The notes beneath the pieces are model-generated. The model worked only from the letters and a program-made list of their open reading frames with translations, had not been told where the DNA came from and searched no databases. A DNA stretch of 39,773 nucleotides from a virus: positions 1 through 39,773 of the IMG/VR virus record IMGVR_UViG_3300025759_000227; one strand, given 5' to 3'. The number at the start of each line of letters is the position of its first letter. Position 1 is the first letter of the stretch. This document shows, piece after piece, positions 1 through 39,773 of this stretch. The translations under genes were made by a program, and so were the position numbers.

Positions 1-141
1 CACTCCTGCACTGACCTGGGAGATTAAATTGTCCTTGGTCATCTTCCGAGTGCCAGAAGTTGCGCTGTCAGTGATGACGAAATCGTCGCTGGCAAACGAA
101 GTGCTTGCCGTGGAGATGTCTTTAATTCTTTTGTTTGCCAT
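1..141 (-). CDS. N-terminal part of a fibre/appendage structural protein (runs off the window)
   Basis: The reading frame opens at an ATG at 141 and is still open at base 1, giving 47 residues that begin MANKRIKDISTASTSFASDD. This short hydrophilic opening, with a DDFVITDSATSGTRKMT-type segment, is common at the N-terminus of phage tail-fibre or virion appendage proteins, where it anchors the fibre. It directly follows the 50-aa gene at 150-302 with eight bases between. If the molecule is circular, it continues into the frame that enters at 39773 and ends at 39250. Joining the two ends as given needs one extra base (or 3n+1) to stay in frame. Without that base the protein would stop after 48 residues. 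The structural role is inferred from position and composition. Confidence 0.6.
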   Translation of the reverse strand, partial: MANKRIKDISTASTSFASDDFVITDSATSGTRKMTKDNLISQVSAGV

Positions 142-149
142 GAGAAATT

Positions 150-302
150 TTAGTTAGTGTCTGCGATAATTATTTGATCAGAGTTTTCGTCGATAATGCC
201 GTCAGCGTTTTCGTCCACTAGGAAGTATTCAAAGACTGCTGTCTCTCCAGAGGGAGCAGATTGCGTGAGTCCAAAGCCGAGTCCTAGTCCTGCATTGCTC
301 AT
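150..302 (-). CDS. small acidic protein with an EF-hand/dockerin-like loop
   Basis: This 50-residue protein starts with MSNAGLGLGFGLTQSAPSGE and ends SDQIIIADTN. The ATG overlaps the TGA of the gene at 299-592 (ATGA), so the two are translationally coupled. Residues 30-42 (DENADGIIDENSD) match the calcium-loop pattern D-x-N-x-D-G-x-I-D seen in EF-hands and dockerins. The acidic residue normally at loop position 12 is replaced by Ser, with an Asp one place later. A glycine-rich start followed by an acidic loop suits a small virion decoration or fibre-associated protein, but the role is unknown. It lies between structural genes on the same strand. Confidence 0.6.
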   Translation of the reverse strand: MSNAGLGLGFGLTQSAPSGETAVFEYFLVDENADGIIDENSDQIIIADTN

Positions 303-592
303 ATGTTATAGGCAGTTATCTCTCCGGTGCTGACAACGATTTGAGTTGCAGAACAGCAACGCCATGTTGAGCCAGCAGGTAAAGCGATGTTTGTTAAAGT
401 CCCACTCAAATTATTCGACGTGATCGATGAGAGGACCGTTGCCGTGTGAGCAAAAACGTATGAGAAATTTCCGTTCAGGGTTCCTGCACCGTCTTGGTAT
501 GCTCCAGTGCTTGAACCAAGGTGACCATCGTCACCAACTCTGACGGTTCTGTATTTATCTGAGTTATCAACTCCCGTGATTAGTGAGGGCAT
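299..592 (-). CDS. small structural protein, unknown
   Basis: The product is 97 residues, starts MPSLITGVDNSDKYRTVRVG and is rich in Ser, Thr, Gly and Asn, with alternating beta-type stretches. Such composition is typical of small phage surface or decoration proteins. No catalytic motif is visible. A copy of the junction motif (TGACTAACACT) sits 11 bases before the ATG, and there is no Shine-Dalgarno sequence, so this start is one of those served by the motif. The stop overlaps the start of the next gene. The structural assignment rests on position between the neck-like protein and the fibre genes. Confidence 0.6.
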   Translation of the reverse strand: MPSLITGVDNSDKYRTVRVGDDGHLGSSTGAYQDGAGTLNGNFSYVFAHTATVLSSITSNNLSGTLTNIALPAGSTWRCCSATQIVVSTGEITAYNI

Positions 593-603
593 TTTTTGTA
601 GCT

Positions 604-615
604 AGTGTTAGTCAC
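604..615 (-). repeat. junction motif copy A (GTGACTAACACT)
   Basis: Copy of the genome-wide motif with final T instead of C. It is oriented with transcription and lies 11 bases upstream of the start codon at 592, in the gap between the neck-like gene and the 97-aa gene. Confidence 0.85.
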
Positions 616-631
616 CTCGGATAAAAAAAAA

Positions 632-1363
632 TTAATAAGTTGAGACCTGCAGTCTGGTTGTTTGGCCTTGCTGAGTATGAAGCTTCAAAAGCTCATGGTC
701 TAAGGCACCTCGGGCATCGGATTCGGCTACCCTAGCTCGATCCAATTCACCATTGTGTCGCAGGTAATCTGCATACGTTCCTCGGATAAGGTAGTCAGCA
801 AACAGCTCTGGTATCGTGACCAGATCCCAATATGTTGGTTGAGTTGTCGGGCTGTTATCGGCACCAGAAGCTACCGATTGATTTGCAACGTAAAAGTTGC
901 CTTGTGTCTTGTCGTAAACCTGATCGTTCTGGTTATAAGCAGTAGACTGAGAGTAAACCTCCCCTGTCAGTGCTGGTGGCAATTTGCGAAACAGGATGTA
1001 AACGGTGGTATTGTTTTCCGCAATCTGGACACCGTTTTCGCTTAAATACCAGGTGAGATCCTGATTGTCCTGATTTGCTTTTGGGCTTTTATTCCAAACC
1101 GCAAACACCTCTGAGATCTCGGTTTGACCAGGCTGATTGAGTGCAACGTAGTTGCCTTCATCGCCACCCGTTTGAGTGACTGTCCTCTGTTCAGTGGAAC
1201 AGGTCGAAGGCCATTTGGCAGCTTGCCATCCAAACTTGATTCGCCTGGATAACAGGTCTCTGAATAATCGCCATTCAACTGTTGGCAGAGTTGCAGATTC
1301 AATGCCTGCCAAGTTCAAGACTTGGATAAGCGTTCTGCCATAGTTCAGTGGACTAAGACCCAT
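632..1363 (-). CDS. neck/head-tail connector-like protein
   Basis: The 243-residue protein starts MGLSPLNYGRTLIQVLNLAG. Its N-terminal part (about 1-50) has the short helical pattern of head-completion proteins. A middle stretch around 140-175 (YSQSTAYNQNDQVYDKTQGN and on) resembles carbohydrate-binding-module repeats that contain a Y-x-x-G-D-x-V-type core. The C-terminal helix-rich part (about 185-243) includes a long charged segment. It follows the major capsid and 103-aa genes, the usual place of head-tail joining proteins in short-tailed phages. It overlaps the upstream gene by 11 bases. The neck role is inferred from order and fold pattern; a minor tail protein is the alternative. Confidence 0.55.
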   Translation of the reverse strand: MGLSPLNYGRTLIQVLNLAGIESATLPTVEWRLFRDLLSRRIKFGWQAAKWPSTCSTEQRTVTQTGGDEGNYVALNQPGQTEISEVFAVWNKSPKANQDNQDLTWYLSENGVQIAENNTTVYILFRKLPPALTGEVYSQSTAYNQNDQVYDKTQGNFYVANQSVASGADNSPTTQPTYWDLVTIPELFADYLIRGTYADYLRHNGELDRARVAESDARGALDHELLKLHTQQGQTTRLQVSTY

Positions 1364-1664
1364 ACCCTACCTGTATTTTTCCGGTTCCTTGGGACTTCAC
1401 TTTCAGCTCTGGGTTTCTTTCGGAAATGTATTTCCTGAAATTGGGGTCTTTCCAAATCTCCTTACCTTCTCGTCGAGTCCATTCATGGTAGACTTTTGAG
1501 TCCACTTCCATGACTGGCTTCCCTATCCCGTTGATGGATTTTCGGTTTTGATTTTGACTGGCGATTTGTTTCTGCCTACGTGCAGCTTCACCATGGCTAC
1601 TCTCGTAACCTTCATAGTGGTCTTTTGCCAATCGGTCCCTGAGCTGTTCTGAGTAATCGGACAT
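1353..1664 (-). CDS. small charged protein after the major capsid gene, unknown
   Basis: The product has 103 residues, starts MSDYSEQLRDRLAKDHYEGY and is very rich in Lys, Arg, Glu and Gln. The N-terminal half is predicted helical, and the C-terminus is a basic, Gly-rich tail (KSQGTGKIQVGYGS). No cysteine cluster or catalytic pattern is seen. It lies between a strong hairpin downstream of the capsid gene and the connector-like gene it overlaps. A small head-completion or DNA-binding virion protein would fit, but I do not recognise a family. Confidence 0.55.
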   Translation of the reverse strand: MSDYSEQLRDRLAKDHYEGYESSHGEAARRQKQIASQNQNRKSINGIGKPVMEVDSKVYHEWTRREGKEIWKDPNFRKYISERNPELKVKSQGTGKIQVGYGS

Positions 1665-1685
1665 ATAAATTTAAAATGAAAGCGT

Positions 1686-1727
1686 CCCTCAAATGGGGGG
1701 ACCACTCGGCCCCCCCGTGTCCGAGGG
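1686..1727 (-). terminator. strong G/C hairpin between capsid and downstream genes
   Basis: The left arm GGGGGGACC (1695-1703), loop ACTC and right arm GGCCCCCCC (1708-1716) form a 9-bp stem with one mismatch (G-U in the minus-strand RNA). An outer pair CCCTC (1686-1690) and GAGGG (1723-1727) extends it. There is no U-tract after it on the minus strand, so it may work as an mRNA stabiliser or partial attenuator, not as a classical terminator. Confidence 0.5.
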
Positions 1728-1732
1728 TTGGT

Positions 1733-1756
1733 TTTACCTCAGTTCCCTGAGGCAAA
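1733..1756 (-). terminator. hairpin directly after the major capsid gene
   Basis: TTTACCTCA (1733-1741) and TGAGGCAAA (1748-1756) form a 9-bp stem with one mismatch and a 6-base loop. It lies six bases past the capsid stop codon. No long U-run follows in either direction, so terminator function is uncertain; 3'-end protection of the abundant capsid message is equally possible. Confidence 0.4.
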
Positions 1757-1761
1757 TTCTA

Positions 1762-2775
1762 TTAGAGTGCTGGGCTGAATTGACCCAGGCCAATTGGGTT
1801 GCGGACCTGCAAGGCTGCACGTCCTTCAATCAAGAAGCGTTCGCCACCACCTTTGTCTTCAAAACGCTCGATGGTTGGCTGCTTGTTGACACGAAGATCA
1901 ATCTTATCCATATCGAGCAGGTATCCACGTCCAGCTTCCTGAGAGGAGCCAGCAGCATTAAAGCCAATGAAGTTGTCAGCGATCACCTCAACAGAACCAA
2001 AGTCACCATCAAATATAGTGGTTGTGTTACTGATGCGAGTGCCATCACCGTCATAGTTCAAGCTACGCTGACTGTATCCAGCAGTAGCAATTGTCCTGGT
2101 GAAATCAGTGAATGCTCGTCGCAGAGTTGCATCAGCAAACAACTTGTAGTCACCTGTCATGCCAGTTGCAGACCAGATGGTTTGCAGCATGGTCTGGATG
2201 TCAGACTCAGTTATGTCTGCAGTTGGGTCACCGTTGATCTGACCTGCAGCAGGCCGGAAGGCAGCAGGAACCTGGTGACCACCGTTCTGGGCAGCAATAT
2301 TTGCTGTGTCTCGAATCCACAAGCCTAGTCCTCGAAGCAGGTAAGGGTTGGTTCCATCATCAGCGTCATGCTCCTGGTCCGACAGGAGAGTTGCTTCCAT
2401 GTTACGAACCAGCTCGACACCAGCTTTCGCAGATGCTTCAGCAATTTCGTTTCCAGCACCAAGACCAGCAACGTCAGAGACTTCCTGAGCCAAGCGTGAA
2501 ACCTGGTAAGCTTTGCGGAAGGTCTGGAGGTAGCTAGACAACAAGGCTCGACTTGCTGCATGGTTGTCGTAACTCGCCACATCGGTCCCGTCGACGGTTC
2601 CACCGAGAGCTGGACTTGCGTATGAATCGACAGGCCATGAGATGAATGTGTTCTGTGGTGTGCTTCCTTTGTTAACGAGAGACATGAAAGGGGTCGCCTT
2701 CTCGTCTACCCTTGTAATTAAGTCCAGCAGGTCTTCTCGTTTTGCGACCTGATCTTTTTCAAATAGCATTGCCAT
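1762..2775 (-). CDS. major capsid protein (SU10/DUF5309-type, HK97 fold)
   Basis: The 337-residue protein starts MAMLFEKDQVAKREDLLDLI. The opening, with a stretch reading DEKATPFMSLVNKG, then FISWPVDSY and a region with HAASRALLSSYLQTFRKAYQ, is the pattern of the SU10-like major head proteins (DUF5309). These adopt the HK97 fold and form the icosahedral shell. The C-terminus (about 285-337) has the beta-rich LLDMDKIDLRVNKQPTIERF segment of the same family. Length fits the family. It follows the scaffold gene by 21 bases, and the hairpins at 1733-1756 and 1695-1716 come after its stop. Confidence is high because scaffold, portal and terminase precede it in order. Confidence 0.88.
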   Translation of the reverse strand: MAMLFEKDQVAKREDLLDLITRVDEKATPFMSLVNKGSTPQNTFISWPVDSYASPALGGTVDGTDVASYDNHAASRALLSSYLQTFRKAYQVSRLAQEVSDVAGLGAGNEIAEASAKAGVELVRNMEATLLSDQEHDADDGTNPYLLRGLGLWIRDTANIAAQNGGHQVPAAFRPAAGQINGDPTADITESDIQTMLQTIWSATGMTGDYKLFADATLRRAFTDFTRTIATAGYSQRSLNYDGDGTRISNTTTIFDGDFGSVEVIADNFIGFNAAGSSQEAGRGYLLDMDKIDLRVNKQPTIERFEDKGGGERFLIEGRAALQVRNPIGLGQFSPAL

Positions 2776-2796
2776 GATGAATAATCCTTTTCTTTT

Positions 2797-3765
2797 TTAG
2801 ATATTAGCTGCAGCTTTGATCCAATCCTTCAGACCGTCCCTGGAACCTGTTTTCTTGACTCTTTCCCTGGCTGACTTCATGCGTTGATCGATGTCGCTAA
2901 CCTGCGGTTTTGTTACGGCAGGTCTCCCTGGTTGCGGAGTGGGATCTGGGGTCCTTGTTTGCTTTGTCGCTTTATTCGCTTGCTCCTGCTCTACGTAGTA
3001 GCCAACTAACGCTCTCGCTAAATACAGGTCCACGTCTGGGAGATTCTTGATCCCAGGGTTTTCCTGTTTGACCTGATCCACCCATGCTCTCGCAGGGTTT
3101 TTGGGGTCGCGTAACCAAGGGTATTTGGTTGATGCGAACTCAAATGATCTTGACTGCTGCTCGATCTGCTTGCGTCTTTTCGGAATGTCTGACTCACGCT
3201 GAAATTCAGCGTTTAGTGCTAGGTCTTCCAGCCATGCTTCCACGTCATCAGGCATGTTTTCCCCAACTCGTTTCTCAATTTCTTGTTCGACGGAATCGGG
3301 ATCACGCCTGTAACGCGATAAGCTTCGCTTCGCCCATCGCTCTGCTGCCAATGCGTCATCCATCAGCCGATCCAGGTCCTCCTGGGTTTCGGCTTGAGTC
3401 ACCAGTTCAGAGATATTGTTTTCCTCTTTGGGTTTTTGAGATTGCTTCTGTTGAAAGCTTTCTTGCTTCAGTTCATGGAGCTGTTCTTCCAGTTCCTTTT
3501 TCTGAGCAGTCAGTTTATTGACTCGCTTTTGCCAGTTGTAATCTCCCCTGTGAGGTGCTTCCTCTGGTTCCTCCTGATCTTGGTCAATGACTTGCTGCGT
3601 TGAGTCATCTTCCTGTTCAGGAACGGGTGTCTGTTCTGTCTGTTCTTGAACGTCTTCTTGAGGTGTTAACGATGCTGAAATTGCATCCCTCAATGCGTCC
3701 ATCCCACCAAGTGGAGTTTCTTCCCCAGAGTCTTGGTTCACCTCTGGCGTTTCGGATTTATCCAT
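2797..3765 (-). CDS. capsid scaffolding protein
   Basis: The 322-residue protein starts at ATG 3765 (MDKSETPEVNQDSGEETPLG). An ATG at 3810 would add 15 residues (MPLNSCHRFLATVNS) that do not look like the acidic start typical of the family. The sequence is acidic and Gln/Glu-rich up to about residue 75. A coiled-coil region follows (about 80-125, LTAQKKELEEQLHELKQ), then charged helical segments, and the C-terminus is basic (SRDGLKDWIKAAANI). Acidic coiled-coil plus basic C-terminal tail directly before the capsid gene is the standard scaffold pattern: it guides shell assembly and leaves the prohead before packaging. Confidence 0.8.
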   Translation of the reverse strand: MDKSETPEVNQDSGEETPLGGMDALRDAISASLTPQEDVQEQTEQTPVPEQEDDSTQQVIDQDQEEPEEAPHRGDYNWQKRVNKLTAQKKELEEQLHELKQESFQQKQSQKPKEENNISELVTQAETQEDLDRLMDDALAAERWAKRSLSRYRRDPDSVEQEIEKRVGENMPDDVEAWLEDLALNAEFQRESDIPKRRKQIEQQSRSFEFASTKYPWLRDPKNPARAWVDQVKQENPGIKNLPDVDLYLARALVGYYVEQEQANKATKQTRTPDPTPQPGRPAVTKPQVSDIDQRMKSARERVKKTGSRDGLKDWIKAAANI

Positions 3766-3846
3766 GCTGTTGACGGTCGCAAGAAACCGGTGACATGAGT
3801 TTAAAGGCACTCAAGGAGCCATTAGTAACCTCGGACAGGTTAAAGA

Positions 3847-3875
3847 AATCGTCGCAAAGTCTTTTTTAGTGTCAA
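3847..3875 (-). promoter_or_regulatory. possible promoter for scaffold and capsid genes
   Basis: On the minus strand a perfect -35 hexamer TTGACA (3870-3875) follows the stop of the 82-aa gene. At 16-18 bases spacing the -10 candidates (GACGAT, CGATTT) match TATAAT poorly. It lies in the gap before the scaffold gene, where a separate late promoter for scaffold and capsid would make sense. Confidence 0.3.
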
Positions 3876-3878
3876 CCC

Positions 3879-4127
3879 CTATTCGGGGTCTTTGCCTGCA
3901 GCTTGGAAAATGCCTCGAAACTCTGCATGTAGGTCCTGAATGGCTGCAAGTCTTCCAGCACAATAATGTCTTTCGGAGTCCGAGGCTCCAGACTTGGTCA
4001 ACAGATTGACATCTGCCTGGGCAGCTTCATCCAGTATCCAGAATATGGACTTCTTGACTGGGTGTTCTTCTGACATTGCAAATGCCTGCAGAAGTTCTTT
4101 CGGGTATTCAAAGATTTGATCAGGCAT
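3879..4127 (-). CDS. small protein between portal and scaffold, unknown
   Basis: The 82-residue product starts MPDQIFEYPKELLQAFAMSE and overlaps the portal stop by eight bases. It is helical and mixed-charge, with a motif around 40-70 (LTKSGASDSERHYCAGRLAA) that resembles small helical proteins found after portal genes in many marine podoviruses. No function is known to me. Its place suggests a head-assembly accessory role. Confidence 0.6.
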   Translation of the reverse strand: MPDQIFEYPKELLQAFAMSEEHPVKKSIFWILDEAAQADVNLLTKSGASDSERHYCAGRLAAIQDLHAEFRGIFQAAGKDPE

Positions 4128-6216
4128 TTGGATTCACCCCTAACCTTCCTACTTGTTTGTTGTTCTGTTGCATTACGGACATGTTCAAGTTCTGTGAATA
4201 GACCTTCAGCAATTCCGCAAACTGTTCGTCTGCCTGGAGCTGTTGCTGATACTTGGGATTGTTCTGAATGATCTGTTGCAGGAACTGTAGCTTGATTGCT
4301 GCAGATGGATCGTTCTCCACCAGTTTGCTCGGATTGTTGCCCAAGGCCATGAAGGCTACCTGAGAGTTCACTTCCTCAAACATGGCTTGTGATGCCTCTG
4401 CATTTTCAATCACCAATTCATCAGCCAGGGAAGGATCGATGACTTGTAATTTCTTACGTATCAACTTGGCTCGATCCACAATACCCATGGTGTCTTCTGG
4501 CAAGACAAATTGAGAGATAGCTTGCAATTTTTTCTCAACGAATTCGTTGTCCAATTCGCGGACATCAAAGTTCAGTGTAAAGTTAAAGTTCCCTGGGTCT
4601 CTCGGGATCGGCTTGCCTGTCCCAGTTACTGCTGCAAATCGTTCGTCATCGTCAAACTTTTGAGTCAGATCCCACATGCGATTGACCACCGTTGACATGT
4701 GACGCAACCATCTATGAACGTAGGCTTGCTGCCTTAACTGAGTTTCAACTGGAGCTACCTGTGAATTCGGCCTGCCAAAGTAACGGTCAGTTCTTACCTG
4801 AATCTGATCCATCAATTGAAAGGCTAGATCTGCTCCTCTCTTTGGAGTGTCCATCCAGGATATGTCACCAGGACGTTGCTCAGAAATCTGAACTCCAGGA
4901 CCAATTTTAATCCGTTGACCGTAGCGTAAGGGAACCTTCAGTGCAGGTAAGGTATCGAAACTTGATCTATCAAAGACCTGATCTGCCTGGGCTTTGTATT
5001 CGGATTGCCATGTTTTGACGATCTCAGAAACACCCCTTGATTCAATTGGTGATCGACGTGTCTTTTCTCGGGTAAAGCATTCAAATGGGTAAGTGCCTCC
5101 TGCCTCTGTCACAAGCTCATGTTGAGCGAAACATTCTTTACCTCGCTCGTCCTTGTGCATGTAAGGAGAGTAAACAGTCTGGTAGATACCAGGGTTGCCA
5201 TTCTCAGTAACTCTCCTTGAGTATGCGTGAACGATTTCAATCAGATTGCTTCGGTCATCCAGTTTCTCACTGTCTCCTGTTACGGGTGACAAGCCTGTAT
5301 CCCATACAGAGCTATTCTTGCCTGCAGTGCGTTTGATCTTCTCGACAAACTCTTCGTCCCATCCACCGTTGGTAGCTTTTTCTTCAATCTCTGCCACCGA
5401 ATAATAATCTCTTCGGAAGATAGCTCTGGCTCGATGCCAATCTTGCGTCTCTGGTGGCATCAAGACTTCAAAGTAAGGGCGTAGAGCTACAATGCTTGGT
5501 TGGTTCTTGATTACCTGGGGGACTTCAAAAATTGTTTCACCTGTCTTGGCAACTTCCTTGATATGCTTCAGGGCCTTTTGCCTGGTTAAGCCTGGGTTGC
5601 TGGCAACCAGCATGTCTGCCAGGTATTCCGTTTCGTTTTGCAGGGCTGACTGGAGTGCTTCAAGTTTATCAGGGGATTCGGCTCCCATGAGCCGGGATAG
5701 ACCTTGGAGGGATATTTTTTGAGGGACCTGGGCATAGCAACGCTCCCAGGTGGTATGAAGTACACTCCAGCCATATTGCGCTGCATATTCTGCATGAAGT
5801 TCCAATTCCTCCTCAAAGTCTGGCTGCAAGACTGTTGAGAGCATCCATCGGAGATATACCCCTACTGCACTGGCAGCTTCATGGTCTCCACCTTCTACAC
5901 CTCCTACGTTCAATGCGGATCGTGATAAGGCAGAAGTTGACAGTTGCACCATGAAAGAACAGACCTCGTCTGCAAGGCGAATTCGGGTATCACTTGCACC
6001 CTCCCAGGGAAACGGTTGTTGACCTAGATTGCTTGCGTGTTTCTTCCCGTCTCGACTTTGACCGTTCCAGGTTGAGAACCGTGTTTCATCGCTTTCCCTT
6101 ACTCGGTGAGTTATTCGCTCATCGGTGAAGGACCGCACAAAGTCTTTGTGTAGTTCTGCGATGTTAGGTTCTGTCGATGTCTGGAGCTTATCTCCTGCTG
6201 TATTGCTGCTTTGCAT
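4120..6216 (-). CDS. portal protein
   Basis: The 698-residue protein starts MQSSNTAGDKLQTSTEPNIA. It has the N-terminal helical clip and the WNGQSRDGKK, QPFPWEGASDTRIRL and AEYAAQYGWSVLHTTWERCY segments that recur in podovirus-type portals. A long helical, Gln-rich C-terminal barrel or crown follows (about 600-698). The portal ring sits at one capsid vertex, docks the terminase and carries DNA. It directly follows large terminase. The start codon lies one base after an exact copy of the junction motif (6218-6228), and no Shine-Dalgarno sequence is seen, so the motif is the likely initiation context. Confidence 0.85.
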   Translation of the reverse strand: MQSSNTAGDKLQTSTEPNIAELHKDFVRSFTDERITHRVRESDETRFSTWNGQSRDGKKHASNLGQQPFPWEGASDTRIRLADEVCSFMVQLSTSALSRSALNVGGVEGGDHEAASAVGVYLRWMLSTVLQPDFEEELELHAEYAAQYGWSVLHTTWERCYAQVPQKISLQGLSRLMGAESPDKLEALQSALQNETEYLADMLVASNPGLTRQKALKHIKEVAKTGETIFEVPQVIKNQPSIVALRPYFEVLMPPETQDWHRARAIFRRDYYSVAEIEEKATNGGWDEEFVEKIKRTAGKNSSVWDTGLSPVTGDSEKLDDRSNLIEIVHAYSRRVTENGNPGIYQTVYSPYMHKDERGKECFAQHELVTEAGGTYPFECFTREKTRRSPIESRGVSEIVKTWQSEYKAQADQVFDRSSFDTLPALKVPLRYGQRIKIGPGVQISEQRPGDISWMDTPKRGADLAFQLMDQIQVRTDRYFGRPNSQVAPVETQLRQQAYVHRWLRHMSTVVNRMWDLTQKFDDDERFAAVTGTGKPIPRDPGNFNFTLNFDVRELDNEFVEKKLQAISQFVLPEDTMGIVDRAKLIRKKLQVIDPSLADELVIENAEASQAMFEEVNSQVAFMALGNNPSKLVENDPSAAIKLQFLQQIIQNNPKYQQQLQADEQFAELLKVYSQNLNMSVMQQNNKQVGRLGVNPNA

Positions 6217-6217
6217 G

Positions 6218-6228
6218 GGTGTTAGTCA
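6218..6228 (-). repeat. junction motif copy B (TGACTAACACC)
   Basis: Exact copy, on the coding strand, one base before the portal ATG and six bases after the terminase stop. It fills almost the whole gap between the two genes. Confidence 0.9.
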
Positions 6229-6234
6229 CTCGGA

Positions 6235-7902
6235 TCAGTATGATCCTGGTTCAGTGCTGTAATCGGCTTGCCTTGAGACATACATGGGGTCCATAAGGAT
6301 AAGGTAACGTAAAGCATCACAAGGGTCCTTGCTTGCTCCTTTGTCACCGTCTGCATTCGTCCATGTTTTCAAGCTGTAAATTAAGTTTCCGCAATCCTCA
6401 GAGATATAGAGTTTCGGTTCATTGAGAACCGTCACTTCTTCGCTCAGGTTATAGGCAAACAAATTGTTGACAAGAGCAACTGACTCGTCGATATGAGCCA
6501 TGGATGCAGGAACAAAGTGTAAACCATCTTTTGTTACCTGACCTCCAGCACCTCGGTCTGGTGCAGCAAGTAAATCAATCAATGATTGGTTGTGTTCTCG
6601 CTGCCCCAGGACTGCAGTTCTCCCAGCTCGCGGATCGATGTATCTTTCATGGATTCCTCCATCACTCTTTTCAAGTTCTCGGATAAGGCTTTTCCATTGA
6701 GCGATGTTTCTACCGCAATCGGCTGTTTGAGCAGGGCCTGGTTTACCGTCAAGCTTGGAGCTTGGAACTGCCCATTCACCATGGTTTTTGTAATCAGGGA
6801 ATTCCCTGTAAATAAACACACGTCCCAGATCATCCACCCTTGCCCATAGAAAGAACCAGTTTCTATCGCCAGGGGTTGGATCGCAAACCATGTAATTGGT
6901 TCCCTGCCTGGGGATGTCTGAAGCCTTGACTATGTTGCGATCAGTAAACCTCGGGAACTTGCCTGTAACAGGATTTGAAACGTAGCCATAAGCCCTGATT
7001 TCCAGTTCCTCTCTGGTCCTGCCTTTCAGGGTTTTCTGCAACCGATCAAATGGGGTATAAGGGTTCCATTCACTATAAAACCAGAATATCTTTCCGCTAC
7101 CATTCTTGGTTCTGGCTCGATATGGCATATGGCCCTTGGGAACTCCTGGTATGTTGCCTGGGCTGTTAGGGTCAATCAGCTTTGCTTCCCTGGTTTCCTC
7201 GATGATGGCTCCTTCCATGGCAGATTTCACTGCACTGGAATATCCCTCGATTGGAGTAAAAGTGATGAGCATCTTGCCCTTGCGAGAGACAAGACGATAT
7301 TTCAATGTCTCTACCCAGCTTTGAGGGACAAGCTCATCAAACCAGATCAAATCCAGTTCAGTTCCTTCCAGGGTGCTGAGATCCTGAGTGTAATTCTTAA
7401 ACCACATTTGGCTGTGATTGGGACCCACAATCGTCCTGCCTGAGAAACCGTTCTTCTGGGTGAAAGAAATGTTGGCTACAGATCTAACAGCTTTTTTTTG
7501 AGCCAACCATTGTTGTGGGAGATAAGTGTGAATGTAGGGTTGTTGGACTTGTATGCTAGAGTCATTGCTGGAATGGCATGACCAGATCCTCATGTTTGGT
7601 CTATTAACCATCGCTCTGACCATTCTGGAAGCCAGGTATCTGCTCTTACCTCCACGATTCCCACCAAAAATGTAGATCACGTCTACATCTGGATCATCGA
7701 TGGCATCATCAACATCCTTCCAGTGATCGAAGACACCCTTGGTGTTATGATAATCGGTGCCGTAATTGTAGGGATCAGATGCCTCAAGCTGTATGAGTTC
7801 CTCTCGTCTCTCATAATACTCAATCAACTTGCCTTGATCCTTCAGGGCTTCAGCTTCTGCCCTGGTAGGTATCTTGAGAATAGGATGGGGAGTCCATTTC
7901 AT
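6235..7902 (-). CDS. terL: terminase large subunit
   Basis: The 555-residue packaging motor ATPase and nuclease carries Walker A GGNRGGKS (80-87) and Walker B LDLIWFDE (183-190, with catalytic DE). A coupling-type segment LITFTPIEGYSSA follows. The RNase-H-like nuclease half has an acidic VCDPTPGD motif near 345, a later YIDPRAG, and KDPCDALRYL near the C-terminus. It acts at the portal, translocating DNA into the prohead and cutting the concatemer. The start ATG overlaps the stop of the gene before it by four bases. Order (small terminase, HNH, this gene, portal) is typical. Confidence 0.92.
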   Translation of the reverse strand: MKWTPHPILKIPTRAEAEALKDQGKLIEYYERREELIQLEASDPYNYGTDYHNTKGVFDHWKDVDDAIDDPDVDVIYIFGGNRGGKSRYLASRMVRAMVNRPNMRIWSCHSSNDSSIQVQQPYIHTYLPQQWLAQKKAVRSVANISFTQKNGFSGRTIVGPNHSQMWFKNYTQDLSTLEGTELDLIWFDELVPQSWVETLKYRLVSRKGKMLITFTPIEGYSSAVKSAMEGAIIEETREAKLIDPNSPGNIPGVPKGHMPYRARTKNGSGKIFWFYSEWNPYTPFDRLQKTLKGRTREELEIRAYGYVSNPVTGKFPRFTDRNIVKASDIPRQGTNYMVCDPTPGDRNWFFLWARVDDLGRVFIYREFPDYKNHGEWAVPSSKLDGKPGPAQTADCGRNIAQWKSLIRELEKSDGGIHERYIDPRAGRTAVLGQREHNQSLIDLLAAPDRGAGGQVTKDGLHFVPASMAHIDESVALVNNLFAYNLSEEVTVLNEPKLYISEDCGNLIYSLKTWTNADGDKGASKDPCDALRYLILMDPMYVSRQADYSTEPGSY

Positions 7903-8126
7903 ATCCAGCGGTCAAGTTGCTTTGGGACACCTTTGCAAATCAGCCTGCCTGTCCCTTGCTCAACCCATACAGGGAACTCAAGGCCCTTCTGGAAGAGTTC
8001 ATTGTCCTTCACCCTTACCAACCCTATATCTGTTTTGACCAATCCTCGATTAAATGGACGGTCAATGACCTTTGCAGTTTTGGACTCTTTTCCTGCTTTC
8101 CACCTTAAATCTGGTGATTCCAGCAT
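7899..8126 (-). CDS. small basic protein between HNH nuclease and large terminase
   Basis: The chosen start, ATG 8126, gives 75 residues beginning MLESPDLRWKAGKESKTAKV. An upstream ATG at 8162 would add MEKRKKRGKRRT but lengthen the overlap with the HNH gene from 65 to 101 bases. The protein is basic in its first half and ends FPVWVEQGTGRLICKGVPKQLDRWI. No family is recognised. It ends within the terL start (four-base overlap), so it is probably coupled to terminase expression. It could be a packaging accessory protein. Confidence 0.5.
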   Translation of the reverse strand: MLESPDLRWKAGKESKTAKVIDRPFNRGLVKTDIGLVRVKDNELFQKGLEFPVWVEQGTGRLICKGVPKQLDRWI

Positions 8127-8655
8127 TGTTCGTCTTTTCCCTCGTTTCTTTCTCTTTTCCATACTTAAAAATCTCTTCGCAAAAAGTGGACTTTGGAAGC
8201 TTGCAGCCTTTCACCATATTGCACTTTGGACATGCCAATCTCAAATTCCATGGTGCATGACTTCCTCCCAGGCTGATCGGAATAAAATGATCCATGTGAT
8301 AGCCACTGTTGCTCTCTCCGCAATAGAAGCAAGGCTTCCCTACCAATGGATTGGTCATCAGCGAAATCCACTTAGAACAGTCCTCAGGATGTCCCTGCTT
8401 CTTCCTGGTTCTATAGTTATGTCGATGACTGTTGGTCGCTTCCTTGTTATCCTTTTTCCACTGACGAGCTACTGCTCTGACAGAGTCCTTGTGGCTCCAA
8501 TAATACTTGTTGTAGTAGCCCCTATACCTCTCCTTATTACGGCTTCTCTTGGCCTTGCAAGCACAAGCATTGGAGCAATACATTGCCAGATCTCTGCCTG
8601 CTTTAAACTCAGCACCGCATTGAGTGCATTGCTTGATATAGGGGCCTTTTGTCAT
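8062..8655 (-). CDS. HNH endonuclease next to terminase
   Basis: The 197-residue protein has an N-terminal zinc finger pair (CTQCGAEF, then CSNAC at 27-31), a basic linker, and a C-terminal HNH domain. The domain has C109-x2-C112, HMDHFIPISLGG (metal-binding and catalytic H120-D122-H123), N137 and C142-x2-C145 with the downstream NMVKGCK loop. Phage HNH proteins beside terminase genes stimulate cutting of the packaging concatemer; a homing nuclease is the alternative. Its place between the putative small terminase and large terminase favours the packaging role. The overlap with the following gene is long, which is unusual. Confidence 0.85.
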   Translation of the reverse strand: MTKGPYIKQCTQCGAEFKAGRDLAMYCSNACACKAKRSRNKERYRGYYNKYYWSHKDSVRAVARQWKKDNKEATNSHRHNYRTRKKQGHPEDCSKWISLMTNPLVGKPCFYCGESNSGYHMDHFIPISLGGSHAPWNLRLACPKCNMVKGCKLPKSTFCEEIFKYGKEKETREKTNNAGITRFKVESRKRVQNCKGH

Positions 8656-8780
8656 TTGGGGTGGAAGTGGAGATCCGCAACGAATCTCTTCATTTTGGAA
8701 AGTGACTGATCCCCCCCACCCCTATCCAGGCTTCTATTGAACATAATTAGTATTGTGCGAAGATTTATGTCTACGCGTAT

Positions 8781-9269
8781 TCATGTTGTAACTACCTCTG
8801 CTTCAATTGGTTTACTTGCTTCAGGTAAGTTATCGATTAGCTCGTTAAGCTTATCAGGAGTGGCATCAACTTTGATATGTTTGACCACTGAAGCACCATC
8901 GTTAGCTAACATCATCAATTTATCGATAAAGATGGCAGTGTTGACGGGCAATTTATCCTTATTCAATGTCCCCTCTTCTAGGTGTTTCAGCACCTGGTCA
9001 AGCATCAGGTCTGATATCAGTCCAACCTTATGCTTCAGAGTGGCTTTCGATATGGCTTCTGTCTTTTCCTCCCTGGCTATTCCTTTGACTGTCTGGAGGC
9101 TTGTGTAGAGGATCTTCGCTATGCTCTCAGGTGATATGCCTTCCTTCAAAGCTAGGACTATGGAGTCATATCTTTTGGGGTCATGCTTCTTCAGTTGTTC
9201 ACCAGTGTAGTGCTGTAGGTGAGACTCAGGTGACCTGTTATTGAATTTGGTGAGGGAACCTTTGGGCAT
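8781..9269 (-). CDS. putative small terminase (helix-turn-helix protein)
   Basis: The 162-residue protein starts MPKGSLTKFNNRSPESHLQH. A helix-turn-helix lies around residues 44-68 (GISPESIAKILYTSLQTVKG), followed by a helical middle (about 70-125) fit for oligomerisation and an acidic C-terminus. DNA-binding HTH plus oligomerising helices, located just ahead of HNH and large terminase, fits the terminase small subunit that recognises the packaging site. A transcription regulator of the late genes is the alternative. The 5' leader is unusual: a perfect TATAAT (9329-9334), then a 16-bp hairpin ending seven bases before the ATG, and no Shine-Dalgarno. Confidence 0.6.
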   Translation of the reverse strand: MPKGSLTKFNNRSPESHLQHYTGEQLKKHDPKRYDSIVLALKEGISPESIAKILYTSLQTVKGIAREEKTEAISKATLKHKVGLISDLMLDQVLKHLEEGTLNKDKLPVNTAIFIDKLMMLANDGASVVKHIKVDATPDKLNELIDNLPEASKPIEAEVVTT

Positions 9270-9275
9270 AAATAA

Positions 9276-9318
9276 TGGGAGGGTGACAGATTTTTATCTA
9301 TTATCTGCCAACCTCCCA
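9276..9318 (-). promoter_or_regulatory. long hairpin in the leader of the putative small terminase gene
   Basis: TGGGAGGGTGACAGAT (9276-9291) pairs with ATCTGCCAACCTCCCA (9303-9318), 16 bp with two mismatches and an 11-base loop. It lies in the 5' leader right before the start codon. It may be an RNA element that controls initiation, or the DNA form may be an operator. Confidence 0.5.
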
Positions 9319-9328
9319 ACCGAGTGTA

Positions 9329-9334
9329 ATTATA
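9329..9334 (-). promoter_or_regulatory. TATAAT -10 element upstream of the packaging operon
   Basis: A perfect TATAAT on the minus strand. No good -35 is seen at 16-18 bases; a TTGCAG is only 11 bases away. Transcription from here would start near 9322 and include the hairpin in the leader. Confidence 0.4.
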
Positions 9335-9356
9335 TTTCGGGTGTTCTGCAATACCC

Positions 9357-9367
9357 TATGTTAGTCA
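9357..9367 (-). repeat. junction motif copy C, variant (TGACTAACATA)
   Basis: Eight or nine bases of the motif are kept. The TAA inside it is the stop codon of the gene ending at 9361 (GGT GAC TAA). It lies about 20 bases upstream of the TATAAT for the packaging genes. Confidence 0.6.
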
Positions 9368-9696
9368 CCTTCATCAAATCCAAGGATATGCCCCTTGAAT
9401 TGGCTACGTAGTAGCTTCATGCCGTTGGTTGAGTTGAGACTGGTGAGTATCATGTCAGCCTGCATCAAGCAGTATCCTCTGATCTCATCGTAACCCTCCT
9501 TGATGTAAGGGGTCCATGTCTTGGGGTCATCCTCAGGTTTTCTTACTCCTGACCATGGCCCTGCTACCTGGGTTAAGCCATAGCTACCATTATTCTCCTC
9601 ATAGGTAGCGACTACCTGAGTGTTTGACTGGGAGTCTAGCCATTGAGCTGTGACTCCGTGCTTGTGACTTAATACGACGATTGGTTGTATGTTCAT
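9361..9696 (-). CDS. unknown phage protein of the early region
   Basis: The product is 111 residues from ATG 9696 (MNIQPIVVLSHKHGVTAQWL). The frame is open further upstream, to 9741, but that part overlaps the zinc-ribbon gene and looks non-coding (MSVRIAKGGVLRKKT). The protein has a beta-rich first half and a helical C-terminus ending in LGFDEGD. It has no recognised family. Its stop codon is the TAA inside motif copy C. It shares 98 bases with the zinc-ribbon frame. Confidence 0.55.
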   Translation of the reverse strand: MNIQPIVVLSHKHGVTAQWLDSQSNTQVVATYEENNGSYGLTQVAGPWSGVRKPEDDPKTWTPYIKEGYDEIRGYCLMQADMILTSLNSTNGMKLLRSQFKGHILGFDEGD

Positions 9697-9796
9697 TGTT
9701 TTTTTTCTTAAAACCCCACCCTTCGCAATCCGGACAGACATCTTGTTCTCTTGGGTTGATTATGTAGCCTTTACCCTGACATCTCTGGCATATCAC
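9599..9796 (-). CDS. DnaJ-type zinc-ribbon small protein
   Basis: The product is 65 residues from GTG 9796, which follows an AGGAGG Shine-Dalgarno by four bases (inside the previous gene). The frame is open further upstream. It has two CxxCxGxG repeats, CQRCQGKGY and CPDCEGWGF, the zinc-binding pattern of the DnaJ cysteine-rich domain. Small phage proteins with such repeats are common and mostly uncharacterised; they may help fold or bind other proteins. The last 30 residues overlap the next gene in another frame and are of low-complexity basic type. The true C-terminus may therefore be under little constraint. Confidence 0.55.
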   Translation of the reverse strand: MICQRCQGKGYIINPREQDVCPDCEGWGFKKKNNEHTTNRRIKSQARSHSSMARLPVKHSGSRYL

Positions 9797-9959
9797 GTTG
9801 CCTCCTCTTCTGGAGTCTCCCATTGAACATCTTGCCTGGGTCTCCTCCACGTTTTGCCCAGAAATAATCTGAGCCTTTGGTTATGTCATCGGACAGTCCT
9901 ATAAATTCAGGGATGATTTCTCCCTCGTCCAATTGGTTTGGTATATTGTCTTGATTCAT
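9771..9959 (-). CDS. small unknown protein
   Basis: The product is 62 residues starting MNQDNIPNQLDEGEIIPEFI, with an acidic first half and a basic C-terminus (LQKRRQRDMPEMSG). The last 26 bases overlap the start of the zinc-ribbon gene and carry its ribosome binding site, so the two are linked in expression. No family recognised. Confidence 0.45.
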   Translation of the reverse strand: MNQDNIPNQLDEGEIIPEFIGLSDDITKGSDYFWAKRGGDPGKMFNGRLQKRRQRDMPEMSG

Positions 9960-9963
9960 AATG

Positions 9964-10425
9964 TTAAAATGGTTGGTTTAAATCTTGTTGAGCCATGGCG
10001 AATACTTGTCCCCTTCCAAGGTCAGTCAGGTTCTTCGGATCGATCAATGATTCCTTGCTGGTGAATCCTGCAAATTTGTATGTAGGAAACTCTCCCACCA
10101 TGAGTGCGTATACATCAACTCCCTCACCTTTCCATCGTGCTGCTATGAGTTTCCCCGAAGCGTATTTGGTGGTCTTGACATCCACTGCATGTCCAGTGTG
10201 AAGAAGGCAATCTGCGTCAGGTATCACGTCTATCTGGAAATCAGGGTATACATTCATAAGCTTGCAGTAAGCCATCTCCCCTGCAATGCCCTCCAGATCG
10301 GTTATCTCGTCACTTTGAGGACCTTTCCTTACGTTTACCTTTCCTTCCTTCCTGGCATGCTCATGACGCTTTTTGGCTAGGAATTTAGCATACCTCTGCT
10401 CCTCGGGGGATAACGTGATTTCCAT
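9964..10425 (-). CDS. PD-(D/E)XK-like nuclease-fold protein, unknown role
   Basis: The 153-residue protein starts MEITLSPEEQRYAKFLAKKR. A helical N-terminus leads to GIAGEMAYCKLMN (Glu about 50), then a DADCLL segment and GHAVDVKTTKYASGKL. This E...D...D-x-K order is that of PD-(D/E)XK nucleases, where the acidic residues bind metal and Lys is catalytic. Such small phage proteins occur beside nucleotide and replication genes. Nuclease activity is inferred only from the motif. The start lies 18 bases after motif copy D. Confidence 0.5.
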   Translation of the reverse strand: MEITLSPEEQRYAKFLAKKRHEHARKEGKVNVRKGPQSDEITDLEGIAGEMAYCKLMNVYPDFQIDVIPDADCLLHTGHAVDVKTTKYASGKLIAARWKGEGVDVYALMVGEFPTYKFAGFTSKESLIDPKNLTDLGRGQVFAMAQQDLNQPF

Positions 10426-10428
10426 GAT

Positions 10429-10950
10429 TTATTTAGTGTAGTAGGTGTTAGTCACTTCCACCAGAAAATCCTCTTTTGATCCGTTGTTAACAATCAGGTG
10501 ATCTGCCTTGATGGCTCCTATCTGAGTCTCACTGATATGATCGTCTTTGAGTCCAGTCTCTCTGACTATCTTCCAGACCTGCCCTCCAAGGCCCGATACC
10601 CAGACTTGTTCATACGCAAACCTCATATCATCGATCACCAATGCGTTGTATCCATGGTTCTGATAATGGTTCCATGCTTCCGCTAATTGCTTCAACCATA
10701 CATCCCTTCCACGCATGATCTTCATGCTCTCAGCAACAGACTGATAGACGGGTCTCAGGGTAGCCTTATCAGCTTCCTTATAGGTTCCGAAGATCTTTGC
10801 CACCTCTGACTTTATAGGGTCTGCGAAACCCAGTCTGATAGCCTTTAATCCATCTTTTTCCAACAGTGCCATGACATGCTTGGAAGCCGTGCTTTTACCG
10901 CTTCGCTTCTTGCCTGCCAAAGCAATGATATTACTTGTTTTCTTTGCCAT
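10429..10950 (-). CDS. deoxynucleoside monophosphate kinase-like P-loop protein
   Basis: The start at ATG 10950 shares one base with the stop of the gene before it (TAATG), giving 173 residues. A GTG at 10959 would add three. The P-loop GKKRSGKST is at about 12-20. LGFADPIKSEVAKIF, a conserved RGRDVWLKQLAEAW region and an LVIDDMRF segment follow, the pattern of T4-type and related phage dNMP kinases. These phosphorylate dNMPs to dNDPs to feed phage DNA synthesis. The C-terminus EVTNTYYTK is encoded by motif copy D in frame, so the repeat has become part of the coding sequence. Confidence 0.7.
   Translation of the reverse strand: MAKKTSNIIALAGKKRSGKSTASKHVMALLEKDGLKAIRLGFADPIKSEVAKIFGTYKEADKATLRPVYQSVAESMKIMRGRDVWLKQLAEAWNHYQNHGYNALVIDDMRFAYEQVWVSGLGGQVWKIVRETGLKDDHISETQIGAIKADHLIVNNGSKEDFLVEVTNTYYTK
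10444..10454 (-). repeat. junction motif copy D (TGACTAACACC)
   Basis: Exact copy inside the end of the kinase-like gene, read there as V-T-N-T. It is 18 bases upstream of the ATG of the next gene at 10425. Confidence 0.9.
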
Positions 10951-11129
10951 TAATTCCACCTGCTTTTAATTGGTTCAGAGTCTTCATCGTGCAACTCAAA
11001 GTCTGTATCTTCCTGAGAGAGCAATGGGAGTCCGTATAACAGCTTGCCCATGCTCGCATTATTGGTGACTGAATTCTGTATTTCGATGACGTTGCCATCA
11101 TGGTCTTCAAGTGTGATAGTGATGATCAT
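10950..11129 (-). CDS. small acidic protein between helicase and kinase genes
   Basis: The product is 59 residues: MIITITLEDHDGNVIEIQNS to a C-terminus SEPIKSRWN. The ATG overlaps the helicase stop (ATGA) and the TAA overlaps the next ATG, so coupling on both sides supports it as a real gene. It is acidic with a beta-strand start. No family recognised. Confidence 0.6.
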   Translation of the reverse strand: MIITITLEDHDGNVIEIQNSVTNNASMGKLLYGLPLLSQEDTDFELHDEDSEPIKSRWN

Positions 11130-12454
11130 TTCGGAAGTTTATTCTCAAGGACAGGTGGTCCCTCGACACCAGTAAACCTACTATTCCACCTTGTGTATTC
11201 CAAGGACACCTTGGCTTCCTGAATGCCATTTCTGTTCTTGCGGATGTAGAAGTTGACGATACCGTCATCGGGTTCATCCTCCTTGGTATTTGGAACCAGG
11301 AATCCCACACTGTCAGCATCCTGCTCTGCAGTCCCTGAATCCCTCAGATCTGAGAGTCTTGGTATACTGGATTCACGTTTATCAAACTCTCGATTCATCT
11401 GAGCCAAGAGAAGGACTGGAACACCACATTCAAGGGCTATGATCTTGATTGTCCTAGTCATGGCTCCTACTTCGTTGACTCTGTTCTCATACCTTCCCCC
11501 AGAACGTAGCAAGGTAAGGTAATCGATAATGAGCATGTCCACTCCCTTGTCTTGAACAAATCGCCTTGCCTGGGACCTGAGTTGATCAACAGTTATTGCA
11601 GGGGTGTCTTCTATGTGAATCGGTAGTTCAAAAAACTCCTTTGTAGCTCTGGCTATCTTTCCTTTATCCCCATGTCCTGTCTTCAGGTAATGCCTGACAT
11701 CTTCACCTGATAGAATGGCTACAGCACGCTCTGCAATGGAGTTATAAAGCATCTCCAGAGACCATAGGGCTACACGCTTACCCTGCTTTGCAGCTTGTAT
11801 TGCTAGATACATCGAAAAAGCTGATTTACCACCACCAGGTCTTCCACTGATGATGTAAACTGCACCAGGGAGAAACCCACCCAGCTTCTGATCCAAACCA
11901 TAGATTCCAGACTTAATTGAGAGATCAGGAACACCACCGTCTACAGCACTCTCCAGAACCTCGACAAATCCCTTCTGAGCTGCCTTCTGATCCTTCTCTG
12001 CTGTCATGCCTCTAGTAGTCTGCCAGAGATCGTCCTGAAGCCTCTGTAGAAGCTTCTCAGGGTCTTGCTCAACCTTACTCTCCTCGATGGCAGCGTAGTG
12101 CTTGAGAAAGACTTTCCTCCTGATGTATGCAGCATATGCTTGCTTTGAATAGTAGCTCAGGTTTGAGGCAGATGGTGAATGCTCGATCAGATCATCGATG
12201 TATAAAGCATTCTTCACTGATTGCCTTGAAACAGTCACCTGATCGATCTGACCACCGTCTTTAACGATGTTCTCACAAGCTACCCAGATCTGTTGGTGTC
12301 TCATGTCAGAAAACCATTCGGAACTCACCCCTAACTCTTCAGCTTCGCTGAAAGCCCCTAGAAGAACACAAGAAAGAAGTCCTTTCTCTGCATCCAAGTC
12401 CTCGGGAATGTCGTATTCAATTGAGATTTTATTGCTTTGCTTTTGAAGGGTCAT
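11126..12454 (-). CDS. dnaB: replicative DNA helicase, DnaB type
   Basis: The 442-residue protein has the DnaB arrangement. The N-terminal helical domain (about 15-130, LDAEKGLLSCVLLG) precedes the RecA-like ATPase. That domain has Walker A GRPGGGKS (204-211), Walker B MLIIDYLTLL (about 307-316), AQMNREFDKR (H3-like) and a LRDSGTAEQDADSVGFL switch region. It unwinds the template at the phage fork, loaded by the initiator encoded just upstream, which overlaps by four bases. Length is normal for the family. Confidence 0.93.
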   Translation of the reverse strand: MTLQKQSNKISIEYDIPEDLDAEKGLLSCVLLGAFSEAEELGVSSEWFSDMRHQQIWVACENIVKDGGQIDQVTVSRQSVKNALYIDDLIEHSPSASNLSYYSKQAYAAYIRRKVFLKHYAAIEESKVEQDPEKLLQRLQDDLWQTTRGMTAEKDQKAAQKGFVEVLESAVDGGVPDLSIKSGIYGLDQKLGGFLPGAVYIISGRPGGGKSAFSMYLAIQAAKQGKRVALWSLEMLYNSIAERAVAILSGEDVRHYLKTGHGDKGKIARATKEFFELPIHIEDTPAITVDQLRSQARRFVQDKGVDMLIIDYLTLLRSGGRYENRVNEVGAMTRTIKIIALECGVPVLLLAQMNREFDKRESSIPRLSDLRDSGTAEQDADSVGFLVPNTKEDEPDDGIVNFYIRKNRNGIQEAKVSLEYTRWNSRFTGVEGPPVLENKLPK

Positions 12455-12942
12455 ATTTGGAAATACTTTTTGCCTGCCTTAATATCAGCAGCAACAGTCT
12501 TAGGGACATCTGATCTTTTGGATCTTCCTGCCAAAATGATCTCTGTGAGGATTTCGTCCCTATTACTATTATTATTAATATCTATATCTATTATATTATT
12601 AGTTAGTGTACGTGATCGCGTACACGTTGTATCGTTAACGTGTCCGTCCTCGCGTACACGTTGTTTCTGTGAGGTGTTAGTCATAGGGACCGATTTTATC
12701 GGCTTGCCCTTGGTCCTGGCTAGGTAGCAAGTGGATCTTCCAGCCTTTTTTTGATCCAACCAACCATGGTCAACCAAGACCTTAAGAGCCTTCCACAATC
12801 GAGTCTTGCAAACACCCAGGGTAGATGCCATGGATCGCTTGTCATCGAAGCAGACACCTCTCATACAGACATAGAGGTAGGCTTCTCTCTGGATTGGAGA
12901 GAAACCCACCTCATATATCCACTGGGGAATGACTGGTCTCAT
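12451..12942 (-). CDS. winged-helix replication initiator, lambda O-like
   Basis: The 163-residue protein starts MRPVIPQWIYEVGFSPIQRE. Residues about 12-75 form a winged helix (FSPIQREAYLYVCMRG, KRSMASTLGVCKTRLWKALKVLVDHGWL). A low-complexity linker (about 90-130, including NNIIDIDINNNSN) and a short basic C-terminus follow. A DNA-binding N-terminus, a linker containing repeats and an AT-rich tract at the DNA level, and the helicase gene directly downstream match the lambda O layout. The predicted job is to bind the origin in its own gene and recruit helicase. Motif copy E lies in frame as M-T-N-T (residues 87-90). It is coupled to the 29-aa gene upstream. Confidence 0.65.
   Translation of the reverse strand: MRPVIPQWIYEVGFSPIQREAYLYVCMRGVCFDDKRSMASTLGVCKTRLWKALKVLVDHGWLDQKKAGRSTCYLARTKGKPIKSVPMTNTSQKQRVREDGHVNDTTCTRSRTLTNNIIDIDINNNSNRDEILTEIILAGRSKRSDVPKTVAADIKAGKKYFQI
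12561..12664. other. candidate replication origin inside the initiator gene
   Basis: Two exact copies of the 15-mer TCGCGTACACGTTGT (12616-12630 and 12650-12664) lie 34 bases apart. An inverted repeat GTGTACG...CGTACAC (12606-12625) overlaps the first. A nearly pure A/T tract (about 12561-12605) follows. Iterons next to an unwinding tract within an initiator gene are the lambda origin design. Origin activity is inferred. Confidence 0.55.
12673..12683 (-). repeat. junction motif copy E (TGACTAACACC)
   Basis: Exact copy inside the initiator coding sequence, in frame as Met-Thr-Asn-Thr, next to the iterons. It is one of the few copies not at a gene boundary. Confidence 0.9.
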
Positions 12943-13028
12943 GATCTTTGCGTCATTATCAGTGCAACCAGAAAGCCAAAGGCGAAGCCCATGCAGCTAC
13001 CCATTGCGAATATCGTCATCGGTTCCAT
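12939..13028 (-). CDS. 29-residue single-span membrane peptide
   Basis: The sequence is MEPMTIFAMGSCMGFAFGFL followed by VALIMTQRS. It is almost wholly hydrophobic with small residues, so a single membrane segment is expected. Its TGA overlaps the initiator ATG (ATGA), and its start is two bases after the stop of the 84-aa gene. This packing in a tight operon argues for a real gene. Function unknown. Confidence 0.45.
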   Translation of the reverse strand: MEPMTIFAMGSCMGFAFGFLVALIMTQRS

Positions 13029-13030
13029 TC

Positions 13031-13285
13031 CTACGTATGCGGATGTTTAGCCTGTAGCAACCCATGTTCAGCCAAGGTCAACTCTGTATGACAGTCCCAG
13101 TAGATGTCACCTATCAGGCACTGAGCATCAGCGTCAGACATTTTCAATGCTTTAAGCCACCCAAGGTAGGACTCCGCACGTTGCTTTGTTTTTGGGTCCT
13201 TCCACTTCCCACCATTCCGCAAGTGGGGAAGGTCTTGGTTTATTGCTACAGGTTCACTATCATGATAGTGCCATTTATTCTTCAT
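13031..13285 (-). CDS. small unknown protein with a strong ribosome binding site
   Basis: The product is 84 residues starting MKNKWHYHDSEPVAINQDLP. The start follows GGAGGTGAGTC, the best Shine-Dalgarno in this block and part of the upstream gene. Middle residues (DPKTKQRAESYLGWLKALKM) are helical, followed by DADAQCLIGDIYWDCHTEL. No family is recognised. It lies in the replication operon before the initiator genes. Confidence 0.6.
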   Translation of the reverse strand: MKNKWHYHDSEPVAINQDLPHLRNGGKWKDPKTKQRAESYLGWLKALKMSDADAQCLIGDIYWDCHTELTLAEHGLLQAKHPHT

Positions 13286-13442
13286 GACTCACCTCCTGTT
13301 CTTCCTGATCTTTAACTGCAAGAATTGCTTGCTCCATTTCTCCCCTGGGTCCATCGGATTCATACGACCTCGGGATGTAACAGAGCATTCGGTAAGCTGT
13401 CTCGATGAGATTCTGGATCGCTTCTTCTCTTTCGTCACTCAT
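13275..13442 (-). CDS. small helical acidic protein
   Basis: The product is 55 residues: MSDEREEAIQNLIETAYRML to a C-terminus QEEQEVSHEE. The ATG overlaps the methyltransferase stop (ATGA), and the last codons carry the Shine-Dalgarno of the next gene. Coupling on both sides supports it. It is likely all-helical. Function unknown. Confidence 0.6.
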   Translation of the reverse strand: MSDEREEAIQNLIETAYRMLCYIPRSYESDGPRGEMEQAILAVKDQEEQEVSHEE

Positions 13443-14170
13443 GCCTGCAATCCTTTCCCATTATACTTCCACCCAATGACATCTCGCTCATGAAGGAACT
13501 CACTTCCTGGCTTTGCTCTCATGACATTATTGCCCCGTTCAAGTCCGCTATCCCAATGCTCTGGTTTCTGATCCATGGTAACCCTGTAGTCACCAATCAT
13601 CTCGATGTCAGTGAACCCTGCGATGTTTAATAACCTCTCCATGCTCTGAGGTGTATGCAGGCCAGGGTATGATCGGATACCTAACCCCATGACAGGTGAA
13701 GCTGGGGTCCATGCTCCGTAGTGACCTGTCACGCTTCCCTTAACCTCGCACTGGTCAAAACCCACGTAAATGTAATCACCCGTGATCTGTCGAAGCTGAG
13801 ACAATGCGAGGACAGGATTTAGAAGGTGACAGACAACATCTGAAATCCAAACCGTGTCAAACTTGGTTTTAAGTGATGCAGCGTTGTAGATCGTCTCATG
13901 GTGGAATTCATAATTAGCATCAACCAGCTTGGTCACCTCTCGCCTTCGATCCAGATCATCCCAGTCCATGGCATAAGTCTCTTTTCCCATCTGAGAAAAA
14001 AGCAGACTCCACCAACCGTCCCTACATCCTGCATCCAAGATTGTCTGTCCAGGGATGCTGTTGAACCAATCTTTCCCCATCACGTCAGACGTGTCCCATA
14101 CGCCAGGTGAATGCGTTTGCTCGTCGCTCGCTACAATCTGAGCATCTTTAATTTTAAAAGTGTGATACAT
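13439..14170 (-). CDS. class I SAM-dependent methyltransferase
   Basis: The chosen start ATG 14170 gives 243 residues (MYHTFKIKDAQIVASDEQTH). A TTG six codons earlier is also possible. Motif I TILDAGCRDGWWSLLFSQMG binds SAM. An acidic MDWDDLD (ribose contact) and FDTVWISDVVCHLLNPVLAL follow, then a Y/G-rich segment and a C-terminal helix pair. The arrangement resembles DUF1698/CmoB-like methyltransferases. The substrate cannot be told from sequence; small molecule, tRNA or nucleotide are all possible. It lies in the early block between the RecE-like gene set and the initiator. Confidence 0.65.
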   Translation of the reverse strand: MYHTFKIKDAQIVASDEQTHSPGVWDTSDVMGKDWFNSIPGQTILDAGCRDGWWSLLFSQMGKETYAMDWDDLDRRREVTKLVDANYEFHHETIYNAASLKTKFDTVWISDVVCHLLNPVLALSQLRQITGDYIYVGFDQCEVKGSVTGHYGAWTPASPVMGLGIRSYPGLHTPQSMERLLNIAGFTDIEMIGDYRVTMDQKPEHWDSGLERGNNVMRAKPGSEFLHERDVIGWKYNGKGLQA

Positions 14171-14174
14171 AGAT

Positions 14175-14279
14175 TTACAAAAGCTCAATGATGCCTGTTG
14201 TCTGTGAAGGGGTATTGATGCGCCTGCACTTTTTACCCTGCCTGCCCAGGTGTTCTTGTATTCTCGGACTTTCTATCAT
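14175..14279 (-). CDS. possible 34-residue basic peptide
   Basis: The sequence starts MIESPRIQEHLGRQGKKCRR and ends GIIELL. The ATG overlaps the stop of the preceding gene (ATGA) and the frame ends just after the possible TTG start of the methyltransferase. Basic and short. Coupling is the only support, so it may be spurious. Confidence 0.35.
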   Translation of the reverse strand: MIESPRIQEHLGRQGKKCRRINTPSQTTGIIELL

Positions 14280-14584
14280 TTTATGACTTTCTTTTTTAAA
14301 TGTTCTATCAGTTTTTCCCCCTCTTTACCGCACACTCTCAGACCCTGAATGAATGACCTTGCTTTGTGCTTGTCCACTTGGTTTCGATCCAAGCAATCCT
14401 TCACATACTCAAGATACTTGCGTTCCTCATGGGGGTCGTGATTGTAAGCGTGAGAGGTAGTGGGAGGCAGGGGTTCCTCAAACCAGTAGATCTCCTTGGC
14501 TAAAAAAGCCTCGGATGCATCTTGCATGGCTTGAGGAAGAGTCCCCCAGGCACTCCTTTTTAAAACGTGCTTTTTAGGCTGCAC
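14276..14584 (-). CDS. small unknown protein after the exonuclease
   Basis: From GTG 14584, which overlaps the exonuclease stop by 11 bases, the product is 102 residues. ATG 14527 would give 83 residues (MQDASEAFLAKEIYWFEEPL). The frame is open further upstream but only within the exonuclease gene. The middle has a His/Glu-rich acidic stretch (HAYNHDPHEERKYLEYVKD), and the C-terminus is very basic (HLKKKVIK). No family recognised. It could be a recombination accessory protein. Confidence 0.5.
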   Translation of the reverse strand: MQPKKHVLKRSAWGTLPQAMQDASEAFLAKEIYWFEEPLPPTTSHAYNHDPHEERKYLEYVKDCLDRNQVDKHKARSFIQGLRVCGKEGEKLIEHLKKKVIK

Positions 14585-15410
14585 GATCAGCCGTATTGAA
14601 CCTGCTAATTTCGACAGGTTTGGTAGGCGTGTGACTAGGCCAGGAATCAACTCTCATGCATGACAAGAGTTTCTTGTAAGCTTCATCAACTTCCTTCCTG
14701 GCTTCAGCTAGATCAGCTTCTGCCAAGATGATCTCGCTCGATTCGTAAGGTGGTTCAGTCTCGATTACTGCAAAGATCCACCGCTTCACTTCCACTCCAG
14801 CTCTCTGAAGTATCTTACTGTAATGAACCTGCTGCCAATCGTAACCAAGGTCCCTCTGTTTCCAGAGGAATTTGCTAGGTCTGGCTCCACCTTTCATCGT
14901 GGTTTTGATGTCGATGACAGTGTCACCGCATAAAAGATCCACTCTACATTTAGCGTCGATGTCCTTGACAAACCTCTTTGCAAAGACAGAGACTTCAGTC
15001 TGAGGCTTCATTAGCTGGACCTCTCGGACCACAGACAGTTCGGAATATGCACCATACATCGATCGAATTGCCTGTAGGTCCGATTCTTTAATGACCTTCT
15101 TGCCCAGAGCTTCCTGTTCCTTCCACCAATCTTGATTCACCTTCTTTCTCTTATTGGAATACTCCTCAGGACAGGTAATCACCTCATTGGCGAAACGATC
15201 CGGTTCCAGTGCATACAGGTGAAACAAAGTCCCCTTCTCCATCGCTGGAGTGCTTGTGTAAGGGTAAATCTTGTTTCTGTATGACCAAAAAGCTTTCGGG
15301 CTTTCCCTCATCTTCTTTAGCTCAGAAGTGGATAAAGCTTTATCAGCTCGATACTCGGGATCGTCCAGTTTGTAGACGATCTCCGTCTTGTGATTAGAAT
15401 GAAACGTCAT
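14574..15410 (-). CDS. RecE-like PD-(D/E)XK exonuclease (DUF3799 type)
   Basis: Start ATG 15410 follows GGAGGAG at good spacing and gives 278 residues; earlier ATGs at 15413 and 15431 are less well placed. Conserved sites are G60-x3-H64 (KGTLFHLYALEP), D152/D158 in DAKCRVDLL, D167-I-K169 (DIKTT) and a Q-x-x-x-Y-type motif near 193-197. This is the exonuclease VIII/PDDEXK pattern. Such enzymes resect double-stranded ends to leave single strands for annealing. The next gene upstream is an ssDNA-binding-like protein, so the two would make a resection and binding pair for phage recombination. Confidence 0.8.
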   Translation of the reverse strand: MTFHSNHKTEIVYKLDDPEYRADKALSTSELKKMRESPKAFWSYRNKIYPYTSTPAMEKGTLFHLYALEPDRFANEVITCPEEYSNKRKKVNQDWWKEQEALGKKVIKESDLQAIRSMYGAYSELSVVREVQLMKPQTEVSVFAKRFVKDIDAKCRVDLLCGDTVIDIKTTMKGGARPSKFLWKQRDLGYDWQQVHYSKILQRAGVEVKRWIFAVIETEPPYESSEIILAEADLAEARKEVDEAYKKLLSCMRVDSWPSHTPTKPVEISRFNTADRAA

Positions 15411-16023
15411 CATGCTCCTCCACTTCTGCATGAACTACTGGTTCTCCCGTTTTTTTCTTATACTCTGGAGATTTAGCAATCTCAACCTGATCCCATTCCA
15501 TCAATGCATCCCAGTTGTGAGGGTGATGCTCTATCTCGTATTCCATGAATGGGTTCTCAGCTTCAGGGACATCATAGCGGAACTGATCGGTCCCTGGCTT
15601 GCGAGGAATTTTAGAGTAGCTTTCAAACTTGCAATATTTCTTGCCATTTTTGGAAATAGCGTGACTAACATCGATAGTGAGAGCTTGCCCAAAGTGCGAG
15701 CTTGGCTCCAAAGACTTATCCAGCGATAGATTGGCCCCATTACATGCGGACAAGATCTTGTAAAGGTTTGAACCTTCCCCGTGGACGTTTGTTACTGTCA
15801 CTCCTCTGATCGCAGGCTTTTCCGGTTCACCTTCCTTAAAAGATTTTCGGACCTCCACAAATTCAAAGGTAAGCTTTAATTTTTTAACTGGAGCTTTTTT
15901 AGGGTCGTAGTTTGGATGCGTCCCAAGATCCACGCAACTGATCAGCCTTGCTGAGTGTGGTCCTTCTGGAATAGGCGGTGCAAACGATGTCATCTGACTT
16001 ACCGGTGCTACTAGTATGCTCAT
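15394..16023 (-). CDS. DUF669-like single-stranded DNA-binding protein
   Basis: The 209-residue protein starts MSILVAPVSQMTSFAPPIPE. A beta-rich core (about 20-140) contains GPHSARLISCVDLGTHPNYD, KKLKLTFEFVEVR and GQALTIDVSH, an OB-fold-like pattern seen in phage DUF669-type proteins. The C-terminus is acidic (VVHAEVEEHDDVSF), as in SSB proteins where it contacts partner enzymes. The exonuclease gene starts inside its end. It should coat single strands made by the exonuclease. Confidence 0.6.
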   Translation of the reverse strand: MSILVAPVSQMTSFAPPIPEGPHSARLISCVDLGTHPNYDPKKAPVKKLKLTFEFVEVRKSFKEGEPEKPAIRGVTVTNVHGEGSNLYKILSACNGANLSLDKSLEPSSHFGQALTIDVSHAISKNGKKYCKFESYSKIPRKPGTDQFRYDVPEAENPFMEYEIEHHPHNWDALMEWDQVEIAKSPEYKKKTGEPVVHAEVEEHDDVSF

Positions 16024-16029
16024 ATATAT

Positions 16030-16407
16030 TTATGCTTTCTTTGTTTTATTGTTTATTTGTCTTTGTTCTTCTAGGTCCTTGAGATCTGATTTTTGTAGTA
16101 TCTCAAGAAAGTCTTCTGCGTTCGGGAGGATGGCTACCCATCGAGCTTCATGCCTCCAAACAATGACTGGTATCTCCCATGGCTTGCAGTCTCCTTCGGC
16201 CTGAGACATCCAGTCCTTTATTTTGCAAAGTTTGGTATTTTTAACTTCAAAGCGAATGGGGGACAGGGCTTCGCAAGTAACGTCGGGAGATTCGCATCCC
16301 ATTTGGGACTGGTGAAATCCAGTCCGTTTGGCTTCCCACCCAAAAAATCGGAGGGTCTTCACCCACATGGATTCTCCCCTCTTACCTTTTTCTTTTGCGT
16401 TTACCAT
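16030..16407 (-). CDS. Holliday-junction-resolvase-like nuclease (Hjc type)
   Basis: The 125-residue protein starts MVNAKEKGKRGESMWVKTLR. Catalytic pattern: Glu12 in KGKRGES, P41-D42, then E54-V-K56 (RFEVKNTK), with Lys56 as the PD-(D/E)XK lysine. This is the small Hjc/resolvase or VRR-type nuclease layout. It may cut branched DNA during replication or before packaging. It is the second gene of the early operon, and its start overlaps the 54-aa gene by 26 bases. Confidence 0.7.
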   Translation of the reverse strand: MVNAKEKGKRGESMWVKTLRFFGWEAKRTGFHQSQMGCESPDVTCEALSPIRFEVKNTKLCKIKDWMSQAEGDCKPWEIPVIVWRHEARWVAILPNAEDFLEILQKSDLKDLEEQRQINNKTKKA

Positions 16408-16546
16408 ACGTAATCAATCCTCTCTCCTTAAATAGCTCCACGTAGTAGTTCATGGCTTCCTTGTAACTTTTGAACTCGGGGAAATCCTGGGCAATGTCAT
16501 CCCAAAATAATCCAGAGTGCGTCCGAATTAATTTAAATTTCTTCAC
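16382..16546 (-). CDS. 54-residue first gene of the early minus operon
   Basis: The start is GTG 16546; the ATG next to it is in a frame that stops at once. The product begins MKKFKLIRTHSGLFWDDIAQ, has a helical middle (FKSYKEAMNYYVELFKERGL) and ends in Lys/Arg repeats. It is the first gene after the divergent control region. It resembles small phage DNA-binding or inhibitor proteins but no family is recognised. Motif copy F lies 29 bases upstream of the GTG. Confidence 0.55.
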   Translation of the reverse strand: MKKFKLIRTHSGLFWDDIAQDFPEFKSYKEAMNYYVELFKERGLITYGKRKRKR

Positions 16547-16575
16547 ATTGTATCCTGCTGATGCTGTTAAGTTGA

Positions 16576-16586
16576 GGTGTTAGTCA
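16576..16586 (-). repeat. junction motif copy F (TGACTAACACC)
   Basis: Exact copy heading the early minus operon; preceded by AT, it also reads as a mini-ORF M-T-N-T-S-T-stop. Confidence 0.9.
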
Positions 16587-16639
16587 TAATCGCACATGTG
16601 AATAACTATCTCAAAATTTTTCTTTACTTATTTTTATGG

Positions 16640-16652
16640 GGTGTCAAACACC
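16640..16652. promoter_or_regulatory. palindromic operator candidate in the divergent control region
   Basis: GGTGT-CAA-ACACC is a perfect 5-bp inverted repeat. It contains the minus-strand hexamer TTGACA (16642-16647), a candidate -35 for the early minus operon, although no good -10 is seen. It lies just ahead of the RHH gene, so the RHH protein may bind here and control both itself and the early genes. Confidence 0.45.
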
Positions 16653-16656
16653 GATT

Positions 16657-16848
16657 ATGCCAAGTATACGTGCAATTGGAAAAAAGTGTCTTGCAGCCTG
16701 GCTAGATGATAGGTTGCTCAATCGCTGGAAGAAGCTCTGTCATGAGTTGGACATGACCCAGACTGATCGACTGACTCTTCTAATAAAAGAAGATGTTGAG
16801 AAAGCAGATGCGAAAGCATTTCGGAAACGTCAACGCCAAGCAAAGTAG
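16657..16848 (+). CDS. ribbon-helix-helix transcription regulator
   Basis: Start ATG 16657 gives 63 residues (MPSIRAIGKKCLAAWLDDRL). An earlier ATG at 16636 would place the operator palindrome inside the gene. A beta-strand (KCLAAWLDD) followed by two helices (RLLNRWKKLCHELDM, QTDRLTLLIKEDVEKA) is the RHH/Arc-MetJ fold, which binds DNA as a dimer through the strands. The C-terminus is basic. It sits between the divergent early operon and integrase, the place of a lysogeny switch regulator. No larger repressor (CI type) is seen, so this may be the main one. Confidence 0.7.
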   Translation: MPSIRAIGKKCLAAWLDDRLLNRWKKLCHELDMTQTDRLTLLIKEDVEKADAKAFRKRQRQAK

Positions 16849-16892
16849 CTGCCCTGGTTGCCATAGCTGTTTGTTTTTTGGTGAGTTTCATA

Positions 16893-16903
16893 GGTGTTAG
16901 TCA
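16893..16903 (-). repeat. junction motif copy G (TGACTAACACC)
   Basis: Exact copy on the minus strand, downstream of the RHH gene. One base after it a minus-strand ATG opens a 57-codon frame antisense to the RHH gene. Confidence 0.9.
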
Positions 16904-16942
16904 ATAGAAGGTCCAATTGTTTTTAAATTATATTTTGTGACA

Positions 16943-16974
16943 TGGGACAATTACCGTCCCACCCTGTTTTTTTT
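16943..16974 (+). terminator. terminator after the RHH gene
   Basis: TGGGAC (16943-16948) and GTCCCA (16956-16961) form a 6-bp stem with a 7-base loop, followed five bases later by eight T (16967-16974). It resembles a rho-independent terminator that separates the RHH transcript from integrase. Confidence 0.5.
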
Positions 16975-17000
16975 AATTATAAACTTATCTCTTAATTGTA

Positions 17001-17969
17001 ATGAGCGAACCTTATCCACAATGGCATTGTGGGGGTCTGGGGTTCAACTCCCCACGGCTCCACCATATTAATCAAGAGATTAATCTCTCTGATCAGGACC
17101 TGTCCGTTGTCGCGGACATGTGGTCTCATGGGCAATCTCTTGCTCAAGTTTGGTCAGATTGGCGAAGGTTGTATCTCGCTAGTGACCAATCGGTCAAGAC
17201 TTCTATCGATTTATTTTTGTCCCACCTCAAGCAGGCAGATTGCAGCCATCGCTATTGTCAGGAATTCAAGTGGGTTTTAGATCGGCTTGACCTCTTCATG
17301 GACACCTCTCTCCCCATCTGCCAGATCCCCACAAAAAGCTGGTGGGGTTCTCTAGATGCGATGGGTGCTGGAAACACTGCTAGGAGGAAAGTTTCAGTGT
17401 TCCTGAACTGGTGTTTGCAACAGGGTTTTATAAATGAAGCAGTCAAGATTCCAGGAAAGCCATCCTATCCAAAAGGCGACATTGAAATTCTCAGCAACAA
17501 GGAAGTTTCCTCGTTAATCAAAAGTTGTCCTTTAGATTTACTGGGACACATTTGGCTTTGCCTTTGCCTGGGACTCAGAGTTGCTGAAGCTGAGAAAGTC
17601 GATCACCTTTCGGTCAAAGGTAATTATTTAATCGTGGGAGCCAATGCAGCAAAGACCAAAACCAGACGTGTCCTGGACTTGCCTGAACACCATGGACACT
17701 ATGCACCATTAATCAGGCCCCAGGTGAACTTAAAAAAGAGGATGCTTTCTCTCAGGGAAGATTCAGGGATCACAAATTGGCCTCGCAATGTCATGAGGCA
17801 TACTGCTGCTTCTCATTGGCTTAATAGATTACAATCTGCAGAGGCTGCAGCCCTCCACCTTGGGAATTCTCCCGTCATGCTTCACAGGCATTATAAAGCC
17901 CTAGTGACAAAAGATGAATCAGAAGAGTTTTTTTCGATTTGGGACAAACATGTCAAAACAGCTAAGTGA
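17001..17969 (+). CDS. int: tyrosine-type integrase
   Basis: The frame from ATG 17001 gives 322 residues; an in-frame ATG at 17118 would give 283. The core-binding helical domain covers about 45-150. The catalytic domain has Arg in LGLRVAEAEKV (about 193), then NVMRHTAASHWL (R-H-x-x-x box), the LHLGNSPVMLHRHYKAL segment with the nucleophile Tyr, and a C-terminal helix. The first 22 codons are encoded by the putative attP (a tRNA/tmRNA 3' end), so the N-terminal ORF part is likely not conserved protein. Integrase inserts the phage at the host tRNA or tmRNA gene. The tandem palindrome lies at its 3' end. Confidence 0.88.
   Translation: MSEPYPQWHCGGLGFNSPRLHHINQEINLSDQDLSVVADMWSHGQSLAQVWSDWRRLYLASDQSVKTSIDLFLSHLKQADCSHRYCQEFKWVLDRLDLFMDTSLPICQIPTKSWWGSLDAMGAGNTARRKVSVFLNWCLQQGFINEAVKIPGKPSYPKGDIEILSNKEVSSLIKSCPLDLLGHIWLCLCLGLRVAEAEKVDHLSVKGNYLIVGANAAKTKTRRVLDLPEHHGHYAPLIRPQVNLKKRMLSLREDSGITNWPRNVMRHTAASHWLNRLQSAEAAALHLGNSPVMLHRHYKALVTKDESEEFFSIWDKHVKTAK
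17016..17032. repeat. inverted repeat beside the attP region
   Basis: CCACAATG and CATTGTGG flank a single G, a perfect 8-bp inverted repeat just upstream of the tRNA-like T-arm. It could be a core-type integrase site. Confidence 0.4.
17038..17065 (+). other. attP: attP core: 3' end of a tRNA or tmRNA gene
   Basis: T-stem TGGGG (17038-17042), loop TTCAACT (17043-17049), stem CCCCA (17050-17054), acceptor 3' strand CGGCTCC (17055-17061), then A and CCA (17062-17065). A T-arm plus acceptor strand with encoded CCA, right at an integrase gene, is the standard sign of a phage att site. The GGCTCCACCA end resembles tmRNA (ssrA); a tRNA is not excluded. The match probably extends some bases upstream. 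Confidence 0.7.
17075..17088. promoter_or_regulatory. 14-bp perfect palindrome next to attP
   Basis: AGAGATTAATCTCT lies ten bases after the tRNA-like end and reads the same on both strands. It may be a regulator or excisionase site controlling int. Confidence 0.4.
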
Positions 17970-18014
17970 CATCTCTTAGCTGTTTTGACAGCTAAGTGGT
18001 ATCGCTTAACTGTC
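17951..18014 (+). repeat. tandem palindromic units at the 3' end of int
   Basis: TGTCAAAACAGCTAAG (17951-17966) pairs perfectly with CTTAGCTGTTTTGACA (17975-17990), with an 8-base loop. A second unit, GACAGCTAAG (17987-17996) with CTTAACTGTC (18005-18014), has one mismatch. The units share ACAGCTAAGTG and overlap by a few bases. They overlap the int stop codon. A terminator, integrase arm sites or operators are the options; the T-rich stretch near 18050-18070 is too far for a classic terminator. Confidence 0.55.
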
Positions 18015-18077
18015 AATACGCATCAAAGACTTTCGTGCTACGCTGGAAGATTATTTTCTTTTTTCTTATTAAATGTG

Positions 18078-18106
18078 TTGACGTTTAATTAAACGTAATG
18101 CATATT
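18078..18106 (+). promoter_or_regulatory. promoter with 16-bp palindromic operator for the accessory operon
   Basis: TTGACG (-35, 18078-18083), 17-base spacer, CATATT (-10, 18101-18106). The perfect palindrome ACGTTTAATTAAACGT (18081-18096) covers the end of the -35 and most of the spacer, the position of a repressor operator. It precedes the five motif-spaced genes. Confidence 0.6.
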
Positions 18107-18133
18107 ACTCATGTCGCAGCAATAAGGCTGATA

Positions 18134-18144
18134 TGACTAACACC
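18134..18144 (+). repeat. junction motif copy H (TGACTAACACC)
   Basis: Exact copy 12 bases before the ATG at 18157. With the preceding A it forms a mini-ORF ATG ACT AAC ACC TAA. Confidence 0.9.
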
Positions 18145-18156
18145 TAAAAAGCAATT

Positions 18157-18378
18157 ATGAATAGATCAGAAATTATCGCAACCGTAACAGAACATGCAGT
18201 CAATACCTTTGAATTCTCATGCTCATGGAGAAGTATCCCTGCCGTGATTGAAGAAGAGTTGAGGTTTCACGGCATCAAGCCAACAAAGCCTTTGGTTTTT
18301 TGGATTGTGAATTTAGCAAAGTTGGCATGGGCTGGAGAGGTTGAGCGTGTCAAAAACATTATCAACCAAGATGCCTAA
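18157..18378 (+). CDS. 73-residue unknown accessory protein
   Basis: Starts MNRSEIIATVTEHAVNTFEF. Helical, with FHGIKPTKPLVFWIVNLAKLAWAG forming a hydrophobic helix that is too polar for a clear membrane span. It ends NQDA, and its TAA is part of motif copy I. It is the first gene behind the operator-controlled promoter, so it may be expressed in the lysogen. No family recognised. Confidence 0.55.
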   Translation: MNRSEIIATVTEHAVNTFEFSCSWRSIPAVIEEELRFHGIKPTKPLVFWIVNLAKLAWAGEVERVKNIINQDA

Positions 18379-18382
18379 CACC
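18372..18382 (+). repeat. junction motif copy I, variant (TGCCTAACACC)
   Basis: One base differs from consensus (A to C at position 3). It supplies the stop codon of the 73-aa gene and is 15 bases before the next ATG. Confidence 0.75.
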
Positions 18383-18397
18383 TAGAAAGAAAGAATT

Positions 18398-18718
18398 ATG
18401 AAAAAAGTTACTCGCAAAATTAGCTACCTTGAAACAGGACATGACTCATACCCCGAGCTAACACCCTTGAGCTTAGGAGCAGACCTAACAGCATTTTCTG
18501 CCATCCAAGACCTAGATAAATCATTTGTTGGCTCGACTCACTACCTCGGATTGTTTCCGTTTTGGAACGTCGAATACAAATACGACTTGAGAGACGTTAG
18601 CCCAAAAGCTCGTCAGGCAGTGCATCATGAGCTGCTCCGTAAAGGCAAGAAGCTCTCAGGCAAAAGCCCATCCATTAAAAAGATTATTGAAACAACTTTG
18701 TCAGCACTCAATGACTAA
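18398..18718 (+). CDS. 106-residue unknown accessory protein
   Basis: Starts MKKVTRKISYLETGHDSYPE. A mixed N-terminal part with LGLFPFWNVEYKYDLRDVSP in the middle is followed by a basic helical C-terminus (HHELLRKGKKLSGKSPSIKK) and ends in LND. The final GAC TAA is inside motif copy J. An AGAAAG purine run before the ATG serves as a weak ribosome site. No family recognised. Confidence 0.55.
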   Translation: MKKVTRKISYLETGHDSYPELTPLSLGADLTAFSAIQDLDKSFVGSTHYLGLFPFWNVEYKYDLRDVSPKARQAVHHELLRKGKKLSGKSPSIKKIIETTLSALND

Positions 18719-18722
18719 CACC
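18712..18722 (+). repeat. junction motif copy J (TGACTAACACC)
   Basis: Exact copy that contains the stop codon of the 106-aa gene and lies 15 bases before the ATG at 18738. It also reads as mini-ORF ATG ACT AAC ACC TAG. Confidence 0.9.
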
Positions 18723-18737
18723 TAGAAAGAAAACATT

Positions 18738-18977
18738 ATGACCATTGAAGAAGCAAAAAACATATACGCAAAAGTTGAGAGGAGCGATTCAGTTGCTGGA
18801 TTGCCTGACATTTTGACGGCACTAGGTTTCTCTCCTGTTGAGGGGTATGAAGACTGTGTGATCACTCGATCAATGTTTGAAAGCATTGTTGAAAACATGC
18901 ACCGAGAAGATGAAGACATCTCTGTTGATGGGTTGGCTGACATGCTCGATTTTTACAGTGAAAATGGACACGTTTGA
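18738..18977 (+). CDS. 79-residue acidic unknown protein
   Basis: Starts MTIEEAKNIYAKVERSDSVA. Very acidic, helical, with a REDEDISVDGLADMLDFYSE C-terminal region. Such small acidic phage proteins often act as inhibitors or DNA mimics, but there is no specific evidence here. Its TGA is followed at once by motif copy K. Confidence 0.55.
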   Translation: MTIEEAKNIYAKVERSDSVAGLPDILTALGFSPVEGYEDCVITRSMFESIVENMHREDEDISVDGLADMLDFYSENGHV

Positions 18978-18978
18978 A

Positions 18979-18989
18979 TGACTAACACC
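18979..18989 (+). repeat. junction motif copy K (TGACTAACACC)
   Basis: Exact copy three bases before ATG 18993. It is in frame with the methyltransferase-like gene, where it would read M-T-N-T-Y-M-R if translation began at 18978. Confidence 0.9.
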
Positions 18990-18992
18990 TAT

Positions 18993-19589
18993 ATGAGAAT
19001 TTTAGTTGCATGTGAATCAAGCGGAACTGTCAGGGATGCATTTATTGCTAAAGGTCACGAAGCAGTAAGTTGTGACATTTTACCCTCCGAGGTTGGAGGC
19101 CCTCACATTCAAGGGGACGTCCTTGAGGTGATTGATCAAGATTGGGACATGATGATAGCTCACCCACCCTGCACATACCTTTCATCTTCGGGGATGCATT
19201 GGACAACCAGAGGTCTCAGAGACCCTGAACTCACTGAAGATGCTTTAGCGTTTGTCCGCAAATTGCTCGATGCAGACATAGAGAAAGTTGCGGTTGAAAA
19301 CCCAGTAGGAGCAATTAGCACTCGCATACGAAAACCTGATCAATACATTCACCCTTACCAATTCGGAGATGATGCATCCAAGAAAACCGGACTTTGGCTT
19401 AAAGGGTTGCCCTGCTTAATTCCCACTAATTACATCGAGCCAAGAATGGTGGGAGGGAAACCCAGATGGTCTAATCAAACCGATTCCGGTCAGAACAGAT
19501 TAGGTCCATCGCAGGACCGGTGGAAACAACGATCCAAGACTTACCAAGGCATTGCACTGGCAATGGCAAACCAGTGGCAGTATGACTAA
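18993..19589 (+). CDS. DNA cytosine-5 methyltransferase-like protein
   Basis: The start at ATG 18993 gives 198 residues (MRILVACESSGTVRDAFIAK); ATG 18978, inside the motif, would add five. SAM site LVACESSGTVRDAF (motif I), HPPCTYLSSSG with the PPC nucleophile Cys60 (motif IV) and VENPVG (102-104, motif VI-like) are visible. The family occurs in many tailed phages as a short C5-MTase-like protein. It lacks a clear target-recognition region and is shorter than full enzymes (about 300 or more residues). Protection from host restriction is likely; activity is not proven. Confidence 0.72.
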   Translation: MRILVACESSGTVRDAFIAKGHEAVSCDILPSEVGGPHIQGDVLEVIDQDWDMMIAHPPCTYLSSSGMHWTTRGLRDPELTEDALAFVRKLLDADIEKVAVENPVGAISTRIRKPDQYIHPYQFGDDASKKTGLWLKGLPCLIPTNYIEPRMVGGKPRWSNQTDSGQNRLGPSQDRWKQRSKTYQGIALAMANQWQYD

Positions 19590-19593
19590 CACC
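19583..19593 (+). repeat. junction motif copy L (TGACTAACACC)
   Basis: Exact copy that holds the stop of the methyltransferase-like gene (TAT GAC TAA) and lies 11 bases before the lysin ATG. Confidence 0.9.
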
Positions 19594-19604
19594 TTAACAT
19601 TGCA

Positions 19605-20018
19605 ATGAGAACACTTTTACTAATATTCCTAATAAACACCTCTGCCCTCGCTGACCATGTGGTCGCATTGACCATATTGGCTGAAGCTAGGGGGGAAGGC
19701 AGGGAAGGCATGGAACTGGTTGCCGGGTGTATCCTGCAAAGATCCATTGATCGGAATCTGACGATGCGACAAGTCTGTTTGCAGAGGCTTCAATTCAGTT
19801 GCTGGAATGGGAAGTCCTACAAGGACCTTGCTCCCCTGCTCAAGACTCCTCAGGCTAAGTATGCCATTTGGCTGGAGGAAAACCCTCACCGATTAAATTT
19901 GGAAGCGATGCAGGGAATTAATCATTACCATGCCACTTGGATGAAAAGGAAACCGTATTGGGCCAAGGGAAGAAAACCCTTGATCAAATACAAAAGGCAT
20001 GTGTTCTATCGCCTATGA
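19605..20018 (+). CDS. SleB-type cell wall hydrolase (endolysin) with signal peptide
   Basis: The 137-residue protein has an N-terminal signal-like segment MRTLLLIFLINTSALA, then LAEARGEGREGMELVAGCIL, the hallmark start of SleB/Hydrolase_2 enzymes with the catalytic Glu. CLQRLQFSCWNG and INHYHATWMKRKPYWAKG follow. These cut the glycan strand of peptidoglycan. The signal peptide means secretion through the Sec system, possibly without a holin. It is far from the holin and spanin-like genes (36444-37086), so lysis genes are split. It overlaps the next gene (ATGA). Confidence 0.78.
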   Translation: MRTLLLIFLINTSALADHVVALTILAEARGEGREGMELVAGCILQRSIDRNLTMRQVCLQRLQFSCWNGKSYKDLAPLLKTPQAKYAIWLEENPHRLNLEAMQGINHYHATWMKRKPYWAKGRKPLIKYKRHVFYRL

Positions 20019-20209
20019 CCGAGAAGCGTAAAGTAGGTCCCCCAAAGGGATCGCAAAATAGAATCAAGGTGGCAGGGAAACCTGCCTCCTCCTTTCTCAA
20101 TATGAGATGCAGACCAGATCAGAAGGATGCCTGGGTGAAAGCTGCCAAGGGAGATGGCAAGTCCCTTACAGACTGGGTATCGGACACACTGGATGACGCT
20201 TGCAAATAG
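20015..20209 (+). CDS. small RHH/DUF1778-like protein
   Basis: Start ATG 20015 overlaps the lysin stop; 64 residues, MTEKRKVGPPKGSQNRIKVA. FLNMRCRPDQKDAWVKAAKG and DGKSLTDWVSDTLDDA have a strand-helix-helix pattern like DUF1778/Arc-type proteins, which are often antitoxins or regulators. The N-terminal tail is basic. No toxin partner is seen nearby. An in-frame start at 19937 is open but lies inside the lysin gene. Confidence 0.5.
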   Translation: MTEKRKVGPPKGSQNRIKVAGKPASSFLNMRCRPDQKDAWVKAAKGDGKSLTDWVSDTLDDACK

Positions 20210-20218
20210 TGTTAGTCA
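20208..20218 (-). repeat. junction motif copy M, reversed (TGACTAACACT on minus)
   Basis: Opposite in direction to its plus-strand neighbours. It begins one base before the end of the RHH-like gene and stands just ahead of the radical-SAM gene. With copy N it flanks the radical-SAM cassette as an inverted repeat. Confidence 0.85.
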
Positions 20219-20235
20219 CCGAGTAAATTGGTTGT

Positions 20236-21429
20236 GTGAAAATCACGTCCGTTTACCTCGATGTCCTTTATGAAGCCCAACCAGACTGCAAGACAATAGA
20301 CATATCCATTGACCAGCATTCTCAGAGATTTGCTGTTCTCCATGGTGGTCTGAGAATGATTTCAATGATCCTTCCTGACGAGTTCGTTGGGAGGGATGTT
20401 GATGTGTCAGTCAAAAGTGATGGTCAACTGGTCATCGGTAGCATTACTTCACGCTCTATAACCCATGGACCTCTCGGTGTTCAGCATGACCCCAGAGGTA
20501 TCGAGGAATGCTTGCAGAATGCCTCCTCTGCTCCCGTCTCCCTGCAGTGGTTTGCTACTTGGAGGTGTAACTATAAATGCAGTTACTGCTGGCAAGAGAC
20601 AGTTCGTGACAGTTACCGAAAAGAGAAGCCTGCCAAGAAAGCACCGCATGAGTGGGCCGAAGCATTGCTGAGACTTGACCCTAAGGAGGTGTATATCAGT
20701 GGAGGTGAACCCACCACCTTGCCGAATTTCACCAAGATAGTTGAGACTGTTGGCTCCCGTGTCCCCGTCAACATTACATCAAACTTAGGTAACTCTTTTG
20801 ACATCGATACTTGGGAAAAAGAAGTCAGCCCAGAATCCCTGGATTGTGTCACATTTTCTTTCCACCCCACCCAACAATTATTTGACGAATATTCCAGGAA
20901 GCTTCGCCATTTTGTGAGTGTTTATGGATCAAGCAAAACAGGGTCTGAACTGGTCATGCACCCTGGTCAAACTCAGTATGAACAGCCACTCAGAGACCTG
21001 GCATCTGAGCTGGATTTAAGAACGCTAAACATAGATATTTTCCACCAACAACCTACGCTTTACCCACCCGTTGCAGGAACGTGTGCCAACGAAACTCCAT
21101 CCTATGAACCGAGACTTACAACCCTTCCCAGACATGCCCCTGGAGATACTAGTCCGCATTATTGCATCGCTGGTGTAACCAGGCTGAACATTGATCCAGT
21201 AGGTGATGCTTACACATGCATGTCTGCCATTGATCGAAGTAAGATGTTTGGCAAACATTCGCTCCCTCACTACTCGCCTGTAGGCAATGTTTTTGACGAA
21301 GGCTTCCGTATGCAGAAGGAACCAGTTATGTGCTGGGAAACTTTCAGGTGTTCTGGTTGTGATGTGGCAAAAGTCAAAGAATCTTGGGTGCAGCACCCTT
21401 ACCCTCATGAACTCCCTTTACCTCAATAA
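20236..21429 (+). CDS. radical SAM protein with SPASM-like C-terminal cysteines
   Basis: The 397-residue protein starts at GTG 20236. The [4Fe-4S] motif is C111-N-Y-K-C115-S-Y-C118, GGEPT (156-160) supports SAM binding, and a later NITSNLG gives a further SAM contact. C-terminal cysteines at 310, 328, 366, 372 and 375 (HYCIAG, CMSAID, CWETF, CSGC) are placed like a SPASM/twitch auxiliary cluster. An N-terminal beta-rich domain of about 100 residues precedes the motif. Substrate unknown. It is followed by two sugar-transfer-type genes, so it may modify a sugar, glycan carrier or peptide. No phage homologue of defined function is known to me. Confidence 0.8.
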   Translation: MKITSVYLDVLYEAQPDCKTIDISIDQHSQRFAVLHGGLRMISMILPDEFVGRDVDVSVKSDGQLVIGSITSRSITHGPLGVQHDPRGIEECLQNASSAPVSLQWFATWRCNYKCSYCWQETVRDSYRKEKPAKKAPHEWAEALLRLDPKEVYISGGEPTTLPNFTKIVETVGSRVPVNITSNLGNSFDIDTWEKEVSPESLDCVTFSFHPTQQLFDEYSRKLRHFVSVYGSSKTGSELVMHPGQTQYEQPLRDLASELDLRTLNIDIFHQQPTLYPPVAGTCANETPSYEPRLTTLPRHAPGDTSPHYCIAGVTRLNIDPVGDAYTCMSAIDRSKMFGKHSLPHYSPVGNVFDEGFRMQKEPVMCWETFRCSGCDVAKVKESWVQHPYPHELPLPQ

Positions 21430-21433
21430 ATTT

Positions 21434-21997
21434 ATGAGACACAAAGTATTGTTAGTAGGAAGTGGTCCTTACATTAAGGAGTGGTGGGCCTTGCACCACG
21501 ATAAGATAGGGAAAGTCTCCTGCATGAACACGGCAATTGAAGTGGTGGGAGCGAGGCATCACAGGTGGTATCTGAGTAGTGACTACATGCATAACAGACA
21601 GTGGACTTTTCAAGGTATGCGCGAGCGGATTGGGGAGCATATCCTTGGTCTTAGAATAGTGGCAAGTTTCCTATCCACTCCTCACTGGTATAAATGCCCA
21701 TACGGTGGAACCATGCTGATCAACTCTATTTACGACATCCTCAATCGGGCCACCATAGGTGAAACGCCTGTTGAGCTTAACTTGATAGGATGTGATCTAG
21801 ATTACAGTAAACCAAAAACCCACTTCTACCCAGGAGGCACTGCAGATCCGAAACGCATTCCTGATGACGTAATGCTAGGACATCTTAACAAGGTTGAGAA
21901 AGATTTCGACCCAATGCACAAGATCGTTAACTTAGGACCTCAACCATCATTCCTGCCTTTCGAGCCAGGTGACCCAGACTTGTCATGGTCTACTTAA
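21434..21997 (+). CDS. DUF115/sialyltransferase-like Rossmann protein
   Basis: The 187-residue protein starts MRHKVLLVGSGPYIKEWWAL. The LLVGSGP opening is a Rossmann-type nucleotide-binding turn. CMNTAIEVV, RWYLSSDYMH and LIGCDLDYSKPKTHFYPGG follow. These are arranged like DUF115 (MptE-like) and small sialyltransferase-fold proteins, which transfer sugar or phosphate groups from a nucleotide carrier. The family match is weak and is an inference. It starts four bases after the radical-SAM stop and overlaps the next gene by 13 bases. Confidence 0.5.
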   Translation: MRHKVLLVGSGPYIKEWWALHHDKIGKVSCMNTAIEVVGARHHRWYLSSDYMHNRQWTFQGMRERIGEHILGLRIVASFLSTPHWYKCPYGGTMLINSIYDILNRATIGETPVELNLIGCDLDYSKPKTHFYPGGTADPKRIPDDVMLGHLNKVEKDFDPMHKIVNLGPQPSFLPFEPGDPDLSWST

Positions 21998-22602
21998 TAA
22001 CTTCAGGAACCAGCTCGCACGATAGCCTTCGACAAGACTACTTTGAGCCAAGCTTGAATCGATGTGAGCCTGTCGAATGGTTGCACTTTCAGAAACAAAG
22101 CCAGGACCCAGGCAACTTCATGTCAGGTGATTGGCTGGACTCAGTTGGGTGGGCTACCAGGAATGCATTAGATGCCACAAAAATAGTCCCTCAAGGACGT
22201 GTGATGGTGATTGCGGATCTTGACATTACTTGGCTCCCTGGTGCATTCACAGAGCTTGAAAGTATCGCTCAAAACGGCATCTGGGCAATGAGGGAGAATA
22301 GGAAGGGTTTAATTAATACAGGGATAATTGCAGCTCGAAACACTAGCCCTTTTCGATGGTTACTGGATCAGGTTATCGAGGAGATGGATCACTCTGGGTT
22401 ACATGATCAGGACGCTTTGCGTAATGTTGCCTTTGACAGGGTCAACTTGCTCCCGTCATCGTTTGCAAACACCAAGACTCTGGGTATGACGAAAAGGAAA
22501 GATATTCTTTGCTACCACGCAATCTGTAGTATTGCAGATGACCAGGAATCCAGTGTAGAGAAGAAAAAGAAATTGTTGGATAAATTTATTGACGGTGACT
22601 AA
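21985..22602 (+). CDS. GT-A-type glycosyltransferase-like protein
   Basis: The 205-residue protein starts MVYLITSGTSSHDSLRQDYF. VMVIADLDITWL contains the DxD (78-80) metal/nucleotide-sugar site, NTG at 111-113 is a typical acceptor loop, and HDQDAL (140-145) is a catalytic His-Asp-type motif seen in nucleotide-diphosphosugar transferases. The enzyme would move a sugar from a nucleotide donor to an unknown acceptor. The stop codon lies inside motif copy N. Together with the two genes before it this forms a coupled three-gene cassette. Confidence 0.65.
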   Translation: MVYLITSGTSSHDSLRQDYFEPSLNRCEPVEWLHFQKQSQDPGNFMSGDWLDSVGWATRNALDATKIVPQGRVMVIADLDITWLPGAFTELESIAQNGIWAMRENRKGLINTGIIAARNTSPFRWLLDQVIEEMDHSGLHDQDALRNVAFDRVNLLPSSFANTKTLGMTKRKDILCYHAICSIADDQESSVEKKKKLLDKFIDGD

Positions 22603-22606
22603 CACC
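22596..22606 (+). repeat. junction motif copy N (TGACTAACACC)
   Basis: Exact copy ending the radical-SAM cassette (GGT GAC TAA is the glycosyltransferase stop). No plus gene follows; the copy leads into a hairpin and the terminator. Confidence 0.9.
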
Positions 22607-22641
22607 GGTAATAATGTGTCTCCGAGATAAAAAGTTGCGGA

Positions 22642-22662
22642 CCAAGTGAACGTCTCACTTGG
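22642..22662 (+). ncRNA. hairpin between cassette and terminator, possible small RNA
   Basis: CCAAGTGA (22642-22649) and TCACTTGG (22655-22662) form a perfect 8-bp stem with a 5-base loop. With the terminator hairpin downstream the stretch 22603-22748 could be a small structured RNA or a 3' UTR. No tRNA-like fold is seen. Confidence 0.3.
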
Positions 22663-22707
22663 AGTTTCCCGTAGTTTTGCTAATTAGGTTCATAGGTAAC
22701 ACTAGTC

Positions 22708-22748
22708 CCCTCCCCTTGCTGTTGGATGCAAATAGGGGAGGGTTTTTT
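22708..22748 (+). terminator. rho-independent terminator of the plus-strand block
   Basis: CCCTCCCC (22708-22715) pairs with GGGGAGGG (22735-22742), with a TGC/GCA pair inside the loop, followed by six T (22743-22748). It ends plus-strand transcription where it meets the convergent internal-protein operon. Confidence 0.85.
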
Positions 22749-25700
22749 ATTTGCCCATCTTAGCCAGGTGTCGCTCTGCCTTTTCGATGGACTTGAACAC
22801 GGGACCAATGCGCTTTCCTTGTGTGCTGTAAATTCTGATACCAGCTCTAAGCGATGTCTGAACTGCACGGTCACCTCGCTCATTTGTGTATATTGCTCCA
22901 CCTCGTTTGTTAAGATCTCTCGTCTTGTTCAGCTTGACCTCAGGGCTGTAGCGAGGCATTCCCTGGCTTGAGATCTTCTTTTTAACACTGTCATTTAAGG
23001 CAACGTAATTTGCTTCCAGGTCATCGGAAATCATTTTTCTGACAGGTTTCAGGCGATTGCCGTTGCCGTCTTTGGTTTGTTTCCAGATTTTGAGTTTTGG
23101 AAGCTTGTCATCGTAAAAGCCTCTCATGCCTTTACCGCCCAGACGAAGGTTCTCACCTTCAAGGACGGCATTTCTCATACCCTCCCCTGAACTCTCCATG
23201 TTGTCCAATGCACGTTGCGTTAGTTCTTTCCCTATGTAGTCAGGCAACTTCTCTTTTGATATGTTTGTTTCAACGGTTTTGAATACGTCCTCGTTCGGCA
23301 TTCTCACCATCAGTTCATAGCTGCCTTCTCCGTAATCAATAACGTCAATACCTGTTACTTTATCACCAAGCTGATACCTAGCATTTTGGGTGTCACCTCT
23401 CGTCCAGGCAATGGCGTCATAACCTTCGTCTGCTGCGAGCTTGAGCATTCGCTTCATGCTAAACTCAGGCCATGATTTCTTGAAGGGTGCGTTGGGAGTT
23501 TCGCCCATGGTGTCTAGAGTATTCTCCAGTTCCTCCATGCGGTTGATTTTTGCTGTGAGTTCCCTGCCCTCTTCGAGCATCTTCTGGTAAGTTGACTTAT
23601 GCTTCTCCATTAGCCTTGCCTTCGCTTTGATTTCCCTTTCATTCTCGGGTTGCCAGGCTAATGCAAGGTCTTGGTTCTTCTCGAAATCTACAAGCGACTC
23701 ACCCCACCGCTTGTAGATTTGCCTTGGGTCACCTTTCTGATAATAATCATTATACTCTCTTATAAGGTTCTTGCGATCCTTGTGATAGTAACCCTCCTTT
23801 CTCCCTTCCTGGTGCCAGTCCGATTGTATTTCCTCCAAGAACAGTATCTTTTCGCCATCTGGACCAATACGGTCATTGTGACGAACGTGAGAAACGATGT
23901 TGCTTTGATCGAAATGGGAGGAATCGTAAGGACCAAAACGACTTGCCTGAGCGTCAGGGTGGACTGGGTGCATTAGGGGAGGTGAGTTGTCAACTTTTGG
24001 AAGCGTTAACAGTCTCTCAGTATATGTGTCTGGTTCGGCACCTGGTTCTGTATAACTAGAATACCTGGTGTAATCAGTCGTTTCAGGTAAGTTTTCATTG
24101 AGATCTACACGGTATCTTCCATCAAAATCCTCTTCTAGCATGGTGGATAAAGCGTCTTCTGCCATTGCTTTATCTGTGAAAGTAGAATTAATCCGTGCCA
24201 AATCGTAAGGCTTTATGACATACTCATCAAGGCGATTTGGGTCGAAATCGAAGTTTCTTTTTTCACTTTCACTTAGATTCTTAACTAACTGGATCTCATA
24301 ATTGCTCGCCTCTTCCTTCACCCATTCATTAAGGATTTCATCCTTAGCCATTAAAGCTTCCTCAGGAGTGTCGAAAGGACCCTGAGTGGTAGAGTTGTCT
24401 AGCCTTTCAGTGTCAACAATCCAGTAAGATGATGCTCCATCATTTGGAGCAAGAGCAGTCACCTTCGCCTTGCTTACCTCAACCATCTCAATCTGGTTAG
24501 CTTTAATAAAGTCCAGAACCTCCTCCTTGTTCACCCTCGGGTTGTCTTTGAGGAATGTGTCCAGCCCTATGTCCTCGATTTCCTCTGCCTTGACTCCGGC
24601 CTTTTCCATGGCTTTCAGGAATTGCTGTCCAGTGCCTCTCTTTTGCTGCATTCCCTCAATGGCTTCTTGAGCTTTTGAATACATACCCAGGGAGTCGAGT
24701 TCTCGTTGGGGGGAGAAGCGGAAGCTATCAGATTGTGACCTGTATTTTTTTCGTTCGTCTCTCGCTCCCCTAGCCTTATCACCTCTTTGGTGCTTCTCGT
24801 CTAGAGCAACCTGTCTTGCAGCCTCATCTTGCCAAGTCAGTCTCTGGGTTCCGTTTCTGTAAACATTTCGGCCTTTCCTTCTAGTAGCTTTACCTTTCTC
24901 AATGGGTTGCACTCCAGATGAAGAAATGACTCTCAAGCTGAAAGTGTGCTGTTGTTTATCAGCACCGTATGAGTCATTCAGAACTTCAGCAACGATTTCC
25001 CTGTCCCCCAAGTATGAAGGTTTTTTCCATGAGCCACCGAAAACTCCTTCTGTGAATTTTATGGTGTCACCTTTGGCAACGTCTCCAGTTGCAGTTTGCC
25101 AAGAATCAGGTATGGAGGGAGCAGAGTTTTTAAGGGGACGGGATGGGGAGAAGCGGACTTCCCCACTGGCAAGCTTGTCTAGCACAACTCCTGCCCCCAT
25201 GAGAACAGCAGAATTCGGTTTACCCGATTTAGTTGCTACATCTTTCCGAGAAGTGAGGTTGGTCACTTCTGTGAACTCCTTAAGAAATGCTTTCTCTTTT
25301 AATCCTACAAAGTATGGGTAGTTCTCGTTTAGTTCCGGTCTATACTCTGGTGATTTACCTCCATACTCAGCAATAGCCAGGAGAGTCCCTGGACCAATGC
25401 CCTCGTAGGCAGGTTCTCTTAGTTCATTGGCTACAGTCTCAAGATCCATACCCAGTTCCTTAAGCCTGCTTTGTTTTATTGGAAGGGTTTTACCGTCAAG
25501 CTTAGTGTAAATTACAGGTGCTGCCTTCCATGGAATCTCTTCAAACACTTTGGCAAAATCCTTGTAAGTCTTTATGCCAGCAATGGTGGACATTTGCTGC
25601 TTTGTGAGTGGAGACTTCTCTGCTTTGGAGTTAATGATCCTATTCATTGCCTCCTTGATATGCTTGTTAGCCTCCCTTGCTGTTACCTTACCTGTTTCAA

Positions 25701-28700
25701 CAAGTTCCTCCCACTTCAGTCCATAATACCTTCGAGCAAGCTTACTGTTCAAATGGTTGTTGGGCTTCATGGACGTGATACCCACTAACGGGAACCCGTC
25801 CCTGCGAAGGCGAGTGATAAAAGCCTTTGCTGAGTTTATATTAGTAAAACCCCATCCATCATATAATGCTAAATGTCCTGGTCCACCTCGGAACTGAACA
25901 GCTACACCGTTAGCATTCCGGTCCCTTGCTCCAGAGGAGTCAGTAGTGAGGACTTGGATCTTTTTGTTGTTTAAGTCTCTCAGGTCTATGTTGGGATTGT
26001 CTGGGGATGGGCTGAATCTAGCTAAGTCTGCTGGCTTCAGAACTGTTGTCTGTCCTGGTTTAAAAGTTCTGGGTCTGAAGTTAACCCCTGCTCGATTGTA
26101 AGCGTCTTCCGAGAAGTTGACCTTGGTATCCCTGGTTGTCATCTGGACAATGCGATCCAGTCTGAAATCTCGCCAGGGAAAGTTTTTCTCTACCTCGTTA
26201 AACTTAGTGCCTTCAGGGACGAGGATATTGTTTTTCTGATTCCTGACCCTAAGGACCTTATTCAGTATATCTCTCTTCTTTGCCGATCCCAGGACCTCTG
26301 CTGTTGGTGTTTGACCAGAGGACAATGCATCCAGGTAAGTCAGGAGATCTCGTTGCATCTCCTCTATGTTGCTAAATTCTTTCTGGGTCTCTGGGTTTGC
26401 AAACTCTTTGGCTACTCTTTGATCCAAGAGCGTCTTGTCTGCAACCTTAACTCGCATGGTTCCTGTCTCAGGGGACACAATGAAATTGTAAAGAATCGCA
26501 TCTCGGTTGCTCAAAGGCAGATTACGGTATCGAGTCCCTTTTTTTACCTTCGTGGTAGCTGCAGCATACAAAACATTCATCAACCCACTGTCATCTGGCA
26601 TCTCCTTGATCTTCTCCAAGGCTTTTCGGAGGGTTCCAGTAATTGCATCTGAAGCCAAGAGGGCATCGATCTGTTTTCTGCTGAAACGTAGGCCTGAGTA
26701 GTTGCCTCTTTCATCTCGGATCAATCCTCCCGTGTCATCTACTGAATCCAAAACCTTAGCCATGGTCCTGGTTCGTTCTGCTTCGATCTTCTTGACCTGA
26801 GCAGCACTCTTAATCATCTCTCTCTTACCAGTGGCTGTTACCCTGGCAGCACCCATATCGACAAGTTCCTGGAAGATGGCATCATCCTTCAAGTCAAAGT
26901 CACTGTAGACTCGGACAGGAGTATCTACGGAAAGGTTGATGTTTCTCTTGGACCTTCTCCTTGCTCTGACCAAATCGTCAATGGATCTGTTGATCGCTTT
27001 TGACTGCTTGATAGGGGTGTCGAAAATGTCGCTTTTAAAAGTGTTGTGAACCCTGTCAAGCTTGCCTGCTACGAATCGATCAGTGATACCTCGGATAGCT
27101 TCCCTGATGGGGTTGCCTTTAAATAAATAATTACTGTCTTTGCCTTTAATGTAATTGGCGAAGTATTCAGCACCGATCTCTTCCAGGATTGAATTAAATT
27201 TCTTGTCTCGATCTGATTTGCCTGGAGTGTCATCAGTCACCAGAAGCTTGCCTGACTTTTCATAGTCATTGATCAGCGTGTCGATCTCCTGATCTTTGTA
27301 AAGCTTGCCTACCTGATCCTTGATGCGCTGAACCATGACTTCAAAGCCATCAATTCTCGCAATAGCATGGAAGGTTTCATGAGCTAACGTTCGTAGGTCT
27401 GAATTGGTGTTTAGGTGGATGACAGGTCTGCCACCTTCTTGAGTGTAAGCACCTCCACCACCTTTGAGGGTGATGTCTTTTCCCTGGGCATCCTGACCTA
27501 TAACAGTTTCATCAGTCCCGTATCGAATGATGGGTTCTGCTTCAGAAGTTGAGCCAAGTATGACCTGCTCCAGATCCATTGCTCGGATCAAGTCATCTCT
27601 GTTTGTGTAGCGTCCCAGGGAAGCCCTGTCTTCATCGCTTTTACTTTCGAGCCATGTGACTAGATCACTGTCTTGAGCTGCCCTCTTTGCTGCTCCTGTT
27701 GCTCCTTCAACAAACCTCCCCATGGTTCCACCGAATGCACCCATGGCACCACCAGAACCAATACCCTGAGCTAACCCCTCAACCCCTCCTGTTGCCAGAC
27801 CTATGCCTGCACCAATACCTACACCTGTCACTGCACCTGATGCAGCCCTGCCAGCATAGTTGGTGGGAGTGTCCAGGAACTTGAGCTTACCAGCAAGGTA
27901 GCCAGCAGCAGTGTCTGGTGAGTTGAGTGCCATCCTTGCAAGGCCACCAGATCTGGTAGGGTTGACCTTCATGGCGTCCCCGAAATTACGTAGCAATCCA
28001 CCAGCAACTTCCATTGCTGCAGGAACACCAGCAACAGCCAGAGTTCCCATGCCTGCAGTGCCAAGGTCCAAGGCTCCTACGCCAACTGCAGCACCCACTC
28101 CCCCAGGGACTGCATACCTGCCAAGGCCACCGCTTGCTTCGTCAACTTTTGAAGCCAGGTTGCCCACGGCATCAGTTGCACTGGACCGCAAGTCACTGAG
28201 TCTCCTTCCACCAGCAGACATCATATCGCCTGCAGCGGATACTGCTCCTCCGGTCACTCTACCTGTTGTCTTGGCAATCGCAGTTCCTACTTTGGAGCCA
28301 GGTATAAGTAAGCTTGGATCTGCAAACTCACCAAGGAATTCTGCTGCACCTTGGTTGAATTTCTCAGGGTCAATCTTTGCTCCATTGGCCCCTGCCCATT
28401 CCATGTACTCATTCCAGGCAGATTTATCACCTCGATCAATTTTGGACCTGACGTTCTGCAGTTCTTTGACCTTCAGAAAACGTCTGTATTGGTTTTCTTT
28501 TTCGTCATCAGTCCTACCACCAAACCCTTCGATTTTAGACATGAGGTAACCTTGAGCCATACGTCCCATGGTTTCAGTGTCGTAAGTCCCTCTGCCAACT
28601 CCTTCTGCCAGAGTTCTCGCAGAAACTCCCATCTCAAGAGGGTTTGCGAATGTCTTGAGGAACTCTGGTAGATTGGTAAGAAGTCTTCCTGCAGTGGAAG

Positions 28701-28944
28701 TGAATGCGTCTGCTGCCATTCCAGCAAACCGTCCTGCAGTCATATCGGGCCTTGCCTGCAGATACCTCTCATGATCCTCCTTGGAAAGAGATGCTGCAGG
28801 AGTGTCAGGGTTCTCAAATCGAGCTACCAGCTTTTCGTCTGGCTCGGGATAGTCGCGTGTAATGATTTCGTCAATCCTGCTGTCCGACATATCGTCCGGG
28901 AATTGCAGGTTTACATCATAATCTTGCAGGTAGATGTTTTGCAT
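22747..28944 (-). CDS. giant polyvalent internal virion protein with metallopeptidase motif
   Basis: The 2065-residue protein has Gly/Ala-rich hydrophobic segments (about 278-320 and 370-408), fit for membrane insertion. An HExxH zincin motif LAHETFHAIA (His522-Glu-Thr-Phe-His526) follows, then several LPD-type segments. These include a region reading FLEEIQSDWHQEGRKEGY and, near the C-terminus, FKKSWPEFSMKRMLKLAADE then YDAIAWTRGD. Both are typical of large polyvalent proteins that are injected with phage DNA. Likely roles are a channel into the cell plus effector or protease action early in infection. It is the last gene of the internal-protein operon and shares one base with the gene before it. 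Confidence 0.8.
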   Translation of the reverse strand: MQNIYLQDYDVNLQFPDDMSDSRIDEIITRDYPEPDEKLVARFENPDTPAASLSKEDHERYLQARPDMTAGRFAGMAADAFTSTAGRLLTNLPEFLKTFANPLEMGVSARTLAEGVGRGTYDTETMGRMAQGYLMSKIEGFGGRTDDEKENQYRRFLKVKELQNVRSKIDRGDKSAWNEYMEWAGANGAKIDPEKFNQGAAEFLGEFADPSLLIPGSKVGTAIAKTTGRVTGGAVSAAGDMMSAGGRRLSDLRSSATDAVGNLASKVDEASGGLGRYAVPGGVGAAVGVGALDLGTAGMGTLAVAGVPAAMEVAGGLLRNFGDAMKVNPTRSGGLARMALNSPDTAAGYLAGKLKFLDTPTNYAGRAASGAVTGVGIGAGIGLATGGVEGLAQGIGSGGAMGAFGGTMGRFVEGATGAAKRAAQDSDLVTWLESKSDEDRASLGRYTNRDDLIRAMDLEQVILGSTSEAEPIIRYGTDETVIGQDAQGKDITLKGGGGAYTQEGGRPVIHLNTNSDLRTLAHETFHAIARIDGFEVMVQRIKDQVGKLYKDQEIDTLINDYEKSGKLLVTDDTPGKSDRDKKFNSILEEIGAEYFANYIKGKDSNYLFKGNPIREAIRGITDRFVAGKLDRVHNTFKSDIFDTPIKQSKAINRSIDDLVRARRRSKRNINLSVDTPVRVYSDFDLKDDAIFQELVDMGAARVTATGKREMIKSAAQVKKIEAERTRTMAKVLDSVDDTGGLIRDERGNYSGLRFSRKQIDALLASDAITGTLRKALEKIKEMPDDSGLMNVLYAAATTKVKKGTRYRNLPLSNRDAILYNFIVSPETGTMRVKVADKTLLDQRVAKEFANPETQKEFSNIEEMQRDLLTYLDALSSGQTPTAEVLGSAKKRDILNKVLRVRNQKNNILVPEGTKFNEVEKNFPWRDFRLDRIVQMTTRDTKVNFSEDAYNRAGVNFRPRTFKPGQTTVLKPADLARFSPSPDNPNIDLRDLNNKKIQVLTTDSSGARDRNANGVAVQFRGGPGHLALYDGWGFTNINSAKAFITRLRRDGFPLVGITSMKPNNHLNSKLARRYYGLKWEELVETGKVTAREANKHIKEAMNRIINSKAEKSPLTKQQMSTIAGIKTYKDFAKVFEEIPWKAAPVIYTKLDGKTLPIKQSRLKELGMDLETVANELREPAYEGIGPGTLLAIAEYGGKSPEYRPELNENYPYFVGLKEKAFLKEFTEVTNLTSRKDVATKSGKPNSAVLMGAGVVLDKLASGEVRFSPSRPLKNSAPSIPDSWQTATGDVAKGDTIKFTEGVFGGSWKKPSYLGDREIVAEVLNDSYGADKQQHTFSLRVISSSGVQPIEKGKATRRKGRNVYRNGTQRLTWQDEAARQVALDEKHQRGDKARGARDERKKYRSQSDSFRFSPQRELDSLGMYSKAQEAIEGMQQKRGTGQQFLKAMEKAGVKAEEIEDIGLDTFLKDNPRVNKEEVLDFIKANQIEMVEVSKAKVTALAPNDGASSYWIVDTERLDNSTTQGPFDTPEEALMAKDEILNEWVKEEASNYEIQLVKNLSESEKRNFDFDPNRLDEYVIKPYDLARINSTFTDKAMAEDALSTMLEEDFDGRYRVDLNENLPETTDYTRYSSYTEPGAEPDTYTERLLTLPKVDNSPPLMHPVHPDAQASRFGPYDSSHFDQSNIVSHVRHNDRIGPDGEKILFLEEIQSDWHQEGRKEGYYHKDRKNLIREYNDYYQKGDPRQIYKRWGESLVDFEKNQDLALAWQPENEREIKAKARLMEKHKSTYQKMLEEGRELTAKINRMEELENTLDTMGETPNAPFKKSWPEFSMKRMLKLAADEGYDAIAWTRGDTQNARYQLGDKVTGIDVIDYGEGSYELMVRMPNEDVFKTVETNISKEKLPDYIGKELTQRALDNMESSGEGMRNAVLEGENLRLGGKGMRGFYDDKLPKLKIWKQTKDGNGNRLKPVRKMISDDLEANYVALNDSVKKKISSQGMPRYSPEVKLNKTRDLNKRGGAIYTNERGDRAVQTSLRAGIRIYSTQGKRIGPVFKSIEKAERHLAKMGK

Positions 28945-30380
28945 TATCGGGAAATAAGATTGCCATCACTTCCGTATGTTTTCACTAGACCCTGTTGCAT
29001 GGACTGGGAAGGTGCCGAAAAGGACGGGAAAGATGCTCCTCCTCTTGTATTAAAAGAATCTTCAATCGGCTTTGTTATTGCCTGTATGGCATTTTTTCTC
29101 AATTGAGCCTTCAACTCCATTGTTTCATCGCTATCCCCAGCGGAAGGGAAATACTTTATCATATCGTTCTTGTATTCCTCCTTTCCTATAGCTGCACCAG
29201 ATTCCCTCCTCAAATTAGCAGTAATCCAATCAGTCATGGCTGCTTCATACTGTCGCCTTTCTTGGCTTTTTAATTGACCTGGAATAACTGACAAGATTCC
29301 TTGCATCGGGCCTGATCTATCATACCTGTCAGAGATTACTGCAAGTTTCGCATCAGCACTTTCCATTCGGTTTGCGAAGCCAATAGCTTTTCTTGCCTCC
29401 GAATCAAGCTTGGGTGCGTCCACTTTTGGCCCCATGAGCAATGAATAAATAGTGCTTGCTGCAAGAGGGTTGTCCTCAATGAGTTTGTTTATGTTCTTGG
29501 CTCGGGACTTGGCAAATTCTTCTGCTGTTTGTGGACGGGTATCTGGCTTGTCCAACTCTGCTTGTTGCTTCGCTTCTAAAAGCTGAAGCTTATTCTTAGC
29601 GTCTTCCAATCCTCTGAGCTGATCCTGATAAGCCTGCCTTTGCTCCATGACCTGAGCTTCGTCCTCTCTGTTAGGTGCAGCCTGGTTCTGCATGAACTGA
29701 CCTACCTGACCAATTTGCTGTTGCATCCTTGCATCCTTTTGCTGGTTAGCTTTTGCGCTTCGGGACAATGGATCTCCAGCGAATCGATCTGCCAGTGTAG
29801 GCTGAAAGTTTTGAGGCTCCTCGGGTAGATCATAAATTGGAGGAGGAACTTCCATTCGGACATCTTTCGCTTCCATGGTGGGAGCGAAGTTCTTAATACC
29901 CTCCTCCAGTCTTCCTACTTCAGATCGGGCCTGATCGATCTCACCTGAGTAATCAGCCCTTTGGTAAGGAACGTTTCCAGGCATGTTAGCCTGCATGAAT
30001 CCAGAGATAGCAGCATTGCCTTGCTTGACCTGGTTCACCTTCATCTGGCTTTCGGCAACCTTTGCGTCATGCAATTCCTTCGCCATGGAAACAATGTAGC
30101 CTTCGGAGATTCCTTGAAGTTGCCCAAGGCCCTGATCATCAAGGAAAGCTTTCCAGTTGCCTGGATCTACGTTGTATTTTTCAGCCAAGGAATCCGCATG
30201 AGGGAGAAGCTTTGAACGCAACGATGCAGCTTGGCTTTTAGCCTTAGCTCTGCCTCTTATGCCTCTGCTTAACCCTTCTCCAAAGGCTTCGATGCCTCGG
30301 GCAATGTTTTGACCAGATTGATCAACTACGTTTTGCTGAGTGATTCCTTGCCCTGTGTAACTTTGTTGTGAGAATGCCAT
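28944..30380 (-). CDS. internal virion/DNA-ejection protein
   Basis: The 478-residue protein starts MAFSQQSYTGQGITQQNVVD. It is mostly helical and Gln/Ala-rich with coiled-coil stretches (about 225-285). A C-terminal RRESGAAIGKEEYKNDMIKY region followed by YFPSAGDSDETMELK is a pattern I know from podovirus internal proteins. It probably forms part of the ejection channel with the 291-aa and 2065-aa proteins. Start and stop overlap neighbours closely (two-base gap and one-base overlap). Confidence 0.65.
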   Translation of the reverse strand: MAFSQQSYTGQGITQQNVVDQSGQNIARGIEAFGEGLSRGIRGRAKAKSQAASLRSKLLPHADSLAEKYNVDPGNWKAFLDDQGLGQLQGISEGYIVSMAKELHDAKVAESQMKVNQVKQGNAAISGFMQANMPGNVPYQRADYSGEIDQARSEVGRLEEGIKNFAPTMEAKDVRMEVPPPIYDLPEEPQNFQPTLADRFAGDPLSRSAKANQQKDARMQQQIGQVGQFMQNQAAPNREDEAQVMEQRQAYQDQLRGLEDAKNKLQLLEAKQQAELDKPDTRPQTAEEFAKSRAKNINKLIEDNPLAASTIYSLLMGPKVDAPKLDSEARKAIGFANRMESADAKLAVISDRYDRSGPMQGILSVIPGQLKSQERRQYEAAMTDWITANLRRESGAAIGKEEYKNDMIKYFPSAGDSDETMELKAQLRKNAIQAITKPIEDSFNTRGGASFPSFSAPSQSMQQGLVKTYGSDGNLISR

Positions 30381-30381
30381 A

Positions 30382-31257
30382 TTATCCCGTTATAAAAGAT
30401 TTAAACCCTCCAGCGTCCCCTATTCCACCTGCCAACCCTCCTGCAGCACCTAATCCTGCTCCAAGCATTGCTGTCCTGTTATTTGCTGCAGACATTGCTG
30501 CATTGCTTGCAGCGTTAAAATTGTTCGCATACAGACTACCAGCATAAGCAGACTCGGGATTGAATACATTGCCTGGGTTCATTCCTTGACCTTGGCCTGC
30601 AATCATTCCTGCTTGATTCACGTTTACACCAGGTCTCCCCAGGATAGCCATGAATGGGTCTTGTGTGTTAGCTGCATTCATGCCTGCTATCTGTTGAGCG
30701 AATCCCTGCCTACGTCTTTGCAGTTGCTCTGCTTGCAGCCCCTTAACCAGTGCCTCCTGCCCTACGTCTGCCATACCAAACCCCATACCTCTTGCTGCTT
30801 GCGCTGACCTAACCTGTTGCTCCATTTCTCTTGCGAGTGCAGGAGGTAAGCTTGATCCTGCCTGAAGCTCTGACATGGCCTGAGCATTGAGTTCGTCCAT
30901 CAGTGCAGCTTGTTCTGGGTTGGCAGCCTTGAAAGCTTCACTAGCCCTGACACCTAAGTCTTCGACATCGGTTATATCTGCCTCTCGGGCCACCCTTCGT
31001 GCGTTGGCTTCAGCCTGTCCCAGGCGAGGCATAACCTCGTTCTCGTACAGCTCTAGAAGCCCTGGCTGACCGTCCTTTCCCATCATGGTTTCGCGCAAGA
31101 CTCGCAGATCCAACTGAGCGTATGCTGGTCTCCCATATTCGTCAGACGCTTCCGCTGCATACTTGTCTGGTGCCAAGTCTATTTGTGTTTGTAAAGTGTC
31201 TCCCATCTCCTTCGCATAACTGCGAGGCTCAGGCATGTCAGGTGCATACATTCCCAT
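30382..31257 (-). CDS. internal virion protein, Ala/Gly/Gln-rich
   Basis: The 291-residue protein starts MGMYAPDMPEPRSYAKEMGD. The helical middle has SSLPPALAREMEQQVRSAQA followed by RGMGFG, a combination common in marine podovirus internal proteins. The C-terminus has a membrane-like Gly/Ala run (AMLGAGLGAAGGLAGGIGDA). Such a tail suits insertion into a membrane during ejection. An AGGA-type ribosome site precedes the ATG. It overlaps the previous gene by 20 bases. Confidence 0.65.
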   Translation of the reverse strand: MGMYAPDMPEPRSYAKEMGDTLQTQIDLAPDKYAAEASDEYGRPAYAQLDLRVLRETMMGKDGQPGLLELYENEVMPRLGQAEANARRVAREADITDVEDLGVRASEAFKAANPEQAALMDELNAQAMSELQAGSSLPPALAREMEQQVRSAQAARGMGFGMADVGQEALVKGLQAEQLQRRRQGFAQQIAGMNAANTQDPFMAILGRPGVNVNQAGMIAGQGQGMNPGNVFNPESAYAGSLYANNFNAASNAAMSAANNRTAMLGAGLGAAGGLAGGIGDAGGFKSFITG

Positions 31258-31681
31258 AATTATCCTTTTGGTATTCCCTATGTAGGGCTGTAAATTCTCT
31301 CAATGATTTCCATCCACCGCATAGGTAGACGCAGGCAAAAATAACTTCGTGGTATTGGCTTTTCAGGACATCTGAGTGACACCGCTGAACAGGGTCTTCG
31401 CTCTTTCCCCATTTGTTAGAATCCAGCCAGGTGTTACTGGACAGAATTAGTAGTGGCATGAGGAAGGACTGGTTAGCCAGGTAGAAAGGGTTGGTCGATA
31501 AAGCAGTCATCCATGCCAGTTGCATTTCGACAACTTCTTCATCACTGATGGTTTTATCCTGATCGATCAGGTCATCAATCTGGTGAGACCAATTGGCGAA
31601 CAGCTCCACAAAAGACCAGGCTTGCTTGTTGTTGTTAGCAAGTCTTAGAAAGTCTTCTTTTATGGAGTTATCAAATCGCAT
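31238..31681 (-). CDS. unknown protein between fibre and internal proteins
   Basis: The start ATG 31681 shares one base with the previous stop (TGATG); 147 residues, MRFDNSIKEDFLRLANNNKQ. It has an all-helical pattern with several Trp and Leu residues (AWSFVELFANWSHQIDDLID, LMPLLILSSNTWLDSNKWGK). It resembles small helical virion-assembly or tail-joining proteins, but I do not recognise a family. Confidence 0.5.
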   Translation of the reverse strand: MRFDNSIKEDFLRLANNNKQAWSFVELFANWSHQIDDLIDQDKTISDEEVVEMQLAWMTALSTNPFYLANQSFLMPLLILSSNTWLDSNKWGKSEDPVQRCHSDVLKSQYHEVIFACVYLCGGWKSLREFTALHREYQKDNYGNVCT

Positions 31682-32601
31682 CAAGCAATTTTTACCACTT
31701 TGACAGTGCTGTAAATTTCAACATGACCAGACAGGTTTGCAGGTCTTCCCAGACCATAGGTGGCCCTTCCGTATTGGCTTTTGAACTTCAATGAAAAAGT
31801 CTTTGTGTCTGTGATCGTCACGATTCCACTTGCAAAAGTCCATTGCGTCTCAGTGTTTTTGCTGGACCCACCACCAGCAGAACTTCCGTTGACTGCTATT
31901 GAAGCGTCCGTTGTGTTTTCTATCCAGCAAAGGAAATTCCCAGTATCTGCTGCTGGGGTTTTTGCTTCTATTAAATACGTGCCAGCATCCAGATCCCATG
32001 TATTTGCGCTGGTATCAAAGTCAGCCAATATCGATGAAGGGTCACTGCTTTGGTTTAGGTCTCTTACCTGGTCTGTCCCATCACTGGCTCCACCATTGGT
32101 GTTTGTTGCTTTTTCATCCCACATTGTTGCGACCCCTCCGAAGCTATGCGAGGACTTAGTCTCCCACTGTATTGTTCCGCTCCCGTCAGTGGATATGTAT
32201 TTGTTTGCACCATCGGTCGCAATTTGCGTGATGTTAATACTACTAACCCCAGCTTGGGCTGACCATTCAGGGTCATTGTCCGCACCTTTGGTTTTGAGGA
32301 AATACCCATCAGTCCCTGGTGGCAATGTAACCAAGTCTCCTGACGCATTGTAATACAACAATTGCCCATGAGTCCCTGCTGCAAGCTTGGTTAAAGCCAA
32401 GTTGTGGTCGTCAACCTTGCTGTTGATGTCGATGCTGTCAGCGAGCTTTTGGGTGGTGACCGCACCATCTGTTATTTCACTGGAATCAACTGTTCCAGCC
32501 AGGGAGATGCCTGGGGTTCCAAGTAAGTTGAGTTTTGAATAAGTAACTCTCTCACTTGCTGAAAACTGGTAGCCAGGTTGAACGTCAAATGTTATAGCCA
32601 T
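31681..32601 (-). CDS. tail fibre-like structural protein
   Basis: The 306-residue protein starts MAITFDVQPGYQFSASERVT and is Ser/Thr/Asn/Gly rich. Repeating beta segments (DGAVTTQKLADSI, HGQLLYYNASGDLVTLPPGT) are typical of collar or fibre shafts. The C-terminal 130 residues (from about 170, DQVRDLNQSSDPSSILADFD) look like a jelly-roll head domain. It likely forms part of a host-contacting appendage. Confidence 0.65.
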   Translation of the reverse strand: MAITFDVQPGYQFSASERVTYSKLNLLGTPGISLAGTVDSSEITDGAVTTQKLADSIDINSKVDDHNLALTKLAAGTHGQLLYYNASGDLVTLPPGTDGYFLKTKGADNDPEWSAQAGVSSINITQIATDGANKYISTDGSGTIQWETKSSHSFGGVATMWDEKATNTNGGASDGTDQVRDLNQSSDPSSILADFDTSANTWDLDAGTYLIEAKTPAADTGNFLCWIENTTDASIAVNGSSAGGGSSKNTETQWTFASGIVTITDTKTFSLKFKSQYGRATYGLGRPANLSGHVEIYSTVKVVKIA

Positions 32602-32602
32602 G

Positions 32603-33187
32603 TTATGTTAAAGTTGAGTCTTGTGCTGCAGGAATGAACCACTTTGCTGTAGTGTCATGCGCGAATATCGCAAAGTTGCCTGAAGAAAGCGTGTAGCTGC
32701 TGTCGAACGGGTAGTCTTCCCAATCGGTGGAGGTTATCGCTATGTTTGCATTGCCGGAGTTTTTGTTCAAAATTATTTTCAGGCCAGCAACTCCCACTGT
32801 TGGGGTTGGCAATGCGTACGTGAAGGGCGAATACTGCGAGATAATGCTGACTACATAATCATTTGTGATCACGTTGGTCTCGACAGTTAGTAATGACTGC
32901 AGGAATGTGATCGCATTGCCCAGGCGAATGGTAGGGTTACCCCCTTCCCCATTTGCATTTGTCCACTCCAGCCCCGTCGATGCAAGAAAGGTTTTGAGGA
33001 CAGATCCTCCATTCCCGTCAAGCTGAACGAACCCTGCTGAACCACTTAGGTTATCGATGGATCGAATGTTACCATTTGCGTAGTTCAAATGCTCAAGGAC
33101 ATTGATAAATTCTGTCCTTGAAACAGTGGTTGAACCTACGGGTGCGTTTGCAGTGTCGATTGAAAAATTAGTTGTGCTGTCTGGCAT
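32603..33187 (-). CDS. tail or fibre-associated structural protein
   Basis: The 194-residue protein starts MPDSTTNFSIDTANAPVGST. The beta-rich middle contains ASTGLEWTNANGEGGNPTI, and the C-terminal region (VGVAGLKIILNKNSGNANIA) has a jelly-roll-like pattern. It is coupled to the large tail gene upstream (shared base at 33187) and to the fibre gene downstream. No enzymatic signature. Confidence 0.55.
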   Translation of the reverse strand: MPDSTTNFSIDTANAPVGSTTVSRTEFINVLEHLNYANGNIRSIDNLSGSAGFVQLDGNGGSVLKTFLASTGLEWTNANGEGGNPTIRLGNAITFLQSLLTVETNVITNDYVVSIISQYSPFTYALPTPTVGVAGLKIILNKNSGNANIAITSTDWEDYPFDSSYTLSSGNFAIFAHDTTAKWFIPAAQDSTLT

Positions 33188-35412
33188 TAATGTAGTCCTC
33201 CGTGTAAACCTTCTCGTCTTTGTCCAGGTGTAGATCCAGCAGTGATTGAATGAACTCTCACTCTGCCTTCAAGGGATTCAAATTTAATTTGGTAGTATGC
33301 TCCCCTGCGATTAACTCGCAGTTTGTGAGAGTAATACTGGTGCAGATCCAAGACCATTCCCTGGGTTCCCAGGCTAGTTCCTCCATCGGCTTCGTTGTTG
33401 TCTAAGATGACTGAGTAATCCTCTTTACCTGGGTTTTCATGGTCATCATTGATGTTAGTGACATCCCAATCCGAGATGCCGAAAGTCATGTATTTGGTCC
33501 TCTCAGGAAACGTGTAGCTTGCATCATCGAGGATGACTGTCTCCTCCTTGACTCCATCAACAATTGCAGTGATTCGATACTTGGGGTCCCAGGTCGAAAC
33601 AAACAATTGCGACTCCTGGAATCGTCTTCGATCCCCCGAAGAAAAACCGTATCCTCTTGTTGTCACTGAAAACAGGATCGGTGTTTCCGTTGCCTTGACT
33701 TTGCTTGATGAAATAGCAGTCAGGTAAGGGCTGTTGGTCTGCAGAAATATTGGGCTGGAATTTGTGAATCTCACTCCGCAATCAAGCTTTGTGACTGAAT
33801 CAACATTGTCCTCCCAATCGCCTGAATTGTAGCCGTCAAAAAGATTGTCCGCAGTTGCATCACAATGAGGCAGAGATTCATCTCCCATGTCCCATACACC
33901 GTCTCCAGCCAATGCTCCTGTCCTTGGGTCAATCACTATGGGATCGGTGCCATCGATGACTGTATCGTCTTCGGAATCGATCAGCGTATCCAATCGAGTT
34001 CCTACAACCCTGGTTCCATTGTTGACGGTGACAGTAGTGTCAATCTCTGGTTGACGAGTAAGAACCAGGTCACAGGTGTAGACTGAAGCGTCTCTGTTGA
34101 CATGTTCTGTTTCAGCGTATTCGTAAAGCCCTACGACACCGTTATAATCGACGTAAAATAATTGTTCAGTTCCCTGGAAATCTGAGATGAAAAAATACTT
34201 AACATTGATGGCTTCGCCTTCATCAACGCCACTCCATGCCTGGTTTAGAAAGTCGTAAACAATGACTGCATTGTTTTTCTGGGAACCATCCAAAGGAACT
34301 GAGAGATAGTATCTATTCTGGAAATACGAAGCACATGCAGTGACCTTCGCCACTGACATATCAATCCTGTCTATAATAGGCTGCAGAGGGGTGCTATTTG
34401 GCTCAGAAACGCCTTGTAGCTTGTTTTGTTCAGTCTGCCTTAGTGATACGACTCCACGCTGGGAAAGAAACCACAAATCGGCTCCTACGTTGGCTACGGA
34501 TCTTGGGCCTACGAGGCCAAATTCAGTGGTGACTTGATCCAATACTGCATTGGCACTCCAATCACCTACCAAGTTGCTCACCGCATAAATACTAGAGGAC
34601 TTGAAGACAACAACAGATTGATCATTAAATTTGTAAAGTCTCTCTATTTCGTCCGAGTCCCCTTGGTTGATCTTGAACGAAGCATAGACTGGGTCATACG
34701 ACGTATAATCAAGTATGTCTGAAACCGCGACATGATCACTCTTATAACCCAAAGCAGGCTTGTGAGGGACGAGAAGGCGGTTTTGGAAAAAGAGGGTGGA
34801 CCTTGCATTCGGTATGTTTTCAATGCCACCCGATCCAGACGCTTCGGGTGCTTCGACGAAGCCTTCTTCAAAGTTGGATAACACCAGATGGGAGTGAGAA
34901 TCTCCCCTGGATAAAATGCACTTGTCGAAAGCCTGGGTAAACCAGATGGTGCTTTCGGTATTGGTGTCTTGGTAAAGGGTTTTTGGGACAGGGATGTCAA
35001 CTGAACACTTGACTGGAACAGCTACGTTGCCAGGGCGAATGCGGTAGATTTGAATGAATGAATTACTGACTGATGAAGCAACAAGAATCCAGTCTGCACC
35101 ATTGGGGTCATTCCAGACACCTACTCCAAAGACTCGACCAAAATCACCTCTTTGAATTGCAGCGAAATTAATGTCCCCTTCGTCCCAGTTGATGGGGAAT
35201 TCCCAAGTGTTGGAAATCTGAGACCAGGTAACTGGCATTACCCCTTTTCGAGGTTCAGCTACACCGAATCTGAATCGTGCATTCCTGGCATCTGAGACAT
35301 ACCCAGGTCGAAGTAGGTGAGGAGAAGTCCTCATGTCAACTCCGATAAACCCGTTATCACCATCGGTGACTGGTGCGTCATCGTTTTGACTGTATGTCCG
35401 TTGCTCTCTCAA
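33187..35412 (-). CDS. podovirus tail tubular B-like protein
   Basis: The 741-residue protein starts MREQRTYSQNDDAPVTDGDN. The segment GFIGVDMRTSPHLLRPGYVS followed by DARNARFRFGVAEPRKGV is the N-terminal pattern seen in large podovirus tail-tip proteins with beta-propeller folds. Repeats such as FGRVFGVGVWND, SSIYAVSNL and RYYLSVPLDG support a propeller. The C-terminus (about 560-741) has a further beta domain. It would form the lower tail tube to which fibres attach. It overlaps the GT4 gene by four bases. Confidence 0.7.
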   Translation of the reverse strand: MREQRTYSQNDDAPVTDGDNGFIGVDMRTSPHLLRPGYVSDARNARFRFGVAEPRKGVMPVTWSQISNTWEFPINWDEGDINFAAIQRGDFGRVFGVGVWNDPNGADWILVASSVSNSFIQIYRIRPGNVAVPVKCSVDIPVPKTLYQDTNTESTIWFTQAFDKCILSRGDSHSHLVLSNFEEGFVEAPEASGSGGIENIPNARSTLFFQNRLLVPHKPALGYKSDHVAVSDILDYTSYDPVYASFKINQGDSDEIERLYKFNDQSVVVFKSSSIYAVSNLVGDWSANAVLDQVTTEFGLVGPRSVANVGADLWFLSQRGVVSLRQTEQNKLQGVSEPNSTPLQPIIDRIDMSVAKVTACASYFQNRYYLSVPLDGSQKNNAVIVYDFLNQAWSGVDEGEAINVKYFFISDFQGTEQLFYVDYNGVVGLYEYAETEHVNRDASVYTCDLVLTRQPEIDTTVTVNNGTRVVGTRLDTLIDSEDDTVIDGTDPIVIDPRTGALAGDGVWDMGDESLPHCDATADNLFDGYNSGDWEDNVDSVTKLDCGVRFTNSSPIFLQTNSPYLTAISSSKVKATETPILFSVTTRGYGFSSGDRRRFQESQLFVSTWDPKYRITAIVDGVKEETVILDDASYTFPERTKYMTFGISDWDVTNINDDHENPGKEDYSVILDNNEADGGTSLGTQGMVLDLHQYYSHKLRVNRRGAYYQIKFESLEGRVRVHSITAGSTPGQRREGLHGGLH

Positions 35413-36440
35413 TTGTAAAAGCCCGCTTTCTGCAGGGTATCATCCAGGATCTTATTGCTGTTATCCCAGTTGAGTTTCATTCCTCGCTCGGACGCTTTGA
35501 AATCTTTCTCAGACCTGCGAGCAGAGTAGACCTCTCGCATTCTGTCCACAAGACTGTCTTTCCTTGCTACTGCCCAAAGTCCACCATTGCTGTAATGGTT
35601 AAATGACTCTTCTAGATCGTAATCTACTGGGTAGCCTACTGAGTCATCAAAGAACTCGCTGATACCTCCGTAATTAACAGCTATGACGCTTCTGCCTACT
35701 GCCATGGCCTCATGCTGATGAAGACCCCATCCTTCTCCTTTGGACGCACTGACAAAACAGTCTATATTCGCATACCAGTTTGCCAGTTGCTTGCGTGTCC
35801 AAAAGGCCCTAATGAATTGTATGCGATCATCGTCAACTTCGATCCTTGGATCGTCTGGATGGCATTTAACAACCAGTCTTACGTCTTTTCGTTTTTTAGG
35901 GAATGCCTTCTTCCAGGCTTCCACTACCTCGGGCAATCCCTTCCTGCAGCCTCCTGCAATTGTTCTGCCTGCCGTGCCAAAGAGGTAGAATTCTTTCTCG
36001 ACGTGCGGAGTGTAATTAAACAAATCCGAATCGATTCCCATGGGGACTTTCGCAATCTTTGTTTTGACTCCCTGGGCATTAAAGCAGACTTGGTTAAAAG
36101 AACTCGGAACGATCACCAGGTCTGCCATGTTAAGGTTGATCACGCACTGTTTGTTAAGGCGCGATGTTTCCCACATGGTGTTATAAACCGTCTTCTTTGC
36201 AGACTGCTCATGAGCTGCATAGGTTGGACAGTGAATGACCATCTGCCAGTCCTGCATTTGCTCCTGATTAACGATCGATTCCTGGATCGATTTCGGTATT
36301 GGCCCTTTACCCAGCTCTGCAGTTACAGGGTAGATAGTGGTATACCTACCCAGTTTCCTTAGACCTTCAGTAACTCTAAATAGATGTAAACTATATGATG
36401 AGTAACCATCGACAACTCCCCTCAGACTTGCTTGCTTCAT
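35409..36440 (-). CDS. GT4-family glycosyltransferase inside the tail module
   Basis: The 343-residue protein starts MKQASLRGVVDGYSSYSLHL. The C-terminal Rossmann domain has KGEGWGLHQHEAMAVGRSVI, the E-x7-E signature of family GT4, with upstream FGTAGRTIAGGCRKGLPEVV and VVKCHPDDPR. GT4 enzymes transfer sugar from nucleotide donors with retention of configuration. It lies between the spanin-like and tail tubular B-like genes, so it is expressed with late genes. Possible targets are virion proteins or the host surface. It is the second sugar-transfer locus, unlinked to the radical-SAM cassette. Confidence 0.78.
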   Translation of the reverse strand: MKQASLRGVVDGYSSYSLHLFRVTEGLRKLGRYTTIYPVTAELGKGPIPKSIQESIVNQEQMQDWQMVIHCPTYAAHEQSAKKTVYNTMWETSRLNKQCVINLNMADLVIVPSSFNQVCFNAQGVKTKIAKVPMGIDSDLFNYTPHVEKEFYLFGTAGRTIAGGCRKGLPEVVEAWKKAFPKKRKDVRLVVKCHPDDPRIEVDDDRIQFIRAFWTRKQLANWYANIDCFVSASKGEGWGLHQHEAMAVGRSVIAVNYGGISEFFDDSVGYPVDYDLEESFNHYSNGGLWAVARKDSLVDRMREVYSARRSEKDFKASERGMKLNWDNSNKILDDTLQKAGFYN

Positions 36441-36443
36441 AAA

Positions 36444-36905
36444 TCATCCCAGTATGTCCAACGCTTTTTGAATCTCGGTCTGGGTCCCTTTTATTTTCTG
36501 ATCCGTTCTGACTTTTTGCTTGGTAGCTTGAGCTACTTTGGTATCCAGGCTGGATAACTCTCTCTTAAAATCCTGAGCTGCAGATACTGCAGAAATGGTA
36601 GCGTTCTTCCACTTCCTCGATCTCACATGTGCCAGTATTCCTAAGGCTCCCAATACAGCATTAGCGATCAATCCTCCGTAAGGAGTGGGAGCCAAGTCTC
36701 CTGCCAGGTTAACTCCAGTTTTTACATTGGGAGAAACCACCCATCCATTAGTTGTAACCATGGAAACTGGTCCCTGGGCTGTATCTAGAGTGTTAGTCAC
36801 CGTGATCGGTTCGTAAATGCTGTCCGCTATTTTTTCCCAGTGGGTGCAACCGCTCAAAAAATACATGGCTGACACCAGGAATGCTAAGTCAATCGCTTTT
36901 CTCAT
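36444..36905 (-). CDS. spanin-like lipoprotein
   Basis: The 153-residue protein has a signal MRKAIDLAFLVSAMYFLSGC with lipobox FLSGC, so it is predicted to be a lipoprotein. A hydrophobic segment about 80-92 (GLIANAVLGALGILAHV) is followed by a long coiled-coil-like C-terminus (about 105-150). It neighbours the holin. This is consistent with an outer-membrane disruption (spanin) subunit. Motif copy O lies in frame (V-T-N-T), within residues 34-40, a position for a possible internal start. Confidence 0.55.
   Translation of the reverse strand: MRKAIDLAFLVSAMYFLSGCTHWEKIADSIYEPITVTNTLDTAQGPVSMVTTNGWVVSPNVKTGVNLAGDLAPTPYGGLIANAVLGALGILAHVRSRKWKNATISAVSAAQDFKRELSSLDTKVAQATKQKVRTDQKIKGTQTEIQKALDILG
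36789..36799 (-). repeat. junction motif copy O (TGACTAACACT)
   Basis: Copy inside the lipoprotein gene, read as V-T-N-T. It is one of the few copies not at a boundary. Confidence 0.7.
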
Positions 36906-37086
36906 CTTCTTTATTTCCTTTGATAATTTTAGACCAAATCACAATGCATTTTCCGGTCATGTAACCTGCAGTGGCAAGTGCGATACCTAGCCTAGCCCAT
37001 GACTCAATTCCATCCGCCCAAGATACCGTCCAACCGATAACTCCAATGCAAAGGAATCTGATGGTATCAGTAAGTTCTCCTGCCAC
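36889..37086 (-). CDS. holin-like small membrane protein
   Basis: From GTG 37086, 65 residues: MAGELTDTIRFLCIGVIGWT. Two hydrophobic segments (IRFLCIGVIGWTVSWA and LGIALATAGYMTGKCIVIW) with a charged tail KGNKEDEKSD are the class II holin layout. A longer frame to 37188 exists, but that part overlaps the gene 37115-37444 by 74 bases and there is no good start in between. It overlaps the spanin-like gene start by 17 bases. A holin would time lysis by opening the inner membrane. Confidence 0.55.
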   Translation of the reverse strand: MAGELTDTIRFLCIGVIGWTVSWADGIESWARLGIALATAGYMTGKCIVIWSKIIKGNKEDEKSD

Positions 37087-37114
37087 CTTTTTTGGTCCCC
37101 TTTTTGCCCATGTC

Positions 37115-37444
37115 TCAAGCCCAGACTCGTTGAGGTGTTTCAGGCTCCACTTTGAAAGGCTCCAATGCGTCACCGTCCTCGTCACCAACCAACCTCACGT
37201 TGGCAAAATAACCCTCCTCGTAGACAGCAGGAGTTAGCTCGTTGCCTTCGTCATCGAAAGTAGCTGGGGTCAGCACGACCTTTGGAAGGATGTCCGTGTT
37301 CCTGTAGTTCTGCTGGCGTTCCCACTTTGTAGGGATCGGATTGTCAGGATCAGAATTGTCCCACTCCACTGGAACCTCGGTATACAGCACTGAATCAGCT
37401 TCAGTCTGGTCTGCGAATTTTAGGTAGTAGTCTTGAAATGTCAT
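37115..37444 (-). CDS. small virion-associated protein, unknown
   Basis: The 109-residue acidic protein starts MTFQDYYLKFADQTEADSVL. The C-terminal YFANVRLVGDEDGDALEPFK followed by a proline-rich end TPQRVWA is a pattern I recognise from many marine phage genomes, where it lies next to fibre genes, but no function is known. A partial motif copy (P) precedes it. It overlaps the long frame of the holin gene. Confidence 0.6.
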   Translation of the reverse strand: MTFQDYYLKFADQTEADSVLYTEVPVEWDNSDPDNPIPTKWERQQNYRNTDILPKVVLTPATFDDEGNELTPAVYEEGYFANVRLVGDEDGDALEPFKVEPETPQRVWA

Positions 37445-37450
37445 GTGATT

Positions 37451-37459
37451 CGTTAGTCA
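37451..37459 (-). repeat. junction motif copy P, partial (TGACTAACG)
   Basis: The first eight bases are kept; it lies six bases before the ATG at 37444, in the 21-base gap after the adhesin gene. Confidence 0.45.
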
Positions 37460-37465
37460 GTTGGT

Positions 37466-39244
37466 TTAGGAGGATGTCAAAGATTGGAGTTCCACGTCAG
37501 AAAGCGCGACATTGAAAAGTGCGACTCGCTTAATTGTGCCGTTGAGGTAATTGCTAGTTGCTGACCAGCTTCCTATGTATATCGTCGCGGAACTCAAGTC
37601 GGGCAGCGGTGCAGAGGTGTCAGTTGTTACCGCACCTCCGTTCTGCACTGCGGCAAAATTGTTAGTGTCAAGTCGTGCTGCGACTTTGCCGTTAGCTCCC
37701 GTGCCGGATAACATAATATCCGAGAAAACACCGTCAGCACTTGTTGTAGCTGTCCGGTTATAAGCTGAGTTGCCGTATAGGGAAATGTAATTTGAGTTAT
37801 CCACTCTGACACTTAATAAGCCTCGATAATTGGCCGTATCCCCAGAGACTGCATCTCCGAACAATGTTGTCGGGCCGCCCACATAATTAATTTCCGAAAC
37901 CGCTACTGAGCAAGAGTCAGCAGACCTCGTCACCGTACTCGAAGTTGTCCCAATGAAGCTGCTTGCTGTCGCTGCATCCTCGAGCTGGGCGGATGCGAAA
38001 AGCATTCCGTCATAACTATTACCAGTCTCGGAGGAATATGTTGCCGTGCTTTGCATTACAATCGCTAGGTTTGCGCTTGAGGTCGCATTCGTGTGAGTGA
38101 AGCTAATTCTGAACCACCCGTTGCCGCACTGCTCGACGGTGCCGCTACAACCAGAGGCAGAACTGATAGAACCACTGCCCGTTAAATTGTAGTGAACCAT
38201 CTGCGTTGAGTGACCGTCTTGACTAATATTGAGATAGCTATACTCAAGAGGCTTTACGTAAACCGAAAAGGTTTGAGTTTTACTGGTGCTTAAAAAGGAT
38301 AATCGCCTAAAGCGTGGATAGATGCCCGAACCAGTGCCGCTGGTTAATTTTGCCGCACTCAATGTTCCGTCTGGACCGATTGCAGCGGTCGCTGCCGTGG
38401 CACTTAGCGGGTTCCATACTGCGTTTGTTAGGTCGCTGCCGTAGGTCGCTAAATTCGTCGCTTGCGCTTCGATGAGCAAACCTTCTGAATTTCCAGATGC
38501 ACCGTATTCAAACCGTGGCTCGTTGGCAGCGGATGTCTTCAGAGTGGGAGCGTATTCGCGGTGTATTTGTCCGCTCGTCGAGTCAGTCACTAACTGTCCG
38601 GTGTTGGACAAATTGCAGCCGTAAACATAGATACCAGAGGTTCCGTCTCCGCTATAGCTCACAGAATCAGCAGAATCGCAAAGTCTGAGCTGTGTGTAAT
38701 GCGTACCAGCCGAGTCAGTGGTTGAGCTGTAGCTTACTTTGTACCAACCAGTGCTTCCTACTTGGGCAATGCTTACATTTGTTGGACTTCCAAAGCGAGT
38801 GGTTGCAGTCCCACTTCCAGACAAGTCAAACTCAACCCAGATGCCCGTACCGTATGTTCCAGTTTGCCCGAGCTGGACTATGGTTCTGCCGTTCGCCTTT
38901 AAAAACGCGACAATTGTTAAGTCGTCCCCAGAGTTGACTGTCGTTGACAAAAACGTTCTGTGTATTCCCGTCGAGCTGTCCTCAGTCAAAGCCGAAGCGT
39001 TGCTGGTTCCGTCTGGAGACGTTGTCTGGCCTGTTGTGACAGTCGAGCCGCTCTCGGTCCAAACGGCATCATTTGGGTTGCTGTAGGTGAGCAGGTTCTC
39101 GGAGGACAATGCTTTCTCATTGGATATGAAAGTCCCCGTGCTGGAACGACTGTAGCTGAGACGCGAGTCGAGTTGGTCACTGCCCCCGTTGAACACTAGG
39201 TTGAGCTTGGGCCGCTGTGTGGGGTAGGAATTTGATATGCTCAT
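37466..39244 (-). CDS. tail adhesin with duplicated lectin-like domains
   Basis: The 592-residue Ser/Thr/Gly-rich protein starts MSISNSYPTQRPKLNLVFNG. Two copies of a jelly-roll carbohydrate-binding-like domain are visible. Copy one is about 48-215, opening with NLLTYSNPNDAVWTESGSTV. Copy two is about 260-440, opening with NLATYGSDLTNAVWNPLSAT. Both contain the PDGT-S-A pair and a following beta-strand set. The C-terminal about 150 residues have LamG-like spacing (SWSATSNYLNGTIKRVALFN). It should contact a host glycan. The DNA has many CpG and less common codons than its neighbours, which suggests recent acquisition. Confidence 0.68.
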   Translation of the reverse strand: MSISNSYPTQRPKLNLVFNGGSDQLDSRLSYSRSSTGTFISNEKALSSENLLTYSNPNDAVWTESGSTVTTGQTTSPDGTSNASALTEDSSTGIHRTFLSTTVNSGDDLTIVAFLKANGRTIVQLGQTGTYGTGIWVEFDLSGSGTATTRFGSPTNVSIAQVGSTGWYKVSYSSTTDSAGTHYTQLRLCDSADSVSYSGDGTSGIYVYGCNLSNTGQLVTDSTSGQIHREYAPTLKTSAANEPRFEYGASGNSEGLLIEAQATNLATYGSDLTNAVWNPLSATAATAAIGPDGTLSAAKLTSGTGSGIYPRFRRLSFLSTSKTQTFSVYVKPLEYSYLNISQDGHSTQMVHYNLTGSGSISSASGCSGTVEQCGNGWFRISFTHTNATSSANLAIVMQSTATYSSETGNSYDGMLFASAQLEDAATASSFIGTTSSTVTRSADSCSVAVSEINYVGGPTTLFGDAVSGDTANYRGLLSVRVDNSNYISLYGNSAYNRTATTSADGVFSDIMLSGTGANGKVAARLDTNNFAAVQNGGAVTTDTSAPLPDLSSATIYIGSWSATSNYLNGTIKRVALFNVALSDVELQSLTSS

Positions 39245-39249
39245 ATGCG

Positions 39250-39773
39250 TTATGCGATTTTGTAGGTTGCGGAGAAGCGGATTGACGTATTGTCTTTAAA
39301 ATTTGAGTTCGTCAAATTCACCGAATCGGTCGCTGACCAGTTCTGCAAATAAAGCTCGGTCCCGTTGTCCGCAACTGCAAACGTTGGAGTTCCGACGAGG
39401 CTTAATAAATTCGCAGCAAAACCAATCACTCCGCACTGGTAGCTTCCGCTTGTATTGGCAGCAGTAAACGGCAGACCAGTAATTCTGGCAGACCCCGACT
39501 CTGCACCTTTATCAGTGAAAGTTATGATTCCGTGTACCGTGACAGTGTTGCCGATTCGTGTATATATGCCCTCGCTAGTCAGTGCGATTCCCGTCGAGCT
39601 GCCTCCAAACGTTACCGTGGGCGTCCAATTACCGGTCTCATAGAAAGCGTCGAAATCAAGCCACGCACCCGAATTTAGCATTCCGTTAAGGGAAACCTCG
39701 TTGGCTGCGGTGCCTACGTTTGGCACTTCCAGATTTAGCTTTGCGGTGTCCTTGCTGGCTACGTCACTTAGGT
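39250..39773 (-). CDS. C-terminal part of a fibre/appendage protein (enters from the window end)
   Basis: The reading frame comes in at 39773 and ends at 39250, about 174 residues (LSDVASKDTAKLNLEVPNVG at the start). Ordered features: a helical SDVASKDTAK segment, then beta-rich GNWTPTVTFGGSSTGIALTS and a jelly-roll-like end NTSIRFSATYKIA. It is the probable continuation of the gene that starts at 141. The GTG at 39726 is unlikely to be the start because the open frame continues upstream. It shares base composition with the adhesin at 37466-39244. Confidence 0.6.
   Translation of the reverse strand, partial: LSDVASKDTAKLNLEVPNVGTAANEVSLNGMLNSGAWLDFDAFYETGNWTPTVTFGGSSTGIALTSEGIYTRIGNTVTVHGIITFTDKGAESGSARITGLPFTAANTSGSYQCGVIGFAANLLSLVGTPTFAVADNGTELYLQNWSATDSVNLTNSNFKDNTSIRFSATYKIA

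Follow-up and report, generated by a model that had tools for sequence, protein, structure and literature searches.

An 11-base motif recurs along the viral sequence analysed here (positions 1 to 39,773 of IMG/VR record IMGVR_UViG_3300025759_000227; this whole stretch of 39,773 nt is the window), raising the question of what so dispersed an element does. The first-pass annotation of this DNA left three options side by side: the motif might be a translation or mRNA element, be bound by a phage protein, or serve as a recombination linker. Our analysis favours the second and disfavours the other two. The window most likely belongs to a temperate phage in which the sites are predicted dispersed, stoperator-like repressor operators, and the motif is probably the commonest form of a 13-bp near-palindromic operator for a phage-encoded regulator, most likely the small protein that we call RHH-A.

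The repeated unit

The 10-mer TGACTAACAC occurs 13 times in the window, as compared with a mean of 0.05 and a largest count of 1 in 100 dinucleotide shuffles, and the pattern [AG]TGACTAACA[CT] occurs 14 times versus 0.07; by the shuffle comparison that the first-pass annotation had proposed, the copies thus stand far above dinucleotide-shuffled sequence. All ten exact copies of TGACTAACACC that it listed were recovered (6218, 10444, 12673, 16576 and 16893 on the minus strand; 18134, 18712, 18979, 19583 and 22596 on the plus strand), as were the three copies ending in T (604, 20208 and 36789) and the variants at 9357, 18372 and 15662, while the variant placed at 37451 is not among the 25 window matches having up to two mismatches. 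Because shuffles yield a mean of 9.6 matches at this tolerance, most of the ten two-mismatch matches in the window are at chance level.

Although its excess is real, the strict 11-base motif undersells the unit. Sequence comparison extends it to a 13-bp element, RRTG-ACTAA-CACC, of which it is the conspicuous portion and which is related to the frame GGTG-N5-CACC; the full unit is thus a near-palindrome of 13 bp, with a core that varies by phage group. The palindrome is degenerate in the window because many copies have ATG in the left half; the strict frame occurs there twice (0.65 in shuffles, no clear excess) and four times in the relative G004 (0.67 in shuffles, with a shuffle maximum of 4). 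In 15 of 17 motif matches (the exceptions being 18372, with ATG CCT AAC, and 33461) the sequence reads NTG ACT AAC, so that the motif can resemble a start codon or an MTNT mini-ORF, a coincidence that had gone unmentioned. A mini-ORF (NTG ACT AAC ACC, a start codon followed by T-N-T) as the common function was rejected in view of the other cores in relatives and the antisense copies.

Placement and orientation of the sites

On the minus strand, GGTGACTAACACT at 604..616 marks the junction from w632 to w299, where orthologous sites occur in 14 of 22 listed records with cores that follow the phage group. AGTGACTAACACC separates the stop of the terminase gene TerL from the ATG of a portal-like gene downstream of it (6218..6230) and recurs in the last codons of w10429, at its junction to w9964 (10444..10456). 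GGTGACTAACATA (9357..9369) overlies the stop of w9361 and is found as an identical 13-mer in G002 and G004; TATGACTAACACC at 12673..12685 falls within a helicase-loader-like gene and is retained in the same two relatives. A further TATGACTAACACC (16576..16588) stands 81 bp upstream of RHH-A, in front of the leftward early genes, and overlaps a promoter-like -10 (16614-16586, minus), and ATTGACTAACACC (16893..16905) looks antisense, yet sits 1 bp before the ATG of the overlapping leftward ORF RHH-B. On the plus strand, TATGACTAACACC (18132..18144) precedes the first rightward gene after the integrase, and gene junctions carry the variant GATGCCTAACACC (18370..18382), two copies of AATGACTAACACC (18710..18722 and 18977..18989) and TATGACTAACACC (19581..19593), up to GGTGACTAACACC (22594..22606), which sits at the stop codon that ends the run of rightward genes. 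Two minus-strand copies of GGTGACTAACACT remain, one over the stop of an Arc-like ORF and opposed to the rightward genes (20208..20220), the other inside gene w36444 (36789..36801). The plus-strand match CGTGACTAACATC (15660..15672), antisense within a gene, is possibly due to chance.

Two thirds of the window sites (10/15, counted without the variant at 18370 and a palindrome at 16640) are no more than 30 bp from a called gene boundary, positions that make up 11% of the window, and the same applies to 49 of 82 sites over eight records, the boundaries in both counts being greedy ORF calls made without a gene finder. Relative to local genes, 47 of these 82 sites have the same orientation, 16 the opposite and 19 a mixed one (G015, whose palindromes were counted twice, is excluded from the total), as expected for a DNA site; the figures for the window are 10, 3 and 2, and the sites of G006, G008, G009 and G014 face both ways. 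The earlier description of most copies as standing at gene boundaries on the coding strand has its exceptions in the in-gene sites at 12673 and 36789, the site in the last codons of a gene at 10444, the antisense in-gene match at 15662, the opposed site at 20208 and the site at 22596 behind the last rightward gene.

Could the sites act in translation or as RNA? Many copies stand just before a start codon, as start-associated sequences do; at some sites, AGGTG could act as a Shine-Dalgarno sequence by pairing with 16S rRNA; and GGTG-N5-CACC could form a 4-bp hairpin with a 5-nt loop, into which the G-type window copies at 604 and 6218 and most G008 sites fold. However, none of the five ATG-type window copies that were folded (of six) forms this hairpin. 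Rfam gave no window match at gathering scores. The distance from site to next called start, which had been put at 1-18 bases, ranges in the window from 1 to 29 nt and reaches 87 nt at 9357, too variable for a ribosome-binding site. Copies also lie within genes, behind the final gene of a cluster, in the divergent stretch upstream of RHH-A and opposed to local genes, placements that likewise do not fit the parallel with start-associated sequences that had been suggested. The two orientations and the missing hairpin are better explained by a DNA site than by a translation signal, and we regard a translation or RNA role as very improbable.

The sites might instead serve a phage activator, or form a phage-specific promoter element that switches on the lytic operons; their position near gene starts, in the window mostly on the coding strand, and the sigma-70-like sequences near 16576 and 18132 are in keeping with such a role. 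Against it stand the use of both orientations in relatives, the sites within genes or beyond a cluster's final gene, and promoter-like matches in 16400-18200 that are near shuffle level (5 vs 3.5). In addition, no RNA polymerase was found among 34 window ORFs scanned against PHROGs, a set to which a 2065-aa ORF does not belong. Activation by the sites is thus quite unlikely.

Frame and cores in related phages

The frame GGTG-N5-CACC is enriched in several relatives, with the cores ACTGA, ACCAA/ACCCA or TAATA: G008 has 11 matches (0.95 in shuffles), G010 15 (1.43), G006 8 (0.80), G009 8 (0.62), G014 8 (0.38) and G015 7 (0.33). Across these six records a gap of 5 gives 7-15 matches and any other gap from 2 to 9 at most 4. 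Seven copies of the control arrangement CACC-N9-GGTG were seen in G010. Cores are homogeneous within a phage, with 92 same-core pairs among 54 sites of six records as compared with a permutation mean of 24.7 and a maximum of 50 in 20,000. ACAAA is an additional core in G002-type phages, and in G002 and G004 the left half goes with the core (8 A-with-T, 3 G-with-A, 2 G-with-T), a pattern of two site classes for which a single simple operator does not account.

Sites were also present at orthologous junctions of close relatives, which is where a gene-junction element had been expected. The junction from w10429 to w9964 has one in 21 of 21 listed records, each with the core of its own group (ACTAA in window-type phages and G010, ACAAA in G002-type, ACTGA in G008-type, ACCAA in G009/G014-type); 17 loci duplicating G records were left out, and the junction counts are not independent, as some duplicates (e.g., G021/L068) and many close relatives remain. 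By contrast, the site between the capsid gene and w1353 has ACCCA in all eight listed records that possess one, seven of them from groups with another core. At the TerL/portal junction, window-type and G002-type phages and L024 carry a site and the other relatives listed are site-free, apparently a site gain or loss at a fixed position. Comparable sites built around another core in related phages suggest that repressor and sites have changed in step.

Against RHH-A as the binder, the frame occurs in G015 and G011 with core TAATA and without a close RHH-A homologue; G015 has one remote ribbon-helix-helix-like ORF, with no site nearby, and an integrase of a different kind. The RHH-A-negative records G012, G013, G016, G019, G021, G022, G029 and G030 have 0-2 frame matches, within the shuffle range, several RHH-A-negative records being fragments. 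A second junction-type repeat was sought in motif-negative relatives, and the candidate, a TGTC-N9-GACA dyad in G013, was rejected as resembling an origin repeat rather than junction sites; it emerged from spaced-dyad counts, and helicase and helicase-loader genes contain 5 of its 10 G013 matches and 5 of the 7 in G019.

Candidate regulators beside the integrase

The most likely binder of the sites, as far as sequence can indicate, is RHH-A (16657..16848, plus strand), a 63-aa ribbon-helix-helix-like protein and candidate repressor. Directly before its ATG lies a palindromic candidate operator, GGTGTCAAACACC (16640..16652, not assigned to a strand), with core TCAAA (CCAAA in G004). RHH-A was detected by tblastn in 13 of 28 compared records, and in all 13, several of which are near-identical, sites occur within 100 bp upstream of it, as phage repressor operators do upstream of their regulator's own gene; in all eight ACTAA-type records, the palindrome is at exactly -17. 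The N-terminal strand segment of the protein varies with the core, being KKCLAAWL with ACTAA, KRCISCWV with ACTGA and KRCLGAWV with ACCAA/ACCCA, and identity outside the window and G002 types is 33-57%. This co-occurrence of RHH-A and sites is confounded by descent, because the integrase has the same distribution and further genes, w9964 among them, occur solely in site records.

The fold assignment is of low score throughout. No Pfam family was matched by RHH-A; its best PDB profile match is 2kel (E 0.044), of the ribbon-helix-helix class, and the first Foldseek and VIA-align rows (best E 0.43 and best Z 6.0, respectively), like most of the top structural matches, are ribbon-helix-helix proteins as well. 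The monomer model is devoid of strands and has helices at 18-30 and 35-62 and a short one at 12-15. The fold matches include Arc structures and also ParG and MatP, which would suit centromere, packaging or recombination sites, including a recombination linker; the sites lie at gene junctions and upstream of RHH-A rather than in one array, no ParA occurs among the 34 window ORFs scanned, and we consider such a function extremely unlikely. Another possible DNA binder, the helicase-loader-like w12451, has sub-cut-off Pfam matches to penicillinase repressor and HTH families. The PHROGs scan, which covered these 34 ORFs as part of the window's ORFs and had no L5 repressor as query, gave no repressor-named match except the Arc-like ORF at 20021.

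The same dispersed operators might instead be bound by RHH-B, a 57-codon ORF convergent and overlapping with RHH-A (16721..16891, minus strand), or by both proteins, as in a CI/Cro-type switch. ORFs occur at its position in all 13 RHH-A records, ten of them aligned; a site lies 1-7 bp before its ATG in the eight ACTAA-type records; and the two site classes of G002 and G004 bear on such a role. Its coding status is uncertain, and substitutions point in both directions. Between close pairs, the stretch belonging to RHH-B alone changes mostly at its own third positions (4 third, 1 second, 1 first; window vs L128), but the overlap changes mostly at RHH-A third positions, which are RHH-B second positions (9:2:1, window vs L127), and in the distant pair of window and G002 the RHH-B-only stretch shows 5 third, 7 first and 2 second. 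The window ORF has no family match and a single structural match (E 8), is only 27-30% identical to the ORFs of G006, G008 and G014, and has no site beside its start in G006, G008, G009, G014 and L137. A binding role for RHH-B is therefore unlikely, if somewhat plausible.

The third candidate is the tyrosine recombinase (17001..17969, plus strand), whose gene overlaps at its 5' end a tRNA-Ala(GGC)-like attP. It accompanies RHH-A and the sites in 13 of 13 RHH-A records, and the attP-like segment is kept in all 13. Across core groups it is 66-73% identical to that of the window, and its LRVAE-type Arg, which we take to be catalytic, is invariant. PF00589 did not recognise the window integrase, matching only G012 and G015 of 17 records; a search with the integrase gave 12 loci, 11 from contigs already compared and the twelfth, L150, at 23%. 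The recombinase could conceivably repress through the sites, in the manner of MrpR in SPbeta, a recombinase-fold master repressor that binds a dispersed intergenic repeat (PMC10516654). Yet its steady identity among phages with different cores and the kept attP are as expected of a working integrase, and MrpR is described as being without the first catalytic Arg. We judge repression by the recombinase to be improbable.

A host can be named only as a lead. No named phage is a near match to the first 20,000 bases of the window, and a TerL search of named phages gave five distant records (best 31%). A TerL-alignment scan of genome contigs yielded one relative among 20 candidate stretches (34%), in a Verrucomicrobiota MAG; the same MAG was the one match among 288 Verrucomicrobiota genomes, to which that search was confined, for a 43-nt attP pattern degenerate at four positions, the match falling at tRNA-Ala(GGC).

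If RHH-A is the regulator, then in the prophage it would control both its own gene and the leftward early genes by binding the paired sites in the divergent region that separates them, and would also occupy the other sites dispersed at gene junctions, where the bound protein could block initiation or elongation and keep the lytic genes silent in a stoperator-like manner. We infer each element of this scheme: RHH-A as binder, repression, roadblock action and superinfection immunity.

Genome-wide repressor sites have, to our knowledge, been described for few phage systems, so that how repressor specificity and many scattered sites change together is hard to study; four different cores at one junction, with matching candidate regulators, make this question of specificity change directly testable in vitro. 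Small ribbon-helix-helix proteins act as repressors in phage P22 (Arc and Mnt), with local operators in one immunity region, unlike the candidate RHH-A sites, which form a genome-wide set. Literature searched without bioRxiv and most subscription journals contained neither a paper joining ribbon-helix-helix with stoperator nor the 13-mer GGTGACTAACACC.

Of the documented systems, phage P1 has 22 operators widely dispersed over the genome and bound by one repressor, C1 (PMC8546580), but these follow a 17-bp asymmetric consensus, the repressor is a different one and P1 is a plasmid prophage. The SPBRE repeat of the Bacillus prophage SPbeta, likewise intergenic and first seen in silico, was later shown to be the site of the master repressor (PMC10516654), with a 15-bp motif and, in MrpR, a tyrosine-recombinase fold, both unlike the window. 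Cluster K start-associated sequences are a repeated asymmetric 13-mer immediately before gene starts, with a proposed role in translation initiation (PMC3203893); in position and orientation the window sites do not fit translation. The parallel drawn at the outset with mycobacteriophage stoperators pointed in the right direction. In Cluster A phages (L5, TipsytheTRex), 13-bp repressor sites lie in promoters and short intergenic spaces, one is upstream of the repressor gene, and the more distant the repressors of related phages, the more their motifs differ (PMC6550527, PMC9283540). The window shares with them many dispersed copies of a site of ~13 bp, mainly at gene junctions. It differs in that stoperators are asymmetric and predominantly in one orientation, whereas the window frame is near-palindromic and used in both, and in that the L5-type repressor is monomeric with HTH and stoperator domains, whereas the candidate here is a 63-aa ribbon-helix-helix-like protein.

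For uncultivated phages, junction copies of GGTG-N5-CACC together with a small ORF beside the integrase offer a search rule for lysogeny control. More tentatively, and with considerable doubt, these phages may represent a second, independently evolved stoperator-type immunity, in which a very small ribbon-helix-helix repressor would act on ~8-17 genome-wide operators whose core changes in concert as lineages diverge, together with a switch of two convergent, overlapping genes, RHH-A and RHH-B, that in ACTAA-type phages would each be preceded by a separate operator.

The repeated motif and the frame it shares with related records

The ten exact copies of TGACTAACACC reported by the first-pass annotation are present in the window, together with five forms carrying one mismatch, whereas the copy placed at 37451 has no match there with up to two mismatches allowed. 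The excess over chance that the annotation described is confirmed: the window holds 13 occurrences of the 10-mer TGACTAACAC, with 0.05 expected. No named phage gave a near match to the first 20,000 bases of the window, a virus record of 39,773 bases. Genes recognised in the window encode a DnaB-type helicase, exonuclease VIII, RusA, a nucleotide kinase, a major head protein, an endonuclease VII/HNH protein, a DNA methyltransferase, an endolysin, a radical SAM protein and an integrase (phrog_1 match); the TerL label comes from distant matches that carry a large-terminase annotation, and the "portal" label from position alone. A 2065-aa ORF (22747-28944, minus strand) contains a HETFH (HExxH-like) segment, and its counterparts vary in length (8,154 nt and 7,347 nt in the related records G008 and G010).

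Among 78 loci found in viral contigs with TerL as query, 16 contained TGACTAACA[CT], as compared with 2 for a reversed control pattern. The 10-mer was present in 7 of the 31 records searched, and a k-mer census revealed related 13-mers: GGTGACTGACACC in G005-G008, GGTGACCAACACC and GGTGACCCACACC in G009 and G014 (each also with one TGACTAACAC), and GGTGTAATACACC in G015. The frame common to these is GGTG-N5-CACC. A gap of 5 between GGTG and CACC was prominent in G006, G008, G009, G010, G014 and G015, where shuffles upheld the excess; no excess over shuffles was detected in G012, G013, G016, G019, G021, G022, G029 and G030. The strict frame shows no clear excess in the window (2 versus 0.65 in shuffles), because most left halves there are ATG or AGTG, and the window's signal is borne by the relaxed form [AG]TGACTAACA[CT] (14 versus 0.07 in shuffles). 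The repeated motif is a real, conserved feature.

Position, orientation and concerted cores

Across eight records, 49 of 82 sites were no more than 30 bp from a called gene boundary (background, 9-15% of positions). Five records show this excess clearly (the window, G002, G004, G006 and G008); it is weak in G009 and G014, and falls short of significance in G010 (3/12, p 0.08). The orientation of the same 82 sites was same for 47, opposite for 16 and mixed for 19. Folding gave no hairpin at the site for any of five ATG-type window copies (of six); copies with a G-type left half do form one. The hairpin-free copies and the use of both orientations therefore favour a DNA operator, and point to this sooner than to an RNA or translation signal.

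The middle five bases of the site, its core, were far more alike within phages than between them (92 same-core pairs; permutation mean 24.7, maximum 50). The site occurs at the junction of window genes w10429 and w9964 in 21/21 listed records and at that of w632 and w299 in 14/22, in both cases with a core according to phage group; at the TerL/portal junction it is gained or lost among relatives. Sequence comparison thus offers good evidence that cores have probably changed in concert across phage groups. A counter-case is the junction between the capsid gene and w1353, where the core is ACCCA in 8/8 listed records with the site, 7 of them from other-core groups. This junction also has a long palindrome (G008 2769, G010 3509 and orthologues; its sequence in both named records is CCAGGTGACCCACACCTGG) with a core departing from the phage's own, perhaps an RNA hairpin that follows the capsid gene. 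A main weakness for a single-repressor operator is found in G002 and G004 (L087-L091), which carry two site classes, ATGACTAACACC (n=8) and GGTGACAAACACC (n=3), with the left half linked to the core; the three ACAAA sites occupy junctions having GTG-ACTAA in the window. In loci L044-L046, L049, L050, L052, L054 and L055, the TerL/portal junction lacks the site and has a TTGAC-containing insert, which may be a promoter or be bound by a different regulator.

A candidate binder beside the integrase

RHH-A, a 63-codon ribbon-helix-helix-like gene (16657-16848, plus strand), adjoins the integrase. By profile search it was recovered from the window and seven other records, with a remote ORF in G015 as well; tblastn found it in 13 of 28 compared records. 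All 13 have sites upstream of the gene: at -17 and -80 to -93 in eight ACTAA-type records, at -78/-79 and a half-degenerate -27 in G006/G008/L137, at -96 and -72 in G014, and at -64 in G009. The fragments G001, G005, G007, L019 and L024 have sites, with RHH-A and integrase absent from those fragments. G011 and G015 carry TAATA-form sites without a close RHH-A, a main weakness for RHH-A as the binder. Upstream of its remote RHH-like ORF, G015 has repeated GGTATAC...TTTTTGTGTC-like units (12174-12474, minus strand), its sites elsewhere being GGTGTAATACACC.

The AlphaFold2 monomer of RHH-A (mean pLDDT 81.9) has two long helices and no strand. The first Foldseek rows were MazE6, PutA, ORF56, CopG, MatP and Arc (E 0.43 and above), the best VIA-align Z was 6.0, and the best PDB profile match was 2kel (E 0.044). 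RHH-A is a candidate binder by context and this weak fold similarity, a further main weakness. Residues preceding its first helix vary with core group, a suggestive covariation across very few independent lineages. A second small protein, Arc-like/TacA-like (20021-20209, plus strand), has an opposite-facing site at 20208 over its stop; no counterpart was found in G006, G008 and G014, and it is therefore dispensable for the sites.

RHH-B (16721-16891, minus strand; no recognised family) lies tail to tail with RHH-A, covering its 3' two thirds, and all 13 RHH-A records have a small ORF at this place (ten aligned). Substitutions at codon positions 3:1:2 were 13:6:1 in the RHH-A-only stretch (window versus G002), and 10:10:9 (distant pairs) and 9:2:1 (window versus L127) in the overlap; in the B-only stretch, B third positions dominate in close pairs, not in distant ones. 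By these patterns RHH-A is clearly coding and RHH-B possibly so. The RHH-B ATG is preceded, at a distance of 1-7 bp, by a site in ACTAA-type records. The site at 16576-16588 shares bases with a promoter-like pair reading leftward (TTGAGA, 17 bp, GATTAT), such matches being near shuffle level.

An attP-like tRNA-Ala(GGC) 3' half including the anticodon loop (about 17015-17064) lies at the integrase ORF 5' end, is kept in 13/13 records with window-type integrase and was matched in one Verrucomicrobiota MAG. In G013 (24160-25536) and G019 (10293-11669), TGTC-N9-GACA palindromes, half or more within helicase and helicase-loader genes, possibly mark a replication origin.

Probable dispersed operators and known systems

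Most likely the sites serve a small phage repressor as operators scattered over the genome. RHH-A would be the lysogeny repressor: at the upstream operators it would control both the leftward early genes and itself, and at the dispersed junction copies it would silence other operons and may also halt elongating polymerase. For the site at 22594, past the last rightward gene, such a roadblock fits better than promoter repression.

Unlike L5-type stoperators, window-family sites showed neither one-way orientation nor the asymmetry when tested, and are hence not classed with them. Repeats of T1/Stevie and Nostoc phage N-1, whose function is not established, are compared to stoperators in published accounts. 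Among the papers searched, none combined ribbon-helix-helix with stoperator and none contained the 13-mer. The present arrangement would work much as do the stoperators of Cluster A mycobacteriophages (PMC6550527, PMC9283540), the 22 C1 operators of phage P1 (PMC8546580) and SPbeta SPBRE/MrpR (PMC10516654), and is most likely a variant of this known dispersed-operator arrangement, with a small RHH-like candidate repressor.

Follow-up and report, generated by a model that had tools for sequence, protein, structure and literature searches.

A putative tRNA-Ala(GGC)-derived attachment site in the integrase leader of environmental tailed phages and its probable effect on integrase synthesis

Attachment sites overlapping integrase genes

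Self-disrupting or 'suicidal' integrases have been found exclusively in archaea, according to a 2021 review (PMC8371274; the literature compared here consists of open-licence papers). In these SSV-type integrases, e.g. those of SSV1, pTN3 and pT26-2, a tRNA-derived attP lies inside the int gene, and integration splits an N-terminal part with the start codon from the catalytic part. In the integration-dependent immunity of mycobacteriophage BPs, attP is located in the repressor gene and the repressor loses its C-terminus (PMC4557955). For intS of KplE1/HK620, a tRNA-linked attP lies just upstream of int and attL overlaps with the promoter of int, not with its reading frame, so that int keeps its start codon (PMC2951348), and in the Dehalococcoides ssrA islands attL overlaps the 3' end of the serine recombinase gene dsiB on the complementary strand (PMC3146451).

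The locus described here belongs to a 39.8-kb virus record from IMG/VR without terminal repeats (the whole stretch of 39,773 nucleotides is referred to as the window), which has the look of a tailed phage with its matches to a major head protein, DnaB helicase, an exonuclease and RusA. Its int gene is laid out as follows, with groups A-D referring to relatives introduced below.

17001..17969, + strand: int, a tyrosine-recombinase integrase ORF of 322 aa (phrog_1 match, catalytic residues, pN/pS)
17001..17015, + strand: int start codon and the 12 nt before the core, which would go to attR on integration
17016..17065, + strand: putative attP core, tRNA-Ala(GGC) positions 27-76 (sequence; ARAGORN on the rebuilt tRNA)
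17066..17084, + strand: linker from the CCA to the first conserved Int residues, variable as protein and devoid of an in-frame start
17085..17117, + strand: codons 29-39 (LSDQDLSVVAD), conserved at the protein level and upstream of ATG 17118
17118..17120, + strand: codon 40, ATG, the next in-frame start

As in the SSV-type systems, a tRNA-derived attP thus lies inside the int coding sequence, and integration would separate the start codon from the body of the gene. In contrast to them, only a leader of no more than 22 codons, ending at the crossover, and not a folded domain would be lost, and the relatives are of the bacterial, tailed-phage type with a phrog_1 match; a match to the archaeal Phage_integr_3 superfamily (PF16795) was found in none of seven members. 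Lacking this family match and losing only its leader, the present case works like an SSV-type integrase but is not a member of that type. The original prediction had pointed to mycobacteriophage switches instead, a likeness that holds in so far as attP lies inside a regulatory or integration gene and integration alters the product; the ORF in the window, however, is an integrase and not a repressor, it is the start that would be lost, and the archaeal integrases are the better analogue. With KplE1/HK620 the locus has in common that integration would alter what precedes int, and with dsiB that an att site of RNA-gene origin coincides with part of a bacterial integrase ORF, although the integrase here is a tyrosine recombinase and the overlap is at the 5' end of its ORF. 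Overall, we consider it likely that a tRNA-Ala(GGC)-derived attP has been built into the int leader and that integration limits the phage's own Int synthesis.

The assignment of int itself relies on phrog_1, which was matched by all seven homologues tested (best E 1.9e-10), and on R193, K218, R266 and Y298, i.e. catalytic residues that are invariant in a 12-row homologue alignment. Because N263 and N289 stand where box II and box III would have their histidines and no Pfam match was found, int is, as judged by its sequence, a divergent tyrosine recombinase (phage integrase). A profile search of int against the PDB found nothing, relatives of int were absent from plasmids and represented by a single weak match in phage records, and a degenerate DNA scan for a C-terminal int motif returned zero matches, though L002 should fit this motif. 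The AlphaFold model (mean pLDDT 39.7) is too poor for use. The virus family is known solely from environmental sequence, with hosts that are apparently bacteria: capsid relatives of the window are bacterial phages (24-33% identity), and together with the Shine-Dalgarno sequences and the encoded CCA they point to a bacterial host.

tRNA identity of the attP core

The core consists of 50 nt, corresponding to the 3' two thirds of a tRNA-Ala(GGC) gene, which fill int codons 6-22. It reads CCACA-ATGGCAT-TGTGG / GGGTC / TGGGG-TTCAACT-CCCCA / CGGCTCC / A / CCA, with these parts assigned from the sequence:

17016-17032, + strand: anticodon arm, with the anticodon GGC at 17023-17025
17033-17037, + strand: variable loop
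17038-17054, + strand: T-arm
17055-17061, + strand: acceptor strand
17062-17065, + strand: A73 and CCA

As expected for a tRNA-type attP, an exact tRNA 3' part thus adjoins int and can rebuild a tRNA: when a generic tRNA-Ala 5' half was joined to the phage fragment of the window or of three relatives, ARAGORN called tRNA-Ala(ggc). The 17-nt anticodon arm also occurs in genuine tRNA-Ala(ggc) genes of five other contigs (L015, L020, L024, L025, L030). Among the relatives, the length from anticodon arm to CCA is constant, and differences within the core are tRNA-like rather than codon-like (CGGCTCC in the window vs CGACTCC in L002; AACT vs AAAT in the T-loop). By these measures the tRNA-like match at 17016-17065 is beyond chance.

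The overlap of T-arm, acceptor strand and CCA (17038-17065) with int codons 13-22 noted in the original prediction agrees with the coordinates, but its alternative naming of the RNA as tmRNA has to be given up. A tmRNA (ssrA) identity is ruled out by what lies upstream of the T-arm, i.e. a tRNA anticodon arm with anticodon GGC; an Rfam tmRNA match at 17031-17065 (22.3 bits, E 2.9e-5) stays below the 47-bit cut-off and is explained by T-arm and acceptor alone resembling each other in both RNAs. The inverted repeat CCACAATG-G-CATTGTGG at 17016-17032, thought to flank the site, was correctly located; it is the anticodon stem-loop and therefore part of the site.

Two Patescibacteria contigs were set aside as host evidence, because they share the 26 nt of T-arm and acceptor but in a different tRNA-like RNA, for which neither ARAGORN nor Rfam called a tRNA. 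In L003 (4400-4425) the last 26 nt of this element equal the phage fragment, and the same is true in L004 (3180-3251), where the element extends over about 70 nt (GGGGCCGGTGG...CTCCACCA).

Start of int and translation in three frames

In twelve contigs from IMG/VR, a homologous integrase has this tRNA-Ala fragment in its leader (L002, L021, L033, L034, L017/L036, L018/L037, L027/L035, L028/L038, L042, L045, L046 and L050, with L021 cut off after codon 28 and L046 near-identical to L045). Group A, which includes the window, reads the fragment as QWHCGGLGF.SPRLHH; group B, in phase 1, reads it as MALWGSGVRLPSAPP, and groups C and D, in phase 2, as HNGIVGVRGSTPLGST. Integrases approximately 65-73% identical to that of the window include readers of the fragment in the other two frames. 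Whichever of the three frames is used, all 12 contigs have a start just upstream of the fragment: in group A the distance from start to core is 15, 15, 15, 12 or 6 nt, always in frame, and groups B, C and D have AGGAGG and then a TTG or ATG no more than 5 nt from the core. On an int tree built without the leader, parsimony gives three frame switches, an approximate hand count given the weak deep branches. The tRNA sequence thus yields protein in three different frames while the recombinase stays intact.

All forward frames of the tRNA fragment are free of stops, so openness alone proves nothing; an upstream start is argued instead from the start codons, the Shine-Dalgarno sequences and a codon-level test. 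Between the window and L033, codons 29-39 show a pS of 0.85 and a pN of 0.21, i.e. a pN/pS of 0.25, to be compared with 0.23 for int codons 61-322. These codons are conserved as protein and therefore translated. Because they are, and because group A (window, L002, L033, L034) lacks an in-frame ATG, GTG or TTG between codons 1 and 40, ATG 17001 is the supported int start in the circular phage form, from which a non-canonical start would be the sole escape. The originally predicted location of attP within the 5' end of int, with the start upstream, is thereby borne out both by homologues in all three frames and by the codon-level test.

The locus could also be that of a conventional tRNA integrator, with an essential Int beginning at about codon 36-40, a dispensable upstream frame and, as with KplE1 intS, an attL-overlapping or tRNA-derived promoter driving int. 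Integration would then alter promoter and leader while Int function stayed the same. Such attL sites overlapping the int promoter are widespread in tRNA-inserted prophages (PMC2951348), and the window and most of its relatives have ATG at codon 40 (groups A and C as well as the majority of group D). It is GTC, however, in group B (L017, L027) and ATT in L050, so this codon, proposed in the original prediction as an internal start, is not conserved. Together with the conservation of codons 29-39 this rules out ATG 17118 as the sole start, and the strong Shine-Dalgarno sequence upstream of the core in groups B-D also argues against an Int that begins only behind the tRNA part. We therefore regard this explanation as unlikely.

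It is also supported by L048, a full homologue with a sister integrase (59% across the C-terminal part), whose fragment ends GGTTCGAATCCTTTTAGCCGCACCA. By its long variable arm and TTGAGGT loop, the attP of L048 (3430-3600) looks like the 3' part of a tRNA-Leu(GAG), although no tool called a tRNA in this fragment. Because the attP contains an in-frame TAA, with no start before GTG 3566/3578, Int of L048 must begin downstream, at GTG 3566 or 3578; this would amount to an apparent target switch in which the int start was relocated downstream of the site. The case suggests that an Int without its first 35-39 residues may work, and this hint is the chief reason for caution in considering an integrated int dead.

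A tRNA-Ala site does not by itself force the overlap, since in L023 and L051 a tRNA-Ala fragment of this kind lies next to other integrases, which start downstream of the CCA. Two further candidates were rejected: the apparent similarity of L011 is a chance reading through an unrelated tRNA, and Pseudomonas phage MR13 has a tRNA-like match beneath an annotated 'integrase' of 65 aa, but its long integrase ORF ends before the site.

Consequences of integration and sequences around the site

In the circular phage, as sequence evolution shows, int is translated from ATG 17001 straight through the tRNA fragment into the recombinase. From the identity of the core we infer recombination at a tRNA-Ala(GGC) site. 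Since tRNA and int run in the same direction, the tRNA would be rebuilt at attL with the int body directly behind it, while the start codon would stay behind at attR, the far end of the prophage, together with the ribosome-binding region and the region upstream of it. By geometry this would apply to any crossover within 17016-17065, from which the predicted removal of ATG 17001 to the other prophage end also follows. A further conserved gene would part from int in the same process:

16636..16848, + strand: small conserved ORF of 70 aa upstream of attP, likewise found in group D

Host tRNA transcripts are processed at the CCA during maturation, and such processing would leave the group A int RNA without a canonical start before codon 40. 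Int would be made on infection, with the full-length form largely shut off after integration, and excision would need Int in trans and/or weak internal initiation on tRNA read-through transcripts. The block could be leaky in groups B, C and D, whose tRNA part holds in-frame ATG, TTG or GTG codons; these would survive at attL. A stricter version, in which self-disarming of the integrase arose independently in a lineage of bacterial phages, with Int synthesis abolished and exit requiring the Int of a related phage, is conceivable but more tentative. A bacterial phage clade with its int start beyond attP, preserved through three frame changes, would represent an independent origin of integration-dependent control on int itself, and the persistence of one-way integration modules as well as the induction of lysogens of such uncultured phages would become testable.

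That attP and int are merely packed together without regulatory effect, with Int from the time of infection being enough and excision proceeding via starts inside the tRNA part, appears improbable. The in-frame start codons within the fragment in groups B-D would fit this explanation, but group A including the window has none, and the upstream start has been preserved through all three frame switches. It is very unlikely that the tRNA piece is a relic or was acquired and does not work as attP, with integration elsewhere or the temperate state lost. Neither a lysogen nor the attL/attR of an integrated copy turned up in the fragment-bearing IMG/VR contigs, the collections searched, and contigs with the anticodon arm likewise showed no attL for this clade, but constant core length and tRNA-like variation in all relatives speak against decay, and L048 has a different tRNA 3' end in the same place, as a target switch predicts.

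Two sequences close to the site stand out:

16943..16961, + strand: dyad or hairpin TGGGACA...CCGTCCCA, then a T-run, just upstream of int
17075..17088, + strand: 14-bp palindrome AGAGATTAATCTCT (sequence)

The palindrome had been proposed to flank the site together with the inverted repeat. It is shared only by the window and its closest relatives L002 and L021, whereas L033 and L034 lack it, and, judging from this distribution, is a local feature. The dyad, which would end up at attR, is a possible operator of int or a terminator. In groups A, B and C (window, L002, L034, L036, L038), int is preceded at a short distance by a conserved dyad of the GGACA-N5-TGTCC type, and in group A the T-run behind it resembles that of a terminator.

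Several minor observations concern other parts of these phages. In L023, an unrelated phage contig, a type II hammerhead ribozyme scoring above the Rfam gathering score lies at 2070-2133, approximately 630 nt upstream of the tRNA-Ala attP. Among the leftward structural genes of the window, positions 22747-28944 contain an ORF of 2065 aa without a PHROG match. Finally, gene junctions on either strand of the window repeatedly contain a motif (TGA)CTAACACC(T) (+ strand: 18138, 18376, 18716, 18983, 19587 and 22600; - strand: 16899, 16582, 12679, 10450 and 6224), which is also present in L009, L038 and L042. Its TGA is often the stop codon of an ORF, shortly before the next start, and the motif may mark gene starts or act as a transcription signal in this phage group.
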